Of a stretch of 64,000 nucleotides of DNA, positions 1 through 64,000 are shown piece by piece. The position numbers and the translations under genes were made by a program. The stretch comes from Periweissella cryptocerci (lineage in GTDB: Bacteria; Bacillota; Bacilli; Lactobacillales; Lactobacillaceae): assembly GCF_004358325.1 (NCBI RefSeq), contig NZ_CP037940.1, positions 2,356,001 through 2,420,000 on the forward strand, written 5' to 3'. The number at the start of each line of letters is the position of its first letter. The stretch's first letter is position 1. The notes beneath the pieces were generated by a model. The model was given only the letters and a program-made list of their open reading frames with translations, was not told the DNA's origin and searched no databases.

Positions 1-1068
1 ATGGATGTATCTGCACAAGCAACGGCACGGACAAAACCAAACCTTGGTAAGTTCGTGGTAGACGTTTTAAATGGTGAAAGTTTAGGTATTGTAATCACGC
101 TAATTCCAGCGGCGTTGATTAGTTCATTATTGAAATTATTCGGGGATGCTCAATGGGCAACCCAAGCTGGATTTATGGTCAGTTTAGCACAGAGTTTATT
201 GCCGGTTGTGAGCGCGTTTGCAGTAGCGGCGATTTTAAAACTAGCAGTGATTGATGCAGCCTCGATTGCGCTGGCAGCGTTCGTTTCAGCCGGGGTAGTA
301 ACGCAAACCCCTAATGGTATGGTAATTGGTGGAACCGGGGTGATTTTAAACATTTTATTGGTAATCTTTGTGGCAACCGGAATGACTATTGCCATAAAAA
401 ATAGTTTTGGTCATTTTAAAATGTTAATCCAACCATTGCTCGTAATTATCGTGGCTGGTGGCTTTGGTTTACTCACACTTGCACCGATGGCGGCGGTGCA
501 AACCATCGTTGGCCAAATGGTAACTACTGCGACAGCATTAACGCCAATTGTGATGGGAATTGTCTTAGGCGCAGCATTTGCGTTCTTGATTCTCTCGCCA
601 CTGTCATCTGTTGGGATTGCAACGGCAATTGGGTTAGCTGGAATTGGTTCTGGTGCGGCGAATGCCGGGATTGTCGTTGCTGCATTCACCTTGGCTGCAA
701 TGGGTAGTAGCGTTAATCCAATTGGTGCAAGCTTGGCAACGTTCCTTGGTTCACCTAAAGTCCAAATGGCTAATCTATTGACGAAACCTAAGCTGTTCAT
801 TGCGCCATTGATTGGTGCCGGTATTATGGGTGGCGTGGCGACACTCTTCAACATTGAAGGAACGGCCTACTCAGCTGGATTTGGATTTGCCGGGTTGATT
901 GGACCAATCACTGCCTATACAACGGCCGGTGGAGGTACACAAGCCCTGATAAGCATTGTCTTAGTCTTTGGTATCTTACCAGTTGCCTTAGCATGTGCTT
1001 TGAAATATGTGTTTATTAATAAATTAGGATTAATTAAGCCGGAAGATTTAAAGATAACATTAGAATAA
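1..1068 (+). CDS. PTS sugar transporter subunit IIC-like membrane permease (PTS_EIIC_2 type)
   Basis: A 355-residue, almost entirely hydrophobic protein with about ten membrane segments and repeated Gly/Ala-rich helices. It resembles the stand-alone PTS IIC-like permeases (PTS_EIIC_2), which move a small sugar or acid; no IIA or IIB gene is visible next to it. The ATG is the first base of the window, so a start further upstream cannot be excluded, although the short hydrophilic N-terminus (residues 1-16) followed by a helix looks complete. Transcription ends at a strong hairpin at 1140-1171. Substrate unknown. Confidence 0.75.
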   Translation: MDVSAQATARTKPNLGKFVVDVLNGESLGIVITLIPAALISSLLKLFGDAQWATQAGFMVSLAQSLLPVVSAFAVAAILKLAVIDAASIALAAFVSAGVVTQTPNGMVIGGTGVILNILLVIFVATGMTIAIKNSFGHFKMLIQPLLVIIVAGGFGLLTLAPMAAVQTIVGQMVTTATALTPIVMGIVLGAAFAFLILSPLSSVGIATAIGLAGIGSGAANAGIVVAAFTLAAMGSSVNPIGASLATFLGSPKVQMANLLTKPKLFIAPLIGAGIMGGVATLFNIEGTAYSAGFGFAGLIGPITAYTTAGGGTQALISIVLVFGILPVALACALKYVFINKLGLIKPEDLKITLE

Positions 1069-1095
1069 AATATTATGCGATGAGAAGTGAGGGAA

Positions 1096-1139
1096 AGGCA
1101 GTTTCGGCCTTTTGTTCCACGTTAATGAAGCTTATTTCC
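1096..1139 (+). repeat. Family B hairpin repeat, truncated copy (B1)
   Basis: Contains the left part of the family B repeat (ggccttttgttccacgttaa, then gaagcttatttc), matching the copy near 21,225. The right hairpin arm is missing and is replaced by the terminator at 1140. Confidence 0.5.
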
Positions 1140-1171
1140 GGGTTGGAACGATTTTCGTTCCAGCCCTTTTT
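1140..1171 (+). terminator. Rho-independent terminator after the PTS IIC-like gene
   Basis: Twelve-pair stem GGGTTGGAACGA / TCGTTCCAGCCC (one G-T pair), three-base loop, followed by five T. Confidence 0.85.
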
Positions 1172-1237
1172 CAATACAGCTGATTAAGAACATTTCACGT
1201 GAAATAAGACAAATCTGTGAAATTCGGTCATAACATT

Positions 1238-1265
1238 TTGGCGAGTTTAATGAAAATGATAAAAT
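1238..1265 (+). promoter_or_regulatory. Sigma-A-type promoter of the DyP operon
   Basis: TTGGCG (1238-1243), 16-bp spacer, TAAAAT (1260-1265). The expected mRNA start near 1272 leaves a leader of about 50 nt before the ATG at 1321. Confidence 0.55.
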
Positions 1266-1320
1266 GGAAGTAATAAAAAATATTGTTAAACTAAATAACT
1301 ACGACCAGGGGGAAATAAAA

Positions 1321-2262
1321 ATGCCTATTGAATTAGCAGATGCACAAGATGCATACAAAGACGCAGGTGAACAAATTTTATTTACAACGTTGATGTTGAA
1401 ACGTGAGGATCGCGCAGCAGAATTAGAAGCAATTCAAAACTTTGCGGATCGTTTTCCATCAATTATTAATAGTATGAATATTCGGGCGCAAAAAGCAGAT
1501 TTACGTGTGGCATTTGGTTTTAGCAGCGACGCTTGGGACTATTTATTTCCAACTGCTAATAAACCGGCAGAACTTGAAACGTTCACAGATTTAACGGGGC
1601 CTGATCATACGATGCCGGGTACACCAGGAGATTTGTTTTTTCATGTGCGGGCACATGATGAAGCGGTGGTGTATGAGGTAATGTCACAATTTATGACATT
1701 TTTACGCGCAGTTACGACGGTTGTTGATGAAACTAAAGGCTTCCGTTATTTTGAGGGCCGGGCAATTATTGGTTTTATTGATGGTACTGAAAATCCAGAT
1801 GGTTCACAATCCGCCGAGTATGGTCTGATTGGGGATGAAGATCGAGAATTTATCAACGGGTCATATGCCTTTGCGCAACAATATGTCCATGACATGGAAA
1901 CTTGGAATGCCTTCAAAGTCGAAATGCAAGAAAAGTATATTGGGCGCCAAAAGATGAATGACTTAGAGCTTGAAGATGAAGAAAAAGATCCGCGCGCGCA
2001 TAACGTGGTGGCGAAACTCGAAGTTGATGGTGAGGAGCAAAAAATTGTCCGGATGAATGTACCATTCGCTGATGCGGCGGCTGGCACAGCTGGGACATAT
2101 TTCATTGCGTATATGCGGCATTATTGGATTGTTAAACAAATGCTTACGCGGATGGTTGAACAAAATGACCGACTACTGGATTTCTCAGAGGTTACAACTG
2201 GGACTGCTTTTTTCATCCCATCAAAATCAGTGTTAGCCCGTATTGCTGATGGAGATTTATAA
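1321..2262 (+). CDS. Dye-decolorizing (DyP-type) heme peroxidase
   Basis: 313 residues. DyP peroxidases use heme and H2O2 to oxidise bulky substrates. The hallmark GxxDG motif is present as GFIDGTENP, with the distal Asp; the HN of DPRAHN fits the proximal heme His of the YfeX/EfeB-like branch; the C-terminal GTYFIAY and TGTAFFIPS blocks are also typical. The start at 1321 is chosen because AGGGGG sits seven bases upstream; the in-frame ATG at 1264 lies inside the promoter. No Tat signal peptide, so cytoplasmic. It is followed after two bases by the GyrI-like gene, so the two form an operon. Confidence 0.88.
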   Translation: MPIELADAQDAYKDAGEQILFTTLMLKREDRAAELEAIQNFADRFPSIINSMNIRAQKADLRVAFGFSSDAWDYLFPTANKPAELETFTDLTGPDHTMPGTPGDLFFHVRAHDEAVVYEVMSQFMTFLRAVTTVVDETKGFRYFEGRAIIGFIDGTENPDGSQSAEYGLIGDEDREFINGSYAFAQQYVHDMETWNAFKVEMQEKYIGRQKMNDLELEDEEKDPRAHNVVAKLEVDGEEQKIVRMNVPFADAAAGTAGTYFIAYMRHYWIVKQMLTRMVEQNDRLLDFSEVTTGTAFFIPSKSVLARIADGDL

Positions 2263-2264
2263 TA

Positions 2265-2903
2265 ATGGCGGATAAATACGAATGGCGTAAACGTGAAGCA
2301 GATATTTATTGGTTGAAAGCAACGCCAACAATCACCCAACTACCGGCACAAAAATTCATTATGCTGCAAGGAAGCGGGAATCCAAATGATAATCCCGTTT
2401 TTGCAGCACAAGTTGCGGCGTTATATGCTGTGAGTTATGCAATTAAAATGGCACCCAAAAAAGGAATTGAATTTCCGGGAGCCTATGATTACACTGTTTA
2501 TCCGTTAGAGGCCGTATGGAGTTATGCTTCTGAGACACAAGGAAAAACTAAAGTAACCCTGACTAAGGATGACTTTAGTTATACACTAATGATGAAACAA
2601 CCCGATTTTGTTGATGAGGCCGTGTTCGCTCAAGGGTTAGCTTTGGCAACTAAAAAGATTTCACCCGAGTTAGCTGAACAAATGAGTTTTACAAAGATTG
2701 ACGAAGGATTGGTTGCACAAGTTTTACACACGGGAACATTTGATAGTGAGGCAGCGACATTTGCCAAATTAGATTTGTGGTTAGCTGATAATGGCTATGA
2801 ACGGACGAGTTTTACGCACAAGGAAATCTATTTATCTGATCCTAAACGTGTGGCGGCCGATAAACAAAAAACGATTTTACGAGTCAATGTCATCCGTAAA
2901 TGA
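2265..2903 (+). CDS. GyrI-like small-molecule-binding domain protein
   Basis: 212 residues resembling stand-alone GyrI-like proteins (SOUL/GyrI fold), which bind hydrophobic small molecules and in some cases hydrolyse or sequester them. N-terminal block KFIMLQGSGNPND and mid block EFPGAYDYTVYPLEAVWSY are characteristic of the long GyrI-like family. It starts two bases after the DyP peroxidase stop codon and is probably translationally coupled to it. The shared operon suggests a role in detoxifying a ligand that the peroxidase oxidises (inference). No membrane segment or signal peptide. Confidence 0.72.
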   Translation: MADKYEWRKREADIYWLKATPTITQLPAQKFIMLQGSGNPNDNPVFAAQVAALYAVSYAIKMAPKKGIEFPGAYDYTVYPLEAVWSYASETQGKTKVTLTKDDFSYTLMMKQPDFVDEAVFAQGLALATKKISPELAEQMSFTKIDEGLVAQVLHTGTFDSEAATFAKLDLWLADNGYERTSFTHKEIYLSDPKRVAADKQKTILRVNVIRK

Positions 2904-3053
2904 GGCCCCATCAATCGATGCGCTAAGTTCAACTATCTTGATATTTTGAGACGTATCATGTGCTATTTATTTAAAATGGAATTATAATCATTTGAAATAA
3001 CCGATAGGGGGCTTGGCAAAATTAAAAAACAAGCAGTTTTAGATATAACTAAC

Positions 3054-3317
3054 ATGCACTGTCCGCGGTGCGGTGGTGATATTCACCAAAAAGGCAACAA
3101 GTACATCTGTGATGCAAAGTGCACAGAATTTAGCATTGTGGCGGCGATTGACCTACCCGCAAGTGAATTATCACGGAGCCGGGTTTTATATCTAAATATC
3201 AAATGGTGGTTAGCACATCACAAGGCGGCTTTAGTTTTGGGTTGTGTCGCATTATATGCGGTTAAGTTTGAAGTTGTCGCGTTGATAATGAATGAGTTAC
3301 ATCATGTAATGAATTAG
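3054..3317 (+). CDS. Small zinc-ribbon membrane protein, unknown function
   Basis: 87 residues: CPRCGGD near residue 3 and a second pair of cysteines (CDAKC, about residues 19-23) form a probable zinc ribbon, followed by a membrane segment around residues 55-78. The start is uncertain. No good Shine-Dalgarno precedes ATG 3054; an AGGGGG at 3006-3011 instead sits nine bases before an in-frame ATT (3021), which would add 11 residues. Monocistronic; a strong terminator follows at 3344-3390. Function not recognised. Confidence 0.55.
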   Translation: MHCPRCGGDIHQKGNKYICDAKCTEFSIVAAIDLPASELSRSRVLYLNIKWWLAHHKAALVLGCVALYAVKFEVVALIMNELHHVMN

Positions 3318-3343
3318 GTTACCCAAAATATTTAAGCACATTA

Positions 3344-3390
3344 GTAGACCCGATTCCTTCATAATAGGTGGAATCGGGTCTACTTTTTTT
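3344..3390 (+). terminator. Bidirectional-looking terminator between convergent genes
   Basis: Perfect 14-bp stem GTAGACCCGATTCC / GGAATCGGGTCTAC, 12-base loop, then seven T. It lies between the zinc-ribbon gene and the convergent redoxin gene. Confidence 0.85.
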
Positions 3391-3451
3391 GCGAAACTAC
3401 ACGGATTATTACCCGCGGTTGTCGTCGCAATATGTCTTAATGCAAATCTTT

Positions 3452-3694
3452 TTATGACAATTCAGCAATTAAGCGTGAAATTGCTGAAGGCTGATAACCG
3501 CAAAACATTTGTTGCTTTTCGCCTTCACCAGCAATTACAATCGGTGCTTGTACCATGCCAAGTTCACGGAAACGAGCCCAGTGATGCGGATTTTCGTCCA
3601 AGCTAATTTCTTCAAAAGTGACATCATTTGCCCGCAATAGTTCTTTTGTAGCGTTACAACCATCACACGTATTTTTAGTATAAAGTTTCATCAT
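3452..3694 (-). CDS. Glutaredoxin-like NrdH-type redoxin
   Basis: 80 residues with a thioredoxin fold of NrdH/glutaredoxin size. The redox motif CDGC lies at residues 10-13, and QAPIVIA supplies the cis-Pro segment (AP). Such proteins donate electrons, for example to class Ib ribonucleotide reductase, but no nrdEF genes are nearby, so the partner is open. A GGAGGTG Shine-Dalgarno precedes the first of two consecutive ATGs (3694). Convergent with the zinc-ribbon gene. Confidence 0.8.
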   Translation of the reverse strand: MMKLYTKNTCDGCNATKELLRANDVTFEEISLDENPHHWARFRELGMVQAPIVIAGEGEKQQMFCGYQPSAISRLIAELS

Positions 3695-3893
3695 AGTTTA
3701 GCACCTCCATAATTCTATTATAGTGGGTAAGTACGAATAAATTGTGACTTGCGTGTAAATGTGCCTAGAAGATATTAGCTGGGGAAGATTGTTCGCACGT
3801 ACTTGGTGTGGAAAATGATATTCATGGTAAAATTAGAAGACGCAATGCGTAAAGTTAAGATGTTAAGTGATTAAAAACTAGTGGAGCAATTAA

Positions 3894-4088
3894 ATGAAAT
3901 TTAACAAGAAAAAATTAAAACACAATCAATCAGTTGCGCAACAATTAAAGCAACCACGGATTAAACGGACATTTGCCCAACAGATTGCCTACAAACGGTA
4001 TCGTGATGAGCAAATTAAAAATGGTGAACCATATGATAAGACAAAATTTGGCGTCGTTGTCCAAAATCATAGTTATTTGAGTAAATAA
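3894..4088 (+). CDS. Small basic protein, unknown function
   Basis: 64 residues with a Lys/Arg/Gln-rich N-terminal half (KKKLKHNQ... IKRTFAQQIAYKRYRDEQ) and no membrane segment. GTGGAG lies nine bases before the ATG. Very basic, so nucleic-acid or ribosome contact is possible, but I do not recognise the family. It precedes the aldehyde dehydrogenase by 24 bp and may be co-transcribed with it. Confidence 0.55.
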   Translation: MKFNKKKLKHNQSVAQQLKQPRIKRTFAQQIAYKRYRDEQIKNGEPYDKTKFGVVVQNHSYLSK

Positions 4089-4112
4089 CAGCGAGAAAGG
4101 TCGTGGGCTTAA

Positions 4113-5504
4113 ATGGAAATGACAGTTAATGAAGCTGCGAGTTTATTGGCAAGACAGCACCAGTATTTTCAAACACAAGTGACTAAGCCGTTAGCTTTTC
4201 GGGTTGAACAATTACGAAAATTAAAAGCGGGATTAAAAAAATATGAAGCACAATTTATTGAAGCTTTGAACCAAGATTTAGGTAAATGTGAAAATGAATC
4301 ATATATGACGGAAATTGGTTTGAGTTACCACAGTATTGATATTATGCTTAAACAACTAAAAAAATGGATGAAGCCCCATAAAGTGGTAACACCTGTTGTG
4401 AATTTTCCGGCGAAAAGCTACATCGTTCGGGAACCTTACGGGAGTGCCTTGATTATTGGACCATACAATTACCCATATCAATTGTTATTTGAACCATTAA
4501 TCGGAGCAATTGCGGCAGGGAATACAGCGGTCTTAAAGCCATCAGAAATCTCCGCTAATTTTTCACGGGTGGCAGCAACCATGATTCATGAAATATTTAC
4601 CGATGAATTTATTGCGGTTGTTGAAGGCGCAGTTGCGACGAATACGGCATTACTAGCGCAACCGTTCGACTATATCTTTTTCACCGGTTCAGTCCCAGTC
4701 GGTAAAATTGTGATGGCAGCGGCTAGCAAACATTTGACGCCAGTTACATTGGAGTTGGGTGGAAAAAGCCCCGTAATAGTTGATGAAACGGCTAATTTAA
4801 AAGTGGCCGCTGAACGGATTATTTGGGGGAAGACAATTAATTCGGGCCAAACGTGTATTGCTCCTGATTATCTAATGGTCCATCAGGATGTTAAAGCGCA
4901 GTTAATTACCGAGATGAAATTAGCACTGAAAACATTTTATGGCGATGATATTGAGCAAAGTAAGAGTTTTGCGCGGATGATTAGTGATAAGCAGTTTAAC
5001 CGTGTAACTAGCTTACTAGATGATTCATCAACACATATTGTGGCAGGTGGTAAAAGAAATGCGGTAACTCGCTATATTGAACCAACTCTAGCCGAAGTTG
5101 ACGATTTTTCTGCGGCATTAATGCAGGATGAAATTTTCGGACCGGTATTGCCGATTGTGACTTTTACTAGTTTAGCAGATGCAATTACCCAAATTAAGAC
5201 ATTACCAAAACCACTGGCGTTATATGTCTTCACAGAAAATAAAAAAAGTGCAGACCAAGTTTTGCATGAAATTTCATCTGGTGGGGCATGTGTGAATAAC
5301 ACGATTATGCATATTACTAATCCTAATTTACCATTTGGTGGTGTTGGTCCAGCTGGTATCGGAAATTATCATGGTGAACACAGTTTTAATACATTCAGTC
5401 ATGAACGGGGAGTTTTGAAGAGCTCGACTAAATTCCCAATTCGATTGATTTTCCCACCATATAATTTAAAGCAGTTAAAAATAGTGAAGTGGATTTATAA
5501 ATAG
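4113..5504 (+). CDS. Aldehyde dehydrogenase (NAD(P)+-dependent, class 3-like)
   Basis: 463 residues, oxidising an aldehyde to the acid. Visible blocks: GPYNYPYQLLFEPLIGAIAAGN (cofactor and channel), FFTGSVPVG, the general-base Glu in TLELGGKSP (about residue 213), and the nucleophilic Cys in NSGQTCIAPDY (about residue 248). The short length and hydrophobic basic C-terminus (IFPPYNLKQLKIVKWIYK) resemble class 3 / fatty-aldehyde enzymes that attach to the membrane. A second ATG at 4119 is also possible. Substrate unknown; no dedicated partner nearby. Confidence 0.88.
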   Translation: MEMTVNEAASLLARQHQYFQTQVTKPLAFRVEQLRKLKAGLKKYEAQFIEALNQDLGKCENESYMTEIGLSYHSIDIMLKQLKKWMKPHKVVTPVVNFPAKSYIVREPYGSALIIGPYNYPYQLLFEPLIGAIAAGNTAVLKPSEISANFSRVAATMIHEIFTDEFIAVVEGAVATNTALLAQPFDYIFFTGSVPVGKIVMAAASKHLTPVTLELGGKSPVIVDETANLKVAAERIIWGKTINSGQTCIAPDYLMVHQDVKAQLITEMKLALKTFYGDDIEQSKSFARMISDKQFNRVTSLLDDSSTHIVAGGKRNAVTRYIEPTLAEVDDFSAALMQDEIFGPVLPIVTFTSLADAITQIKTLPKPLALYVFTENKKSADQVLHEISSGGACVNNTIMHITNPNLPFGGVGPAGIGNYHGEHSFNTFSHERGVLKSSTKFPIRLIFPPYNLKQLKIVKWIYK

Positions 5505-5577
5505 GCTAGCTGTGCTTGTTGCTAGCTGGATTGATTAGTATACTGGAATCAATAAAACTTTCGAAAGTGGGGGGCGT

Positions 5578-7371
5578 ATGCAAACAGCACAAGAAGTATT
5601 AAAAACTGTTTATGGTTATGACGATTTCCGTGAGGGCCAAGCTGATATTATCAACGCTGTGTTAGCTGGTAAACGAACACTTGGAATCATGCCAACTGGT
5701 GGTGGGAAATCAATCACTTATCAAATTCCAGCATTGATGTTGGACGGAATTACGATGGTTGTTTCACCACTAATTTCCTTGATGAAGAATCAAGTTGATG
5801 AATTGGTGACGGCGGGAATTAGTGCGACGATGATTAATAGTTCGCTGACAACCGCGGAGTATCAAGAACGGATTGATGGGTTAGAACATGAAGCGTACAA
5901 GCTTTTTTTTGTGGCACCAGAACGGTTAGATGATCCGTATTTTTATCAGTTAATTCAACGGTTACCATTGGATTTGGTCGTGATTGATGAAGTCCACGTC
6001 TTATCACAGTGGGGGCATGATTTTCGGCCTAGTTATTTACGGGCGGTTGCCGCAATTGATAATTTAGCTAATTTGCCAAACGTGATGGCGCTGACTGCGA
6101 CCGCGACAGAACGGGTGCAAGCGGATTTGGAACGAATTTTGCACATTGAAGCGACCGTTAAAACCGGTTTTGCCCGGGCGAATTTAGCGATTAAGATTGA
6201 AAAAGGCCTGTCTAATTCGGAAAAACAACGTTTCATCGTCGATTATGTTGCGGAGCATCAAGAAGATGTCGGTATTATTTATGCGGGAACGCGGAAAAAA
6301 GTCGATGAACTTGCAGCAATTCTAAAGGCGCGTGGGATTAAAGCGGGACGTTATCATGCTGGGATGGGTGATGCGGAACGGGAACAAGCGCAAAATGATT
6401 TCTTGTATGATGAACTAGATGTTATCGTAGCAACAAATGCGTTTGGGATGGGAATTAATAAAACCAATGTCCGTTACGTTATCCACTTGACGATGCCTGG
6501 CAGTATCGAAAGCTATTATCAAGAAATTGGCCGTGCCGGTCGTGATGGTTTACCAAGTGAATCAATTTTGCTTTACTCATCAGCCGATATTCGGTTACAA
6601 CGTTTCTTTATTGATAATAGTGATAACCAAGAACCAGAATATCGCCAAAATGAACTTACTAAGTTACGCGAAATGACTAACTTTGCCTCAACCGCAATGT
6701 GTCTACAACGTTATATTATTCAGTATTTCGGGCAAGACATGGAAAACTGTGGCAAGTGTAGTAATTGTACTGATACGCGTGAACTTGTGGATATGACCGA
6801 AGCGGCGCAAAAAGTCATGAGTAACATTATCCGGATGAACAGCAAAACTAACGGAACATACAGTCGGACACAAGTCGTGAATGTGTTACGTGGCCGTTTA
6901 CCAGAAAATATGGCTTGGACACATTTTGATGAGTTGCCAACCTATGGCTTGATGGATCGTTGGACATTGAAAAACTTGAATGCATTTGTCGATTCCTTAG
7001 TAGCTGATGGGTATTTAAATGTGGCTGGTGAATTCAATGGTTTACAGGTATCAACAACTGGTGCCGATGTCTTGAAGGGGGAACAGACCGTCATGCAGCG
7101 TGAACAACGCAAGGTATCTGGAACTAGTAATCCTCGGGTTAAGACTGAAGCGGGTGGACCAATGTTTGAAAAACTCCGTGAATTACGTTTAGAAATTGCG
7201 CGTGAAAAAGGCATTCCACCGTTCATGGTTTTCTCTGATCAGGTACTAATGAATTTAGTTCGTGCGCACCCGACAACACTAAATGAACTCCTCGATGTTA
7301 GTGGTATTGGTGAAAAGAAAGCCGATCAGTACGGCGGCGAATTTTTGGCAGTTTTGAATGAAGAGCTTTAA
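5578..7371 (+). CDS. recQ: ATP-dependent DNA helicase RecQ
   Basis: 597 residues with RecQ architecture: SF2 helicase core with Walker A MPTGGGKS (residues 37-44) and motif II DEVH (about 137-140; DEAH or DEVH occurs in the family), motif VI QEIGRAGRDG, the RQC zinc cluster CLQRYIIQYFGQDMENC followed by CGKCSNC, and a C-terminal HRDC-like domain (last 80 residues, HPTTLNELLDVSGIGEKKA). It unwinds DNA 3' to 5' in recombination and fork repair. GTGGGGGG lies six bases before the ATG. Monocistronic. Confidence 0.93.
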   Translation: MQTAQEVLKTVYGYDDFREGQADIINAVLAGKRTLGIMPTGGGKSITYQIPALMLDGITMVVSPLISLMKNQVDELVTAGISATMINSSLTTAEYQERIDGLEHEAYKLFFVAPERLDDPYFYQLIQRLPLDLVVIDEVHVLSQWGHDFRPSYLRAVAAIDNLANLPNVMALTATATERVQADLERILHIEATVKTGFARANLAIKIEKGLSNSEKQRFIVDYVAEHQEDVGIIYAGTRKKVDELAAILKARGIKAGRYHAGMGDAEREQAQNDFLYDELDVIVATNAFGMGINKTNVRYVIHLTMPGSIESYYQEIGRAGRDGLPSESILLYSSADIRLQRFFIDNSDNQEPEYRQNELTKLREMTNFASTAMCLQRYIIQYFGQDMENCGKCSNCTDTRELVDMTEAAQKVMSNIIRMNSKTNGTYSRTQVVNVLRGRLPENMAWTHFDELPTYGLMDRWTLKNLNAFVDSLVADGYLNVAGEFNGLQVSTTGADVLKGEQTVMQREQRKVSGTSNPRVKTEAGGPMFEKLRELRLEIAREKGIPPFMVFSDQVLMNLVRAHPTTLNELLDVSGIGEKKADQYGGEFLAVLNEEL

Positions 7372-7377
7372 TAAATG

Positions 7378-7431
7378 AAAAAAGACGCAATTTCGACCTT
7401 ATATTCAAATAAGGAGAAAGCGCGTCTTTTT
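7378..7431 (+). terminator. Terminator after recQ
   Basis: Stem AAAAAAGACGC / GCGTCTTTTT with an inner CCTTA / TAAGG pairing. It lies directly after the recQ stop and just before a family A element. Confidence 0.7.
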
Positions 7432-7434
7432 AGT

Positions 7435-7696
7435 AGCTCTATTTTGGCTGGCGTGGGATTGAATAAAATTGGCCACTATGTGCCAGTAACTACCGGTACT
7501 CCGTTAGTTTGGAATAATGTAAATAGCGAAAAATAGTTATCAATCACAGGCTGCAGTAGCATGAAAAAACATTGACAATAAAGCCTCAGTAATTCAACGA
7601 TTGAAAAGAAAAGAAAAGAAAAGAAAAGAAAAGAAAAGAAAAGGAAAGGAAAGGAAAGAAAAGAAACGATAATACTACGTTAGAAAAAATGTAGCC
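7435..7696 (+). mobile_element. Family A MITE-like element, short form with pentamer expansion (A1)
   Basis: About 262 bp. Left tip AGCTCTATTTTGGCTGGCGT, then GGGATTGAATAAAATTGG; right end CTACGTTAGAAAAAATGTAGCC. It has only a vestige of the first hairpin module (gtgccagtaactaccggtac) and keeps the conserved tail (tagcgaaaaa, cacaggctgcagtagcatgaaaa, attcaacgattgaaaag). Flanks TTTTTAGT and ACTTTTGT match at only 5 of 8 positions, so no clear target duplication. It abuts a family B repeat. Confidence 0.65.
7602..7667 (+). repeat. Pentanucleotide microsatellite (AAAAG/AAAGG)n
   Basis: About 13 tandem AAAAG units, some AAAGG, inside family A element A1. Other copies read gattgaaaagtacagaaacg here, so the tract grew by expansion of one AAAAG. 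Confidence 0.9.
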
Positions 7697-7790
7697 ACTT
7701 TTGTACCACGTTAATACGCCTGATTTCTACCTTACTACGATAAGGAGAAATCAGGCGTATTTTGTAGGCTGGACAAGTTATGTCCTAACC
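7697..7790 (+). repeat. Family B hairpin repeat (B2)
   Basis: Core stem AATACGCCTGATTTCT (7713 onward) pairs with AGAAATCAGGCGTATT (to 7761), with an inner CCTTA / TAAGG. The tail gtaggctggacaagttatg is shared with other copies. Relative to most copies an A-T pair is replaced by C-G in both arms. Confidence 0.85.
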
Positions 7791-7840
7791 TCGCGTTTTA
7801 ATGTAGGACATTATTATGTATCATGCTTAAATTAGTGCAA

Positions 7841-7875
7841 AATAAAAGACCCGCATTCACAGGAATGGGGTCAGT
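7841..7875 (-). terminator. Minus-strand terminator-like hairpin without an obvious gene
   Basis: On the minus strand GACCCCATTC - CTGT - GAATGCGGGTC is followed by TTTTATTTT. I see no minus-strand gene that it would serve. Confidence 0.5.
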
Positions 7876-7950
7876 CTAACTTAGCCTTCTGGAATCCCGT
7901 AGGATCAGATGGCGGGGTTAATCGGGTAAAGTAAGTATACCACACGCAAA

Positions 7951-7997
7951 TCGTAAGTGGTACGTATTTTTGCTAGTGATTTTTCGTAAGCGGTACG
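7951..7997. promoter_or_regulatory. Direct repeat upstream of the YdeI/DUF1801 gene
   Basis: TCGTAAGTGGTACG (7951-7964) and TCGTAAGCGGTACG (7984-7997) match at 13 of 14 positions, 33 bp apart start to start, about three helical turns. Possible regulator sites. Confidence 0.4.
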
Positions 7998-8039
7998 GTA
8001 AAATAACACTAATATTATAGAAACGAAGTGAGGTTTATC

Positions 8040-8633
8040 ATGGCCGCAGTTAACATTAATCCAAAAGTTGATGAGTTTGTCGCAAATACAAAAGTTTGGC
8101 AAGCTGAAATAATTAAATTACGCCAGCTACTATTAGCTTCAGAATTACAAGAAGACTACAAGTGGCGAAAGCCAACGTACTCATACAATGAACAAAATCT
8201 ATTTGGTATCTTACCATTGAAGAATCACCTATCACTGCTGTTCATGAAGGGGTCAGTACTTGATGATCCAGCTGGTCTACTAATCCAGCCAACTGAAGAT
8301 TCACAAGTACAACGCCAAATGCGTTTTACAAGCTTGGATGACTTGCTTGCAAAAGAAGGTACAGTGGTCGCGTACATCGCGGCCGCAGTTGCCGCAGAAA
8401 AAGCTGGTATCCAACCAGTCTATGCAGAACCTAAAGCGATTCCAACACCATTGGAATTACAAACGATGTTAGATGATAATGACGAGCTACACACGGCTTT
8501 TGATCGATTGACACCTGGTCGCCAAAAAGCTTACAAGCGGTATTTTGGGGATGCAAAGCAGTCAGCAACACGGGTTGCGCGAATTGAAAAATTCATTCCC
8601 AAAATTTTAGCGGGAAAAGGATTAGCAGATTAA
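8040..8633 (+). CDS. YdeI/OmpD-associated family protein with DUF1801 domain
   Basis: 197 residues. The N-terminal two thirds (KVDEFV... YKWRKPTYSY... ILPLKNHLSLLFMKGS) is the DUF1801/YdhG-like domain; the C-terminal LTPGRQKAYKRYFGDAKQSATRVARIEKFIPKIL is the YdeI-type bacteriocin-protection tail. Biochemical role is not settled for the family. ATG 8040 is chosen over an in-frame GTG at 8028 because AAGTGAGGT sits between them at good spacing. Monocistronic. A second DUF1801 protein lies at 20,803-21,144. Confidence 0.8.
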   Translation: MAAVNINPKVDEFVANTKVWQAEIIKLRQLLLASELQEDYKWRKPTYSYNEQNLFGILPLKNHLSLLFMKGSVLDDPAGLLIQPTEDSQVQRQMRFTSLDDLLAKEGTVVAYIAAAVAAEKAGIQPVYAEPKAIPTPLELQTMLDDNDELHTAFDRLTPGRQKAYKRYFGDAKQSATRVARIEKFIPKILAGKGLAD

Positions 8634-8643
8634 GTAAAAACAA

Positions 8644-8672
8644 TTACACTGTAAACGCTTACATGGTATTAT
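8644..8672 (+). promoter_or_regulatory. Promoter with a perfect CcpA cre site in the spacer
   Basis: TTACAC (8644-8649), 17-bp spacer, TATTAT (8667-8672). The spacer contains TGTAAACGCTTACA (8650-8663), which fits the cre consensus TGWAANCGNTNWCA at every position. A CcpA dimer bound there should block RNA polymerase, so glucose repression is expected (inference). Confidence 0.65.
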
Positions 8673-8677
8673 ATATC

Positions 8678-9037
8678 TTGTAAGGAAGAACCATAAGAAT
8701 CCGATACCAGATAATCGTTTAGTAGTTGTGAGTGATTGTGGCCGGGTTTGCTGGAGGTTTGCTCTCGACTAATACCAGGTAGATTACCAAGTTAGCGACA
8801 ACTAATCGCAGTTAGATTAGCATGAAGCACAGGATGTTTTCGGTGCATAAAGTTATTAGCCAGGCAAAGTAGTTTCGTAAGACTTGTGGGTGTCCATGTC
8901 CCATGCTTTGATCAAGCGGAAACGCCAACAGTTTTAATGAAGTCCATTTCTCGGGTAAGTAAACGTTGAATTGGCGTGATTCTTCCGTTAAATAAAAGTA
9001 GCCCCGCTCGCGAGAGTTAGGGGCCTTTTATTTTGGA
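8678..9037 (+). ncRNA. Candidate structured noncoding RNA, cre-controlled, about 350 nt
   Basis: The region between the cre promoter and a strong terminator has no plausible ORF (only a 14-codon GTG frame with no ribosome site). It is rich in local pairings: TAGTTGT (about 8722) with ACAACTA (about 8800), CTAATC-GCAGTTA-GATTAG (8804-8821), GCAC...GTGC (8827-8846), the GNRA hairpin GCG-GAAA-CGC (about 8917-8926), and CGCCAA with TTGGCG (about 8925 and 8972). It ends in AAATAAAAGTAGCCCC ... GGGGCCTTTTATTT (8991-9037) with GCTC-GCGA-GAGT inside. I could not match tmRNA, RNase P, SRP or a known riboswitch. Confidence 0.5.
8991..9037 (+). terminator. Terminator of the candidate ncRNA
   Basis: Outer stem AAATAAAAG / CTTTTATTT, GC stem AGCCCC / GGGGCC and an inner GCGA-capped stem; T-rich on both strands. 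Confidence 0.8.
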
Positions 9038-9073
9038 AAATTGGTAAGGGTTACTAAATTGGATAGTAATGAG

Positions 9074-9111
9074 AAGGCATTGAGTTGGTAAAGCAACTTA
9101 GTGCCTTTTTT
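9074..9111 (+). terminator. Second terminator upstream of the TetR/YhgE unit
   Basis: Stem AAGGCATTGAGTTG / CAACTTAGTGCCTT (14 pairs with two G-T), 6-base loop, T tract. Confidence 0.75.
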
Positions 9112-9195
9112 ATTGCAGACTGGCATGATACGCTACACATATACCATCGATAATAGTGATAAATTAATTATCAAAATAATAATAAACAAAAATAT

Positions 9196-9273
9196 AGTTA
9201 AGCAACTTTTGTTTGTTTTCACTAAAGTTATGCAATTTTTGTTGTTTAACTCGACGAGTGGTGGTAGTATCAT
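9196..9273 (+). promoter_or_regulatory. Promoter and probable operator of the TetR/yhgE operon
   Basis: TTTAAC (9245-9250), 17-bp spacer, TATCAT (9268-9273). The half-site AGTTAAGCAAC (9196-9206) recurs as AGTTATGCAA (about 9226) and inverted as GTTGTTTAACT (9241-9251, 10 of 11 matching), which overlaps the -35 box. Autoregulation by the TetR protein is likely. Confidence 0.5.
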
Positions 9274-9302
9274 ATCATCGAGAAATATTAAGAAGGCAAG
9301 TC

Positions 9303-9995
9303 ATGGAAGTCAAAAAAGAAGATGCACGCGTACGCAAAACGAAGCAAGCTATTGTGAGTGCGTTGAATACGCTATTGGAAACAAAAAATATTACTGAAAT
9401 TTCAGTACAAGAAATTTCAAGTGTGGCTGGAATTAATAAAACAACTTTCTATAATTACTACACTGATGTGAATAAATTAGTAAAAACGATTGAAGATCAG
9501 GTTTACGCAGACATTGTGGTGTATGTTGATCAAGTTCAAGCGACTGATCCAATTGAAATTATGGCATCAATGTTTGAGTATTTTGATGAAAATGCTGATT
9601 ATGTGACGCTACTGTTTAAAAGTCAGGCGACCATTTCATCTGACAATCGGCTACAAAATTTATTTGAACAAGAATTTGAAGCTGAGTGGATGACGTTGAT
9701 GCCGGGTGTTGACAAAATGGAGGCCGAATATCAAATCTACTTTGCGATTTCAGGTTTCATTGGAATTGCTAAAAAGTGGATTCTAGCTGGACGCCCAGGA
9801 AGCGTTAAAAAGGTTACGAAATTGGCGGAAACCATCATTCTACGCGGGATGAATACGGTGACGGTAACGCCTGATAATAAAAAATTGCGAGATGCTCAGC
9901 ATAAACTGGCAAAGTTAGAGGAAGCCAAAGCAAAGCAACTAGCAGAATTTGATCGAAAAAAAGCTGAAATTATGATTGATTTGGGTACAGAATAA
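9303..9995 (+). CDS. TetR/AcrR family transcriptional regulator
   Basis: 230 residues. The N-terminal TetR helix-turn-helix is clear (TKQAIVSALNTLLETKNITEISVQEISSVAGINKTTFYNYY split over residues 10-52); the C-terminal 25 residues form a charged helix (KLEEAKAKQLAEFDRKKAEI). ATG 9303 follows AGAAGG at six bases; longer upstream frames run into the promoter. It precedes yhgE by 52 bp and the pair is a common arrangement in lactic acid bacteria, so it probably represses its own operon. Confidence 0.88.
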   Translation: MEVKKEDARVRKTKQAIVSALNTLLETKNITEISVQEISSVAGINKTTFYNYYTDVNKLVKTIEDQVYADIVVYVDQVQATDPIEIMASMFEYFDENADYVTLLFKSQATISSDNRLQNLFEQEFEAEWMTLMPGVDKMEAEYQIYFAISGFIGIAKKWILAGRPGSVKKVTKLAETIILRGMNTVTVTPDNKKLRDAQHKLAKLEEAKAKQLAEFDRKKAEIMIDLGTE

Positions 9996-10047
9996 GGGTG
10001 CAATTTTAAGGCGTTGTTGAAAAGAGATATATTAGGAGAATTTTGAA

Positions 10048-12591
10048 ATGAGTTTATTTAAAGCCGAGTGGAAAAACATTTGGAATAATAAGATGATGCG
10101 CGTGGTGCTAATTGTTATTGCCACGATTCCACTACTTTATGGGAGCCTGTTTTTAGCATCAATGTGGGATCCATACGCGAAGGTTAATCATTTACCAGTT
10201 GCGATAGTCAATCAAGATCAACCAGTTACACAAGATAGGAAAAAACTTGCGGTTGGGGATGACTTGGTTGAAAATTTGAAGAAGTCAAAAAACATGGATT
10301 TCCACTATGTTAATAAGGCCAAAGCAAACAAAGAAATCAAAAGTGGTAAGTATTATATGATTGTTACAATTCCACATGACTTTTCTAAAAATGCCACCAC
10401 GTTAGCTGATAAGCAACCTAAAAAGATGAAGTTAGATTATACAACGACATCAGGTTACAACTATATTGCTATGAAGATTAGTACAGCGGCTGTGACTGAA
10501 ATGAAGGCCAAGCTCAATAAAGAAATTATTGATTCATATAGTAAGACGATTTACGCTGCTTTGGGTAGTGCCGGCAAAGGAATGGGCAAGGCAGCTAACG
10601 GGGCTGATAAGCTGACGAGTAACCTTGGTACTGCCAAAAACGGTGCTGGGAAGTTAGTCGATGGGACTAAGAGCTTGGGCACCGGAGTGAAGAAGTACAC
10701 CAATGGGGTTCAAACGTTTGTCGCAGGTACTGACAAGTATGCCGATGGAACGAACAAGCTTGCCACTGGGGTTCAAAAATTAAATGATGGCACGCAAACT
10801 TTGAAGCAAGGGGCTAAACCACTTGCTAATGGCGTTAACAAATTAGCTACTGGATCAGATAATCTGGCTACCGGTGAAAAGCAATACGTGGCTGGAACGA
10901 ATAAACTTGCGAATGGTGTTTCAAAATTGAATGCTGGGACTCAAAAGTTGCAAAAGGGAACAGGATCACTTTCTAGTGGTGTTGCTAAATTAAGTGCAGG
11001 TTCGGCAAATCTTGCAGACGGTGTTTCACAATATGTCGCTGGTACAAATAGTATGATTAGTGGTGTTCAGAAATTGAACGATGGTGCTACTGAAGTGAAA
11101 ACAAAGACTGCGTCATTACCAACTGATGCAGCGAACTTGTCTGATGGAGCAAACCAAGTTGCTGCTGGTGTGACGCAAGTATCATCTCAAATGTCTGATG
11201 TTGCAAAGCAATTAGCCGCAATTGCGAGTTCTTCGACTGATCCAAAAACACAAGCTGCATTACAAAAAGTGTTGGCGGCAATGACTTCACCTGATAACCA
11301 ACAACAAATGTCTGCATTGGCTGCTGGTTCAACTCAAATGGTGAATGGCGCTACTGCATTAAAGGAAAATGTACCAGGTTTAACAGCAGGACTTAACAAA
11401 ATAATAGACGGTGCTACTGAAGCCAATAAGGGTAGCGATGCGCTAAAAACCAATGGTGTTGATTTAAAGCAAGGGGCTAATAATCTAGAATCCGGTGCTG
11501 CTGAATTAAACGCTAAAGTGCCAGACTTAACAAGTGGCATCAACGATTTAGCGACCGGTGCAAAACAAGCCAACGCGGGTGGACAACAACTCCAATCAAA
11601 CGGGAGTGCACTCGTGTCTGGTGCAAATCAACTTAACAACGGCTTAGGCCAACTTAAAGGGAATGTGCCAACCTTGACGGGTGGTATTAACCAACTAGCA
11701 AATGGAGCATCACAAGCCGCTAATGGGGCAACCCAATTACAAGCTAAAACTGGTGATTTAGAGAACGGTGGTCATCAATTAACAGCTAACTCAGGTACAC
11801 TTAACAATGGTGTCGGTCAATTAGGTGATGGTGTCGGTACTTTGGACAACGGGCTTGGCAAGCTTGGGGATGGTAGTGATACGTTAGCAACGGCATTACA
11901 TGATGGTGCTAACAAGATTAGCGCTAATAAGCCAAATGCAAAAACATATCTCCAATTTAGTGAACCAGTAATTACCCATCACCATGAAGATACGCCAGTA
12001 CCAAACAATGGGACTGGGATGGCACCATATATGATCTCAATCGGTTTATGGGTTGGTAGTTTGGCCTTTATGATGATGTATAGTTTGAGCACCACCGCAC
12101 TCTTACCTAAGAATGCGTGGGAATGGTTGAAGACAAAATACTCAGTCATCGGATTTGTCGGTATTTTACAAGGGCTCTTTATCTTCTTAGGCTTACAAAA
12201 GTTCCTTGGCTTACAAATTATGCACCCTGTGCAAACGATATTCCTTATCTGGGCAGCATCATTTGCGTTCATGAGTATCATCGGATTCCTGATTACCGGT
12301 CTTGGGCGAGTCGGAAATTTCTTTGCCTTACTAATGCTGATTATTCAAATAAGTTCAGCTGGTGGGACATATCCACTGCAAATTACTGGTGGGATTTTCC
12401 CTAAGATTAGTCCCTTCCTCCCAATCACACATGCGGTGTTTGGTTTACGGGAATCAATTTCGATAGGGCACCCAATTTATGGGCAAATGGCTATCTTAAT
12501 TGGTTTTGGGTTAGTATTTACTTTCTTCAATTACTTAGTACTTCACCGCAAACAACACACAGTGATGAAACTCGCAATGAAGGAAGCATAG
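10048..12591 (+). CDS. yhgE: YhgE/Pip-type membrane protein (phage-infection-protein family)
   Basis: 847 residues. One N-terminal membrane helix (about 17-40, MRVVLIVIATIPLLYGSLFLASMW), then a conserved domain beginning HLPVAIVNQDQPV, then a long extracellular region of heptad-like GxxxLxxG / LxDGxxxL repeats (about residues 170-620) that should form an elongated coiled rod, and five or six C-terminal membrane helices (from about 655). Homologues include Pip, the phage c2 receptor of Lactococcus, and ABC-2-like exporters including EsaA. AGGAG lies nine bases before ATG. It may serve as a phage receptor or export scaffold. Confidence 0.88.
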   Translation: MSLFKAEWKNIWNNKMMRVVLIVIATIPLLYGSLFLASMWDPYAKVNHLPVAIVNQDQPVTQDRKKLAVGDDLVENLKKSKNMDFHYVNKAKANKEIKSGKYYMIVTIPHDFSKNATTLADKQPKKMKLDYTTTSGYNYIAMKISTAAVTEMKAKLNKEIIDSYSKTIYAALGSAGKGMGKAANGADKLTSNLGTAKNGAGKLVDGTKSLGTGVKKYTNGVQTFVAGTDKYADGTNKLATGVQKLNDGTQTLKQGAKPLANGVNKLATGSDNLATGEKQYVAGTNKLANGVSKLNAGTQKLQKGTGSLSSGVAKLSAGSANLADGVSQYVAGTNSMISGVQKLNDGATEVKTKTASLPTDAANLSDGANQVAAGVTQVSSQMSDVAKQLAAIASSSTDPKTQAALQKVLAAMTSPDNQQQMSALAAGSTQMVNGATALKENVPGLTAGLNKIIDGATEANKGSDALKTNGVDLKQGANNLESGAAELNAKVPDLTSGINDLATGAKQANAGGQQLQSNGSALVSGANQLNNGLGQLKGNVPTLTGGINQLANGASQAANGATQLQAKTGDLENGGHQLTANSGTLNNGVGQLGDGVGTLDNGLGKLGDGSDTLATALHDGANKISANKPNAKTYLQFSEPVITHHHEDTPVPNNGTGMAPYMISIGLWVGSLAFMMMYSLSTTALLPKNAWEWLKTKYSVIGFVGILQGLFIFLGLQKFLGLQIMHPVQTIFLIWAASFAFMSIIGFLITGLGRVGNFFALLMLIIQISSAGGTYPLQITGGIFPKISPFLPITHAVFGLRESISIGHPIYGQMAILIGFGLVFTFFNYLVLHRKQHTVMKLAMKEA

Positions 12592-12602
12592 TAAAAAAAT
12601 TG

Positions 12603-12643
12603 AAAAGCTTGAACATCACAACTTGGTGTTCAAGCTTTTTTTT
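12603..12643 (+). terminator. Terminator after yhgE
   Basis: AAAGCTTGAACA / TGTTCAAGCTTT, 12 pairs, followed by a long T tract. Confidence 0.85.
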
Positions 12644-12663
12644 GCGCCAATGTAAACAAAAGG

Positions 12664-13057
12664 GGCTCTATTCCGTCTGACGTGGGATTGAATAAAATTG
12701 GCCACTGTGTGCCAGTAAATTACTTGGCGCACCACGCTGGAAGCACATTGCCAAGCCGAAGTGCGGTCTTGGCAAACTCGGATAAGCTGGGACTCTACGG
12801 GAATAAATTCCCTAGACTCCTCATCTCATCCTCAGCGGCGACATGCGTTTCACACATATCGCCCCAGTCGCGGTGTAAAGGCTGCGCCCGCCAAGCAATT
12901 TACCGGCACTTCGTTGGTTAGTAATAATTCTCAAACTAGCGAAAAATAATTGCCAACCACAGACTGCAGTAGCAAAAAAAACACTTACAAAGGAGCTTCA
13001 GTAATTGGATGATTGAAAAGTACAGAAACTACAATCCCACGATAGAAAAATATAGCC
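12664..13057 (+). mobile_element. Family A MITE-like element, medium form with hairpin module 1 (A2)
   Basis: 394 bp. Left tip GGCTCTATTCCGTCTGACGT then GGGATTG; right end CAATCCCACGATAGAAAAAT then ATAGCC. Flanks ACAAAAGG (12656-12663) and ACAAAAGC (13058-13065) are an 8-bp target duplication with one mismatch. Module 1 is closed by TGCCAGTAAATTACTTGGCG (12710-12729) pairing with CGCCAAGCAATTTACCGGCA (12889-12908) at 18 of 20 positions and contains further hairpins (for example GGGAATAAATTCCC). No credible ORF: short open frames here are by-products of the repeat. Confidence 0.88.
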
Positions 13058-13195
13058 ACAAAAGCAACGCATAGTTCACGGTCGTTAGTTAAAGCCTTAT
13101 TATTTTGCTATTTCTAGGACGCCATCACCAAAATCTTCATATTTATATGAGAAGATTATCATTATAATAATTAAAAATTAATGGGGGACTGCGTA

Positions 13196-13369
13196 ATGAG
13201 ACAACAATTATATAAACGGATTGGTCAAAAAATATTGAAGTGGATGATTTCGTTTGGGACGGCACCAGTTACCCCGAGTTTAGTCAGTTCTGAGTTAGTA
13301 CACCGCCAACAAGCTCAGCTAGCCCGGCAGAACCATGTGTATACAGTTGGCGAAATTAATGATTTGTAA
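13196..13369 (+). CDS. Small protein, unknown function
   Basis: 57 residues, MRQQLYKRIGQKILKWMISF..., basic and amphipathic at the N-terminus, no clear membrane segment. A strong GGGGGAC lies seven bases before ATG 13196. An upstream in-frame codon at 13181 overlaps that ribosome site and is less likely. Gene family not recognised; a membrane-active or regulatory micro-protein is possible. Confidence 0.45.
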   Translation: MRQQLYKRIGQKILKWMISFGTAPVTPSLVSSELVHRQQAQLARQNHVYTVGEINDL

Positions 13370-13395
13370 AAAAATCCGCGGTATCTGATATTTGG

Positions 13396-13465
13396 TGCTA
13401 TAATATTGGTGTTCCGGATAGTCTAGGCGAGTTGACTTTAATTTAAGTTAATTCGTTTTTTTCTT
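13396..13465 (+). ncRNA. Candidate small RNA, about 60 nt
   Basis: Extended -10 TGCTATAAT (13396-13404), then about 20 nt, then an 11-pair hairpin CGAGTTGACTT / AAGTTAATTCG with three G-T pairs followed by TTTTTTTC (13426-13465). No -35 box. The hairpin may simply terminate the preceding small gene. Confidence 0.3.
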
Positions 13466-13654
13466 TAAAAATATAACAAGCATCAATGGAATTGTTATGT
13501 AATGAACTTGATTGTTACACTGATAACGACGATTTTTCTTAATGAAAACCCTTACTTTAAAATGAATTCGGTTACATAAAAATTTATGATTGTGTTAGTT
13601 TGTGAAGGAAGATACAATGATAAAAAAGAAGAATGAAAGTAAGGTATTTGAAAG

Positions 13655-13858
13655 ATGTGGGAACAAGAAAGCACAGCAGCAAAGCACAAGTTAGTTGGAA
13701 TTGGATTTATGTTTTGGGCAGTTATCCTGTCAATTTTTGTCGCTGCGACAAGAACTATCTTTGATTCATCACTATTCACGGATGCTTTGGGCGTATTGTT
13801 AGTCATCGCTTTGGTTAGTGCGGTTATTTCATTTGTACGTATGAGTCGGGTTGCTTAA
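13655..13858 (+). CDS. Small two-helix membrane protein, unknown function
   Basis: 67 residues, two predicted membrane helices (about 14-34 and 41-62) joined by a short loop, charged N-terminus MWEQESTAAKHK. The ribosome site is weak (GAAAG directly before ATG, AAGG 17 bases upstream). No recognised family; isolated between repeats. Confidence 0.45.
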   Translation: MWEQESTAAKHKLVGIGFMFWAVILSIFVAATRTIFDSSLFTDALGVLLVIALVSAVISFVRMSRVA

Positions 13859-13974
13859 TTAACATAAAATTTTTTATAAGCATAAGTGCCAGCACTTAAA
13901 TTAGTTTGAGCAATTATATCGAAATACAAAAGTTTTTTTGCCAATTGGACCTAGGATCGCTTGTCTTGGTTGGA

Positions 13975-14060
13975 AAGTTTTTGTTGCACGTTAATAAGCC
14001 TGTTTCCTGCCTTACGGGGAGGGGAATAAGGTTTATTTTTTCGGATTGGATGAAGTTAAG
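13975..14060 (+). repeat. Family B hairpin repeat, degenerate copy (B3)
   Basis: ttgttgcacgttaataagcc then tgtttcctgccttacgggga; arms AATAAGCCT and AGGTTTATT pair poorly in the middle. Tail gattggatgaagttaagtcc resembles the family tail ggctggacaagttatgtcc. Confidence 0.65.
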
Positions 14061-14107
14061 TCCGACCGTCTTTAAATGTCGAGTGCAAGCATTTATAATT
14101 AATAAAA

Positions 14108-14197
14108 TGTGCTATGATATTTGGGTAGCACTAATTACTTAAAAAAAGAAAAACTGACTGATAGCCGCATACTGGCTGAAATGGTATGCGGTTTTTT
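14108..14197 (+). ncRNA. Candidate small RNA ending at the ISL3 insertion site
   Basis: Extended -10 TGCTATGAT (14110-14118), about 45 nt of A-rich leader, then a terminator hairpin GCCGCATAC / GTATGCGGT followed by TTTTTT (14164-14197). The layout resembles short antitoxin or regulatory RNAs, but no toxin peptide is seen. Low confidence. Confidence 0.3.
14164..14197 (+). terminator. Strong terminator just left of the ISL3 element
   Basis: Nine-pair stem GCCGCATAC / GTATGCGGT with an 11-base loop and six T. Confidence 0.8.
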
Positions 14198-14220
14198 GCT
14201 GTTTTAGTTTATCTTTTTAT

Positions 14221-15836
14221 GGCTCTATACTTTTTACTGTTGGTGGAGAAATCCGTCAGCAGTTTTTTATGTTCTTCGCGAGGGTGGAGCAAAGCGACAG
14301 ATGAGCCTAGAATAGATAATTATGTACAAAACAAAAAGGACATATTATGTCCATTCACCACGTTCCAACCGACAAAAATCAAAAAGTATGCGAGGTTATT
14401 TATTATGTCCCAAGACAATTGTATCTTACGTGAGTTAAATTTAAAAGATAAAAACATCCATTTTACCGACAATGAAGCAGGAGAATGGAACTATTTTGAT
14501 TATCGTGGTCGCGGAGACAAGCGACATAAATGCTTAATTTATACCGCTAATTTAACCTATTCCGTTAGCCGATGCAGTGACCTGTGGTCGTGATTGCGTC
14601 GAGCACTGGGGTGGACTTCAACCGAGATGCGACTCACTGGCACGAGCTTGTGATGTGCGCTTAGCGCTGCGTAAACAACGTTTTCACTGTAAGATTGTGG
14701 TAATACATTTACAGCAGCGTCATCCGACTTCGAAAGAACTGCCAAAATTTCCACGAAACACGAAAGTAATCGTAAAACAGAATCTAAACGAGATATGATG
14801 ACAAGAAAAACTGTAGCTAAGCACTTCATATCTCACCTTAATTCTGTACAACGAATCGAATATGACGCAAATATTACGAAGGCGGACAATACAAGTATCA
14901 ATACAATTTAAAAACAACAATTACCCGAAGCTATTTCCATGATGAGTTCCGCTCAGCCAATGATCAGTTTAGCTTTATTTGGTGTGATGCCACTTCAATC
15001 AAGCAATTTGAAGTACTGCCCAATCGACTAACCAAAACAATCAAACAATATTTTCTTGGATTTTCACTAGCTAATCGGAAGCGTGTTAAGCACGTTGTCA
15101 TGGATATGAACGCTCAATACGCCAGTTTCATTAAGTTCTTATTTCCGAACGCAGAAATCATTATCGACGGCTTCCATATCGCTCAGCGTATCGGTAACGC
15201 CTTGGATAGTGTTCGTAAGAACATTCAAAAACGCATTGATGATAAACAAAATAATCGAGCCTATAAAATCATGAAGAGTCAATGGAAAATCTTCCACATG
15301 ATGTATGAGGATCTCGAAAAAACGAAACCTTATTACATGCGTGGAATTAATGAATATCTAACACAAGAACAAGCGATTGGCATCGTCTTCGACGAATATC
15401 CTGAATTTGGTCAGGTTTGGACTGCATATCAGGAAATTATGAAAGCAATGCATAACAAAGATTTATCAGGTTTCGAAGACATCATCACTCATTACACGAT
15501 TATGGGAAACGATATGGACAGCGCAATTTCGACTTTCGCCAAGAATTATAAGGGAATTCAAAACAGCATCACCTCGAAACTATCAAATGGAACGCGTTGA
15601 AGGTATGAACCACAAATCAAACCAGCTTAAACGTAACTCGTGTGTTACAAAAATATGGCTCACTTACTCTGGCGAATCCGTCAAGATTTTTAGAATGTCC
15701 CAATCTCCATTTATTTGGCTCATATGTCACTCCGTTCCATCCTCGCAAAATAAACAAAAAAGGAACCAGAATCCATTAAGATTCTAGTTCCAAAATAGTC
15801 CTACCAACAGAATTTGACACAGAGCCCTTTTTATTA
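14221..15836 (+). mobile_element. ISL3-family insertion sequence, decayed, with intact 8-bp target duplication
   Basis: 1616 bp. The left end GGCTCTATACTTTTTACTGT plus TGGTGG and the right end (inverted: GGCTCTGTGTCAAATTCTGT plus TGGTAGG) are imperfect inverted repeats. The 8 bases before the left end (14213-14220, CTTTTTAT) are repeated exactly after the right end (15837-15844), as expected of ISL3. Upstream lies a terminator; downstream, the YdcZ-type permease starts 52 bp from the right end. The transposase gene inside is broken. Confidence 0.92.
14405..15779 (+). pseudogene. ISL3-family transposase, multiply frameshifted
   Basis: Begins MSQDNCILRELNLKDKNIHF, typical of ISL3 transposase N-termini. 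The frame then breaks near 14,565 in the zinc-binding region, again near 14,700-14,800 and around 14,900. The DDE core is readable: FSFIWCDATS, DMNAQYASFIKFLFPNAEIIIDGFHIAQ split over about 15,106-15,190, continuing to residue GNDMDSAISTFAKNY. A last frameshift near 15,590 separates the NGxxEGMNHKSNQLKR block carrying the catalytic Glu. At least four lesions, so no active enzyme is expected. Confidence 0.88.
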
Positions 15837-15887
15837 AGCAGGAGCAATCTAGGTATCCAAAATTTAGGGAAACAAGGAGAAATTATT

Positions 15888-16844
15888 TTGATTTTTATGT
15901 TAATGTTATTGGGTTTGTTAGCTGGGATTATTTTGGCCAATCAAAATCCAGTTAATGCATTTTTGCGAACGTACATTGGATCACCATCTCGAACATCGTT
16001 GATTTCATTTACGGTGGGAGTTATTTTTTTAGCAATTATTTTAGTATGTACAGGAGTACCATTACTGCCAACTGGCGCTGAAATGGCGCATACACCAGTT
16101 TGGATGTGGCTTGGTGGTGGGTTAGCCGCGATTTATTTGACGACATTTATTTTGTTGTTTCCAAAAATTGGCGCGATTCAGACAGCCATTTTACCAATAT
16201 TAGGACAAGTCCTAATGGGAACGGCGATTGATACATTTGGGTTGTTTGGTAATAAAGTTATTCAACTAACTGGGCAACGTATTTTGGGGATAATTATTTT
16301 ATTATTTGGAATCTTTATTGCCGTTGTGTGGGCTAACTACCAACGCTCAGACAAAAAACTAAGCGGCAAACAAGTAACTAAGCAAGGCGGGCTTGGTTTA
16401 AATATTTGGCGGGTATGGGCAGTTATTGCAGGGGTACTTTCAGCCATGCAACAAGCGATTAACGGTCAATTAGGTATTGCGCTTAGCAGCCCTGTAAAAG
16501 CCACTTTCGTCTCGTTCTCATTATCATGGGTAGTGTTAATTTTCATTGTTTTGGTGATGGATCACCGGATTATGCCTAAGGTAATTGAGGTGAAAAACAT
16601 GCCATGGTGGGGATGGCTTGGTGGTATCCTTGGAGCACTGTTTGTTTTGCTAACTGTGATTTTGGTACCAAAAATTGGTGCAGGGTTAACAGTGACCACG
16701 ATTTTAGTTGGTCAACTTGGTGGCTCAATCGTCGTGGCTCAATGGGGACTGTGGCACTCACCAATTGCCCCAGTTAAGCGTCTCCAAATTATTGGGATAC
16801 TGGTTATGCTAGTTGGTGTTTTAGTAATTAAAGGAATAATTTGA
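15888..16844 (+). CDS. DMT superfamily transporter, YdcZ (DUF606) type, two-repeat
   Basis: 318 residues, about ten membrane helices arranged as two homologous halves (residues 1-155 and 170-318, each with a WxWxGGxLxxxxL motif: VWMWLGGGLAAIYL and PWWGWLGGILGALF). DUF606 proteins are inner-membrane transporters of unknown substrate. TTG 15888 is the likely start, since AAGGAG ends eight bases upstream; ATG 15897 would be too far. The gene lies close to the ISL3 right end, whose insertion may have replaced its original upstream region. Confidence 0.8.
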   Translation: MIFMLMLLGLLAGIILANQNPVNAFLRTYIGSPSRTSLISFTVGVIFLAIILVCTGVPLLPTGAEMAHTPVWMWLGGGLAAIYLTTFILLFPKIGAIQTAILPILGQVLMGTAIDTFGLFGNKVIQLTGQRILGIIILLFGIFIAVVWANYQRSDKKLSGKQVTKQGGLGLNIWRVWAVIAGVLSAMQQAINGQLGIALSSPVKATFVSFSLSWVVLIFIVLVMDHRIMPKVIEVKNMPWWGWLGGILGALFVLLTVILVPKIGAGLTVTTILVGQLGGSIVVAQWGLWHSPIAPVKRLQIIGILVMLVGVLVIKGII

Positions 16845-17329
16845 CCGACTCATTTTATCACATGTTAATAAGCTGGATTTCTACCTTACACGATAAGGAG
16901 AAATCCGGCTTATTTTGCTGGGTGGACAAATTTTGTCCACCTTTTTGTTTGTGCAGACAAATTTGGACATTTACATAAAATGCCAATCTAATGACATTGA
17001 TTAACACTATCTTATTGAATGACGTTTTACTAAAATGCACAAATTCACAAAAAAGTCACACGTTTGAAGTTTTTGCGTTGACGACGCTTTCACAGAACAT
17101 CGGGACTGCATTTTTGGGGACAAGCGAGTACATTGTAGTTATCGAAATATTTATCAGTTGATTTTAAGGCGAATAATTATGGATGGATTTTCAATTAAAA
17201 TACGTATCTATCGAAAAATATGATAAAGACTCCATTGTATTTAGGAAGACTGCTATTTTTGTACAATAAATCCCGAACAACGTGCGTTAAATTGTTGAAG
17301 CCGTAGCAGATATGGAGGCGGGCTAGTAG
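16845..17329 (+). repeat. Intergenic region with family B repeat (B4)
   Basis: The family B core is at 16,867-16,915 (AATAAGCTGGATTTCT ... AGAAATCCGGCTTATTTT) with tail gggtggacaaattttgtcc. The remaining 380 bp is AT-rich; I see no ORF with a ribosome site and no clear promoter, although the 17330 gene needs one here. Confidence 0.75.
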
Positions 17330-17722
17330 ATGATAAAAATAAGAATTTTACTTGTTATCATTTTTTTGCTAGTTGGCGTGTGCGCAATTCAAATGGCCAA
17401 TGAGGTGCTAGCTGATAAACAAGGCGAGGTAATTTATTTGGCCGAAAAACGGGCAGACAAGGTTGCTGCTGATGTTAGTGAGGTGGTGGATGGCTATAAA
17501 GGAATTGATTTTTTTCTAGGTGAAACTGATGAACAAGTTATCAAAGTAAACGGTAAGCCAAAATGGGCCCACGAGTATCTGAATGGTGCCTATGCCCTAC
17601 GATACGAGATTAAGGACACAGATACACACGGGAAGTCAGAGTTGCTAACAATTCATTTTATTGAAGTGAAACACAGTCACCATGATGAATATCAAGTTAC
17701 CGGTGCAGTTGTTGAAAATTAA
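17330..17722 (+). CDS. Membrane-anchored or secreted protein, unknown function
   Basis: 130 residues. N-terminal hydrophobic segment (about 4-22, IRILLVIIFLLVGVCAIQM) and an exported C-terminal domain ending in a His-rich stretch (IEVKHSHHDEYQVTG). No proper lipobox (VGVC). GGAGGCGGG lies nine bases before ATG. First gene of a probable three-gene cassette with the two paralogs that follow. Family not recognised. Confidence 0.55.
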   Translation: MIKIRILLVIIFLLVGVCAIQMANEVLADKQGEVIYLAEKRADKVAADVSEVVDGYKGIDFFLGETDEQVIKVNGKPKWAHEYLNGAYALRYEIKDTDTHGKSELLTIHFIEVKHSHHDEYQVTGAVVEN

Positions 17723-17780
17723 TCATCTAGTATTAGTAAGCAACTTGTGCAAAAAACAAAAGAAAGAAGTGGATGAGCAG

Positions 17781-18143
17781 ATGAATTTATTAAAAAAAGT
17801 TATGACGTTGGTTACAGACAACAAATATTATGATTGGACGACTAAATATCAAGCAACCAATGGGATTGTGATTACGAAGCAACCTCAAAAGCGCCACCAT
17901 GCAGTGTGTTTGCAAGCCAGTCACCAGCTGTGGGCGATTGCAAATGAACCCACCAATGATTTACCAGCTTATATGGGTTTAACTGAAATGCAACAATGGC
18001 TTAATGAACGCGGATTAATAATCGTCTCAGAACATCCAACGCATTGGTGGGCTGGAATGGTACATAGTCTAAATAACGGCGATGTTGCCCAAGCGCATGA
18101 ACTATGTAATATTCTAGAATATTTAAATTTAACGAAACCATAG
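17781..18143 (+). CDS. Unknown protein, first of two tandem paralogs
   Basis: 120 residues. ATG 17781 follows GAAGTGG; a longer frame upstream overlaps the preceding gene and is unlikely. It shares with the next gene a roughly 75-residue block: a (C/V)xxASxQ(L/V)WxIA start, WL(N/S)E(R/H)G, HPxxWW, LNNGxV and NILEY. No membrane segment. No known family recognised. The neighbours and 12-bp spacing to the second copy imply a single transcript. Confidence 0.55.
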   Translation: MNLLKKVMTLVTDNKYYDWTTKYQATNGIVITKQPQKRHHAVCLQASHQLWAIANEPTNDLPAYMGLTEMQQWLNERGLIIVSEHPTHWWAGMVHSLNNGDVAQAHELCNILEYLNLTKP

Positions 18144-18155
18144 GAGGGCACGCCA

Positions 18156-18548
18156 ATGTTTATCACGATGGGAATTTTAGATGTAATTGGTTTTGGATTG
18201 TTCATTGCGGCCACGAATGATCGTAATAATGATCAAATCAAGCGACGTAAGCCACACACGGCAAGTGAAATTGCGAGTCGGCTACAACATTATCAAAATG
18301 ATAATTGTGTGATGGCGAGCCGGCAGGTGTGGAAAATTGCAATGATGCCCAAGGAGCCCCTGACGCCTAATATGAGTTTAGAAATGATGGCTGATTGGTT
18401 GAGTGAACATGGGATGACTATCACGGATCCACATCCTAAAAGTTGGTGGACAAGTCTGGTAATGCATCTTAACAACGGGCAGGTCGAAGAACCCCATCGT
18501 TTATTAAATATTTTGGAATATATGCACGAAACAGCTACGCCTGATTAA
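18156..18548 (+). CDS. Unknown protein, second tandem paralog
   Basis: 130 residues. AGGAGGG precedes ATG by nine bases. The N-terminal 20 residues (FITMGILDVIGFGLFIAATN) are hydrophobic and absent from the first paralog, so this copy may be membrane-anchored. The rest aligns with it along the full length (ASRQVWKIA, WLSEHGMTI, HPKSWW, LNNGQV, NILEY). A recent-to-moderate tandem duplication followed by acquisition or loss of an anchor is likely. Function unknown. Confidence 0.55.
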   Translation: MFITMGILDVIGFGLFIAATNDRNNDQIKRRKPHTASEIASRLQHYQNDNCVMASRQVWKIAMMPKEPLTPNMSLEMMADWLSEHGMTITDPHPKSWWTSLVMHLNNGQVEEPHRLLNILEYMHETATPD

Positions 18549-18934
18549 TTGTTATTTGAATTTACGAGTAGAAAATGGTGTTTTACCTGTAAAATAGTAC
18601 AACATTTGCTAGGCGTAACTAAATTATTTTTGACGTTAATAGTGGGTGGGACATAACTTGTCTAGCCCACAAAATAAGCCTGATTTCTCCTTATCACAAG
18701 GTAGAAATCAGGCTTATTGACGTGCGACTAAAGGCTTCCGGGCGTGACTAGGTGCAAGAAGACACTAAAAGGTGGGTAGGGTACTTAATAGTGCCTACTT
18801 GTTGAAAGGGATGGTTGCATTGATAATTACTCCAGTAAGTTTTACTAGTAAGAACTTAAATTTTAGTGGAAATGGGGTTACGGAAAAGGATTGTGAAGGT
18901 GTAGGCAATGAAGCGAATAAGGGGTAGAAATGGA
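18549..18934 (-). repeat. Intergenic region with inverted family B repeat (B5)
   Basis: The core at 18,673-18,719 (AATAAGCCTGATTTCT ... AGAAATCAGGCTTATT) is flanked on the left by gggacataacttgtctagcc, the inverted family tail, so this copy points to the minus strand. The rest holds no convincing gene. Confidence 0.75.
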
Positions 18935-20140
18935 ATGATGATTGAAGAGAGTACTAAAATCCAACCAATTAAGCCAGCGATGACATTATGGGCATTAGCG
19001 ATTAGTGCATTTGGGATTGGATCAACAGAGTTTATTAGCGTGGGATTATTACCACTGATTGTGCAAGATTTGCATGTTTCATTGAGTAGTGCGAGCCTAA
19101 CAGTATCGCTATACGCACTTGGAGTAACGATTGGTGCGCCCATTTTAACGGCATTAACATCAAAGTGGGAACGTAAACGAGTATTATTATTTGATATGAC
19201 GATCTTTTTAGTGGGTAATTTATTAGCGGCGATTGCGCCGAATTTTGCATTTTTGTTAGTGGGACGAATTGTGGCGGCTTTAGCACATGGGGTATTCATG
19301 TCAATCGCTGCCGTAATAGCGGCGGATGTTGTTGCACCAGCTAAACGGGCTAGTGCGATTGCGCTGATGTTTACGGGCTTAACGGTCGCAACAATTACCG
19401 GGGTTCCCATTGGTACATTCATTGGCCAACACACGACTTGGCGAATGTCATTTGTGTTTATTTTGGTGATTGGCTTGATTGCGCTGTTGGGTAATATTCT
19501 ATTAGTGCCCAACAATTTAGCAAAGAGCACCGCAATTTCGTTGCGTGATATTGGCAAGGTGTTGACCAATTTGCGCTTGTTATTAATTTTATTGATTACA
19601 GCTTTAGGGTATGGGGGAACTTTTGTCGTATATACGTACGTTGCCCCAATTCTAGAAAAATTTATGGGATATTCGCCAAGCCAAATAGTATTAATTTTAA
19701 TTGGCTATGGTGGCGCAGTGGCAATTGGAAACATGGTTGGTGGGCGCTTAGCTAATCACCGGTCGCTGCGGGCACTGTTATATATGTTCATTGGTTTAGC
19801 ATTTAGTATTTTAGGTATATTTTTCTTTATCCACCAACCAATTTTGGGATTAGGCGCAATTTTATTGATGGGGTTGTTTGCATTTATGAATGTACCGGGG
19901 TTACAATTATTAGCCGTTAAGTTAGCGGAAAAATATCTGCCGGCAGCAACTTCAATGGCTTCGGCGTTAAATATCTCGGCATTTAATATTGGAATTACCA
20001 TGGGAGCATTTGTCGGTGGTAAGGTGACCGCACGCGGTGGACTAGCTTTGACGCCGATTTTTGGTTTTGTTATGGTTATGGCAGCGGTGGGAATTAAATT
20101 TGCTTGGTTAATGAAAGATAAAGTTGTGCGCGAACTTTAA
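18935..20140 (+). CDS. MFS transporter, DHA1 family (AraJ/YdhP-like efflux)
   Basis: 401 residues, 12 membrane helices. N-terminal FGIGSTEFISVGLLPLI and the A-like loop SKWERKRVLLFDMTIFLVGNLLAA are typical of the sugar/drug efflux branch (AraJ, YdhP, Cmr-like). Start 18935 is preferred over 18908 because AGGGG lies ten bases upstream. It is followed after about 107 bp by an HxlR regulator on the same strand. Substrate unknown. Confidence 0.85.
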   Translation: MMIEESTKIQPIKPAMTLWALAISAFGIGSTEFISVGLLPLIVQDLHVSLSSASLTVSLYALGVTIGAPILTALTSKWERKRVLLFDMTIFLVGNLLAAIAPNFAFLLVGRIVAALAHGVFMSIAAVIAADVVAPAKRASAIALMFTGLTVATITGVPIGTFIGQHTTWRMSFVFILVIGLIALLGNILLVPNNLAKSTAISLRDIGKVLTNLRLLLILLITALGYGGTFVVYTYVAPILEKFMGYSPSQIVLILIGYGGAVAIGNMVGGRLANHRSLRALLYMFIGLAFSILGIFFFIHQPILGLGAILLMGLFAFMNVPGLQLLAVKLAEKYLPAATSMASALNISAFNIGITMGAFVGGKVTARGGLALTPIFGFVMVMAAVGIKFAWLMKDKVVREL

Positions 20141-20247
20141 TTTTGTAGGACACTTAGCCAAGCCATAATAGATTAGCTGTTGAGTTGACGCGAAATTTAA
20201 AGCTGGTAAAATGCAGTAAGCAAACACGAATAAGCGGAGGCGAAGTA

Positions 20248-20634
20248 ATGGCGGAAATAAAAAAAGTTTATAACATTGGCGTTGAAGCTACGATGGAAGT
20301 AATTGGTGGTAAATGGAAGCCAATTATTTTGTGTCACTTGCGCAACCAGACGTTACGTACTGGTGAATTGAAACGAGCGATTCCAAATATCACGCAAAAA
20401 ATGCTGACACAACAGTTACGGGAGCTAGAAGACGCTGATATTGTTGAGCGCCACGTGTACAATCAAGTGCCACCAAAAGTAGAATATTGCCTGAGTGCGT
20501 ATGGTGAAACGCTCAGTGTTATTTTGAATAAGCTCTGTGTCTGGGGTGAAAAACATATTGATTTATTAAATGAAAACGGGCAAAAAATTGAACTCATCAA
20601 CCGCGATGCTGTGCCAGTAATTGAAACTAAATAG
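20248..20634 (+). CDS. HxlR family transcriptional regulator
   Basis: 128 residues, winged-helix HxlR type: ATMEVIGGKWKPIILCHL, LRTGELKRAIPNITQKMLTQQLRELEDADIV and a wing around VPPKVEY. HxlR proteins respond to electrophiles, redox state or metabolites. ATG 20248 follows CGGAGGCG at six bases. Its location directly downstream of the MFS pump suggests it regulates that gene. Confidence 0.88.
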   Translation: MAEIKKVYNIGVEATMEVIGGKWKPIILCHLRNQTLRTGELKRAIPNITQKMLTQQLRELEDADIVERHVYNQVPPKVEYCLSAYGETLSVILNKLCVWGEKHIDLLNENGQKIELINRDAVPVIETK

Positions 20635-20649
20635 CGGTTAACGGCAAAT

Positions 20650-20795
20650 ACAAGTGGGACAAACGGCGGTTACCATGAATCATACCTGAATTTGTCCCGA
20701 CTAAAAAATTTTGGCACGATAATAAGCCTGATTTCTACCAATGAGGAGAAGTCAGGCTTATTTTGTAGGCTGGACGAATTATGCCGCCATTTGTA
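20650..20795 (+). repeat. Family B hairpin repeat with leading hairpin (B6)
   Basis: A leading GTGGGACAAA ... TTTGTCCCGAC pairing is followed by the core AATAAGCCTGATTTCTACC ... GGAGAAGTCAGGCTTATT (20,720-20,763) and the tail gtaggctggacgaattatg. It separates convergent genes and could terminate both. Confidence 0.8.
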
Positions 20796-20802
20796 ATTGA
20801 TA

Positions 20803-21144
20803 CTAGTAGGCAATATTAAATTTGATTATCTCAGTAAGCATTGACCAGTCAACTGGCTTGTCCCATTTGATTAGAATTGCACCATTAGCGGTGGGATACG
20901 CATTACTCGTGATTTCTTCGTCAAATTGATCAAGCGTCATCAACGTAGGATAAACATCGAAATGTTTTTTAGTTACCGCAAAAAAGATAATTGGTTTATC
21001 ACCAATAAAAAATGCGGGCATCGCATTTTCGAGACGTGGTTCCAGCTGTGCATCAATTTGTGCGGTCAATGTCAGGGCTTCATTGAGGCGGGCTTTTTGC
21101 TCAGAATTGGTAATAGCGGCTAGGTAATCATTGAAAATGTTCAT
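20803..21144 (-). CDS. DUF1801 / YdhG-like protein
   Basis: 113 residues, single DUF1801 domain (MPAFFIGDKPIIFFAVTKKHFDVYPT, SNAYPTANGAILIKWDKPVDWSMLTEIIKF). The family includes the Bacillus iron chaperone Fra/YdhG; here the exact role is unknown. GAGGAG lies seven bases before the ATG. A two-domain relative is at 8,040. Confidence 0.8.
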   Translation of the reverse strand: MNIFNDYLAAITNSEQKARLNEALTLTAQIDAQLEPRLENAMPAFFIGDKPIIFFAVTKKHFDVYPTLMTLDQFDEEITSNAYPTANGAILIKWDKPVDWSMLTEIIKFNIAY

Positions 21145-21207
21145 TAAAAACTCCTCAGGTATGTTTACGTATCTTTGAGTTTACCATAAATAATGCAAAA
21201 AACGGAA

Positions 21208-21310
21208 GTGGTACAAACGGTTGCAGCCTTTTGTACCACGTTAACAAGCCGGATTTCTACCTTACTACAATAAGGAGAAATCCGGCTTGTTTTGCGGGCT
21301 GGACAGGCAC
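21208..21310 (+). repeat. Family B hairpin repeat, most complete copy (B7)
   Basis: Two hairpins: GTGGTACAAA / TTTGTACCAC, then AACAAGCCGGATTTCT (21,243 onward) / AGAAATCCGGCTTGTT (to 21,292), with an inner CCTTA / TAAGG. The first two changed pairs (T-A to C-G, T-A to G-C) are altered in both arms relative to B8. Confidence 0.85.
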
Positions 21311-21344
21311 GTTTTTTACGGAAATACTTAAGATAAGTGTTCAG

Positions 21345-21884
21345 TTAGTCAAAATAGTTTTCTTTAACATAAGTGACGAGTGGTTCAATCGCAGCTTTAT
21401 CAGTGAAATCAACGACATTCCCAAATGTATCCAAAATCGCTTGGTCTTCGGCAGTTAATGCACTGTCTTTTTTACGCCCGAGAACAAAATTTTTCAACAT
21501 AAGTAAGACTGTTTTATCAATGAAACCGAGTTTAGCATAGTCAATTGCTCCCCGAAAGTGAAACATGGGAATCTGCCGGCGCTTATCGGTTGGAATTGCG
21601 CGATTAATGACATCGGTATAGTCAGTCGTGGTTGGATCCGATAAACCAACTGTAAAACCGATGACGTCACGATGAGGGTGCTCCCGGAGAATGCCAGCAC
21701 CACTAATATCACCTATAAATAATGAGCCGCCATAAATAATGAGATCATAGTCCAACAGTTCATCAGGTCGGATTTGATCACGACTGCGTAATTCAGTTCC
21801 CAGTTCCTCCGCAATCCAAGTGGCATATTGCTTGGTTGAACCATATTTAGATTTATAGAGTACCAAGATTTTTTTATTAGGCAT
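21345..21884 (-). CDS. Flavodoxin-domain protein (HemG-like), copy 1
   Basis: 179 residues with flavodoxin fold: phosphate-loop-like KILVLYKSKYGSTKQYATWIAEELG at the N-terminus, then DLIIYGGSLFIGDISGAG. It resembles protoporphyrinogen-oxidase-like flavodoxins (HemG/YfeD type) rather than short electron-transfer flavodoxins. It is a paralog of the gene at 22,274-22,810; both point the same way, separated by a family A insertion. No heme biosynthesis genes are nearby, so the redox partner is unknown. Confidence 0.82.
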   Translation of the reverse strand: MPNKKILVLYKSKYGSTKQYATWIAEELGTELRSRDQIRPDELLDYDLIIYGGSLFIGDISGAGILREHPHRDVIGFTVGLSDPTTTDYTDVINRAIPTDKRRQIPMFHFRGAIDYAKLGFIDKTVLLMLKNFVLGRKKDSALTAEDQAILDTFGNVVDFTDKAAIEPLVTYVKENYFD

Positions 21885-22072
21885 GACACCGTCCTTATCA
21901 ATTTATTGAGATTTTCTCCATCATAGCAATTAAATAATTAATATTCATAAAATTCACAATTGTTTCACAATTATTCACAGAATCTTCAAACGTTCATCAA
22001 TGTGTTATTGGTATGGCTTTTATCTTTTTCGGGTTGCGCCAAGTTTTATGGTTATCGGCGGTATAAAAAAGC

Positions 22073-22248
22073 GGCTAATATTTTTCTAGATGAAGTGAAC
22101 CCCCAGTATTGGACCGAAGTTCTATTGCCAGTGTTTTTCTCCCATGCTACCGCGGCCTGTAGGTGATAAATGTTTTTTGCTAGTTACATTATTCTTAACT
22201 AACGTAGTGACCAATTTTATTCAATCCCACGTCAGACATAATAGAGCA
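22073..22248 (-). mobile_element. Family A MITE-like element, short form, minus orientation (A3)
   Basis: 176 bp. On the minus strand it reads (T)GCTCTATTATGTCTGACGT, GGGATTGAATAAAATTGGTC and ends TCTAGAAAAATATTAGCC. Flanks AAAAAAGC (22,065-22,072) and AAAAAAGC (22,249-22,256) are an exact 8-bp duplication. The hairpin modules are absent. It sits in the T tract of the terminator for the upstream flavodoxin paralog. Confidence 0.85.
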
Positions 22249-22275
22249 AAAAAAGCATCCAAAATTTGGATGCTT
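22248..22275 (-). terminator. Terminator of flavodoxin copy 2, T tract hit by family A element
   Basis: Minus strand: AAGCATCCAAATTTTGGATGC followed by TTTTTTT. The 8-bp duplication of element A3 lies inside this tract; the remaining T run is still seven long. Confidence 0.8.
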
Positions 22276-22810
22276 AAGCCACCTTTTCGTGAACATATTC
22301 AAGAAGGGGTAAAATACTTTTCCACTTACAAAGGTCAACTTGTTTGTCGTAGTATTTAAGGAAAGCCCGTTCGTCTGCAGTTAGCTTGTGCGTGGGCTTC
22401 AATTTTAGAATAAAGCTTTTAATTGGTACAAGAATTGTCCGTTCAAAGAAGCCGAGCATTTTGCAGTCGAAGCCACCATGAAAATGGAATACCGGCGTCT
22501 TTGTACGCCGATCAGCGGGGATATTACGCTCTAAGAGGGCGTGATGATCGAGGTCAGACGGTGGTGTCATACCAACTGTGAAAATGACCAGTTCGCGATA
22601 TGCACGCTTCATTAAATCATTAATGCCCCGAATTGTTCCAGCGGAAATGGCACCGCCGAAAATGACTAAATCGTACTTTAACATCCCAAATTGTTCAATT
22701 TCACTGAGTTCAAGTAAGTCGGCTTTAAAAGCTTCCGCAATCCAAGTCGCGTATTGCTTTGTCATGCCAATTTTTGCTTTATAAATTACTGCTATTTTTT
22801 TACGTGTCAT
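22274..22810 (-). CDS. Flavodoxin-domain protein (HemG-like), copy 2
   Basis: 178 residues, same family as copy 1 (KIAVIYKAKIGMTKQYATWIAEAFK, DLVIFGGAISAGTIRG, PVFHFHGGFDCKMLGF). In the phosphate loop the second Ser/Thr cluster is altered (GMTKQ versus GSTKQ). Collinear paralog of the downstream gene; together they look like a duplicated redox pair of unknown partner. Confidence 0.8.
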   Translation of the reverse strand: MTRKKIAVIYKAKIGMTKQYATWIAEAFKADLLELSEIEQFGMLKYDLVIFGGAISAGTIRGINDLMKRAYRELVIFTVGMTPPSDLDHHALLERNIPADRRTKTPVFHFHGGFDCKMLGFFERTILVPIKSFILKLKPTHKLTADERAFLKYYDKQVDLCKWKSILPLLEYVHEKVA

Positions 22811-22917
22811 ATAGTTCCCCCAAACTGTATCTGCAATTATTAACTAACCATAGTTTAGCAAGTAAATATGAAATAAATGGAGCGGATTGTTTGAAGGAAT
22901 TGTGTATTTATTGAGTG

Positions 22918-23385
22918 TTACATCGTTTTGGCAATCGATTTAGCCATAACAAAATTTGTGAGAATTTGATTTGCACGGTGGACGGTATTTTCCCGGATAA
23001 CTTGATAACCACGTTTTTGAAAAAACGGGCGCGCTGTAATTGAGGCGAAAACGCGAATAGTTTCATTACCATGCCTCAGCGCATCGGCTTCTAATTCGCT
23101 TGCTAATTGGGTGGCAATCCCTTGCCCCTGAAAATCCTTATGCACAAATAATAAATCTAGTTCACCATCTGCAGTCATCGACCCAAACCCTACAATTGTG
23201 TGATTGATTTGCGCGACTAACCCATAATCAGTTAAGAGACGTGCGGGCCAGTCTGTGATGGTGTCAGTCCAAGCATCAAGTTGTACGGAAGTGTAATCGG
23301 CTTGATTGATAGCATGAACAGTTTCGTAAAATAACGTGCAAACTGTGGTTTTATCTGTGCTGTGATATGGACGAATATCGATCAT
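22918..23385 (-). CDS. GNAT family N-acetyltransferase
   Basis: 155 residues. Acetyl-CoA-binding motif A LLFVHKDFQGQGIATQLASELE (QGQGIA), motif B ITARPFFQKRGYQVIRENTV. YafP-like. Substrate unknown. It lies 30 bp downstream of the WYL regulator on the same strand and is probably co-transcribed with it. Confidence 0.85.
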   Translation of the reverse strand: MIDIRPYHSTDKTTVCTLFYETVHAINQADYTSVQLDAWTDTITDWPARLLTDYGLVAQINHTIVGFGSMTADGELDLLFVHKDFQGQGIATQLASELEADALRHGNETIRVFASITARPFFQKRGYQVIRENTVHRANQILTNFVMAKSIAKTM

Positions 23386-23415
23386 CTGAAATAAATCCTT
23401 TCTAAATTATGTTTA

Positions 23416-24378
23416 TTACCAACGCTGCATTTTTTGCTGAATGTTTGCGCGAATTATATTAGGAACTTCGATTGGTTTGACTTCATCACCTAAGAACAGG
23501 AGCCAGTCACTAATGAAGCTAATTTCTTGGGGATTAGTGAGGTTAATGCTAGTTTCAAACTTGGCTACATTTTGAAATGGATCAATGTACTCAAGTTGAA
23601 ACTGCGGAGCATGCATACGTTTGAAACGCTGAATGGCAGTACTCTGGAGTTGTAAACGAAGGTTGGGTGCGCTAGGGCTAGTGTGCTTCAATGATTGAAG
23701 TTCAGCTTGCTTTGGCATGCTACGTTGCCAATTAATTACCGGCTCAGTAATACGATCAACACGAAAGTTGCGTTTTGCTTGACGAGTATAGTCATAGGCT
23801 GCCAGATACCAATGTGAATTTTGAAAATAAAAATTAAGCACGAGAATTGTGCGAACCGTCGCATGTTGTTGGTTATCTGTGTAACTAAAATCAAGTTGTT
23901 GATACTGTAAGCTTAGCTCCAACAATGTGCGTAGCATTGGTGTGGCAAAATCGGAGAGTTCTAATAAATTTGGATTAGCCGGATTGGTATTTTCAAATAA
24001 AATCAGCTGTTTCAGCAGTAACAAATCATCTTGTTGGGCTTGGGACGCAATTGCTAACAATTTTTCGAGTAAACGCTGCCGATCTTGTAAATAGGGGAGC
24101 TGTTGATTCGCCGTTGCTTGGAAAGCTAAAAAGAGTGATTTCAGTTCATCAGTTGTAAATTGAACCGCAGGTAATAGCTGATTACGCATCACGCTGTAGC
24201 CACCACCGTTACCGACTTGAGCTTCAAGGGGCATGCCTAGACTTTCGATAGTCTGGACATCACGCAGCGCAGTTCGCTTCGATACATGAAATTCATCAGC
24301 AAGCTCTCGGAGTGTGAATGTTTGCCGGTTATTCATATAGCGCATCATGGTGTTAATCCGATCAAATTTTTCGGCCAT
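23416..24378 (-). CDS. HTH-11/WYL-domain transcriptional regulator (YafY type)
   Basis: 320 residues. N-terminal HTH_11 (MNNRQTFTLRELADEFHVSKRTALRDVQTIESLGMPLEA, residues 15-53) and a WYL ligand-binding domain (residues about 150-230: QYQQLDFSYTDNQQ, SHWYLAAYDYTRQAKRNFRVDRI), plus a WCX-like C-terminus. It is divergent from the effector-binding-domain gene at 24,505; the pair probably forms a ligand-responsive switch and the shared upstream region the operator. Confidence 0.88.
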   Translation of the reverse strand: MAEKFDRINTMMRYMNNRQTFTLRELADEFHVSKRTALRDVQTIESLGMPLEAQVGNGGGYSVMRNQLLPAVQFTTDELKSLFLAFQATANQQLPYLQDRQRLLEKLLAIASQAQQDDLLLLKQLILFENTNPANPNLLELSDFATPMLRTLLELSLQYQQLDFSYTDNQQHATVRTILVLNFYFQNSHWYLAAYDYTRQAKRNFRVDRITEPVINWQRSMPKQAELQSLKHTSPSAPNLRLQLQSTAIQRFKRMHAPQFQLEYIDPFQNVAKFETSINLTNPQEISFISDWLLFLGDEVKPIEVPNIIRANIQQKMQRW

Positions 24379-24504
24379 TATTCCCTCACAAAATTATGTA
24401 ATAAATTATTAATAGTGCCAACTTTTGTCACCTTTGGCTATTATAGTATAAATATAGAAAGAAAAGCGATAAAGGATTTTCAAATATTTTGGAAAAAGGG
24501 AAAA

Positions 24505-24981
24505 ATGATGACAGATTATACGATTGAAACAAAAGCAGCCTTCGCAGTGACGGCATATGGTAAGGCCTTATCAATGGACAAAAATCCATTTGAATTAGCT
24601 AGTGAAAAAGCCGGCTTGTGGCAAGAAATTGGGGCCGATGGTCGGTGGGATTCACTGAAGGCAACGGCAGATAATGAATTAGAATACGGTGTTAATGAAG
24701 CAATTGATGGCCAATTTTACTATTATGCAGGCGTACAATCAAACGTTACGGCGCCTGAAAATACCCGCGTTATTAACTTTCCAGCTGGCGAATATTTGGT
24801 AATTAAGGCAACTGGAACGGAAAATGAAGTTTGGCAACAATTAGATATGGCAGCATTTGGTGAAATATTGCCGCAAGCTAATGATTTTGCCTATGTTGGT
24901 GGTCCAAACGCTAACGTACAGCTATCAGTTGCCGATGGTGTGATTAGTGGTGAAAAATTAATTCCCATCATTCGTAAGTAA
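24505..24981 (+). CDS. GyrI-like/AraC-effector-binding domain protein
   Basis: 158 residues, stand-alone effector-binding domain: TKAAFAVTAYGKAL, QFYYYAGVQSNVTAPENTRVINFPAGEYLVIKATG, FAYVGGPNANVQLSVADGVISGEKLIPI. Such domains usually bind hydrophobic small molecules. Two adjacent ATGs (24505, 24508) follow AAAGGG. Divergent from the WYL regulator, its likely controller. A longer frame starting upstream overlaps that regulator and is rejected. Confidence 0.78.
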   Translation: MMTDYTIETKAAFAVTAYGKALSMDKNPFELASEKAGLWQEIGADGRWDSLKATADNELEYGVNEAIDGQFYYYAGVQSNVTAPENTRVINFPAGEYLVIKATGTENEVWQQLDMAAFGEILPQANDFAYVGGPNANVQLSVADGVISGEKLIPIIRK

Positions 24982-25025
24982 TTTAGGGAAAAGCACCGGT
25001 ATTTTAGCACAGTAGTAATAAAATT

Positions 25026-25078
25026 AAAAATCGTATCAACATGACCGGTTGTGCGGGTCATGTTGATACGATTTTTTT
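25026..25078. terminator. Bidirectional terminator between convergent genes
   Basis: AAAAATCGTATCAACATGAC with its complement GTCATGTTGATACGATTTTT: 20-plus pairs, T runs on both strands. Serves the genes at 24,505 (+) and 25,105 (-). Confidence 0.9.
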
Positions 25079-25104
25079 GTGTTTAGTTAGACGGCTTAAG
25101 CAAG

Positions 25105-25677
25105 CTAGCCTTTTAAAGGTAGTTTTTTTACCAAATTCATAATCAGTTGGTGATAGGTTTCATCTTTTGAAAGATTAAATTCTTTGCCAAAATAGCCTTT
25201 GATACTTAAGCTGATAAAACCGGTAATCATACTCCGGAGGCCGCGATTCAGAAGCACTAAATCAGTTGTGGGGATGTCAAAATCGACTAAGGTACCGCGG
25301 AGTAACTCATAATGTGTGCGCAATACTTGACCAACCGCACTATCTTCTTTTAAGAAATAATTAGTTACCAAGTCAAAACTGCCGGCATATTTAAGTGCGA
25401 CGTTACGGTAGATTTCGGCATAGCACATGACCGCGTTACTACCGTGAAGATTTGCCAGCTGAGTTGTTAACTGTATGTTCATCTCAAGGTAAATGCGGAC
25501 AACCATCGCGTCTTTAACTGCTTGAATGTTAGGAAAGTGGTTGTATAACGAAGGGTATTTGATATTCAAACCGGCGGCCAAAATAGGGAAAGTTAGTTGG
25601 TCGAGACCTTTATCATTGGCGATAATTAAGGCTTGATCGACAATTTTGGCTTGGGTTAAATTTCGCTTCTGAACCAT
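25105..25677 (-). CDS. TetR/AcrR family regulator (WHG-type C-terminal domain)
   Basis: 190 residues. HTH with KIVDQALIIANDKGLDQLTFPILAAGLNIKYPSLYNHFPNIQAVKDAM split over residues 10-60; YPSLYNHF is characteristic of this subgroup. The C-terminal region with LNRGLRSMITGFISLSIKGYFG fits the WHG domain. It is divergent from the adhesin gene, which makes it a candidate regulator of it, with a 313-bp intergenic region between them. Confidence 0.83.
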   Translation of the reverse strand: MVQKRNLTQAKIVDQALIIANDKGLDQLTFPILAAGLNIKYPSLYNHFPNIQAVKDAMVVRIYLEMNIQLTTQLANLHGSNAVMCYAEIYRNVALKYAGSFDLVTNYFLKEDSAVGQVLRTHYELLRGTLVDFDIPTTDLVLLNRGLRSMITGFISLSIKGYFGKEFNLSKDETYHQLIMNLVKKLPLKG

Positions 25678-25990
25678 GGGTGGCTCCTTTCAAATTTTTA
25701 ATCTATTTTTTATAGTATATCACGTGAGAGTGGAGACGGTGCGATGGGTAAATACTAAGGGCATAAATGTGCAAAAAACGCCACGACATAAAAAATTCAT
25801 AACCACGAAATAATATTCACGAAAAAAGCATATTCCACAAGCAGAATATTAATAATGTTTGATTAAAATAATAAACGGCTTACAAATAGTGAGAGGCTGA
25901 TGAAGTTTTTTGGATATAATTTCAAAATACATAGTTAAATTAGTGAATGAACTCTCAATAAGATAGAAATAAAAAAATGGAGATTTTCTG
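25678..25990 (+). promoter_or_regulatory. Divergent intergenic region, adhesin promoter
   Basis: A TATAAT at 25,915-25,920 is a plausible -10 box for the adhesin, without a recognisable -35. AT-rich; no ORF. The TetR operator could not be identified with confidence. Confidence 0.35.
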
Positions 25991-28900
25991 ATGAGTAAAA
26001 AAATGATTCCAATTGTGACCGCAGTTATGTTGTCGGCACAATTAGTAACAATTCCAACCGTTCAAGCACAGGATACTAATATTGAAACGACACTTAATGT
26101 TGGCGAGCAAAGCGATGAAAGCACTAGCGTTGAAGACGATTCTGCTGAAGAAAATGTCTTTGAAAAAAATGATCAAGATAGCATCTTGAATAATGAAGAT
26201 AAATTAGCGGAAGTACTTGAAAATGATGAAGATGTGACAGCGCTAATTAGTGATGAAATCGCGTTGCCCAAGGCTGAAAAGCAAGTTGGCAAAAGTGTAA
26301 AAGCTAATAATGACAGCAAAAAAGAAGTGCGGGCAACGACAGCAAACGTTTCAACAGTTGCTCAGTTTGTAAATGCCTGGAATGATATTACGATTGATTG
26401 CATTGAACTACAAAATGACCTTAGTATCCCGGATAATCAAGCGAATTTGGCACAAAGTGCAAGTACACGAACTAAAAGTGTTGAAATAAATGGGAATAAA
26501 CATACGCTTAATTTGGGAAACAATGCGTTATACATGAAAAAGAGTACAGATGGATCACTCAAAGAGAATGGTAAGAGCGGTGGTTCAACCCTTTACGTAC
26601 ATGACTTCACTGGAATTTCATCGACGGTTACGGATGGTGTAACGCCTGGTAATCCAAGCAATGGTTCTACGGCTGGGATTTTTGTCGACTTAAATACGAA
26701 TAATGCGTACGGTAATTGGCTCAATAATGGTACTTGGCGGGCGAAGTTTGAAAATATTACGGTCGATTCTCCAAGCTCACACCTGACGATGATGTCACGT
26801 TGCGAAGTGACCTTTGCAGGTACTAATAATATTAAGACGACCAACGAACCATTGGTTGTTGGGAGTGTAATTTTTGCGGCAGGGTCGCACACGAATATCG
26901 TTAGTGCTAATCCAACGCCACTACTTTGGATGAATAACGAAAAAGATGATTCAGTGCTTACAACTGCGGATTCACGCGAAGTTACGCTAGAAAGTAATGC
27001 AAAAGTTTCTTTACGTAATATGCCAGGAACAGCGGATGCAACCGCGACGGTCGTTCCTAAAAATGTGCCTAATAATTTTGCTAGTCAAAAGGCATATGGA
27101 CCAATTGCGTGGGCTTTTGGTAATATAACGGTCAATCAGGACGCAGTTCTGGATATGGGAACCGCGGCAGGTGGGCTTGCTTGGTATAATCGACCAGATA
27201 GTTCACCGGTAATCGCGCCAGCTGATATTAAGGCCTCAACGGTGAGTGGTGGCTTTGGTAATGTATATGTGAACGGTGGCATATTGAATTTACATTCATC
27301 ACTTAACATTCCAGCGACAAATCCAATTATCCGGAATGTGAACGGTGATAAGTCTGCTGGGGCAACAATTGCGATTAATCAAGGTGGTAGCTTCTTTGTT
27401 ACTGGTAATATGCCAGCTGACAAACCAGTGATTAATTTGGCAACGTCAAATACTGCCTTGATCATGAACCAACCAAAAGCATTTGATATTAAAAATATTG
27501 GTGGTACCGGAACGAGCAGCGATACCAATTATTCTGCCATCAATATTGGTGATTCTACGAACACCGCTAATAACAATCAGACTAAAACGCGTACATTTGC
27601 AATCAACAATAGTGATATTAGCTTGTGGAATAACACGACGGCATTAACAACTAATGACGATGGTATCATTACAGCACCCCAAGATGGTGATTTTGTTGAC
27701 GTCGAAAACTTCTTACTTGAGCGAAAAGCAAATAACGCTAATGGTACAAGTACTTCACGGATTACGGCATCAGATGATATGTTGCAAGGCGCAGTTGATG
27801 AACGCTTGAATACGCAAAATTCGGCATTTGACCGAATCATGGGGCTTAACTCAGCACCAACAGTAACAATCCAACCTTGGCAAGCGCATGACGATGTGAC
27901 GCTAGACTCATTGTTAGCACAACACAATGGTGATGTATATAAAACCGACTTCATCACGGATGCTGATAAAGCGTTGCGGGCACGAATTCAAATGGGGCAG
28001 TTGCCAAATCAAGCTAACCCAAACTATGAAACTGGTGATTTAGTAATGGCACCGGTCTGGGCTAATCACAATACAATTGTTGATCTTGATACGAATGATT
28101 CAGCAACAATCGATATTGATGCACCCGGTAGTTCATTATCAGTTGACGAAATTGGTGATAACGGATTTATGACTATTAAGGATAATGATGTAGCTGATTT
28201 CCAAAAAAATGTGCTGAATGGCGGTGATGACATTCAAGCAACTGTAAGCCGTGGGACAAACCCTGCGCGCTCAACAGAAACCACGACGAATGTGATTGAT
28301 GTAACGCCACCAACACCGGTGCCACTTGAAGATATTAGTGCTGCCGATACCAGTAGTACCACAATTAGTGGGAGCGCTTCTGCTGACACGGCCAGTGTGC
28401 GGTTGAAGCTAAGTACTGATGAAGGTGCAACGTGGTCTGACTTTAGTGACTCAGTCGCTGTAACTAATGGTACGTGGACATTACCGCTACCAAGTGATTT
28501 AAAAGCTGGTGATCAGGTCCAAATTTTTGCATCTGATGGGACAAGTGTTAGCAAAGCGCGGGCATTAACTGGGGATAAGGAAAATGAAAATCCAGCCACA
28601 GAAATGACCTACCACGATGCAACTTTCCCAGCTGCGACAATTTACACGATTGTTGCCGCTAACACGGATAACGGTGACAACACGGGTAACGGTGGTAATA
28701 CAGACAACGGTGATAACACGGGTAATGGTGATAACACAGATAACGGCAATACGACCAACCCAGGTGACACGACAACACCAGATAACACGAACACGGCCGG
28801 CACTGACACCGTGGTTGATACAAAGCCAACACAACCAGGCACGACTGATTCAGATAAAACAAAACCAATTACGCATTTACCAGGAAGTGGTGGCGATAAG

Positions 28901-29122
28901 CCAAACAAGAAGAAAACTAGTAAGCAAGCACCTAAAAAGGCCGCTAAGAAAACGAAGCAAGCTAATGGACAAAACAGTAAAGCTGCCGCTAAGAATGCGT
29001 TACCTAAAGCTGGTAACAAATTCGACCGCTTGCAAATGATCATTGCAACGCTTGGTGGAATTACATTATTAGGCGCGATTGTGTGGTTGAAAAAAATTCG
29101 CGGTAAAAATACGGAAGTATAA
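25991..29122 (+). CDS. Sortase-anchored surface adhesin with pectate-lyase-like domain
   Basis: 1043 residues. Signal peptide (about 1-27, cleavage after TVQA), acidic linker (30-110), then a pectate-lyase-like adhesive domain (about 115-520; SVEINGNKHTLNLGNNALYM, repeated beta-strand spacing). An Ig-like/BapA-type unit (PVPLEDISAADTSSTTISGSAS, about 780-870) and a low-complexity Asn/Gly/Asp/Thr spacer (NTDNGDNTGNG repeats, about 895-945) follow, then a Lys-rich wall-spanning part. The anchor is LPKAG (from residue 1004), a hydrophobic helix and a basic tail (KKIRGKN). The non-canonical fourth residue (Ala) should still be a sortase substrate in this group. Confidence 0.88.
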   Translation: MSKKMIPIVTAVMLSAQLVTIPTVQAQDTNIETTLNVGEQSDESTSVEDDSAEENVFEKNDQDSILNNEDKLAEVLENDEDVTALISDEIALPKAEKQVGKSVKANNDSKKEVRATTANVSTVAQFVNAWNDITIDCIELQNDLSIPDNQANLAQSASTRTKSVEINGNKHTLNLGNNALYMKKSTDGSLKENGKSGGSTLYVHDFTGISSTVTDGVTPGNPSNGSTAGIFVDLNTNNAYGNWLNNGTWRAKFENITVDSPSSHLTMMSRCEVTFAGTNNIKTTNEPLVVGSVIFAAGSHTNIVSANPTPLLWMNNEKDDSVLTTADSREVTLESNAKVSLRNMPGTADATATVVPKNVPNNFASQKAYGPIAWAFGNITVNQDAVLDMGTAAGGLAWYNRPDSSPVIAPADIKASTVSGGFGNVYVNGGILNLHSSLNIPATNPIIRNVNGDKSAGATIAINQGGSFFVTGNMPADKPVINLATSNTALIMNQPKAFDIKNIGGTGTSSDTNYSAINIGDSTNTANNNQTKTRTFAINNSDISLWNNTTALTTNDDGIITAPQDGDFVDVENFLLERKANNANGTSTSRITASDDMLQGAVDERLNTQNSAFDRIMGLNSAPTVTIQPWQAHDDVTLDSLLAQHNGDVYKTDFITDADKALRARIQMGQLPNQANPNYETGDLVMAPVWANHNTIVDLDTNDSATIDIDAPGSSLSVDEIGDNGFMTIKDNDVADFQKNVLNGGDDIQATVSRGTNPARSTETTTNVIDVTPPTPVPLEDISAADTSSTTISGSASADTASVRLKLSTDEGATWSDFSDSVAVTNGTWTLPLPSDLKAGDQVQIFASDGTSVSKARALTGDKENENPATEMTYHDATFPAATIYTIVAANTDNGDNTGNGGNTDNGDNTGNGDNTDNGNTTNPGDTTTPDNTNTAGTDTVVDTKPTQPGTTDSDKTKPITHLPGSGGDKPNKKKTSKQAPKKAAKKTKQANGQNSKAAAKNALPKAGNKFDRLQMIIATLGGITLLGAIVWLKKIRGKNTEV

Positions 29123-29174
29123 TTGATGTTAAACTTTTACTAAAAAGTTAATGACTAGTAGTAAATAATAAACG

Positions 29175-29219
29175 AAAAGCACCAAATCACTTAGAGTTAC
29201 CAAGTGATTTGGTGCTTTT
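29175..29219. terminator. Terminator after the adhesin gene
   Basis: AAAAGCACCAAATCACTT / AAGTGATTTGGTGCTTTT, 18 perfect pairs, nine-base loop. Its right edge (CTTTTCGA) is the target duplication of family A element A4. Confidence 0.9.
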
Positions 29220-29222
29220 CGA

Positions 29223-29958
29223 GGTTTTATTCCGTCTGACGTGGGATTTATAAAATGTGATGTATGATGCCACTGCGTGACTGAAAATCACATTGTGCAC
29301 CGAGATGGAAGCACATGCCCAAGCCGCTTGCTTATGCCTGAGGTACGACAACGCAAAACATTCCAGCAGTTTGTTTGCAACAAACAACTGAATCTAATCA
29401 AAACCCGATTAGATTAGCCTTCCAGGCTGAATGTCTGTCTTGGGCAATTCGGGATAGCCGGCAGTCTAATGGCTAAAGCCAAAAGACTGCTCACATTTGT
29501 AGCTACGCTGGACAAATAAGGCCCGGTCGGTTCTACCCTCAGCGACAAACTCGACACGTGGTGTCACGTCCCATTTCGGTGTAAAGCCTACCGGCCACAA
29601 AGTGATTTTCAGTCACTCCGCTAGATAAGCGTAGAATTATTGATTACCGCTAAACTTGCAGTGACAAGGATTAGGGCATATTACTAGTCAGACTGCGTGC
29701 TCAAACTAACGAAGAGGCTGGAAACAGGCTGGACTTTAGTTCGCACCGTGATGGCATAATCAGTAACGGGTTTCGTTACTGATTATGGATTTGTGAAGAT
29801 GGTTACCGCGTTAGCGAACCAATCTTCGCAAACATTTGAAGACCGCACTGTGGCTTCAAATGCTTGTCTTCCATCACGGTGTCCAGACTGGTTCCAGCCT
29901 CGTAGTGGGAATCAATCTGAGACGTATATCCAAATCCAGCGCTAGAAAAATTTTAGCC
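29223..29958 (+). mobile_element. Family A MITE-like element, long form with modules 1 and 2 (A4)
   Basis: 736 bp. Left tip GGTTTTATTCCGTCTGACGT then GGGATTTATAAAATG; right end CCAAATCCAGCGCTAGAAAA then ATTTTAGCC. Flanks CTTTTCGA (29,215-29,222) and CTTTTTGA (29,959-29,966) match at 7 of 8. Module 1 uses a different closing stem from A2 (GTGACTGAAAATCAC near 29,277 with GTGATTTTCAGTCAC near 29,600). Module 2 (29,714-29,901) is a 188-nt multi-hairpin unit. No protein-coding potential seen. Confidence 0.88.
29714..29901 (+). repeat. 188-nt structured module 2, copy 1
   Basis: Outer stem GAGGCTGGAA / TTCCAGCCTC; second stem CACCGTGATGG (29,744-29,754) / CCATCACGGTG (29,871-29,881); then three hairpins: CATAATCAGTAAC-GGGTTTC-GTTACTGATTATG, GTGAAGATGGTT...AACCAATCTTCGC, and CATTTGAAG...CTTCAAATG. 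Nearly identical to 48,893-49,080. Confidence 0.85.
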
Positions 29959-30079
29959 CTTTTTGATAATCTAGCGTATTAAATATAGGGGCAGAAATGC
30001 CATAGTTGGGGGGAGCAAGTATGGTTTTGAATACCATTTTAATCATGTGCGATCAATTTAGCACGTGAGGTATTGGGTT

Positions 30080-30157
30080 AACTATATTTTATAGTTTACA
30101 TCAAGTGGTGGAAGTTGTAGACTTGTTCATTGGAGCTAAACTACAAAAAATAGTTTA
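30080..30157 (+). promoter_or_regulatory. Inverted repeats upstream of the MFS pump
   Basis: AACTATA-TTT-TATAGTT (30,080-30,096) and TAAACTA-N7-TAGTTTA (30,137-30,157); TAGTTTA also occurs at 30,092-30,098. Likely operator for an unidentified repressor. Confidence 0.45.
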
Positions 30158-30191
30158 ATGTGAAAGTTAGTTAGAAAGTGTGCAGAAGTAC

Positions 30192-31424
30192 ATGATAAAC
30201 AATTTAAAAAATAAATTTAGTGGTAAGGAAATTTGGCAACGAAACTTGATTGTGCTGTGGTTTGGTACCTTCATGACGGGGATTGGTGGTAGCTTGATTG
30301 CGCCATTTATTTCCTTGTACATTGCAACGTTAGGACATTACACGACCAAGGAATTAGCGTTCTGGTCCGGTGCTATTTTTGCGTCCAACTATATCGTTTT
30401 GGCCATTGTGTCGCCACTCTGGGGACGATTAGCCGATGCAAAAGGGCGTAAATTAATGTTATTACGGGCTAGCGCGGGGATGGCAGTGACTATCTTTTTA
30501 ATGGGCTTTGTGACGCACGCATGGATGCTATTGGCATTACGGATGCTGTTAGGCGCATTTTCTGGTTTCACGTCTAATTCGATGGCACTAATGGCAACGA
30601 CGACGCCGAAGACGGAATCAGGACGTGTAATGAGCACGCTGACAACAGGAAGCGTTGGCGGGATGTTGCTTGGCCCAATTATCGGTGGTGTTGTTGTTGG
30701 AATTGTTGGTTATCGTCCCGTATTTTGGATTACGGGAGTAATTATGGCAGCGGTTTTCTTCCTTGCCTTATTCTTCGTTAAAGAGGATTTCAAACCAATT
30801 ATTGCCAAAGGTAAATTGGGGATGAAAGAAGTTTTCACATCAGTTAATAGTAAGACGATTGTCTGGGGGATGTTGCTAACAACAGCAATTACGCAAATCA
30901 CTAATCAGTCAATTAATCCGGTGCTGTCGCTGTACGTTAAACATTTGATGCATGATACTGGTAACATTACCTTGATGGCCGGGGTTGTTTCAGCGGCACC
31001 AGGCATTGTGACGTTACTCGTAGCGCCACGGCTTGGACAGTTGGGCGATCACATTGGTCAGAAATACATTTTAGGTGCGGGTTTAGTATTTTCAATGTTA
31101 GTCTTTATTGGAATGTCATTTGCGACGAATGTCTATTATTTAATTGGGACGCGATTGTTGATTGGGGTGAGCGATGCCGCGATTTTACCAAGTGTTCAAG
31201 CGGTTTTAGCTAAACAAGCACCACAAGCAGTTACCGGGCGAGTATTCTCATATAATCAATCAGCACAGTCGATGGGTGCATTCATTGGTCCCTTAATTGG
31301 TTCAACAATTGCCGCGATGTTTGGTTACAATATGGTATTTATCGGTAGTGCCATTTTTGTGGTTATCAATCTGATTAACTATGCGACCCATACAAAAGAT
31401 TTAGACAGCGAAGTTGCGGCATAA
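30192..31424 (+). CDS. MFS multidrug efflux transporter (PmrA/DHA1-like)
   Basis: 410 residues, 12 membrane helices. Motif A SPLWGRLADAKGRKLMLLR between helices 2 and 3, motif C-like GGMLLGPIIGGVVVG in helix 5, and a repeated motif A in the second half (APRLGQLGDHIGQKY). Drug:H+ antiport is the likely role. ATG 30,192 (weak AGAAGT upstream) is preferred to GTG 30,180, which has its ribosome site too close. It precedes the isochorismatase-like gene by 27 bp, so likely an operon. Confidence 0.85.
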   Translation: MINNLKNKFSGKEIWQRNLIVLWFGTFMTGIGGSLIAPFISLYIATLGHYTTKELAFWSGAIFASNYIVLAIVSPLWGRLADAKGRKLMLLRASAGMAVTIFLMGFVTHAWMLLALRMLLGAFSGFTSNSMALMATTTPKTESGRVMSTLTTGSVGGMLLGPIIGGVVVGIVGYRPVFWITGVIMAAVFFLALFFVKEDFKPIIAKGKLGMKEVFTSVNSKTIVWGMLLTTAITQITNQSINPVLSLYVKHLMHDTGNITLMAGVVSAAPGIVTLLVAPRLGQLGDHIGQKYILGAGLVFSMLVFIGMSFATNVYYLIGTRLLIGVSDAAILPSVQAVLAKQAPQAVTGRVFSYNQSAQSMGAFIGPLIGSTIAAMFGYNMVFIGSAIFVVINLINYATHTKDLDSEVAA

Positions 31425-31451
31425 TTAAATTAATAATTTGAGGTGAAGATA

Positions 31452-31982
31452 ATGGATTTTAAGAATTCGAATACGGCATTAGTTGTTATTGATATGCAAG
31501 ATGGTATCTTGTTTGGTGAAAAGCCGTTGGTACCACATGCACCAAAAGAACTATTAACTAAAACCAATCACTTGATTGAAGAGGCTATCAAAGCCGAAGC
31601 CCCAACTGCGTTAATTAATGTTTCAAGTGACCGAATCCCCGTGGCGATGCGTGAAAAATTCACTAACTTGTCGCTACGAGATGACTTGGTGGCGCATGAA
31701 AATAGTATGAGTTTTACCAAATACGAACCAAGCGCGTTTTCAATTGTGGCGTTGCAAAATTTCTTAAAGAAAGATATAGAAAATGTTTTGCTGACGGGAA
31801 TCGTGACTGAAACTGGCGTATTGAAAACCGCCGAGGACTTAGTAGCCGCGGGGTTCAATGTTATTACGATTGAAGATTTAACGAGTGCACGGACTTCAGA
31901 AAATCATCAACACGCGTTAGAACGATTAGATACAATTGGAGATGTTATTTCGCTTGATCAAGTGATTGCATATTTGCAGTAG
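31452..31982 (+). CDS. Isochorismatase-like hydrolase lacking the catalytic Cys
   Basis: 176 residues, isochorismatase fold. The Asp (VVIDMQDG) and Lys (SFTKYEPSAF) of the catalytic triad are present; the position normally occupied by the Cys nucleophile of cysteine-hydrolase members reads GIVTETGVLKTA, with Gly. True isochorismatases (EntB, PhzD) also lack this Cys. GAGGTG lies before ATG 31,452. Co-transcribed with the upstream MFS pump. Substrate unknown. Confidence 0.8.
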   Translation: MDFKNSNTALVVIDMQDGILFGEKPLVPHAPKELLTKTNHLIEEAIKAEAPTALINVSSDRIPVAMREKFTNLSLRDDLVAHENSMSFTKYEPSAFSIVALQNFLKKDIENVLLTGIVTETGVLKTAEDLVAAGFNVITIEDLTSARTSENHQHALERLDTIGDVISLDQVIAYLQ

Positions 31983-32007
31983 TAAATAGAATTGTAAGAA
32001 TATGTTT

Positions 32008-32057
32008 CAAAACAGGTCTTAAGTTTTCTTTTCGGAAAGCTTAAGACCTATTTTGTT
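32008..32057 (+). terminator. Terminator after the MFS/isochorismatase operon
   Basis: AAAACAGGTCTTAAG / CTTAAGACCTATTTTG with a 16-base loop. Confidence 0.75.
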
Positions 32058-32166
32058 TAAATAAGAATTAGAGTGTGGGGAACTTGTAAGTGATGGATTC
32101 CAATGAAATTAACTAATTATTTAACTTGGGTGAATCTTTAATTGGAATAATATTATCATAAATGAG

Positions 32167-32180
32167 TGAAAACGCTTGCA
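32167..32180 (+). promoter_or_regulatory. cre-like site upstream of the 32264 gene
   Basis: TGAAAACGCTTGCA matches the cre consensus TGWAANCGNTNWCA at all fixed positions except the W near the end (G). Confidence 0.5.
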
Positions 32181-32263
32181 TTAATTTGAGATAAGTCCAT
32201 GATTAAAAGTGGTACACGATACAATGGTGCGCCAGACAATTTGGTCAATGAAGGAGCTCCATC

Positions 32264-32650
32264 ATGAAAAAAACATTAGGACTTACTGATAAAGAACAAG
32301 AAGCAGCTATGTTGAGCGCAGCCGATGTTGCGGGGATTCCATATACAGTTGAAAGCCAAGGCGAATTTAAAATTTGGGTTGATAAAGAAGAAAATATTTA
32401 CGTTGAAATTAAATCAGCACCAACAGGCTTCCGGGCGGATCTTTTATTTGGACCAGCTAGCTTGGCATTGTTGAAAAATAATATTGAAATTCCAACAGAA
32501 GAAGATTTATTAAATTTCGTCAAGCAGTTAAACACAGACGATGTCCAAGACTTCTTGCTTGGTTATGTAATGGATGTGCCTCGTAAAGACGCACGGACGT
32601 ATCTTGGAACTTTGAACCAAAAGTTTAACGAATTTTTAGTTGAAGCATAA
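32264..32650 (+). CDS. Small acidic cytoplasmic protein, unknown function
   Basis: 128 residues, acidic, no membrane segment. GAAGGAGCT lies before ATG. Recurrent mixed alpha/beta pattern with a C-terminal half rich in charged helices (EEDLLNFVKQLNTDDVQDFLLGYVMDVPRKD). I do not recognise the family. A cre-like site about 85 bp upstream suggests carbon catabolite control. Monocistronic with its own terminator at 32,668-32,706. Confidence 0.6.
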   Translation: MKKTLGLTDKEQEAAMLSAADVAGIPYTVESQGEFKIWVDKEENIYVEIKSAPTGFRADLLFGPASLALLKNNIEIPTEEDLLNFVKQLNTDDVQDFLLGYVMDVPRKDARTYLGTLNQKFNEFLVEA

Positions 32651-32667
32651 CAATTTAAGTGCGCCAG

Positions 32668-32706
32668 AAAAATCGTGTTACTCGCAAAATGAGTAGCACG
32701 ATTTTT
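32668..32706. terminator. Terminator between convergent genes
   Basis: AAAAATCGTGTTACTC / GAGTAGCACGATTTTT, 16 pairs (one G-T), T runs on both sides. Serves 32,264 (+) and the TetR gene (-). Confidence 0.85.
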
Positions 32707-32737
32707 GTTGTATTTAGTGATAGAAGAGTGCTGGGAA

Positions 32738-33292
32738 TTATGCCAAAATCATTTTAGCAACGTGCTGGTTTGCCGTAATAACTTCATTAATGTCGGCAGA
32801 TTCAAGGAATGTCGCACGAAAAACATGAATCATTGTATTTGATAAGGCACTCGCAACGGCGTTGGTGTAGTTTAAGTTAATTAGATAATCCGTTAAGCGC
32901 CGTTCGTATTTATCCCACATTTTTAACAAGCGCCCATTCAAAGCGTCGTTTTCACGGATGATTGTGGGTAACTGCATTGCTTCGGGCGTGTGGTTATCGT
33001 TATCTGTCTGGTTTGCGGCATTTGCTTGCTGGATAAAAGTGATAAAAGCTGCCCAAATGTTTGTCGCGCCGTCAAGTCCGGCTAGTAAAGCATTAATCAA
33101 TTCGTCTTCATCATCGAAAATAATATCTTCTTTTGAAGGGAAGTATTGGAATAATGTTTTTTTAGCAATATGACTTTCGGCAGCGATTTGGGCGGTAGTG
33201 ACGTTATCATAGCCGTGCTCGGCAAAGAGTTTAACGGCAACATTAAATATTTCGGCGCGCTTGGCAGCCTTTTTTTCTTCTCGATTACTCAT
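32738..33292 (-). CDS. TetR family repressor of the adjacent EmrB-type pump
   Basis: 184 residues. HTH: RAEIFNVAVKLFAEHGYDNVTTAQIAAESHIAKKTLFQYFPSKEDIIF split over residues 12-60. It is divergent from the 14-helix MFS gene. The 141-bp spacer carries three GTAAC-N3-GTTAC-type palindromes that overlap the pump promoter, so this regulator very probably represses the pump and itself. Ligand unknown. Confidence 0.87.
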   Translation of the reverse strand: MSNREEKKAAKRAEIFNVAVKLFAEHGYDNVTTAQIAAESHIAKKTLFQYFPSKEDIIFDDEDELINALLAGLDGATNIWAAFITFIQQANAANQTDNDNHTPEAMQLPTIIRENDALNGRLLKMWDKYERRLTDYLINLNYTNAVASALSNTMIHVFRATFLESADINEVITANQHVAKMILA

Positions 33293-33322
33293 GTGATTAT
33301 TTTACCACGTTCAAATAAAAAT

Positions 33323-33401
33323 GTAACCTGGTAACTTTTTGTTGACAAAAAAGTAACTTGGTTACATAATGTGTAACGTTGATAAAAAGTAACCCGGTTA
33401 C
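33323..33401. promoter_or_regulatory. Pump promoter with three TetR-type operators
   Basis: TTGACA (33,342-33,347), 17-bp spacer, CATAAT (33,365-33,370). Operators GTAACCTGGTAAC (33,323-33,335), GTAACTTGGTTAC (33,353-33,365, between -35 and -10) and GTAACCCGGTTAC (33,389-33,401, downstream of the start site). Spacing 30 and 36 bp. Confidence 0.8.
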
Positions 33402-33433
33402 TTAAAAATAAATACACACGAAGGTATAGAATT

Positions 33434-34846
33434 ATGGCTGCACAAACAGAAAAGAAGTTAAATCTGACGTGGATTTTCATTCCATTGAGTTTGATATTGT
33501 TCATGTCGACACTTGATCAAACGATTACGACCACCGCGTTAGATGGGATTGTCAAAGACCTAGGACACCTCAACCAATCAGCGTGGATTATCACGGGATT
33601 CATGTTAACTAGTGCCGTGATGACATTGATTTTTGGAAAACTCGGTGATATTTTTGGTCGCAAAATCATTTTACAAATTGCGTTGGCGATATTTATTTTA
33701 GGTTCACTATTTAGTGGCTTAGCACATTCAATGTTATTTTTGATTATCGCACGGACATTCCAAGGTATCGGTGCGGGAGGATTAAATTCATTGGTACAAG
33801 CGGTCACGGCAGATGTGGTACCAGCACGTACTCGTGGAAAATATCAAGCTTTGTTTGGATTGATCAGCATGGTCAGCTTAATTGCTGGGCCAATCTTGGG
33901 TGGTTACTTTGTTCAGTATGCTTCATGGCAATGGATTTTCTTTATTAACATTCCAATTGGAGTCATCGCTTCGGTAATCTTGGCAATTAAGTTACATTTG
34001 CCAAGCCGGGCAAATGTGGTAACAAAAATTGACTATTTAGGAAGTGTTTTTGTAACAACATTTACAGCATTAACTTTATTGATTGTGACATTAGGTGGCG
34101 AACAAGTTGCGTGGCACTCCGCAAAAATGTTCTACATGATTATTGGGGCAGTTGTTTCATTAATTGCGTACCTAATTGTGGAACACCGGATGCAAAAGGA
34201 CGCGTTAACACCACTACCATTGTTCAAAAATTTGACGTTTAACAATGCGAGCTTACAATTTGCACTCGCCACAGCGGCATTATTTGTCGCAATGGTCTTT
34301 ATCCCAATGTATGCGCAAATGATTCACCACGTTTCAGCTAGCCATTCTGGTTATTACATCATTCCAACGATGATTGCGATGATTATTGCAACGATGGTCG
34401 GTGGTGCAATCATCGAAAGAACTGGTAAATACAAGCTTTTGCCAATTATTGGGGCGGTTTTATTGGGCGTTGGTTTCTATGGTTTGGCACAAATTAGTTT
34501 AAATTCAGCCAATTGGTTTATCATTTTGTGGCAAATTCCCGTGGGCTTAGGCGTTGGCTTGTTTGTCCAAGTTGCAATGTTAGCTGGACAAAATACCGTG
34601 CCAGTGCGGGATCTTGGTACGGCAACTGGTGTTTTGAATTTCTTTAAAACCCTAGGCGGTGCCTTTGGTGCAGCAGCCTTTGGTGTAATCTTAACTAATG
34701 ATATGGGGACGCATTTGGCTAATCCGATTCACGCCTTCCAAACGGTCTTTATCTGGACAATTCCAATTGCGGTAGTTTTACTTATTTTGGCGGTGTTCTT
34801 GAAGGAAGAACCATTGTCTGAAGAAGTCTTAGCATATGAAGATTAA
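33434..34846 (+). CDS. MFS multidrug transporter, DHA2 (EmrB/QacA) family, 14 helices
   Basis: 470 residues. N-terminal LSLILFMSTLDQTITTTALDGIVKDL contains the Asp of the DHA2 signature (LDxTIVNVAL type); motif A FGKLGDIFGRKII; motif C GPILGGYFVQYASWQWIFFINIPIG. Proton-coupled drug export is the likely role. Controlled by the divergent TetR through three operators. Confidence 0.9.
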   Translation: MAAQTEKKLNLTWIFIPLSLILFMSTLDQTITTTALDGIVKDLGHLNQSAWIITGFMLTSAVMTLIFGKLGDIFGRKIILQIALAIFILGSLFSGLAHSMLFLIIARTFQGIGAGGLNSLVQAVTADVVPARTRGKYQALFGLISMVSLIAGPILGGYFVQYASWQWIFFINIPIGVIASVILAIKLHLPSRANVVTKIDYLGSVFVTTFTALTLLIVTLGGEQVAWHSAKMFYMIIGAVVSLIAYLIVEHRMQKDALTPLPLFKNLTFNNASLQFALATAALFVAMVFIPMYAQMIHHVSASHSGYYIIPTMIAMIIATMVGGAIIERTGKYKLLPIIGAVLLGVGFYGLAQISLNSANWFIILWQIPVGLGVGLFVQVAMLAGQNTVPVRDLGTATGVLNFFKTLGGAFGAAAFGVILTNDMGTHLANPIHAFQTVFIWTIPIAVVLLILAVFLKEEPLSEEVLAYED

Positions 34847-34864
34847 TTATTAAAAATGGAAGTG

Positions 34865-34975
34865 GGGTAAAAGGTGGTGTAGCCTTTTATCGGACGTTAA
34901 TAAGCCTGATTTCTACCTTACGATGAGGGGAAATCAGGCTTATTTTGTAGGCTGGACAAGTTATGCCTCAGCCTA
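34865..34975 (+). repeat. Family B hairpin repeat (B8)
   Basis: The core AATAAGCCTGATTTCTACC ... GGGGAAATCAGGCTTATT (34,899-34,944), the consensus form, with tail gtaggctggacaagttatgc. It lies downstream of the pump gene. Confidence 0.85.
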
Positions 34976-35117
34976 ATTTTTATAATTAGCCAGCGTCTTA
35001 ATAAATGACCGCAATGCACGGCAATTTTGTGAGATTGGTGCATAATGAAATTAAGGGGATACGGCCAGATTTAGTGGTGGGTTTTCTAGATGATTGAGTA
35101 GTTAAGGTTGGTGGCAA

Positions 35118-35480
35118 ATGATAAAAAACGTTAGTACAGTAAAAATTGTTGAGGGGATATTGTTAGTGATTGCCAGTGTAGTAATCTTTATCTTGTTAAT
35201 TAATGATATCGAACCATTTCACGACGTATTTTTGGCGGCGCAACCACACGAAATAGCATTTGCCTTATTCCCAATTATTATTGCATGCACTTTTGGCATT
35301 ATCCTCCTACTGGCGATGCACGACTTAAGTCCTAAATGGACGGATATTACGTTTGTAGGTTTGGCAATTGCCAACGTGCCAGTACTAATGATGGAAGGGT
35401 TAGGCAATTATCCAGTTTGTTGGTATCCAGTTATTGGCTTAATTATTGCTATGATTGGTGCAGGCGTCGAGCGAGCATAA
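35118..35480 (+). CDS. Four-helix membrane protein, unknown function
   Basis: 120 residues with four predicted membrane helices (about 8-28, 45-66, 75-93, 97-115) and short loops. GGTTGGTGG lies upstream of the ATG. No recognised family. It may be a small integral protein related to DoxX/YoaK-like membrane proteins, but nothing decisive is seen. Confidence 0.5.
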   Translation: MIKNVSTVKIVEGILLVIASVVIFILLINDIEPFHDVFLAAQPHEIAFALFPIIIACTFGIILLLAMHDLSPKWTDITFVGLAIANVPVLMMEGLGNYPVCWYPVIGLIIAMIGAGVERA

Positions 35481-35574
35481 ATTGGATTTTAGAAGTTAAA
35501 ATTATCATTTTTTAGTAACGCACAAGCAAGTCAACCATAAATGATGGGGGATTTGCCTGTGTGTTTTTGTAGTC

Positions 35575-35634
35575 TATTTAGATAGTTGTCTAAATATTAT
35601 GGTATAATCTATTTAGGCAAAACACTAAATAGAT
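35575..35634 (+). promoter_or_regulatory. Promoter and operators of the sdpR-like/sdpI-like operon
   Basis: Extended -10 TGGTATAAT (35,600-35,608). Perfect palindromes on either side: TATTTAGA-TAGTTG-TCTAAATA (35,575-35,596) and ATCTATTTAG-N8-CTAAATAGAT (35,607-35,634). Both share the half-site ATTTAGA. Autoregulation by the ArsR protein is likely. Confidence 0.72.
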
Positions 35635-35677
35635 TGTGGAGGTTTGTTTGACAAAATAAGAGAGGTGAGGTGAAGGC

Positions 35678-35956
35678 ATGGGGTTACAGACGACATTAAA
35701 AGCTTTAGCGAATCCGGTACGCCGTGAAATTCTAATGCTGTTGAAAGATGGACGCCATTCAGCAGGCGAAATCAGTGAGCATTTTGCATTGAGCAATGCC
35801 ACGGTTTCGCATCACTTAGCTCAACTGCGGCAAGGTGACTTGATTCGCGAAACAAAATATAAAAATTTCATTTATTATGAACTTAATCTCAGTGTTTTTG
35901 AGGAAGCAATGCTCTGGTTGAAAGGATTGACAGGTGAGGATGATGAAGAAAATTAA
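35678..35956 (+). CDS. ArsR/SdpR-type autorepressor
   Basis: 92 residues, winged helix: TLKALANPVRREILMLLKDGRHSAGEISEHFALSNATVSHHLAQLRQGDLI split over residues 5-56. No metal-binding Cys cluster. It overlaps the SdpI-like gene by 14 bases, the arrangement of SdpR-SdpI in Bacillus where the membrane protein sequesters the repressor. GAGGTGAGG lies before the ATG. Confidence 0.85.
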   Translation: MGLQTTLKALANPVRREILMLLKDGRHSAGEISEHFALSNATVSHHLAQLRQGDLIRETKYKNFIYYELNLSVFEEAMLWLKGLTGEDDEEN

Positions 35957-36581
35957 ACAAATGTGGTGGCCGACCGTAGTGGGGCTGATTCCGTTAGTTA
36001 TGGGGGCAGTGTTGTACAACCAGTTGCCTAATCGGATTCCCATCCATTACAATGTGAATGGGTTACCAGATAATTACGCGGGTAAACTATTTGGGGTGGT
36101 GTTCTTGCCACTATTGCTAATTGCTGTGAATTTTTTAATTTTTATTACACGGGAACATGCTCGGCAAAAAAATAAACGCTTGAATGAAATTATCATTTGG
36201 ATTGTACCGTTGTTGGCGCTTGTCCTCCAACCAACGACACTATTAACAGCATTAGGTTATCAACTAAATGTTATGACAATTGTGATGATTACAGTTGGGG
36301 TGATATTTATGGTACTAGGGAATTATATTCCTAAGGCTAGCCCTAATCGAACAGTGGGATTTCGCTTCAAAACGACGCTAACCAATCCTGAAAATTGGCA
36401 AAAAACCAACCGACTTGGTGGCATTATGATGGTGATTAGTGGGTTACTATTTATTATCGGTGGCGTGTTGGGGATGTGGAACGTCATGTTTGCAATTGGT
36501 GCATTAGTGATTAGTATGATACTAACGGTGGTTGTACCAATTGTTTATTCTATTAAGCTTCACAAGCACTTTGAAATGTAA
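35943..36581 (+). CDS. SdpI family immunity/signal-transducing membrane protein
   Basis: 212 residues, about six membrane helices. N-terminal DUF1648 (WPTVVGLIPLVMGAVLYNQLPNRIPIHYNVNGLPDNY) followed by the SdpI domain with ASPNRTVGFRFKTTLTNPENW. In Bacillus SdpI both protects against SdpC toxin and binds SdpR; no sdpABC genes are in this window, so an immunity or sensing role toward an outside toxin is an inference. Among GTG 35,934, ATG 35,940 and ATG 35,943 I prefer the last because of spacing from AGGTG. The GNAT gene starts 22 bp later. Confidence 0.82.
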   Translation: MKKIKQMWWPTVVGLIPLVMGAVLYNQLPNRIPIHYNVNGLPDNYAGKLFGVVFLPLLLIAVNFLIFITREHARQKNKRLNEIIIWIVPLLALVLQPTTLLTALGYQLNVMTIVMITVGVIFMVLGNYIPKASPNRTVGFRFKTTLTNPENWQKTNRLGGIMMVISGLLFIIGGVLGMWNVMFAIGALVISMILTVVVPIVYSIKLHKHFEM

Positions 36582-36602
36582 TTTAGGGAGGAAATTAAGT
36601 AA

Positions 36603-37151
36603 ATGATTATTCGAGAAGCAACAGTAGCGGACAATGAGCGTATTGGGGAATTATTCGGCGTTATATTTGGGCAAATGGATTTAGCGGAATTACGCGACCT
36701 GAGCGAAACCAAACGTAATACACTAATTGGTCAGATTTATGGGTCAACCAAGTTGAAAGCTGTTGCAAAATTAATGGTCGCTGAAATAGATGGATACATT
36801 GTTGGGGCAGCGTATTCATACGATGGTAACAATGAAACTAAAACAGACGAAGTAATTCGTGAACAAACGGGTGATTATGAGTTACATCCTGATCAAGAGG
36901 CGCAAGCAGACGAATGGTACCTCGAGATGCTGGTGGCGGATAGTGAGTTCCGTGGGCAAGGAATCGGTTCCGCATTAATGAAAAATGTTGAAAACTTGGC
37001 AATTACGAGTGGATTACCATACTTTAGTTTGAATGTGGATTTTGCCAATGAAGATGCCCGTCGATTGTACTTACGCCAAGGCTTCGTTGATGATGGCGTA
37101 ATAAAAATTGGTGAGCATGATTATTACCATATGAAAAAGCAAATTAATTAA
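36603..37151 (+). CDS. GNAT family N-acetyltransferase
   Basis: 182 residues, full GNAT fold. Acetyl-CoA motif DSEFRGQGIGSALMKNVE and C-terminal NEDARRLYLRQGFVDDG. GGGAGG precedes the ATG. Probably the last gene of the ArsR/SdpI operon (22-bp gap). Substrate unknown. Confidence 0.85.
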   Translation: MIIREATVADNERIGELFGVIFGQMDLAELRDLSETKRNTLIGQIYGSTKLKAVAKLMVAEIDGYIVGAAYSYDGNNETKTDEVIREQTGDYELHPDQEAQADEWYLEMLVADSEFRGQGIGSALMKNVENLAITSGLPYFSLNVDFANEDARRLYLRQGFVDDGVIKIGEHDYYHMKKQIN

Positions 37152-37159
37152 CAATAAGA

Positions 37160-37450
37160 AGTGCGACAAAAGATGGTTTACAGCCTTTTGCTCGTTAATA
37201 AGACTCTATTTAGTCTGACATGGGATTGGCCACTCCGTTAGTTAGGTATAATACTCAAACTAGCGAAAACCGTTATAAACCACAGACCTCAGTAGTATGG
37301 AAAAAACACTGAGGACTAATAAAAATTCAGTAATTCGATGATTGAAAAGTACGAAAACGATAATTTCACGCTAGAATAAATAGAATGGTTAATAAGACTG
37401 ATTTCTACCTTACGATAAGGAGAAATCAGTCTTATTTTGTGGGCTGGAGT
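37160..37450 (+). repeat. Family B hairpin repeat split by a family A insertion (B9)
   Basis: Left part 37,160-37,201 (gtgcgacaaaagatggttta, cagccttttgctcgttaataa) and right part 37,388-37,450 (gttaataagactgatttcta ... aatcagtcttattttgtgggctgg). Joining them across the duplicated GTTAATAA restores a complete copy. Core arms AATAAGACTGATTTC / GAAATCAGTCTTATT carry a paired C-G to A-T change. Confidence 0.85.
37202..37387 (+). mobile_element. Family A MITE-like element, short form inside a family B repeat (A5)
   Basis: 186 bp. Left tip GACTCTATTTAGTCTGACAT then GGGATTGG; right end TTTCACGCTAGAATAAATAG then AATG. GTTAATAA is repeated exactly on both sides (37,194-37,201 and 37,388-37,395). Modules 1 and 2 are absent; the element goes from GGGATTGGCCACT straight to CCGTTAGTTAG. 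Confidence 0.88.
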
Positions 37451-37501
37451 TATGTCTCAGACTCTCACTCTATGAACTAAACGAAGCGATAGAGTGAGCG
37501 G

Positions 37502-38029
37502 CTAATCATGGAAATTAATTAGTGCGAGGATTTCTTGAGTTAGTATCTCTGCTGGTAGTGGCTCACTAACTTGAATCCAATCTGTGATGACTCGGGTAAA
37601 GCCAGCTAAGAAAAAACTGCGCTGCGTGGGAGTTAAACTTGCTAATATCGGAATGTGTTGGGCAAGCTGTAATGAATAGGTGTAAAATTCTTGCTCAAAA
37701 ATATAAGTAAGATTATTTTTAACTAGTAAGGTATTGTCTGGGGCATGGGCACCGAAATGTTCAAAACTTAAACGAATAATTTGTTCAAGTGATAAACTTG
37801 CTGGCGCGTTGTCAATATCAGCTTGGTAAGCGGCAAAAAGTTGGCGTGAGCGTTCACGAAGCACGTCTTCTTTGGTTGCGAAGTGGCGATAGAAAGTTAG
37901 CCGAGCGATACCGGCACGTTTGGCAATCTCGGTCACTTTAATCGCTTGGTATTCTTTTTCTTGCATCAAAGATAAAAGGGCTTTGATAATCCAATCTTTA
38001 CTAAGTTCGCCTTGCGCTGATCCGTCCAT
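37502..38029 (-). CDS. TetR/AcrR family regulator
   Basis: 175 residues. HTH: IIKALLSLMQEKEYQAIKVTEIAKRAGIARLTFYRHFATKEDVL split over residues 14-57. The YRHFATKEDVLRER-type subgroup (DhaS-like) often controls neighbouring oxidoreductases. Divergent from the NAD(P)H oxidoreductase gene at 38,173. Three copies of TGTAACA (38,039, 38,096 and 38,105) in the spacer are candidate binding half-sites. Confidence 0.85.
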   Translation of the reverse strand: MDGSAQGELSKDWIIKALLSLMQEKEYQAIKVTEIAKRAGIARLTFYRHFATKEDVLRERSRQLFAAYQADIDNAPASLSLEQIIRLSFEHFGAHAPDNTLLVKNNLTYIFEQEFYTYSLQLAQHIPILASLTPTQRSFFLAGFTRVITDWIQVSEPLPAEILTQEILALINFHD

Positions 38030-38172
38030 GATTTCACCTGTAACATTTTCTATATTTTGTATCTTCTTGATTATATATCTACATTATACAATGGGTGTAA
38101 CAAATGTAACAGGAATACCAAGGTGGTATTTCACATGTGTACGATTCACGTAAGATACCAGGAGACATAGAT

Positions 38173-38787
38173 ATGAAAAATGTTGTAATTGTTGTTGATC
38201 ACCCATATACAGCCACGGCGTGGGAAAATGAACCCCATAATCGGAGCTTTACAGCAGCGTTGGCGCATCAGGCGGTCGAAGCATACCAAGCTAGAGGTTA
38301 TCATGTTGATGTAATTGATTTACATGTTGAGAACTTTGATCCGGTTATGCATGCTGAAGATTTAGTTGCTTGGCGGCAGAAAGAACCAATTAACGAACAG
38401 ATTAGAATTTATCAGGCAAAAATTTTAAATGCTCATGAGTTAGTTTTTGTGTTTCCAATTTGGTGGGAAACGATGCCGGCAATGATGAAAGGTTTCTTTG
38501 ATAAAGTTTTTGCAAAAGGCATTGTTTACATTGAAGATCAACACACACATCTGTTTAAGCATCAATTTACACAGTTAGAACGCGTGCACTTACTAACGAC
38601 GATGGCGACGCCAAACTTATTGTACCGAGTGATATTTGGGAGTCCGGTGGTGAAATCAATATTTCGCGGCACCTTTCATAAAATGGGGATTCACCAACTA
38701 AAGTGGCAAAATTACGCTGCCGTTGCGAGTCAGCCTACCAATAGGCGGGAAAAACTTTTAGCTAATGTCAAAAATAAACTCAAATAG
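38173..38787 (+). CDS. NAD(P)H-dependent quinone-type oxidoreductase (MdaB/KefF-like flavodoxin fold)
   Basis: 204 residues, flavodoxin-like fold: NVVIVVDHPYTATAWENEPHNRSFTAAL, DLHVENFDPV, LVFVFPIWWETMPAMMKGFFDKVFAKG (the FPIWWxxxPAxLKGxxDKVF signature). FMN- or FAD-dependent two-electron reduction of quinones is expected. ATG 38,173 follows AGGAGAC. Probably regulated by the divergent TetR gene. Its downstream terminator is interrupted by the IS3-type element. Confidence 0.87.
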   Translation: MKNVVIVVDHPYTATAWENEPHNRSFTAALAHQAVEAYQARGYHVDVIDLHVENFDPVMHAEDLVAWRQKEPINEQIRIYQAKILNAHELVFVFPIWWETMPAMMKGFFDKVFAKGIVYIEDQHTHLFKHQFTQLERVHLLTTMATPNLLYRVIFGSPVVKSIFRGTFHKMGIHQLKWQNYAAVASQPTNRREKLLANVKNKLK

Positions 38788-38865
38788 AAGGCGCTAAAGA
38801 GGTGAATATTTTGAAGGGCTCCAAGAAAGTTAGACAAAATCTAACTGACTTGGAGCCCTTTTATT

Positions 38866-39420
38866 ATGGCAAAATATACAATCGAACAAAAAATTGAGAT
38901 AGTGAAAGAATATCGAACTGGAAGTATTAGCCAGCGCGGATTGAGTAAGAAATATAACATTCCTGATTCAGTGATAAGGCGTTGGATCAGAAAAGCAGAA
39001 CTTCATGGTTTTGATTCATTAAAGCGTAAGCAATCAAAGAGATTTTTTGATGGTAATGAAAAGCTATCTATTATGTTAACTAATGGCTTAAGCATTACAT
39101 GCGCATTGAACCGAGTATGGTGATTCACTGGGCCAAACGCGATTCGATGTAGGCGAATTGATTGCGCTAAAAAGCCCAAGGCGAGGCAGGGCCTAATAAG
39201 CATAATGACAAATCCTAAACCCAACAACTAAATCTGAAACTGACAAGTTAATTCAGAGAATCTAGAGTTAAAACAAGCGACTTTTACCGTGGCCGAATTG
39301 GAGCTAGCGGTCTCAAAAAAATTAGAAGCCTTGGCGATGGAAAGCAAACGAAATAAAGAACTTACGCAAAGTAGTTGAAATCGTTAAGGCAATCAATTCA
39401 AAACTGGAAGATTTACTTGA
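38866..39420 (+). pseudogene. IS150-like OrfA, truncated and frameshifted
   Basis: The first 85 codons (to 39,123) are an IS3 OrfA HTH protein: YTIEQKIEIVKEYRTGSISQRGLSKKYNIPDSVIRRWI. The frame then stops; further OrfA traces (ESRVKTSDFYRGRIGASGLKK / NLELKQATFTVAELELAVSKKLEAL in another frame, about 39,250-39,340) mark the expected leucine-zipper tail. Multiple lesions. Confidence 0.8.
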
Positions 39421-40251
39421 GTTCATAGGTTTAAATCGCAAGACATTTTACTACAATCGAGCACGTTTGAATTACGACAAATATAGTGAAGTCAAAGATC
39501 TTATTAAATGGCTTTACGCTGGTAGTGATGAAACTTATGGTTATCGCCGGATCCAAGATGAACTATTCTTATTTGGCTATGTCTTCGATGATGAAACTGT
39601 CCGCCGTATTATGCGTTCAATCAAGCTAATGCCAACGTGTTACTGGACAAAATCTGGCAAGTTTTCATCTTACAAAGGAGAGCACGGAAAAGTCGCTGAG
39701 AACCTAGTTCGTCGTGACTACGTAGTTACAAGTGGGCGTAAGAGTAAAGTTTTGTGGTACACAAGCCGTACACCGTGTTAACCACTGATGTGACTCAAAT
39801 AAATTTATTAGGTACCAAACTATATTTAGCTGCGATTATCGACATGTATAGCAAAGAAATATTGGCATATGATATTCGGACGTCACCAAATATGGCACAA
39901 GTAACCGCCTGTGTTGATCAATTACAACAAGTATTACCCGATGATGTCCAACCAATTCTGCATAGCGACCAAGGAACACTGTATCAACTCCCACGTTACC
40001 AAAACCGCCTAGATGAAGTAGGTTTAATTCAAAGCATGTCTCGTAAAGGAAACTGTTTGGATAATGCGCCAATGGAAAGTTTCTTTAGCTTGGCTAAACG
40101 TGAATTCATTTGGCGAAAAGAATTCGTATCAATTGATCAATTCAAAGAAAGCTTTTCGCGATATGTCTCACGGTTCAACAACGTTCGCATCTCACGAAAA
40201 AACAAGGGCTTGACCCCTGTTGAAATTCGGAATCAAGCCCTTGCGGCATAA
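39350..40251 (+). pseudogene. IS150-like OrfB transposase, frameshifted
   Basis: Frame 1 up to 39,781 carries DETYGYRRIQDELFLFGYVFDDETVRRIMRSIKL (HTH_21 region). It shifts near 39,760 to a second frame ending at 40,251 with the DDE core: TTDVTQ (D), LHSDQGTLYQ (D) and GNCLDNAPMESFFSLAKRE (E). The catalytic triad is intact, but the frame is broken, so the enzyme is not made in one piece. Confidence 0.85.
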
Positions 40252-40455
40252 ATATTAAATTGTCTAAGTTTTTTGGAGCCCTTCACTTTTAGCACCTTTT
40301 TATTTTGCGTTGAAAAAAGCGCCCACAGATGCATGAAATTGTGATTTATTATGGATTTTAGACATTGTTTGACTAAAGCTGACTAAAAAGTAGCAACTGA
40401 GATTCTTACAGCCACAAGGGCTGACAAATTTCTTTAAAAAAATGAGACAAACACT

Positions 40456-40518
40456 TTGACAAATGCTGACATTAGAGTATTATATTACTTGTTAGCACTT
40501 AGTAGTAACGAGTGCTAA
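40456..40518 (+). promoter_or_regulatory. Heat-shock promoter and CIRCE operator
   Basis: TTGACA (40,456-40,461), 16-bp spacer, TATTAT (40,478-40,483). CIRCE TTAGCACTT-N9-GAGTGCTAA (40,492-40,518) differs from the consensus at one base in the left arm. HrcA binds here. Confidence 0.93.
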
Positions 40519-40533
40519 AGTGAGGTGAAAGAT

Positions 40534-41580
40534 ATGTTAACAGATCGTCAAAAGTTAATCTTGAAGGCGATTGTGCGTTCTTACACTGACACAGGACACG
40601 CAGTTGGCTCTAAAGCGTTGGTTGAGAGTTTACCAATCTCAGTCAGTTCAGCGACCATTCGTAATGAAATGGCGACCCTAGAAGAAACTGGTTTAATTCA
40701 AAAGGAACATACAAGTTCTGGCCGGATTCCTTCAGTTGCTGGGTATCGTTATTATGTTGATCATTTAAACGACATCGATTTATCGGTTGGTCAGCAAGAA
40801 TTATCTTTGATTCGTGATTCGATGGTCGGTAATTATGCCAAAGTCGATGAAATTATCGCTCAATCAACGAATATGTTGTCACAGTTAACTTCGTTTACGG
40901 CACTCGCAGTTAAACCTGAAGCAATTGATGCAAAGCTTTCGGGCTTTCGCTTAGTTCCATTAGGTAATCACCAAGTAATGGCGATTCTAGTAACTGATGA
41001 TGGGGATGTTGAAAGTCAACAATTCTCAGTACCGCGTGAAGTTAGTGGTGATCAACTTGAAGCCATCGTGCGTCTCGTGAACGATCGGTTAGTCGGGCAA
41101 CCGCTTCAAACCGTTATCCATCGTTTGGCGACTGATATTCCGATGTTAGTCGGGCAGTATTTGCAATCACCATCGGGGTTTTTACACACCTTTGGGCAAG
41201 TGCTTGACCGCGCGGCATCAGATCAATTCTTCGTTGGTGGCCGGCTTAATTTGCTTGATTTTAGTCGAGTTGATGATTCCGATACCATTAAGGACCTGTA
41301 TCAGTTGTTAAACAATAAGGCCGACATGCACGACGTCATGGGCGGTTCAGATGCGAATAAACCAGTTTCAGTCCGCATTGGCGATGAAATTTCCAATGAC
41401 CTATTGAAAAATTATTCACTACTGACTGCTAATTATGATGTCGGTGATCATGGCAAAGGGATGATTGCCATCCTGGGACCAACCCGCATGCCTTATTCAC
41501 GGACAATCGGTTTACTCGGAGCATTCCGTCAAGAACTAACCAATAAACTATTAAATTATTATCAATTCTTTGATGAGTAA
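40534..41580 (+). CDS. hrcA: Heat-inducible transcription repressor HrcA
   Basis: 348 residues. N-terminal winged helix (LTDRQKLILKAIVRSYTDTGHAVGSKALVESLPISVSSATIRNEMATLEETGLI split over 2-55, then the signature HTSSGRIPSVAGYRYYVDHL). It represses the operon through the CIRCE site just upstream; GroEL activity sets its level in known systems. GAGGTG lies six bases before ATG 40,534; the in-frame GTG at 40,525 overlaps it. First gene of hrcA-grpE-dnaK-dnaJ. Confidence 0.96.
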   Translation: MLTDRQKLILKAIVRSYTDTGHAVGSKALVESLPISVSSATIRNEMATLEETGLIQKEHTSSGRIPSVAGYRYYVDHLNDIDLSVGQQELSLIRDSMVGNYAKVDEIIAQSTNMLSQLTSFTALAVKPEAIDAKLSGFRLVPLGNHQVMAILVTDDGDVESQQFSVPREVSGDQLEAIVRLVNDRLVGQPLQTVIHRLATDIPMLVGQYLQSPSGFLHTFGQVLDRAASDQFFVGGRLNLLDFSRVDDSDTIKDLYQLLNNKADMHDVMGGSDANKPVSVRIGDEISNDLLKNYSLLTANYDVGDHGKGMIAILGPTRMPYSRTIGLLGAFRQELTNKLLNYYQFFDE

Positions 41581-41592
41581 AGGAGGTACAGA

Positions 41593-42147
41593 ATGGCAGA
41601 AGATAACCAAAATGTTGAAGAAACAGAAAAGACAGTTGATGAAGCAACTGATACTTCAAAGGACGAAACCGTTGAAGTTGACGAAGCGCTTGAAATTGAT
41701 CCATTAGCTGACCTTCAAGCTAAGTACGATGTCGTGGAAGATCAATATATCCGCGGTCAAGCTGAAATGGCTAACATGAATGCACGTTTTAAAAAAGAAC
41801 GGGAACAATTGTTGAAGTACGAAGGTGCCAAACTGGCCAAGTCAATCTTGCCAGCGATTGATAACTTGGAACGAGCATTATCAGTAGAAGCTGACGATGA
41901 CGCGGCCAAGCAATTAAAGGCCGGTGTTGAAATGGTGTTAAAGACCATGAACAAGGCTTTGGAAGACAATGATATTAAAGTTGTCGGTGAAATCGGTGAA
42001 AAGTTTGATGCTGATTTCCACCAAGCAATTCAATCCGTACCAGCTGATAATGAACATGCTGCAGATACAATCGTCTCAGTAATGCAAAAAGGCTACGTAT
42101 TGAAGGATCGTGTTATCCGACCAGCAATGGTTAGTGTTGCACAATAA
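41593..42147 (+). CDS. grpE: Nucleotide exchange factor GrpE
   Basis: 184 residues: acidic disordered N-terminus (1-40), long coiled helix (ADLQAKYDVVEDQYIRGQAEMANMNARFKKEREQLLKYEGAKLAKSILPAIDNLERAL split over 43-100), beta-wing domain ending VIRPAMVSVAQ. Exchanges ADP for ATP on DnaK. AGGAGG precedes the ATG. Starts 12 bp after hrcA. Confidence 0.96.
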   Translation: MAEDNQNVEETEKTVDEATDTSKDETVEVDEALEIDPLADLQAKYDVVEDQYIRGQAEMANMNARFKKEREQLLKYEGAKLAKSILPAIDNLERALSVEADDDAAKQLKAGVEMVLKTMNKALEDNDIKVVGEIGEKFDADFHQAIQSVPADNEHAADTIVSVMQKGYVLKDRVIRPAMVSVAQ

Positions 42148-42220
42148 AATTTAAATTAACAAAATAACTTCGGTGAAAATTACAACCGAAAAAACTATAT
42201 AAAAAGAGGTAAAGCATACA

Positions 42221-44044
42221 ATGGCAAAAATTATTGGTATTGATTTAGGTACTACTAACTCAGCAGTCGCAGTAATGGAAGGTAACGAACCTAAGATTAT
42301 TACTAACCCAGATGGTGACCGTACTACTCCTTCAGTTGTTTCATTTAAGAACGGCGAAGAAATCGTTGGTAAGGCAGCCAAGCGTCAAGCCGTTATCAAC
42401 AAGAACACGGTTTCATCAATCAAGCGTCACATGGGTGAAGACTACAAGGTAGACATCGATGGTAAGAAGTTCACACCACAAGAAATTTCAGCTAAAGTTT
42501 TGAGCTACATCAAGGGTTATGCTGAAGATTACTTGGGTGAAGAAGTTACACAAGCTGTTATTACTGTGCCTGCATACTTCAACGATGCCCAACGTCAAGC
42601 AACTAAGGACGCTGGTAAGATTGCTGGCTTGCAAGTTGAACGGATTATTAACGAACCAACTGCTGCTGCTTTGGCATACGGTATGGACAAGTTAGATCAC
42701 GATGAAAAAATCCTTGTTTATGACTTGGGTGGTGGTACTTTTGATGTTTCAATCCTTGAATTAGGTGATGGTGTGTTCGATGTGCTCTCAACTAATGGTG
42801 ATACTCACCTTGGTGGGGATGACTTCGACGAAAAGATCATGGACTGGATGCTCACTGAAATCAAGAATGGTGAAGGCGTTGACCTTTCAAACGATACGAT
42901 GGCCCTCCAACGTTTGAAGGATGCTGCTGAAACTGCTAAGAAGACTTTGTCATCATCAACTTCAGCTGACATTGACTTGCCATTTATCGCATCAACTGAT
43001 AACGGTCCAGTGAACGTGTCATTGACACTTTCACGTGCTAAGTTCAACCAATTGACACTTGATTTGATTGAACGCGCTGAAGGCCCAGTACGCAACGCTT
43101 TAAAGGATGCTGGTTTGTCAATGTCAGACATCGACGAAGTTATCTTGAACGGTGGTTCAACTCGTATTCCAGCTGTTCAAGAATCAGTTAAGAAGTTAAC
43201 TGGTAAGGAACCTAACCACTCAATCAACCCTGATGAAGCGGTTGCCCTTGGTGCCGCTGTTCAAGGTGGTGTGTTGACTGGTGATGTTAAGGATATCGTC
43301 TTGCTTGACGTTACACCATTGTCACTTGGTATTGAAACTATGGGTGGGGTCTTCACTAAGTTGATTGACCGTAACACTACAATTCCAACTTCTAAGTCAC
43401 AAGTGTTCTCAACTGCTGCTGATAACCAACCAGCTGTTGATATCCACGTGCTTCAAGGTGAACGTCCAATGTCTGCCGATAACAAGACATTAGGTCGTTT
43501 CCAACTTAACGACATTCCTGCAGCTCCACGAGGAATCCCACAAATCGAAGTTAAGTTCGATATTGATAAGAACGGTATCGTAAATGTGTCTGCTAAGGAC
43601 CTTGGTACTAACAAGGAACAAAACATCACTATCAAGTCAAACTCTGGTTTATCAGATGAAGAAATTGAAAAGATGATGAAGGATGCAGAAGCTAACCAAG
43701 AAGCTGATGCAAAGCGTAAGGAAGAAGTTGAACTCCGTAATGAAGTTGACCAATTAATCTTCCAAACGGAAAAGACAATTAAGGACGTTGATGGTAAGGT
43801 TTCTGAAGAAGAAATCAAGCCAACTCAAGAAGCTCTTGATGCGTTGAAGGCTGCCCAAGCAGACGACAACATCGAAGACATGAAGGCTAAGAAGGATGCT
43901 TTGAGCGAAAAGGCTCAAGACTTAGCTGTTAAGTTGTACCAACAAGCACAAGAAGGTCAAGAAGGCCAACCTGCTGATGGACAAGCCGCTGATGATAACA
44001 CCGTTGATGGCGATTTCGAAGAAGTTGACCCAGATAACAAATAA
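42221..44044 (+). CDS. dnaK: Molecular chaperone DnaK (Hsp70)
   Basis: 607 residues. Actin-like ATPase ([42 protein letters not shown]), linker [14 protein letters not shown], substrate-binding domain and a lid ending in an acidic tail ([16 protein letters not shown]). AAAGAGG lies before the ATG. Codon use is noticeably more biased than in neighbours, as expected for an abundant protein. Confidence 0.97.
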
Positions 44045-44061
44045 TATTAATCGTTAATAGG

Positions 44062-44093
44062 AAGTGGGTTTAGGAATTTTCCTAAGCCCGCTT
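44062..44093 (+). terminator. Attenuator-like hairpin between dnaK and dnaJ
   Basis: AAGTGGGTTTAGG / CCTAAGCCCGCTT, stable, but followed by TTCCGCG and not a T run. More likely an mRNA-processing or partial-termination site than a full terminator. Confidence 0.5.
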
Positions 44094-44190
44094 TCCGCGT
44101 TAAACATGGAGATTAATGAAAACGTCGCTTTTTATCAATTCATGATAGAATAGAACGATAGTTAAGTTGAAAATAAAAGGGGATCAGGGA

Positions 44191-45306
44191 ATGGCAAGTA
44201 ATCCATATGACACATTAGGTGTCGCAAGTGACGCATCTCAAGATGAAATTAAAAAAGCCTACCGCAAGCTTTCTAAGAAATATCACCCAGATATTAACCA
44301 TGAGGCTGGTGCTGAAGATCATTATAAGGACGTTCAAGAAGCCTATGAAACAGTTGGTGATGAAACGAAGCGTTCAAACTTTGATCAATATGGATCAGCT
44401 GAAGGTCCACAAGGATTTGGCGGTTTCGGTGGCGGCGGTCAAAGTTATGGCGGCGGAGGCGGCTTCGGTGGTGGTTTTGAAGATATCTTCAGTCAAATGT
44501 TTGGTGGCGGAGGCGGCGGAGGTCGCCGTAATCCAGCCGGTCCACAAGCTGGCCGTGATTTACAATACCAAATGGATTTAAAGTTTGAAGAAGCCATCTT
44601 TGGTAAAGAAACCACGATTAAATATACACGTGAAGCTAATTGTAAAACGTGTGACGGTACTGGTGCAAAACCAGGAACATCTCCAATTACATGTCGCAAG
44701 TGTGGTGGTTCAGGATATATCAACGTTGTCCAAAACACACCACTTGGCCGCATGCAAACACAATCAACTTGTGACGTTTGTGGTGGTACTGGGCAAGAAA
44801 TCACTGACAAATGTGAAACTTGTGGTGGTTCAGGCCACACGACGCAAGATCACGAAGTTAAGGTTACGGTTCCAGCCGGGGTTGAAGATGGCCAACAAAT
44901 GCGTCTAAACAGCCAAGGTGAAGCCGGAACCCATGGTGGTCCTTATGGTGATTTGTATGTGATTTTCCGTGTACAAACATCGAAGGAATTTGATCGTGAT
45001 GGCGCTGAAATTTACTTTAAGCTGCCAATCAGCTTTGTTCAAGCTGCGTTGGGTGACGAAGTGCTCGTGAAGACTGTGCATGGTGAAGTGAAGATGAAGA
45101 TTCCAGCAGGAACACAAAACGGCACTAACTTCCGCTTAAAGGGAAAAGGTGCGCCTAAACTCCGTGGTAGTGGAAATGGTGACCAACATGTAACAGTCAA
45201 CGTGGCTGTGCCAAAGAGCTTGAATAAGGATCAAAAGAAGGCGTTGAAGGCATTTGCTGAAGCCGGTGGCGATCGTATTCCAAAATCTGGCGGATTGTTT
45301 GGTTAA
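44191..45306 (+). CDS. dnaJ: Co-chaperone DnaJ (Hsp40)
   Basis: 371 residues. J domain with YHPD (residues about 33-36), Gly/Phe-rich region (about 72-118), zinc domain with four CxxCxGxG repeats ([32 protein letters not shown]) and a C-terminal substrate domain. ATG 44,191 follows AGGGGATCAGGGA; the in-frame upstream start at 44,167 has no ribosome site. Stimulates DnaK ATPase. It is separated from dnaK by 146 bp and probably has its own promoter. Confidence 0.96.
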
Positions 45307-45322
45307 TAAGCATAATCAATTT

Positions 45323-45355
45323 AAGGTCTCTGAATTTAATTCAGGGCCTTTTTTT
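45323..45355 (+). terminator. Terminator of the heat-shock operon
   Basis: AAGGTCTCTGAATT / AATTCAGGGCCTT with G-T pairs, then TTTTTT. Confidence 0.8.
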
Positions 45356-45444
45356 ATTTTTGAGGAGGGGGGCCTTGGGTTTATCAACCAAAAATTGGGT
45401 ACTAAATAATTTGATTGTAAGTAACATGAATTCCGTTCATTCAA

Positions 45445-45474
45445 AAGATGAAATATAATCGTTTGTTTCATCTT
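45445..45474 (+). promoter_or_regulatory. Promoter/operator of the amino acid permease gene
   Basis: TATAAT (45,454-45,459) is enclosed by a perfect inverted repeat AAGATGAAA (45,445-45,453) / TTTCATCTT (45,466-45,474). A repressor site masking the -10 box is likely. Confidence 0.55.
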
Positions 45475-45523
45475 AAAAAGACGAGTAAACTAAGTAACAT
45501 ACGAAAAAGGAATGGGGAATTTT

Positions 45524-46876
45524 ATGGCAGTCGAAAAACCAGAAATGGCACGTGAATTAAAGAATCGACATGTGCAGCTTATTGCACTTGGGGGGACGAT
45601 TGGAACCGGATTATTCATGGGAGCCGGTTCATCAATTAAGATGGCAGGACCAGCAATCTTGTTTGTTTATTTAATCACCGGGGTGTTTGCGTTTTTCATC
45701 ATGCGTGCACTTGGTGAATTATTGGTTTCAGATACTAAACAACATAGTTTTGTTAACTTTATTGAAAAATATGTTGGTAAGGACGCTGGATATATCGTCG
45801 GATGGACGTATTGGATTAGCTGGATTACGATTGCGATGGCTGAATTAACAGCAATTGGCGCATATGTTCAATTTTGGCTTCCAGGGGTACCACAGTGGAT
45901 TCCTGATTTGATTTTCCTACTTGTTTTATGGGGATTGAACTCAGTCACAGTTAAGGCATTTGGGGAAACTGAATTCTGGTTCTCCTTAATCAAAATTGTG
46001 GCGATTGTTGCATTAATTGCAACTGGGGTGATTTTAGTTGCCGTTGGGTTTAAGACACCGATGGGACATGCTTCATTAGGAAATTTAGTTAACTACGGTG
46101 GTTTCTTTCCAACTGGTGGGAAGAACTTTATCTTAGCTTTTCAAATGGTTTTCTTTGCATTCTTAGGAATTGAAATCGTTGGGGTAACTGCCTCAGAAAC
46201 TAAGAATCCAAAGAAGATTATTCCTAAAGCCATTAATGAAATTCCAACGCGGATATTAATTTTCTACATTGGTGCGTTGCTCGCCATTATGAGTATTTAT
46301 CCATGGACACAATATTCAAGTGCTGAATCACCATTTGTCCAAGTTTTCAGTGCAGCGGGTATCAAAGCTGCGGCCGCAATTATTAATGTGGTTGTTTTAA
46401 CTGCTGCAGCATCAGCATTGAACAGTTCAATTTTCACAACTGGTCGGATGATGTTTGCTTTGACGAGTGAGAAGAGCCGGTTCCACAAGTTATCACGCGC
46501 ACAAGTTCCTGCCCGTGCAATTAGCTTGTCAGTTGGTATTGTTGGGATTTCAGTTGTTTTGAATGGAGTTATGCAAGGTAAGGTCTTTGGCTTTATTACT
46601 TCTGTTGCAACGACAACTTTTATCGTCATCTATGCCATGATGTTAGTGGCCCATTTACGTTATCGTAAACAAATGAAAGGGATGTTACCAAAAGATGGTT
46701 TCTTGATGCCCGGTGCTCCAATTACCGATTACTTAACATTAGCCTTCTTATTATTTGTTTTCGTTGTGCTTTTCCTACAAGCGGCCACAATGTGGGCCGC
46801 AATTGGTGCTCTCGCCTGGTTTGCTATTTTGATCATTTGGCGGTTAACTCATCGCAAATTGGATAATACAAATTAA
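45524..46876 (+). CDS. AAT-family amino acid permease (CycA-like)
   Basis: 450 residues, 12 membrane helices of the APC superfamily. ELKNRHVQLIALGGTIGTGLFMGAG is the AAT signature; NRHVQ, FxYWISWI and the SSIFTTGRMMFAL segment support the D-Ala/D-Ser/Gly-type (CycA) branch. ATG 45,524 is chosen over 45,512 on Shine-Dalgarno spacing. Proton-coupled uptake; exact amino acid unknown. Confidence 0.88.
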   Translation: MAVEKPEMARELKNRHVQLIALGGTIGTGLFMGAGSSIKMAGPAILFVYLITGVFAFFIMRALGELLVSDTKQHSFVNFIEKYVGKDAGYIVGWTYWISWITIAMAELTAIGAYVQFWLPGVPQWIPDLIFLLVLWGLNSVTVKAFGETEFWFSLIKIVAIVALIATGVILVAVGFKTPMGHASLGNLVNYGGFFPTGGKNFILAFQMVFFAFLGIEIVGVTASETKNPKKIIPKAINEIPTRILIFYIGALLAIMSIYPWTQYSSAESPFVQVFSAAGIKAAAAIINVVVLTAAASALNSSIFTTGRMMFALTSEKSRFHKLSRAQVPARAISLSVGIVGISVVLNGVMQGKVFGFITSVATTTFIVIYAMMLVAHLRYRKQMKGMLPKDGFLMPGAPITDYLTLAFLLFVFVVLFLQAATMWAAIGALAWFAILIIWRLTHRKLDNTN

Positions 46877-46981
46877 TTTATTCTGAGAATTTTAAGTTTC
46901 CTCTTCCATTACCAATTCACGAAGATTACACTATTAAACAGTGTGAAAAGTTTGTATCTTTGAAAAGGTGAGGAAGTAAGG

Positions 46982-48262
46982 ATGAGGCATAGGAAATTTT
47001 TGCGTCTGTCATTAGGATGGCGGATTTTAGCGGGACTAATCATCGGGATTCTTCTTGGGGTAGTCTTTTACCAGAACAAGACGTTTATCGGTGTAGCACA
47101 GGGAACGGGAACCATATTCATTAATATGATTTCAATGATTGTGCTGCCAATTGTAGTTTCAAGTTTGACGGTTGGGATTGCCAACATGGGCGATTTACAC
47201 AAACTCGGCCGGATTGGTGGTAAGACACTTATCTACTTTGAAATCATGTCAACCGTAGCGTTAGCGTTGGGGTTATTGATGGCCAATCTCACACATGTGG
47301 GGACACTGGTAGATTTGCATAGTTTACAAGCAACGGATATTTCACAATATGTTGCTTCAGCTAAGGAAGCATCGCATCATGGAATTGGCGATATTCTGAT
47401 GACCATTGTGCCAACCAATATATTTGCGGCACTTAGCGCAGGAAATATGCTCCCAATCATTTTCTTTGCTGTTTTCTTTGGGCTTGGTGTGGCGGCAATT
47501 GGTGAACGTGGGCAAATCATTATTGATTTCTTACAAGCGGTTGCTGAAACAATGTTTAAAGTTACTAGTTGGGTGATGCAACTTGCACCATTTGGAGTGG
47601 CTGGATTGATTGGGGTCACAGTTGCCCAACTTGGATTGAATTCCTTGAAGCCGCTTGGTTTGTTCATTTTGGTGGCTTATGCTACGATGGCAATCTTTAT
47701 TATTGGAATTATGGGAATTGTGGCTAAAATCTTTGGCTTTAATATTTTTGATAATTTATTGGTAATTAAAGATGAACTGATATTAGCTTTTACTACAGCG
47801 AGTTCTGAAGCTACCTTGCCTCGCTTGATTGAAAAAACGCAAAAATTGGGTGTTTCCAAAGGGGTGGTATCATTTGTCATCCCAACTGGTTATACATTCA
47901 ATCTGGACGGTTCTGCCATTTATCAAGCATTGGCTGCGTTGTTCTTAGCTCAGGCGTACCATATTCACTTGTCACTTGGACAACAAATTACCTTATTAGT
48001 TGTCCTAATGGTCACTTCAAAAGGCATGGCGGGTGTTCCAGGGGCGTCATTTGTGGTCTTGCTAGCTACCATCTCAACAATTGGTGTTCCCGCTTCAGGG
48101 TTAGCATTAATTGCTGGGATTGATCGGTTAGTTGACATGGGACGGACAGCAGTTAATGTGGCTGGTAACTCATTGGCAACAATGGTGATTGGTAAATCGG
48201 AAGGCGAGTTCGATATGGCACAACACGATGCTTATGTCGCTTCGTTTAAAAAACAAAAATAG
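46982..48262 (+). CDS. Dicarboxylate/amino acid:cation symporter (GltP/GltT type)
   Basis: 426 residues, DAACS fold. Hairpin-1 Ser motif in FTTASSEATLPRLIEK, TM7 motif NLDGSAIYQ, hairpin-2 SKGMAGVPGASF, TM8 GIDRLVDMGRTAVNVAGN. Transports glutamate, aspartate or related acids with Na+ or H+. GGTGAGGA lies before ATG. The upstream spacer has an imperfect palindrome (TTACACT-N7-AGTGTGAA, 46,927-46,948). Confidence 0.92.
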   Translation: MRHRKFLRLSLGWRILAGLIIGILLGVVFYQNKTFIGVAQGTGTIFINMISMIVLPIVVSSLTVGIANMGDLHKLGRIGGKTLIYFEIMSTVALALGLLMANLTHVGTLVDLHSLQATDISQYVASAKEASHHGIGDILMTIVPTNIFAALSAGNMLPIIFFAVFFGLGVAAIGERGQIIIDFLQAVAETMFKVTSWVMQLAPFGVAGLIGVTVAQLGLNSLKPLGLFILVAYATMAIFIIGIMGIVAKIFGFNIFDNLLVIKDELILAFTTASSEATLPRLIEKTQKLGVSKGVVSFVIPTGYTFNLDGSAIYQALAALFLAQAYHIHLSLGQQITLLVVLMVTSKGMAGVPGASFVVLLATISTIGVPASGLALIAGIDRLVDMGRTAVNVAGNSLATMVIGKSEGEFDMAQHDAYVASFKKQK

Positions 48263-48308
48263 TTAATTACAAGGAGCTGGGAAGAAATTTGCCCAGCCTC
48301 AAAAGTAA

Positions 48309-48350
48309 GTCTGCGTTCTCCCGATTATGCGGTGGAACGCAGGCTTTTTT
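48309..48350 (+). terminator. Terminator after the symporter gene
   Basis: GTCTGCGTTC / GAACGCAGGC with a 16-base loop and TTTTTT. A preceding hairpin GCTGGG / CCCAGC lies at 48,276-48,297. Confidence 0.8.
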
Positions 48351-48383
48351 CGTGCGGCAAGTGGTTTCTGTGTGGAACATAAT

Positions 48384-49137
48384 GGAGCTATTTCGTCTGA
48401 CGTGGGATTGAATAAAATTGATCACTGCGTGCCGGTAAATTGCTTGGCGCACCACGCTGGAAGCAGCCGTCCAAGCCAAAGTACGGTCTTGGTCGGTACG
48501 GTCTTGGTCGGTTCGGACAAGCTGGGAGTCTAAGGAATAAATTCCTAAGACTCCTCATCTTATCCTCAGCGGAAATATGTGCTACACACATATTTCCCAG
48601 TCGTGGTGTAAAGGCTGCGCCCGCCAAGCAATTTACCGCCACTCCGTTAGTTAGTAATAATTCTCAAACTAGCGAAAAAACAGGTCACAGTAGCATGAAA
48701 AAATAACACTGATAGTAGAACCCCAGTAATTCGATGATTGAAAAGTACAGAAACGACAAATCCACAATAACGGCTCTATTTCGTCTGACCTGGAATTTAT
48801 AAAATGCGATGAGATGTATGATTAACGCTAAACATGCAGCGACAAGGATTGCGGGCATATTACTAGTCAGACTGCCTGCTCAAACTAACGAAGAGGCTGG
48901 AAACAGGCTGGACTTTAGCTCGCACCGTGATGGCATAATCAGTAACGGGTTTCGTTACTGATTATGGATTTGTGAAGATGGTTACCGCGTTAGCGAACCA
49001 AGCTTCGCAAACATTTGAAGACCGCACTGTGGCTTCAAATGCTTGTCTTCCGTCATGGTGTCCAGACTGGTTCCAGCCTCGTAGTGGGAATCAATCTGAG
49101 ACGCATATCCAAATTCCACGCTAGAAAAATTTTACCC
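48384..49137 (+). mobile_element. Family A composite element: A-type followed by B-type unit (A6)
   Basis: 754 bp between exact 8-bp flanks AACATAAT (48,376-48,383 and 49,138-49,145). Unit 1 (48,384-48,772) is like A2, with TGCCGGTAAATTGCTTGGCG pairing with CGCCAAGCAATTTACCGCCA, but its right end is eroded (CAAATCCACAATAAC). Unit 2 (48,773-49,137) starts again with GGCTCTATTTCGTCTGACCT, lacks module 1, carries module 2 and ends AAATTCCACGCTAGAAAAAT. The shared flanks show that both units moved together or that unit 2 arose within unit 1. Confidence 0.88.
48893..49080 (+). repeat. 188-nt structured module 2, copy 2
   Basis: Same length and fold as 29,714-29,901. The second stem here is CACCGTGATGG / CCGTCATGGTG; relative to copy 1 its 3' arm has A to G and C to T, and both keep pairing as U-G and G-U in RNA. 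An A-T to A-G loss occurs once elsewhere. Confidence 0.85.
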
Positions 49138-49242
49138 AACATAATCCGCAGAAGTCATTGATATAGCTCACTTAATTCGTTATGGTAAAGCTGCCAATCG
49201 TCATTTGGTCTCTGTTGGACATGCATGTTGCGAAATACTTCA

Positions 49243-49251
49243 TGTTATAAT
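49243..49251 (+). promoter_or_regulatory. Extended -10 promoter of the 5-FTHF cyclo-ligase operon
   Basis: TGTTATAAT, 37 bp upstream of the gene; no good -35 box. Confidence 0.5.
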
Positions 49252-49287
49252 GGTACATAGATGTTGATAGACAAGTGAGGAATAGCC

Positions 49288-49830
49288 ATGGATAAGCAGA
49301 CAATGCGTACGGAAGTGCTGGCAGAATTGGATCAACTGACGCCAACTACAAAAATGGCACAAGTTAAGGTATTATTATCGGAGCTAGAAGGCTTACCAGC
49401 TTGGAAGAATGCCAAGACAATCGGCGTGACTTATAGTGTTCCAGTTGAATTACCAACGTTGCCAATTATCATGGCAGCTTGGGCTGAAGGGAAACGAGTG
49501 ACCTTGCCAAAAGTAATGCCCCATCGTCAGTTGGCTTTTTTTGAATATGATGTGCAAACACCACTAATCCAAAATGATTTTGGCCTGTCGGAACCAGTTG
49601 AGTCATCGGCAGTTGTCCCAGAAGATATTGATTTACTGATTGTCCCAGGGTTACGATTTGCGGCTGATACTCAGTTGCGTTTGGGCTTTGGCGGGGGTTA
49701 TTATGATCGTTTCTTAGCCAAGTTTGCTGGTGTAACATTGAGTATGGCCTTGCCAGAAATGGTTGTTCCGACAGCTGATTGGCCAATCGAAAAATTCGAT
49801 CAAGCCGTTGATATCTTACTAAAAAAATAA
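49288..49830 (+). CDS. 5-formyltetrahydrofolate cyclo-ligase
   Basis: 180 residues. Converts 5-formyl-THF to 5,10-methenyl-THF with ATP. Signature DLLIVPGLRFAADTQLRLGFGGGYYDRFLAKF near residues 112-142. GTGAGGA lies before ATG. First of a three-gene unit with rhomboid protease and YqgQ, a common Firmicutes order (the yqgN-gluP-yqgQ arrangement). Confidence 0.92.
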   Translation: MDKQTMRTEVLAELDQLTPTTKMAQVKVLLSELEGLPAWKNAKTIGVTYSVPVELPTLPIIMAAWAEGKRVTLPKVMPHRQLAFFEYDVQTPLIQNDFGLSEPVESSAVVPEDIDLLIVPGLRFAADTQLRLGFGGGYYDRFLAKFAGVTLSMALPEMVVPTADWPIEKFDQAVDILLKK

Positions 49831-49846
49831 AAAGGAAATTAATAAT

Positions 49847-50542
49847 TTGAATCAACAAATGACGTACTATTGGAATCGCTTCAAACTTGCTCCATTTGTA
49901 ACTTATATTTTAGTTATCATGAATGTCATTGTTTTTGGACTGATGACATTAACTGGTGGAACTACTAGTATTGAAAATTTAATCCGTTGGGGAGCCGACT
50001 ATGCACCATTAATCATTGAACAGGGGCAATGGTATCGGTTGATTAATCCCATTTTTATCCATATTGGGATGGAACACATTCTTTTGAACATGATTACCTT
50101 GTTCTTCATTGGGAATGTGTTAGAGCGAATTTTTGGTCATTGGCGTTTTATTGTTATCTACATGATTGCCGGAATTGGTGGAAATATCGCAAGTGCCGTC
50201 TTTGCGCCTGAATCTGTTGCTGCTGGTGCTTCAACCGCAATTTTTGGTTTGTTTGGTGCTTTCTTAATGGTTGGGGAATCATTCTGGGAAAATCCCTATG
50301 TCCGCCGGCAAACACAGACATTTATTATTTTTATCATTTTGAATTTGGCTTCGGGGTTTGTTCCCAATTCTGGCATGGATAATTTTGGACATTTAGGTGG
50401 ATTATTCACCGGGTTCCTCGCCGCATATATGGTCAGTGTCCCTAAAAGCGTTGGTACGATCAGTAAGTATAAGCGTATCCTTGGGGTAGTATTACTGTTA
50501 GCGATTGTCTTTGTGGCGATGAACTTTGGCCTTTTTGGATAA
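49847..50542 (+). CDS. Rhomboid family intramembrane serine protease
   Basis: 231 residues, six to seven membrane helices. Catalytic Ser in GASTAIFGLFGAF (about residue 125), catalytic His in NFGHLGGLFTGF (about 177), and the HIGMEHILLNM segment. TTG 49,847 is the likely start (AAAGGA ends ten bases upstream); the first ATG is at 49,859, with poor spacing. Lies 16 bp after the cyclo-ligase gene. Confidence 0.9.
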   Translation: MNQQMTYYWNRFKLAPFVTYILVIMNVIVFGLMTLTGGTTSIENLIRWGADYAPLIIEQGQWYRLINPIFIHIGMEHILLNMITLFFIGNVLERIFGHWRFIVIYMIAGIGGNIASAVFAPESVAAGASTAIFGLFGAFLMVGESFWENPYVRRQTQTFIIFIILNLASGFVPNSGMDNFGHLGGLFTGFLAAYMVSVPKSVGTISKYKRILGVVLLLAIVFVAMNFGLFG

Positions 50543-50594
50543 AATGGTAACGAACTAAGCAACCGAAATTAATGAAATGATGAGGTAAAGGTAC

Positions 50595-50804
50595 ATGATG
50601 AATACCTACTACGATGTGCTACAGTTGCTCAAGAAATATGATATTTTTATCCACGTCGGGAAACGATTATGGGATATTGAACTAGCAGCACTTGAAATTG
50701 ATAACATGCACAAATCCGGTCTGATTAGTGATAAAGAGTACGCTCGTGTGAAAATTATTTTACTACATGAGCATTCGCTTGAAGAAAAACAACCGACCGA
50801 TTAA
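50595..50804 (+). CDS. yqgQ: YqgQ family protein (DUF910)
   Basis: 69 residues: MNTYYDVLQLLKKYDIFIHVGKRLWDIELAALEIDNMHKSG split over 2-42, characteristic of the small helical YqgQ family of unknown function. GAGGTAAAGG lies before the first of two ATGs. Last gene of the operon; terminator at 50,814-50,848. Confidence 0.9.
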   Translation: MMNTYYDVLQLLKKYDIFIHVGKRLWDIELAALEIDNMHKSGLISDKEYARVKIILLHEHSLEEKQPTD

Positions 50805-50813
50805 CAAATAGGT

Positions 50814-50848
50814 AAAAAGCTCACGTTGTTAAAACGTGGGCTTTTTGT
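50814..50848 (+). terminator. Terminator after yqgQ
   Basis: AAAAAGCTCACGTT / AACGTGGGCTTTTT with a short loop. Confidence 0.85.
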
Positions 50849-50978
50849 ATTTGACAAACTATTTAGCAATGCGATTTTTGGTATACCAATATTGAAATAA
50901 TCGCAAAACTTGTATGCGCTTACCCAAAATCGGTATAATGGAGCTTGTGAAAGAATAACTATCAAAGGAGAATCGTAA

Positions 50979-52007
50979 ATGTCTGATGTATTTCGAGCAA
51001 TTGGAGCCTATGAAGGATTACCAATCGCAGATACCAATGCACTGCAGTACGTGGAATTACCATTAGTTCAACCTGAAGGGCATGATATTTTAGTTAAGGT
51101 TAAGGCAGTTTCTGTTAACCCCGTTGATGCGAAGCTCCGAAGCACGTTGCCTAAAAGCGAAAAAGCGCATATCTATGGATACGATGCTGTCGGTGAAGTT
51201 GTCGCAGTTGGTGAGGCGGTAACTAAGTTTATCGTTGGTGAGCAAGTCTTCTACGCCGGCGTGATGAAACGTGCCGGTAGTGACGCTGAGTATCAATTAG
51301 TCGATGAAGCCGTCGTAGCGATTAAACCGGAAACCTTGACCAATGCCGAGGCTGCGGCAATGCCCCTGACAAGTTTGACCGCATTTGAATTAATGTTTGA
51401 AAAGATGGGCATGACCCCCGCGGCCGATGCGCATGATGGTGAAACTTTGTTGGTCATTAATGGTGCTGGTGGTGTTGGTTCAGTGATGATTCAACTTGCC
51501 AAGTGGTTAGGTATGACCGTAATTGCCACTGCCTCACGACCAGAAACAGTGGCTTGGGTTGAAAAAATGGGTGCTGATTTTGTGGTTAACCACCGTGAAG
51601 ATTATGTGGCAGCCCTTAGCGAACTCGGTTTTGATGCGGTTGATTATATTGCATTGTTGCATTCAACTGAACGTCACTTTCCAAATGCTGCCAAATTAAT
51701 TGCACCGTTTGGCCACATTGGTGCGATTGTTGAAGCAGTTGATCCATTACCAATGTCATTAATTAAGAACAAAAGTGTCAGTTTCGACTGGGAATTTATG
51801 TTTGCCAAGGGTAACTATGACTATCAGCTGACTTCACAAGGTGAATATTTAGCGGAAATCGCACGCCTTTTGGATGACGGAATTTTAGTGTCAACTTTAA
51901 CTAAAGAGCTTGATGCGATTAGTTTGGCAAATCTACGGACTGCACATGCCCAAGTTGAGGCGGATAAAATGATTGGAAAAATCGTCTTGAGCGGTCAATT
52001 TGTGTAG
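50979..52007 (+). CDS. Zinc-type alcohol dehydrogenase / NADPH:quinone oxidoreductase-like protein
   Basis: 342 residues, MDR superfamily. GroES-like N-terminal domain (VKVKAVSVNPVDAKLR, IYGYDAVGEVVAVGEAV), Rossmann loop NGAGGVGSVMIQLAKWLGMTVIATAS. The catalytic-zinc Cys is absent (NPVDAKLR), so it belongs to the zinc-free quinone reductase-like branch (ZADH/YhfP-type). Reduces a carbonyl or quinone with NADPH (inference). Monocistronic, with an own promoter and strong AGGAG site. Confidence 0.85.
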   Translation: MSDVFRAIGAYEGLPIADTNALQYVELPLVQPEGHDILVKVKAVSVNPVDAKLRSTLPKSEKAHIYGYDAVGEVVAVGEAVTKFIVGEQVFYAGVMKRAGSDAEYQLVDEAVVAIKPETLTNAEAAAMPLTSLTAFELMFEKMGMTPAADAHDGETLLVINGAGGVGSVMIQLAKWLGMTVIATASRPETVAWVEKMGADFVVNHREDYVAALSELGFDAVDYIALLHSTERHFPNAAKLIAPFGHIGAIVEAVDPLPMSLIKNKSVSFDWEFMFAKGNYDYQLTSQGEYLAEIARLLDDGILVSTLTKELDAISLANLRTAHAQVEADKMIGKIVLSGQFV

Positions 52008-52043
52008 AAAATGTAAAGATTTTCTGAAAGTGTGAAGAATTTA

Positions 52044-52081
52044 TGAAAGCGCTTTACAAAAGTGTCTATTTTCTATAAGAT
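52044..52081 (+). promoter_or_regulatory. Promoter and cre-like site of the mannose PTS operon
   Basis: TTACAA (52,054-52,059), 16-bp spacer, TAAGAT (52,076-52,081). TGAAAGCGCTTTACA (52,044-52,058) has the palindromic cre core AAAGCGCTTT and overlaps the -35 box. Confidence 0.6.
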
Positions 52082-52126
52082 AATTCTTGTATTCAATTAA
52101 CGAACGAGTGAAAGGGAGATTAAGAT

Positions 52127-53110
52127 ATGGTCGGAATTATTATTGCCAGCCACGGTGAATTTGCCGCGGGAATTAAGCAGTCTGGGCAAATGATCTTCGG
52201 GGAACAAGAAAAAGTGCAAGTTGTCACTTTTATGCCTGATGAAGGACCTGATGATTTAATGGCTAAGTTTGATACAGCAATCAAAGCATTCGATGCTGAA
52301 GATGAAGTGCTGTTTCTAATTGATTTGTGGGGAGGATCACCATTTAACGCTGCTAGCCGGATTCAAGCAGAGCACGAAGATAAGATGGCAATTGTTACGG
52401 GGTTAAACTTACCCATGTTAATCGAAGCTTACGGTGCACGTTTCTCAATGACAACCGCACATGAAATTGCTCACTATTTAGTGCCAGTTGCACAAGACGG
52501 TGTTAAGAGTTTGCCAGAAACGGTACAAGAAGCACCAGCATCTGAAGCTGCTCCTACAACTGAAGAAACACCAGCTGTAAGTGCAACTGCACCAGCAGAA
52601 CATACTGGTAAATTAGAATTAAACGTTGGTTTAGTTCGGATTGACTCACGTTTATTGCACGGGCAGGTTGCAACTGCTTGGACGAAAAATGTTGGACCAA
52701 ACCGAATCATCGTGGTTTCTGATTCAGTTGCCAAAGATGATTTGCGGAAGACTTTGATTGTGCAAGCGGCACCACACGGAGTTAAGGCCAACGTTATTCC
52801 AATTTCTAAATTAATTGAAATTTACGATGATCCTCGATTCAAAGCAGTCAAAGCATTATTATTATTCGAAACACCACAAGATGTGCAAAAAGCCGTTGAT
52901 GCGGGTGTGAAGTTCCCTGAAGTTAACATTGGTTCAATGTCATATACAGAAGGTAAGACCATGATTACTAATGCGATCGCGGTTGATCAAGCCGATGTTG
53001 ATGCATACAAGGAAATGTCTGATCAAGGCGTGAAATTTGAAGTTCGTAAAGTTCCAAGTGATTCAAGTGAAAGTCTATTCAATTTATTAGCAAAAAAAGG
53101 CTTCAAATAA
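52127..53110 (+). CDS. manX: PTS mannose/fructose/sorbose transporter subunit IIAB
   Basis: 327 residues. IIA domain (1-125) with phospho-His 9 in [11 protein letters not shown], Ala/Pro/Glu-rich linker (about 130-160), IIB domain (163-327) with phospho-His 178 in [15 protein letters not shown]. Phosphate passes from HPr through IIA and IIB to the sugar. AGGGAG lies before the ATG. First gene of the IIAB-IIC-IID operon. Glucose/mannose uptake is the most likely role. Confidence 0.94.
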
Positions 53111-53194
53111 CAGTAGCATCTATCGAAATTAAATATTATCAATCGAGAATCTAAACATTGATTTAGTTCTCATTATTATTCGGAGGAATTATTC

Positions 53195-54007
53195 ATGATA
53201 TCAGTATTTTTTGTTGTATTGATTGCTTTCCTTGCCGGGGTTGAAGGGATTCTTGATGAATTTGAATTCCACCAACCAATTATTGCCGCAACCTTAATTG
53301 GTTTGGCAACTGGGCATGTAATGGAAGGGGTTGTCCTTGGTGGAACCTTGCAATTGATTGCCTTGGGTTGGATGAACGTTGGGGCAGCGATTGCACCAGA
53401 TGCTGCTTTGGCTTCTGTTGTTTCGGCTTACTTGGTTTGTGGACCAGCACACGTTGATCCTAAAACTGGGATTGCGATTGCCATTCCTTTGGCCGTTGCG
53501 GGTCAAGTTTTGACTATCTTAGTGCGGATGTTGACGACGACTTTGGCACACGTTGCCGATGGTTATGCTGAAAAGGGTAACATTCGTGGTGTTGAAACAG
53601 TCCACATTGGTGCTATTGTACTTCAAGGTTTACGGATTGCGATTCCAATGGTTGTCGTTATCTTAGTTGGGGCTGACCCAGTTCGTCATGCCTTGGCTGC
53701 AATTCCCGAAGTAATTACTGGTGGTTTGGCTGTTGCGGGTGGATTTATCGTGGTTGTTGGTTATGCCATGGTTATTAACATGATGGCAACGCCTGACTTG
53801 TGGCCATTCTTCTTCCTTGGCTTTGCCTTGTCAGCAGTTACTGAGATTAACTTGATTGCTATGGGTATTATCGGTCTTGTCTTGGCGCTTGTGTACTTAC
53901 AACTTTCACCTAAGTTTAACGGCGGTGGTGATGGCGGTAATGGTGGCAACAGCGGCTCAGGCAGTGCTGGTGGCGACCCAATCGATGAAATTCTTAACAA
54001 CTACTAG
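53195..54007 (+). CDS. manY: PTS mannose family subunit IIC
   Basis: 270 residues. Membrane component: AFLAGVEGILDEFEFHQPIIAATLIGLATGHVMEGVVLGGTLQLIALGW split over residues 8-55 is the family hallmark. The C-terminus is Gly/Asn/Ser-rich (NGGGDGGNGGNSGSGSAGG), a common feature in lactic acid bacteria. It forms the sugar channel with IID. GGAGGA precedes the ATG. Confidence 0.94.
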   Translation: MISVFFVVLIAFLAGVEGILDEFEFHQPIIAATLIGLATGHVMEGVVLGGTLQLIALGWMNVGAAIAPDAALASVVSAYLVCGPAHVDPKTGIAIAIPLAVAGQVLTILVRMLTTTLAHVADGYAEKGNIRGVETVHIGAIVLQGLRIAIPMVVVILVGADPVRHALAAIPEVITGGLAVAGGFIVVVGYAMVINMMATPDLWPFFFLGFALSAVTEINLIAMGIIGLVLALVYLQLSPKFNGGGDGGNGGNSGSGSAGGDPIDEILNNY

Positions 54008-54024
54008 AGCGGAGGGAAAATACG

Positions 54025-54972
54025 ATGACTGAAAATCAAAATCAAGATTTACATTTAACGAAAAAAGACCTGCGCTCAGTGTGGTGGCGTAGTATGTTCT
54101 TGCAAGGTTCTTGGAACTATGAACGGATGCAAAACGTTGGTTGGGCATTCTCAATGATTCCAGCTATCAAGCGTTTGTACAAAACTAAAGAAGACCGCGC
54201 GGCAGCTTTGAAGCGTCACTTGGAATTCTTTAACACGCACCCATATGTTGCATCACCAATTTTGGGGGTTGAATTAGCCCTTGAAGAACAACGCGCCAAT
54301 GGTGCCGAAATTGATGATGAAGCGATTAACGGGGTTAAGGTCGGTATGATGGGACCATTAGCCGGTGTCGGTGACCCAATTTTCTGGGGAACTTTACGAC
54401 CTGTTATCGGGGCATTTGCGGCTTCACTTGCGTTATCACAAAACATCATGGGACCAATCATTTTCTTCGTCCTCTGGAACCTTATCCGGATGTCATTCCT
54501 CTGGTACACCCAAGCGCTTGGATACAAGCAAGGAATGAACATCACCCAAGATTTGGGTGGTGGTATGATGCAAAAAATTACTCAAGGTGCTTCAATTTTG
54601 GGTATGTTCATCATGGGTGTGCTGGTACCTCGTTGGACAACTATGAACTTCCCAATGGTTATCTCAAAGGTTAAGAACGATTCTAAGAACGTGATTGATC
54701 TTTCATCAATCGTGGATAAAGCTAACTCAGGTAAGCTTTCAGCATCACAAATTCGGAATGTTTACGACCAAGTGGTTTCAGGTAAGTTAATTGATACTCA
54801 CAAAATTACCACTTTGCAAGATATCTTTAACACATTACTTCCTGGTTTGATGCCATTACTCTTGATGTTCCTTGTCTTGTGGTTACTTCGCAAGAAGGTT
54901 AACCCAATCTGGATTATCGTCGGCTTGTTCGTCGTTGGTATTCTTGGTTACTGGGTTGGACTCTTGGGTTAA
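54025..54972 (+). CDS. manZ: PTS mannose family subunit IID
   Basis: 315 residues. LTKKDLRSVWWRSMFLQGSWNYERMQNVGWAFSMIPAI split over 10-50; GPLAGVGDPIFWGTLRPVIGAFAASLA; C-terminal membrane helices. Together with IIC it is the target of class IIa bacteriocins in related bacteria. Starts 17 bp after IIC. Confidence 0.94.
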   Translation: MTENQNQDLHLTKKDLRSVWWRSMFLQGSWNYERMQNVGWAFSMIPAIKRLYKTKEDRAAALKRHLEFFNTHPYVASPILGVELALEEQRANGAEIDDEAINGVKVGMMGPLAGVGDPIFWGTLRPVIGAFAASLALSQNIMGPIIFFVLWNLIRMSFLWYTQALGYKQGMNITQDLGGGMMQKITQGASILGMFIMGVLVPRWTTMNFPMVISKVKNDSKNVIDLSSIVDKANSGKLSASQIRNVYDQVVSGKLIDTHKITTLQDIFNTLLPGLMPLLLMFLVLWLLRKKVNPIWIIVGLFVVGILGYWVGLLG

Positions 54973-55033
54973 TAATCCAATCAAATTACAAAAAATAGTG
55001 GATTAACGGTGTTACTAACCTGATATTCTACGT

Positions 55034-55087
55034 AAATGGCTTGATTTCTCCTTACTCAGATTAAGAAGAAATCGAGCCATTTTTTTG
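55034..55087 (+). terminator. Terminator after the mannose PTS, a divergent family B hairpin (B10)
   Basis: AAATGGCTTGATTTCTCCTTA / TAAGAAGAAATCGAGCCATT, then TTTTTTT. The arms differ from the family B consensus at several positions, with matching changes on both sides, and the T tract is much better than in other copies. Confidence 0.8.
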
Positions 55088-55151
55088 CCGTAATTTTTTT
55101 ATTTTTCAAAAAACACTTGTATTATTTTTGTACAGGTTGTATTCTAATAAT

Positions 55152-55165
55152 AGAAAGCGCTTTCA
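55152..55165 (+). promoter_or_regulatory. cre site of the nucleoside hydrolase operon
   Basis: AGAAAGCGCTTTCA, one mismatch (first base) to TGWAANCGNTNWCA. It follows a weak promoter (TTGTAT 55,117, 17-bp spacer, TATTCT 55,140) and would cover the start site. Confidence 0.6.
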
Positions 55166-55192
55166 AATATGTAACAGAGGGGAATTTAGTTT

Positions 55193-56113
55193 ATGGCTAA
55201 ACAAATTATTTTGGATACTGATCCAGGGATTGATGATGCGGTTGCAATTTCAATGGCATTAAAATCTGAGCAATTAGATGTGAAGTTACTAGTGGCAACT
55301 GCTGGTAACGTGGGGGTAGCAACAACTTTCGAGAATTTGGGTAAATTGCAGGCGTTCTTGGGTACTAAAGCTCCAATGGTCAAAGGGGCAACTCGCCCAT
55401 TATTGGTTGACCCGATTGAAGCGAAAAGCGTTCACGGTGTCACAGGGATGGCGGGATATGCTTTTCCCGAACCCGACTTCAGTAGTGAAGTTAGCGGTAC
55501 TGCAGTTGATGCAATTCATGATGTTGTGGCACATGCAACTGACAAAGTAACGTTGGTGGGGATTGGTCCACTGACAAACTATGCAATGTATCTTCGTCAA
55601 TATCCACAGGACGTGGCGAATATTGCAGAAATTGTATTGATGGGTGGTGCAATCGGTCGGGGTAACTTTGGGGTGTTATCAGAGTTTAATTTTGCAGCTG
55701 ATCCACATAGTGCGGACATCGTATTCAAATCAGGGGTACCAATTCGAGTTGCGCCGCTAGAAGTCGGAATGCAAGCAAAAGTGATGCCGGAAACCAGTGA
55801 AAAGATTAAACACATGGGTAAAGTTGGCGATATGTTTTATCAATTATTTTCTAAATATCGTGGCGGGAGTTTTCAAACGGGATTGAAAATTTATGATGCA
55901 TTAGCAATGGGGATGTTAATGAATCCAGAAATGTTTAGCTTTGAAAGTACGCATGTAGCTATCGAAACACATGGACAATATACAATGGGGGCAAGCTTGA
56001 TGGATTTCAAAGGTTATCTAAAGCAACCAGATAACGCGGAAATTGCGATTCAAGTTGATGTCGAAGCATTTGAAACATGGTTCTTGGGGACAATTAATTC
56101 ATTAGACAAGTAA
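55193..56113 (+). CDS. Inosine-uridine nucleoside hydrolase family (ribonucleoside hydrolase)
   Basis: 306 residues. N-terminal Ca2+-binding signature ILDTDPGIDDAVAISMAL (residues 5-22), ribose pocket GNVGVATTFENL, VLMGGAIGRGN and NFAADPHSADIVF blocks. It hydrolyses the N-glycosidic bond of ribonucleosides. GAGGGGAA lies before the ATG. Operon with the DcuC-type transporter; the GntR gene follows. Confidence 0.93.
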   Translation: MAKQIILDTDPGIDDAVAISMALKSEQLDVKLLVATAGNVGVATTFENLGKLQAFLGTKAPMVKGATRPLLVDPIEAKSVHGVTGMAGYAFPEPDFSSEVSGTAVDAIHDVVAHATDKVTLVGIGPLTNYAMYLRQYPQDVANIAEIVLMGGAIGRGNFGVLSEFNFAADPHSADIVFKSGVPIRVAPLEVGMQAKVMPETSEKIKHMGKVGDMFYQLFSKYRGGSFQTGLKIYDALAMGMLMNPEMFSFESTHVAIETHGQYTMGASLMDFKGYLKQPDNAEIAIQVDVEAFETWFLGTINSLDK

Positions 56114-56132
56114 ATGACAGGGGGATTGGACT

Positions 56133-57521
56133 ATGAACTCGTTCGTTATAATTCTATTAGGGGGAATTTCCATTGTCTTGTTGGTTTATATGATTATCAA
56201 GAAAATGGACATTAAAATTTCATTATTAACAATCGGGATTTTGCTGATGTATGTAGCATTATTACTTGGCAAGAAAGTTACCACGCTAGAACCAACGGGG
56301 GCATCGTGGCTAAACCCGATTCAAGCACTAGTTGATCAATTCACTACCACCCTTGCTGGACCGGGGTTTGTTATCCTAATTTTGGCAGGGTATAGTGCTT
56401 ACATGAGTAAGATTGGTGCTAATGCGGTGACAGTTAACGCATTAACAAAACCATTAAAACACGTCAAATCAGTATATATTCTCGTGCCAATTGTATTCTT
56501 GATTGGAAACATACTATCATTGGTTGTACCAAGTGCATCAAACTTAGCCATTATTTTATTGGCTACTTTATATCCAGTGTTGCGTGCAACCGGGATGAGT
56601 CGCTTGAGTGCGGGGGCGGTTATCGCGACATCGGCAACAATTGTGCCAACACCATTAGGCTCTGATAACGTGGCGATGGCGGCAGCATTACATTTACCAG
56701 TTACTGAATATGTGTTCAAATATCATGCGTTGATTTCAATTCCAACATTGATTTTCATCGCGGTGGTTCATTATTTCTGGCAAAAACGCCAAGATAAAAA
56801 GACCGCATTAATTGTGACTGAAAAAGAAGAAATTCAAGAAATTCCGGAAGATATTCACCAAAATGATTCGTTTGGATACCGCGTTATTTATGGGTTATTA
56901 CCGGTGATGCCAATTATTTTGTTAATCGTTGCATTCTTTGTCAATTTGAGTTTGAAAACGCCAATTCAATTAACAGTTCAGATTGTTTCGATTATTAGCT
57001 TATTCATTGCCATCGTGACCGAGTTAATCTACAAGCAAAATGTAAATCAAGTCCTTAAGGACACGAATGGTTTCTTTAATGGAATGGGCGGAGCGATGGG
57101 AATCGTTGGCTTGCTAGTCGCCGCGCAAACATTTGTGGCTGGGTTAGCATCACTTGGAATCATGGAAATGGTGCAAAAATCAATGGCATCAGTTCATGGC
57201 TCAGGTTTACTCCTACCGATTATAATGGTGGCCTTTACGGCGGTAATTGTATTATTGAGTGGGAGTGGCGTTGCGTTAGTCTTTGCCATGGTACCGTTGG
57301 TTGTCCCATTGACGCAGGCGGCTGGAATTCAACCTGAAGCACTGTCAGTACCACTACAATTAGCGGGTAACTTATTCCGTGCAGTTTCACCAGTGGCCGC
57401 GGTAATCTTGATTGTGGCTGGAACGACAAAACTTGAACCAATGCAAATTGTTAAACGGACATCTGTACCGATGGTTGCTGGGGTAGTGTTCATGTTGGTC
57501 TTATCGTTAATTGTCTTATAA
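56133..57521 (+). CDS. DcuC-family anaerobic C4-dicarboxylate-type transporter
   Basis: 462 residues, about 12 membrane helices. The DcuC family (IVPTPLGSDNVAMAAALHLPV, GSGVALVFAMVPLVVPL, NLFRAVSPVAAVILIVAG) normally transports C4 acids. Its operon with a nucleoside hydrolase suggests that here it may carry nucleosides or another purine/ribose-related compound (inference). Confidence 0.82.
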   Translation: MNSFVIILLGGISIVLLVYMIIKKMDIKISLLTIGILLMYVALLLGKKVTTLEPTGASWLNPIQALVDQFTTTLAGPGFVILILAGYSAYMSKIGANAVTVNALTKPLKHVKSVYILVPIVFLIGNILSLVVPSASNLAIILLATLYPVLRATGMSRLSAGAVIATSATIVPTPLGSDNVAMAAALHLPVTEYVFKYHALISIPTLIFIAVVHYFWQKRQDKKTALIVTEKEEIQEIPEDIHQNDSFGYRVIYGLLPVMPIILLIVAFFVNLSLKTPIQLTVQIVSIISLFIAIVTELIYKQNVNQVLKDTNGFFNGMGGAMGIVGLLVAAQTFVAGLASLGIMEMVQKSMASVHGSGLLLPIIMVAFTAVIVLLSGSGVALVFAMVPLVVPLTQAAGIQPEALSVPLQLAGNLFRAVSPVAAVILIVAGTTKLEPMQIVKRTSVPMVAGVVFMLVLSLIVL

Positions 57522-57607
57522 TAAATGTCAAATTTAGCTACTATTTTGTTGATTATTTATTAACTTAGAAGCTAGGAAAATGACAGTTAGCAAAAATAGT
57601 ATGGTTA

Positions 57608-57666
57608 GCTTCATTGTTGGTGCAACTTATTTGTTAAAATAAGTCGAGTTCGATTCTCGATGAAGC
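57608..57666 (+). ncRNA. tRNA-like fold in the leader of the GntR gene
   Basis: 59 nt. GCTTCAT (57,608-57,614) pairs with ATGAAGC (57,660-57,666). Inside lie GTTG-GTG-CAAC (57,616-57,626), CTTATTT-GTTA-AAATAAG (57,626-57,643) and TCGAG-TTCGATT-CTCGA (57,644-57,660), the last with the T-arm consensus GTTCGATTC. It is too short for a functional tRNA (about 73 nt expected) and the D and anticodon arms are atypical. Possibly a degenerate tRNA, a tRNA mimic or a regulatory leader. Confidence 0.45.
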
Positions 57667-57688
57667 AATAAGAAAGGTCGTGTCGATA

Positions 57689-58393
57689 ATGAAAGTAGTT
57701 TCCAAACCAGTCCAAGTATATAATTCGATTTTAGATAAGATTGATTCTGAACATTTTGTCGGAATGTTACCATCCGAAAACGACTTAACAAAATTATTCA
57801 ATGTTAGTCGCGGAACCATTCGTAGTTCATTGAATCTGCTTAAAGAGGACGGCATTATTAGCAGCATTAAAGGAAAGGGAAACATTATTAATGCCCATGT
57901 GACTAGCGAAAAAAAATCTGGGCTTGAAATTAATGATTCGCCGTTTTATAAGAGCTGTGACAAAGTAATTGAAAATGTTGATGCTTATTCTTTACGGCAT
58001 GCTGAGTCGAGCCACTCCAAGAAACTATTTGGTGCGGGTGATCATTTCACCATCAATCTTTGGTATGGTCCAGCTGACCAATACATCGGCAATGATTTTT
58101 GTATGGTTTCAAAAGAACTTGCGGAAGCGCATAACGTTGAAAGCATGAATTCAGAAGCATTACGAAATTTCCTGGAAAAGCAGCTATATGACCTGTCGAG
58201 TTATTCAACGTTATCAATGACGATTTCATTACGTGATAAAAGTGACTTTAAACGTAAATTTGCTGATGAAGTCAATCAATTAGTTGTATTGACGGAAGAT
58301 TTATTTGACAGTGATCATGCGCTACTGTGTCAATCAAAGTATTATGTACCACTCCAATTCTTTCGGACAATGCTCAACCGGACTAATTACTAA
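57689..58393 (+). CDS. GntR family transcriptional regulator
   Basis: 234 residues. Winged helix: VYNSILDKIDSEHFVGMLPSENDLTKLFNVSRGTIRSSLNLLKEDGIISSIKGKG split over 9-63. The C-terminal half (about 80-234) resembles an effector domain of UTRA type, but weakly. ATG 57,689 is preferred (AGAAAGG at suitable spacing). It is co-oriented with the nucleoside hydrolase and DcuC-like genes and likely controls them. Confidence 0.87.
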   Translation: MKVVSKPVQVYNSILDKIDSEHFVGMLPSENDLTKLFNVSRGTIRSSLNLLKEDGIISSIKGKGNIINAHVTSEKKSGLEINDSPFYKSCDKVIENVDAYSLRHAESSHSKKLFGAGDHFTINLWYGPADQYIGNDFCMVSKELAEAHNVESMNSEALRNFLEKQLYDLSSYSTLSMTISLRDKSDFKRKFADEVNQLVVLTEDLFDSDHALLCQSKYYVPLQFFRTMLNRTNY

Positions 58394-58534
58394 GAAATTG
58401 TGGGTCTGTAGTTTGGATGGTAAAACGCAGTGATTGTGAATTATGAGATGTTAAACGCGTTATTTATTGTAACGAGCGGGAAGCTATAGTCACTGGGCAA
58501 TTTTATGTTAATATTTAATATGTGAGGTTTTAAC

Positions 58535-59710
58535 ATGAAAAAATTATTGGTTATTGTTGGCGCAGTGATAGTAGTTTTTAGCGGATGCGTTTCAGGGCAA
58601 GTATCGGCTAAATCCAGCAGATATCAAACAATTGTGACAACTAAAAAAACAAAAAGAATTAAGTATTACATTAAGAATCCGAAACAAAAAACGGTATCAA
58701 AATTAAGCACTACACGGCGACAACGTCCCTTAAAAATAAAACAAATAAAATTAGCAAAAAAGATGAAACAAAGCACTTTGTATGCGATTAAAACAGTACG
58801 AGTGAAGAAGCCCATTCGTGGTTCAAAGTGGAATTATACGACGTACGTACTGTTAACAAGTGCGACTGGAAAAAAGGTTGGGTATGTCAAGAAGGCACAT
58901 TTAGAAAAAGGAAAATATTTAACGCCTGAACAACGCCAGTTATTAAAAGGTTATGTAACTGGAAATGTGCGCAAGCAACGCTTAGTTTTAAATAAAAGCG
59001 CGGTCAGACAGCTGTTGGCATTAACACCACGGCAAGTTACGACGCAGAGTAAAATTACGGATTGGCCGGCTTTAAATAAGGCAGTTATTTTTGGTGATTC
59101 GATTGCGCGTGGCCGTGAATACGTCGATGGGGAGGCAACAATAGCGGCAAAACCATTTATTAATGATGCTTTACAAAAAATTGGTGTAACTGGTAATATT
59201 CAGAATTATGCTTATTCTGGGTCGGGCGTGTGTGCTTATGCTAATAAATCATTTCCCCGTAATTTGGCTTGGCAAATTGATAACCGCAAGTTTGCTCGTT
59301 ATCCAGTGATTTTTTTGGCATATGGTACTAATGATTGGGGGCTCACTGTGCAGGGTAAGAAATCGCTCTTGCAAGTTGCTCGTACGTTAGATGATGATAT
59401 TCAAAAAATGCGTGAGCAAGCACCAGACACGAAAATACTAGCCGTCTTGCCGATTGACCGCTTTAATAGTAAGCATGATAATCTGTATACTAACTATAAA
59501 GTAAGCAAACAAGGCTACACGTTAGAAGAATTAAATGCAGTGTTCAAGCAAGTCTATCAAGCTAATGGAATTCCTGTATTCGACTGGCATCAAGGACAAA
59601 ATGCAGCCATAACATCGTACAAGGACATGTCAGACGGGGTGACACATCCGACGAAGCGTGGCTATGCGAAAATGGCTACAAAGTTAGCAGGCTGGTTACA
59701 GCAACAATAG
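58535..59710 (+). CDS. Secreted SGNH/GDSL hydrolase, probably lipoprotein
   Basis: 391 residues. N-terminal signal (1-21) with FSGC at the end, a plausible though imperfect lipobox; alternatively signal peptidase I after VSA. A basic SLAP/SH3-like region (about 30-130) follows. SGNH blocks: VIFGDSIARG (Ser, about 189-191), Gly in YAYSGSG, Asn in AYGTNDWG, and DGVTHP (Asp-His, about 370). Possibly an esterase acting on wall or surface glycans. Confidence 0.85.
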   Translation: MKKLLVIVGAVIVVFSGCVSGQVSAKSSRYQTIVTTKKTKRIKYYIKNPKQKTVSKLSTTRRQRPLKIKQIKLAKKMKQSTLYAIKTVRVKKPIRGSKWNYTTYVLLTSATGKKVGYVKKAHLEKGKYLTPEQRQLLKGYVTGNVRKQRLVLNKSAVRQLLALTPRQVTTQSKITDWPALNKAVIFGDSIARGREYVDGEATIAAKPFINDALQKIGVTGNIQNYAYSGSGVCAYANKSFPRNLAWQIDNRKFARYPVIFLAYGTNDWGLTVQGKKSLLQVARTLDDDIQKMREQAPDTKILAVLPIDRFNSKHDNLYTNYKVSKQGYTLEELNAVFKQVYQANGIPVFDWHQGQNAAITSYKDMSDGVTHPTKRGYAKMATKLAGWLQQQ

Positions 59711-59813
59711 TGGAATTAAACAGTGTGAGGTCAAGATGAATTATGTCTTGGCTTTTTTTAATGCGCTTGTGGTAACATTAAATTAGTGAAAATAGTTGAT
59801 TGGAGTAAATAAA

Positions 59814-60170
59814 ATGGCAGTAATTTTAAATAAACAAGTTGAATTTACGACGCGGGCGAATTCGATGTATACGTCAATTAATCCCAAACCGGGTATGTTG
59901 ATATTTGGTGATGGCGGCGTTGAATTTCGCGCCAATGCTGGTAATGGCTTCATTCAAATCCCATGGCGGGAAGTGACTGGGGTTCGCGCACAAGCATTTT
60001 TCTGGAATAAATATATCCGCGGATTCTTCATTGATACTAAATCGGGTTCGTTTAATTTTGTCGTGAGTCGCGCCCGGCAAGCTCTGACGGTTATGGATCA
60101 ACACTTGAGTCGAGATGTTATGTCGATTAACGAAGGTTTAGTTCAACGTCGACTTAAGAAGAATAAATAG
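59814..60170 (+). CDS. manO: DUF956 family protein (ManO)
   Basis: 118 residues: NKQVEFTTRANSMYTSINPKPGMLIFGDGGVEF, IQIPWREVTGVRAQAFFWNKYIRGFFIDTKSGSFNFVVS. ManO usually lies in the mannose PTS operon and regulates it; here it is 5 kb downstream, in front of the M24 peptidase gene. ATG 59,814 follows GGAG at nine bases. The displaced location suggests rearrangement after an ancestral linkage. Confidence 0.87.
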   Translation: MAVILNKQVEFTTRANSMYTSINPKPGMLIFGDGGVEFRANAGNGFIQIPWREVTGVRAQAFFWNKYIRGFFIDTKSGSFNFVVSRARQALTVMDQHLSRDVMSINEGLVQRRLKKNK

Positions 60171-60186
60171 AAAATAGGTGAATCCA

Positions 60187-61269
60187 ATGTATACAACACG
60201 AATTGAACGGCTTAAAAAAATGTTGGCAATGATGGAAATGGACGGTTTGTTTGTTACTAACGGGTTTAACATGCGTTACTTAACCGGTTTTTTAGGCGGT
60301 AATGGGGATGGTGTTGTTTTAGTTACTAAACAAAGTGTTTTGCTGATTACTGATTCTCGCTATGAAGAAGAACTTAAAGCAAGTTTACCAGCTGAAGTAA
60401 CGCTAGTGATTACGCGCGATTATTATCAAGAGGCCGCTAAGCAAACTGAAAAAGCCGGAGTATTACGGTTAGGATTTGAGGATGATTTAGCGTTCCGCGT
60501 TTTTGACTTAATGGACGAATTACTTGTTGTCGAAGACTTTTTACCCGTTCCTGGAGTGCTTGAGGCATTGCGCGAAATCAAGGATCAAACTGAAGTGACG
60601 GCATTACGCAAATCAACGGCAATTTCAGTGGCGGCATTCAACCAGTTGTTGCCAAAGTTACATGTTGGCATGACTGAAAAAGAGGTCGCTAATGAATTAG
60701 ATTATTTGGCGCGGAAGCTAGGTGCGCAAAAAGCTTCATTCGATACGATTGTTGCAAGTGGTTGGCGTGGGGCATTACCCCACGGTTTAGCAACTGATAA
60801 AGTAATTGAGACTGGTGAATTAGTGACGATAGACTTTGGCTACTATGTTGATGGCTATACTTCTGACATTACACGAACGATTGCTTTTGGTGAAGTTAGT
60901 GATGAACTAAAACATATCTATCAGACCGTTTTAACTGCGCAAAAGCGGATTATTGCGGAAGTGTTCAATGGTGTGGCTTCAAGTGAACTTGACCGAGTTG
61001 GCCGTGAATATATTACGGCACAAGGTTATGGAAAAGAATTCAATCATGGTACGGGGCACGGAATTGGTTTAGACATACATGAGGGACCAAACATTTCCCG
61101 GAGCCTGGATGATGAAATGGTTACCAATAATTTGTTGACGATTGAACCAGGAATTTACGTTGCTGGTTTGGGGGGCGTCCGGATTGAAGACGATGTGTTA
61201 GTGACACCTGCAGGTTATGAAAACTTAACCAGTGGAATTACGACAGACTTAATTGTGATTGATGATTAA
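60187..61269 (+). CDS. M24 family metallopeptidase (Xaa-Pro aminopeptidase-like)
   Basis: 360 residues. Creatinase-type N-terminal domain, then the pita-bread fold with metal ligands: DFGYYVDGYTSDITRT (two Asp), NHGTGHGIGLDIHE (His), LTIEPGIY (Glu), RIEDDV (Glu). Removes N-terminal residues preceding Pro or cleaves Xaa-Pro dipeptides. AGGTG precedes ATG 60,187; it starts 16 bp after manO. Confidence 0.92.
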   Translation: MYTTRIERLKKMLAMMEMDGLFVTNGFNMRYLTGFLGGNGDGVVLVTKQSVLLITDSRYEEELKASLPAEVTLVITRDYYQEAAKQTEKAGVLRLGFEDDLAFRVFDLMDELLVVEDFLPVPGVLEALREIKDQTEVTALRKSTAISVAAFNQLLPKLHVGMTEKEVANELDYLARKLGAQKASFDTIVASGWRGALPHGLATDKVIETGELVTIDFGYYVDGYTSDITRTIAFGEVSDELKHIYQTVLTAQKRIIAEVFNGVASSELDRVGREYITAQGYGKEFNHGTGHGIGLDIHEGPNISRSLDDEMVTNNLLTIEPGIYVAGLGGVRIEDDVLVTPAGYENLTSGITTDLIVIDD

Positions 61270-61280
61270 ATGAAAAGGGT

Positions 61281-61511
61281 GGCTTTATTTTGTCTGACGT
61301 GGGATGGAATAAAATTTGCTGGCACTCCGTTAGTTAGGATAATTCTCAGATTAGTGAAAAACAGTCGTAGAGGAGCAGATTCAATCAAATTAGTTATCAC
61401 TGATTTTGTGATGTGCTCAAACTTAGTGCCTGAGGTATATTTCATGGTACGCGAGTATTCTTAAACAAAAGTACAGAAACGACAATCCCACGCTAGAATA
61501 AATAGAAACGA
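61281..61511 (+). mobile_element. Family A MITE-like element, short form (A7)
   Basis: 231 bp. Left tip GGCTTTATTTTGTCTGACGT then GGGATGGAATAAAATT; right end CAATCCCACGCTAGAATAAA then TAGAAAC. Flanks AAAAGGGT (61,273-61,280) and GAAAGGGA (61,512-61,519) match at 6 of 8. It separates the peptidase stop codon from the terminator. The short open frame inside has no coding signal. Confidence 0.8.
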
Positions 61512-61514
61512 AAG

Positions 61515-61550
61515 GGAAGTGGTATTACGATACTCACCTCCCTTTTTTGC
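61515..61550 (+). terminator. Terminator downstream of the M24 peptidase, pushed away by the family A element
   Basis: GGGAAGTG / CACCTCCC with inner GTAT / ATAC and TTTTTT. The element A7 lies between it and the gene it probably served. Confidence 0.6.
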
Positions 61551-61655
61551 TTCCCAAAATTCATTAAACATGCGCAGATAATATTGCTGCCGGCGCGATG
61601 GCTTTGGCGCGTGATACGGAACCCGTTAAATGTGCAAATTAGGTAGTAATTAAGG

Positions 61656-61720
61656 TATAATGAGAGAATACAAAAAATATTAAGGTAGTCGCCTGCTATC
61701 AAAGATCGGGCGACTATCTT
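61656..61720 (+). promoter_or_regulatory. relA promoter and leader hairpin
   Basis: TATAAT (61,656-61,661), with TGCAAA 17 bp upstream. The leader has the hairpin AAGGTAGTCGCC (61,682-61,693) / GGCGACTATCTT (61,709-61,720), not followed by a T run, so a transcript-stabilising or translational role is possible. Confidence 0.5.
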
Positions 61721-61742
61721 ACCGAAAGCCAAGGTGAAAAAT

Positions 61743-63980
61743 ATGCCAAAACAAAAAGATTGGACTGCTGAAGACGTCCATAATGCAATTTCTGAATATA
61801 TGAATCCAGAACACGTTGCCTTCGTTGATAAGGCATATCAGTATGCTGCTGATTTACACAAGGATCAAGTACGTAAGTCAGGTGAACCATACATCATTCA
61901 CCCCATCCAAGTTGCCGCAATTTTAGCGCAGTTACATATGGATCCAGAAACGATTGTGGCTGGTTACTTGCACGATGTGGTTGAAGATACGGATGCAACC
62001 CTCGAAGATTTGGAAAATGAATTTGGTGCCACTGTCGCTTTAATTGTGGACGGAGTTACCAAGTTAGGGAAAATTGAATATAAGAGTAGCCAAGAACAAT
62101 TGGCTGAAAACCACCGGAAATTATTACTTGCCATGTCTAAGGATATTCGGGTAATTATTGTGAAGTTGGCTGACCGTTTGCACAATATGCGGACATTGCA
62201 ACATTTACGGGAAGAAAAACAACGGCGAATTGCTTCAGAAACTTTAGAAATCTATGCGCCATTAGCTGACCGTTTAGGTATTAGCACAATTAAATGGGAG
62301 TTAGAAGATACTTCATTACGTTATTTGAACCCGGAACAATATCACCGAATTGCCCACTTGATGGATAGTCGGCGGGATGAGCGGTTAGCATATATTAACG
62401 CGGCCATTGGTGAAATTCAAAAAGCGACTGATGAGTTTGGTTATAAGAATGTTAAAATTTACGGTCGTCCAAAACACATCTATTCGGTTTACCGGAAGAT
62501 GGTTGATAAGAAAAAGCAATTTGATGAAATCTATGATTTATTAGCCATCCGGATTGAAGTTAATACGATTGCGGAAACGTATGCGGTACTTGGCGTTATT
62601 CACTCAAAGTGGACACCAATTCCTGGACGCTTTAAGGACTATATTGCGCTACCAAAAGCGAACGGTTATCAAAGTTTGCACACGACAGTAGTTGGGCCTC
62701 AAGGGAAACGATTAGAAATTCAAATTCGGACCCATGAAATGCACCGCGTGGCTGAATTTGGGGTTGCCGCTCACTGGGCTTATAAAGAAGGTAATTTTTC
62801 TGGTGCTGATGTTGCTAATAATGATCAAAAGAAATTAAATATGATTCAAGGTATCCTGGAAATTCAGAAAGAATCAAAAGACGCTGATGATTTCATGGAT
62901 TCAGTGAAAGGTGATTTATTCTCTGATCGGGTTTATGCATTTACACCAAAAGGTGATGTATATGAATTACCAAAGGGTGCCGGTCCATTAGATATGGCCT
63001 ACATTATTCACACCGAAGTTGGTAATAAAACTACTGGTGCGAAGGTGAACGGGAAAATTGTTCCCTTGGATTCCGAACTTAAAACCGGGGATATTGTCGA
63101 AATTATTACTAGTAATTTAGCGCGTCCTAGTCGAGATTGGTTTAACTTAGTTTCAACGCGGCGGGCACGTAATAAGATTAAGCAATACTTCCGTAAGCAA
63201 GATCGTGAAGAAAACGTCGAAGCCGGACAAGCTTTGATGGTACGTTTCTTACAAGAAGAAGGTTTTAACCCTGATGAGATCTTAACGGATGCTAACGAAG
63301 AACGCGCATTAGAAAAGCTTCATGTGATGAGTATTGAAGATATGTTTGCTTCACTTGGGTATGGTGATTTATCACCACAAGGTGTGGCGAATAAGTTGAC
63401 GGAGACTAAACGGGCTGAAATTGAAGCTGAGCGAATTAAGCAACAAGAACGTGAACTACTTGAAGAACACAAGGAAATGGAAGTCGGCAAAGGCAAATTA
63501 ACTGCTAAGCATCAAACTAAGTCGTCTTCAGAAGGTGTTGTGATTCAGGGGGTAGACGGTCTGCTAGTTCGCTTAAGTCACTGTTGTACGCCAATTCCTG
63601 GTGATGATATTGTCGGTTATATCACTAAGGGACGTGGCGTCTCAGTCCACCGGGTAGATTGTCCTAACGTCAAATCTGCTGAAAACCAAGGCCAACGCCT
63701 GATTGAAGTTGCTTGGGAAAATCCAGATGGTGAACGGCCAAATTACGATGCTGACTTAACGATTAGTGGTAATAATCGTAATGGGTTGTTAAACGATGTA
63801 ATTAAGGCAGCTAATAACACTACGAAGTATTTAACGTCAGTGAACGGCCGGGTTGATCACAATGGCATGGTGATGATTTCATTATCAGTAGGGGTACGGA
63901 ATGCCGTCCACCTCGAACAAATCATGACCGCATTGAATAACATTCCCGAAGTTTATGATGTAAAACGCGCTTTACACTAA
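61743..63980 (+). CDS. relA: Bifunctional (p)ppGpp synthetase/hydrolase RelA/SpoT (Rel)
   Basis: 745 residues. HD hydrolase domain (YIIHPIQVAAILAQL, YLHDVVEDTD), synthetase domain (ALPKANGYQSLHTTVVGPQG), TGS domain (VYAFTPKGDVYELPKGAGPLDMAYIIHTEVG), zinc-finger-like CCTPIPGDDIVGYITKGRGVSVHRVDC and a C-terminal ACT domain. It controls the stringent response. ATG 61,743 follows AAGGTG at six bases. In many Firmicutes dtd follows; only 20 bp remain here. Confidence 0.95.
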   Translation: MPKQKDWTAEDVHNAISEYMNPEHVAFVDKAYQYAADLHKDQVRKSGEPYIIHPIQVAAILAQLHMDPETIVAGYLHDVVEDTDATLEDLENEFGATVALIVDGVTKLGKIEYKSSQEQLAENHRKLLLAMSKDIRVIIVKLADRLHNMRTLQHLREEKQRRIASETLEIYAPLADRLGISTIKWELEDTSLRYLNPEQYHRIAHLMDSRRDERLAYINAAIGEIQKATDEFGYKNVKIYGRPKHIYSVYRKMVDKKKQFDEIYDLLAIRIEVNTIAETYAVLGVIHSKWTPIPGRFKDYIALPKANGYQSLHTTVVGPQGKRLEIQIRTHEMHRVAEFGVAAHWAYKEGNFSGADVANNDQKKLNMIQGILEIQKESKDADDFMDSVKGDLFSDRVYAFTPKGDVYELPKGAGPLDMAYIIHTEVGNKTTGAKVNGKIVPLDSELKTGDIVEIITSNLARPSRDWFNLVSTRRARNKIKQYFRKQDREENVEAGQALMVRFLQEEGFNPDEILTDANEERALEKLHVMSIEDMFASLGYGDLSPQGVANKLTETKRAEIEAERIKQQERELLEEHKEMEVGKGKLTAKHQTKSSSEGVVIQGVDGLLVRLSHCCTPIPGDDIVGYITKGRGVSVHRVDCPNVKSAENQGQRLIEVAWENPDGERPNYDADLTISGNNRNGLLNDVIKAANNTTKYLTSVNGRVDHNGMVMISLSVGVRNAVHLEQIMTALNNIPEVYDVKRALH

Positions 63981-64000
63981 ACTTTATAAATTAAATAATG

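Follow-up and report, generated by a model that had tools for sequence, protein, structure and literature searches.

MITEs with ISL3-family tips in Periweissella cryptocerci and a covarying folded interior common to several Lactobacillaceae genera

Descriptions of MITEs usually present them as insertion sequences (ISs) that have been emptied and whose interiors are arbitrary. Among other intergenic repeats, BOX, RUP and SPRITE of Streptococcus pneumoniae are modular, folded and present in many copies, SPRITE being terminator-like, and ISs of the ISL3 family make 8-bp target duplications and have tips starting with GG. According to the accessible parts of two sources (PMC10969869, PMC6382973), IS-derived bacterial MITEs are small and gene-free, have inverted tips, a target duplication and a matching IS in the genome, occupy AT-rich intergenic targets and form stable predicted folds. 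The elements studied here, which we denoted as family A, resemble them in all these respects, but in family A it is the interior that is conserved.

The window analyzed was a stretch of 64,000 nucleotides from P. cryptocerci (contig NZ_CP037940.1, positions 2,356,001 to 2,420,000). All seven family A loci claimed in a preliminary description were found, with seven units on the plus strand and one on the minus strand (Table 1), and the sizes measured had the same range as had been given (176-754 bp). Their share of the window, put earlier at about 5%, came to 4.3% (2,738 bp in total). The exact duplications reported for A3, A5 and A6 and the 7/8 duplications of A4 and A2, the latter with the right flank shifted by 1 bp, were recovered as well. 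It should be noted that the A3 duplication was read by eye from the sequence, the automated scan having left the A3 right tip unpaired, and that A1 reached 6/8 only with a 1-bp shift. A single 8/8 duplication bracketed the whole two-unit A6 (48384-49137). The absence of encoded protein, also claimed, agreed with a comparison of 34 copies in which the short tail frame differed from copy to copy, and a peptide encoded in the element tail was rejected on this ground; the conservation comparison took in the tail frame and not the frames of at least 80 aa overlapping A6. Larger elements contain one or two units of a type denoted X, which face each other where there are two, and the second module, Y, is an X-type unit reversed. 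X is not essential for movement, since A1, A3, A5 and A7 are without it; it is skipped in the alignment of A1 to A2. New relative to the preliminary description are the polarity behind terminators, the identity of the second module, and the units on other tips and in other genera.

Table 1 Family A elements and their modules in the window
Feature	Positions	Strand	Evidence or remark
A1, short element without X, AAAAG tract inside	7435..7696	+	tips degraded, 3 and 4 mismatches
A2, type I element, one X unit and tail	12664..13058	+	tips; duplication 7/8
X unit of A2	12703..12923	+	z -6.4 vs shuffles; 62-copy alignment
A3, short element without X	22073..22248	-	sequence; 8/8 duplication AAAAAAGC
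A4, type II element, long X then Y	29223..29958	+	tips, 7/8 duplication, modules
Long X unit of A4	29268..29637	+	module comparison
Y module of A4	29642..29922	-	z -8.9 (29643-29958); model R2 match
Marker hairpin in A4 Y module	29834-29861	-	model R2 match
A5, short element without X, inside repeat-B palindrome	37202..37387	+	duplication 8/8
A6 first unit, type I without own right tip	48384..48771	+	tip scan, modules, model R2 match
X of A6 first unit	48423-48656	+	
Marker hairpin of A6 first unit	48468-48495	+	
A6 second unit, Y only	48772..49137	+	tip scan, modules, model R2 match
Marker hairpin of A6 second unit	49013-49040	-	
A7, short element without X	61281..61509	+	tips 2 and 3 mismatches, duplication 6/8

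The left tip had 180 matches (up to three mismatches) in the 3.02-Mb genome, and the reversed pattern had none. A target duplication of 7-8/8 flanked 62 of the 103 copies with both tips, compared with 2.1% when flanks of different copies were paired; where there were several candidate right tips, the duplication-bearing one was preferred, a choice absent from the mismatched-flank control. Among these 62 copies, 40 had 8/8 when a 1-bp shift was allowed and 36 without shift. For A5 (repeat B at 34842-34965) and the copies at genome positions 1975029 and 632691, paralogous sites without the insertion were present. Four copies of an IS of 1,530-1,537 bp had exact 8-bp duplications and the family A tips, and its transposase matched NF033550 with 244.5 bits (cut-off 180) and PF01610 with 152.1 bits. 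This partner belongs to the ISL3 family. Since this genome contains an ISL3-family IS that shares the tips and the 8-bp duplications, family A represents its MITEs, which bears out the earlier designation as MITE-like elements. Tips shared with a known element had been named as grounds against that designation; they were found only as the tips of the partner IS, which favors the MITE reading. The elements are short, with inverted tips and a target duplication of fixed length, lack coding capacity on the tail-frame comparison, and share their tips with an autonomous partner in this genome. An assignment to the REP/RAYT type, which has a Y1 IS200-like transposase as partner and no target duplication, was rejected because family A has target duplications. 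A DNA query found no family A copies in 40 relatives, four of them congeners, and plasmid sequences gave no DNA match to A2 or A4. The closest plasmid relatives of the partner transposase were 33% identical, and a scan of genome contigs gave one relative (47%, partial) in Paucilactobacillus nenjiangensis, with neither the X marker nor the tips in the 10.8 kb examined.

The 16-nt X marker was present in 61 of 397 Lactobacillaceae genomes, with up to 194 matches in one, the reversed pattern never exceeding two matches in a genome. In 45 genomes there were three or more markers, representing several hundred units. Of 199 other genomes sampled across the class, 3 had the marker, each as a single one-mismatch match. 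Neighboring X units in other genera faced each other in 31 of 31 pairs. In genus g52, X lies between tips unrelated to ISL3 tips. In a relative (G480 C3), tips of the g52 type with one base different stand 988 bp apart and bracket an IS982-family frame (NF033520, 268.5 bits); the 16-nt tip alone was compared, and the partner is in G480, not in G208 or G226. Duplications of 7-8/8 were found in 8 of 12 g52 repeat pairs (shifts of up to 2 bp on each side, no shuffled control) and of 8/8 without shift in 3 of 6, a set overlapping the 12 pairs, so both the tips and the target duplication looked for in IS982-derived MITEs were found. The single IS982 copy had an ambiguous flanking duplication (5/8). 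The g52 tips look IS982-derived.

Several other identities were considered for X. At the gathering score, Rfam 15 had no matches in the window or in 20 foreign loci, and matches to A2 and A4 at a relaxed threshold were dismissed as chance level. Many matches of model R1 covered positions 46-73 only, which correspond to the marker hairpin. The marker contains AAGTGCGGT, the Haemophilus uptake 9-mer. Of its 117 occurrences in the portion of this genome retrieved, 109 were in tip-anchored elements and the other eight in recognizable X or Y; a role as DNA-uptake signal was rejected, the occurrences being confined to elements or X/Y sequence. Phage origin was also rejected: five viral contigs had an exact marker match, which was taken as chance, and none had a model R2 match at E 0.001.

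In an alignment of 62 of the 63 X copies, leaving out the A6 copy, 22 of 58 pairs had changed on both sides (score 0.183 vs 0.070 shuffled), and a measure of further pair types was equalled by 23 of 500 shuffles. Across genera (24 of the 25 representatives that remained after thinning 44 units of one of two structural forms), 34 of 46 pairs had changed on both sides (score 0.554, vs 0.160 when shuffled and no more than 0.144 when slid), and loop and internal-loop bases were conserved. Covariation in Y was almost nil (1 of 84 pairs; 48 of 49 copies aligned). Because a covarying fold lies between ISL3 tips here and IS982-like tips elsewhere, it is probably under selection. These compensatory changes in the interior, and the concentration of the marker in Lactobacillaceae, argue against family A being ordinary deleted ISs with meaningless filler inside, a reading that the IS tips and the existence of short copies without X would fit. 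We consider it highly improbable; it is largely refuted for the larger elements and may still hold for the short ones. X might also be structured DNA, either a cruciform or single-strand hairpin bound by a protein, or arms matched by palindrome-templated repair, rather than a functional RNA. Consistent with DNA, X is found both ways round relative to the tips (58 in the same orientation, 51 in the opposite one), and its marker strand shows no excess of G-U over A-C (27:43 and 18:30; in a further count, 112:161 for all and 98:106 for nonredundant units), vs 128:10 in 30 RNase P RNAs of the same family. However, the complementary strand, when refolded, gave 111:30 and 35:14, and Y gave 57:13, the favored strand always being the same strand of the unit; moreover, repair alone fails to explain loop and internal-loop bases kept across genera. 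We regard the DNA reading as possible but somewhat doubtful, and the wobble counts lean to X as an RNA read outwards from the element center. The complementary strand also folded better in 181 of 202 units. Since most of 100 random window pieces likewise folded better as plus strand than as minus strand, this asymmetry says little, and the strand reading rests on the G-U counts.

The placement of the elements was polar. In 90 of 98 copies, element and upstream gene shared a strand, codirectional gaps held 69 sense vs 4 antisense copies, and a wider set of 139 comprised 90 sense, 10 antisense, 36 convergent and 3 divergent cases. Terminator-like hairpins occurred in sense within 90 bp upstream of 69 of 144 elements and in antisense upstream of 24 of 144, with 17/106 and 6/106 downstream. 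In 32 of the 69, the T-run started 4-12 nt from the tip, placing the element directly 3' of the hairpin; A3 lies directly 3' of the hairpin and T-run that end a minus-strand gene (22274-22810, an open frame). T-runs were found at 47 of 114 gene ends with an element vs 26 of 264 without one. Instead of target choice, the polarity could reflect survival, with harmful insertions lost, or replication direction, and gene 3' ends may simply tolerate insertions. Divergent gaps are likewise avoided by elements with different tips (of 51 distinct loci, 29 were codirectional, 17 convergent and 5 divergent, after three of 54 listed proved to be second views of the same locus), which is in line with this. 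In convergent gaps, the leading-strand orientation outnumbers the other 25 to 11, and codirectional gaps on the lagging strand held only 6 sense vs 3 antisense copies, so replication may add to the polarity. However, survival alone would not lead us to expect the sharp peak with the T-run as duplicated target, or the preference for T-runs over A-runs before the tip (60 vs 13 of 144), and IS-length copies share the polarity wherever it is readable (4/4, or 3/3 when the doubtful pair at 195044 is dropped). An origin in survival or replication direction seems to us conceivable rather than probable, and we infer a real choice of terminators as targets, not mere tolerance of insertions there.

Taken together, family A is a large set of non-autonomous, ISL3-tipped MITEs, likely moved in trans, with polar placement behind terminators and, in the larger elements, the X fold common to several genera. 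The ISL3-family transposase most likely moves the elements, and each insertion would duplicate 8 bp of AT-rich target. The tip5 end adjoins the upstream gene at its 3' side and is often found just past the terminator hairpin, with the T-run as the duplicated target. The interior is one or two X units in the larger elements rather than IS sequence, X being a member of a repeat family present in several Lactobacillaceae genera, one of them with IS982-like tips. X may be retained because its folded form has a function, most likely that of an RNA read from the center outwards, and the folded X would help the element to persist or spread. In a bolder version, which we think unlikely, X is a portable selfish folded module of RNA or single-stranded DNA, captured across the Lactobacillaceae by MITEs of unrelated transposases and driving copy number, comparable in bacteria to the RNA-derived cores of eukaryotic SINEs, with two outward-reading units where the element is complete. 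With the shared fold and the one-way placement behind terminators, one can now ask if a transposase directs insertion to terminators as safe sites, and if the selfish unit may be a folded nucleic acid with transposon ends as mere carriers.

Nothing like family A or X was found in the open-access literature searched, the sole basis for calling them undescribed, and we found no description of polar placement behind terminators for ISL3 ISs, from which family A differs in having no transposase gene. A 2010 screen for structured RNAs in Lactobacillales, the same order, described Lacto-rpoB, Lacto-usp and Lacto-int in the available text (PMC2864571). Its candidates with Rfam numbers would be found by cmscan, and none matched the window or the 20 foreign loci; Lacto-int has no Rfam number there, so it lies outside that exclusion and is known here by its description. 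The mobile/repeat sequence candidate MRSC-65-2 resembles X as a many-copy folded motif, possibly relevant as DNA and sometimes near a transposase, but has a conserved repeat UYCCGG, and the words Lactobac and Lacti are absent from the accessible text (PMC11109978). BOX, RUP and SPRITE are named in PMC10969869, whose available text describes none of them as one core on tips of unrelated transposases; going by their descriptions, they are set apart from family A by other sequences and another host family. No orientation preference is reported for MITEAba12 in the accessible part of PMC6382973, and the terms Lactobac, ISL3, IS982 and orientation are absent from that of the MITE review PMC10969869. 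Compared with the MITEs known from these texts, family A is distinguished by its strict orientation to the upstream gene and by a covarying interior that is common to several genera and to different tips.

The genome is a single contig of 3,020,651 bases, with the window at 2356001-2420000. In it, the tip pattern of family A, a set of gene-free MITE-like elements, had 93 forward and 87 reverse matches at up to three mismatches, and the pattern read backwards had none. The preliminary description listed seven loci in the window (A1-A7), and their positions, tips, sizes and duplications all agreed with its sequence. The scanned set (the window and 100 stretches fetched around listed family A copies) contained 172 left-tip matches, 103 of them with a good right tip 80-1,700 bp away. 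The two-tipped copies clustered at ~190-260, 365-400 and 560-754 bp, and five of them were of insertion sequence (IS) length. An 8/8 target duplication flanked 40 of the 103 when a 1-bp shift was allowed (36 without) and a 7/8 duplication flanked 22, compared with 0.2% and 1.9% when flanks from different copies were paired. Three copies, including A5, were inserted in other repeats, and the uninterrupted form of each was present elsewhere. A1 contains a microsatellite of AAAAG units at 7598-7665.

The ISL3 transposase profile matched 22 stretches of the genome. Four IS copies of 1,530-1,537 bp share the left tip GGCTCTATTCCGTCTGACGTGGGTT with family A, have a right tip of the same type and exact 8-bp duplications, and encode an ISL3-family transposase (NCBIfam and Pfam). 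Family A elements carry both tips of this partner IS, and no further sequence of it was seen within them. A search of 40 relatives, four of them congeners, with A6 as DNA query gave no copy, and the marker, a 16-nt sequence within a hairpin of the interior unit X, was likewise absent from those four. The congeners have genomes of 1.8-2.0 Mb compared with 3.02 Mb here; the ~180 elements, each a few hundred bases long, explain only a small part of this difference. The window also contains a partial, more distant ISL3-family transposase (14941-15594, 113 bits to PF01610) with no family A tips nearby.

A second repeat family, B, consists of palindromes of ~60-93 bp (AATAAGCCTGATTTCTACC...GGAGAAATCAGGCTTATT) that frequently finish in terminator-like T-runs and serve as an insertion site for family A copies. 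A3 sits between two adjacent minus-strand open frames of similar length (21345-21884 and 22274-22810) that share a 69-base stretch at 75%; they are perhaps a duplicated gene.

Family B palindromes, and marker hairpins matched by the X model from other genera, in the window
Feature	Coordinates	Strand
Family B	7713-7773	
Family B	16851-16928	
Family B	18644-18736	minus
Family B	20714-20774	
Family B	21243-21303	
Family B	34881-34973	
Family B	37388-37448	
Marker hairpin	12748-12775	plus
Marker hairpin	29834-29861	minus
Marker hairpin	48468-48495	plus
Marker hairpin	49013-49040	minus

The elements are modular. Type I elements comprise an X module (~220 bp) and a tail, type II elements combine a longer X with another module, Y, and the remaining elements hold Y alone or neither module. 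The folds of A2's X (z -6.4) and A4's Y (z -8.9) beat all shuffles. Among 62 X copies, both sides had changed in 22 of 58 pairs, with a covariation score of 0.183 compared with 0.070 for shuffled and 0.034-0.056 for slid controls; in Y this held for 1 of 84 pairs, a variation too low to reveal covariation. The model built from other genera matched the window only at the marker hairpin (E 0.001-0.02), and no full-length match to the window's units was found. Based on these hairpin matches and Y's helix order, we infer that Y may be a reversed X-type unit, in which case type II would read X> <X. The conserved marker (hairpin at, e.g., 12748-12775) contains AAGTGCGGT, the 9-mer that serves Haemophilus as DNA uptake sequence; the likeness is probably a coincidence.

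X units also occur in other Lactobacillaceae. Counting the window's genome, a covariance model of X matched 21 of 301 family genomes, and the marker AGCCAAAGTGCGGTCT was found with at most one mismatch in 61 of 397. At least three markers occurred in 45 of the latter, from seven genera (g1, represented by the window's genome only, g4, g5, g12, g16, g20 and g52), with a maximum of 194 in the window's genome and up to 154 elsewhere; the reversed pattern had at most two matches in any family genome. In a class-wide sample of 200 genomes, three besides the window's genome had a single one-mismatch match, a frequency close to the control rate. The architecture common around the marker comprises a long basal stem, an internal loop (frequently GGAACG), the marker hairpin followed by one or two more hairpins, and a return strand. 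When 24 diverged units sharing one structural form were aligned across genera, both sides had changed in 34 of 46 pairs and 91.2% of cells were paired, with a covariation score of 0.554 compared with 0.160 for shuffled and no more than 0.144 for slid controls. A larger alignment, fitted to that model and leaning towards it, held 110 matches from 102 distinct places and gave 44 of 46 such pairs. Matches within 700 bp of each other faced in all 31 distinct pairs. Rfam had no match in 20 loci with units of this kind from other genomes. One copy (L220 with its 3' half, G164 C10) matches an X unit only as far as the marker hairpin, then diverges and rejoins a reversed copy of the unit's start; it is perhaps a rearranged or interrupted unit.

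In two g52 genomes (G208 and G226), where the ISL3 transposase profile had no match, X units are bracketed by the inverted repeat ACGCTTGGTGCTAGTT (130 and 137 matches, respectively), most commonly spaced ~395-405 bp. Counted without a shuffled control, 7-8/8 duplications flanked 8 of 12 repeat pairs from these and two related genomes (shifts of up to 2 bp allowed), and 8/8 duplications without shift flanked 3 of 6 in an overlapping set. In a relative, G480, an IS982-family transposase of 293 aa lies within 988 bp delimited by a repeat one base off ACGCTTGGTGCTAGTT. The same kind of core therefore occurs between ISL3 ends and between unrelated, IS982-like ends.

Family A placement was polar with respect to genes, which were taken as simple open frames of 90 codons or more. 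Excluding IS-length copies, the upstream gene lay on the element's strand in 90 of 98 two-tipped copies, and codirectional gaps held 69 sense and 4 antisense copies. A wider set anchored by the left tip (139 copies, plus five without a gene on one side) included 90 sense, 10 antisense, 36 convergent and 3 divergent placements. A same-strand gene ended within 250 bp upstream in 114 of 144 copies (median distance 59 bp). Of 144 copies, 69 had a sense hairpin with a trailing T-run in the 90 bp upstream and 24 had one there in antisense; downstream, the counts among 106 copies were 17 sense and 6 antisense. The T-run started 4-12 nt from the tip in 32 of these 69 upstream cases, and so is the duplicated target. 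A T-run was present in 47 of 114 copies compared with 26 of 264 element-free windows at matched distance from gene ends. The upstream gene could be identified for four of the five IS-length pairs and was on the same strand each time; in one of the four (195044) the tips are probably paired by chance. Divergent gaps were also avoided by elements in the other genera (29 codirectional, 17 convergent and 5 divergent among 51 distinct loci). Two observations count against a purely transcriptional reading: the leading-strand orientation was preferred in convergent gaps (25 vs 11, two-sided p 0.03), and lagging-strand codirectional gaps held 6 sense and 3 antisense copies. The direction of replication was deduced from that of the genes, assuming a switch near 1.6 Mb.

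Whether X acts as RNA or DNA was weighed by its mispairs. Structured RNAs tolerate G-U and not A-C, and 30 Lactobacillaceae RNase P RNAs gave a G-U to A-C ratio of 128:10. The marker strand of X showed no such excess in any of three sets (27:43 in the window's genome, 18:30 across genera and 98:106 in a nonredundant larger set). Refolded on the complementary strand, X gave 111:30 and 35:14 in the first two, with better consensus energies, and Y gave 57:13 counted on the unit's complementary strand. These ratios of refolded X and of Y, all for the same strand of the unit, make us lean towards X as a putative RNA from the strand with AGACCGCACTTTGGCT; an element with two units would then be read outwards in both directions. 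Alternatively, X may act as a DNA-level structure, given that refolding itself favours G-U through the choice of pairs, that the excess is far under that of RNase P, and that copies share ancestry.

Searches of open-access papers brought up nothing like family A with its X core; the literature consulted included PMC9208149, PMC6382973, PMC10969869, PMC2864571 and PMC11109978. A set of ISL3 MITEs in a Lactobacillaceae genome would as such be of a known kind; what sets this one apart is its polar placement together with a portable covarying core.
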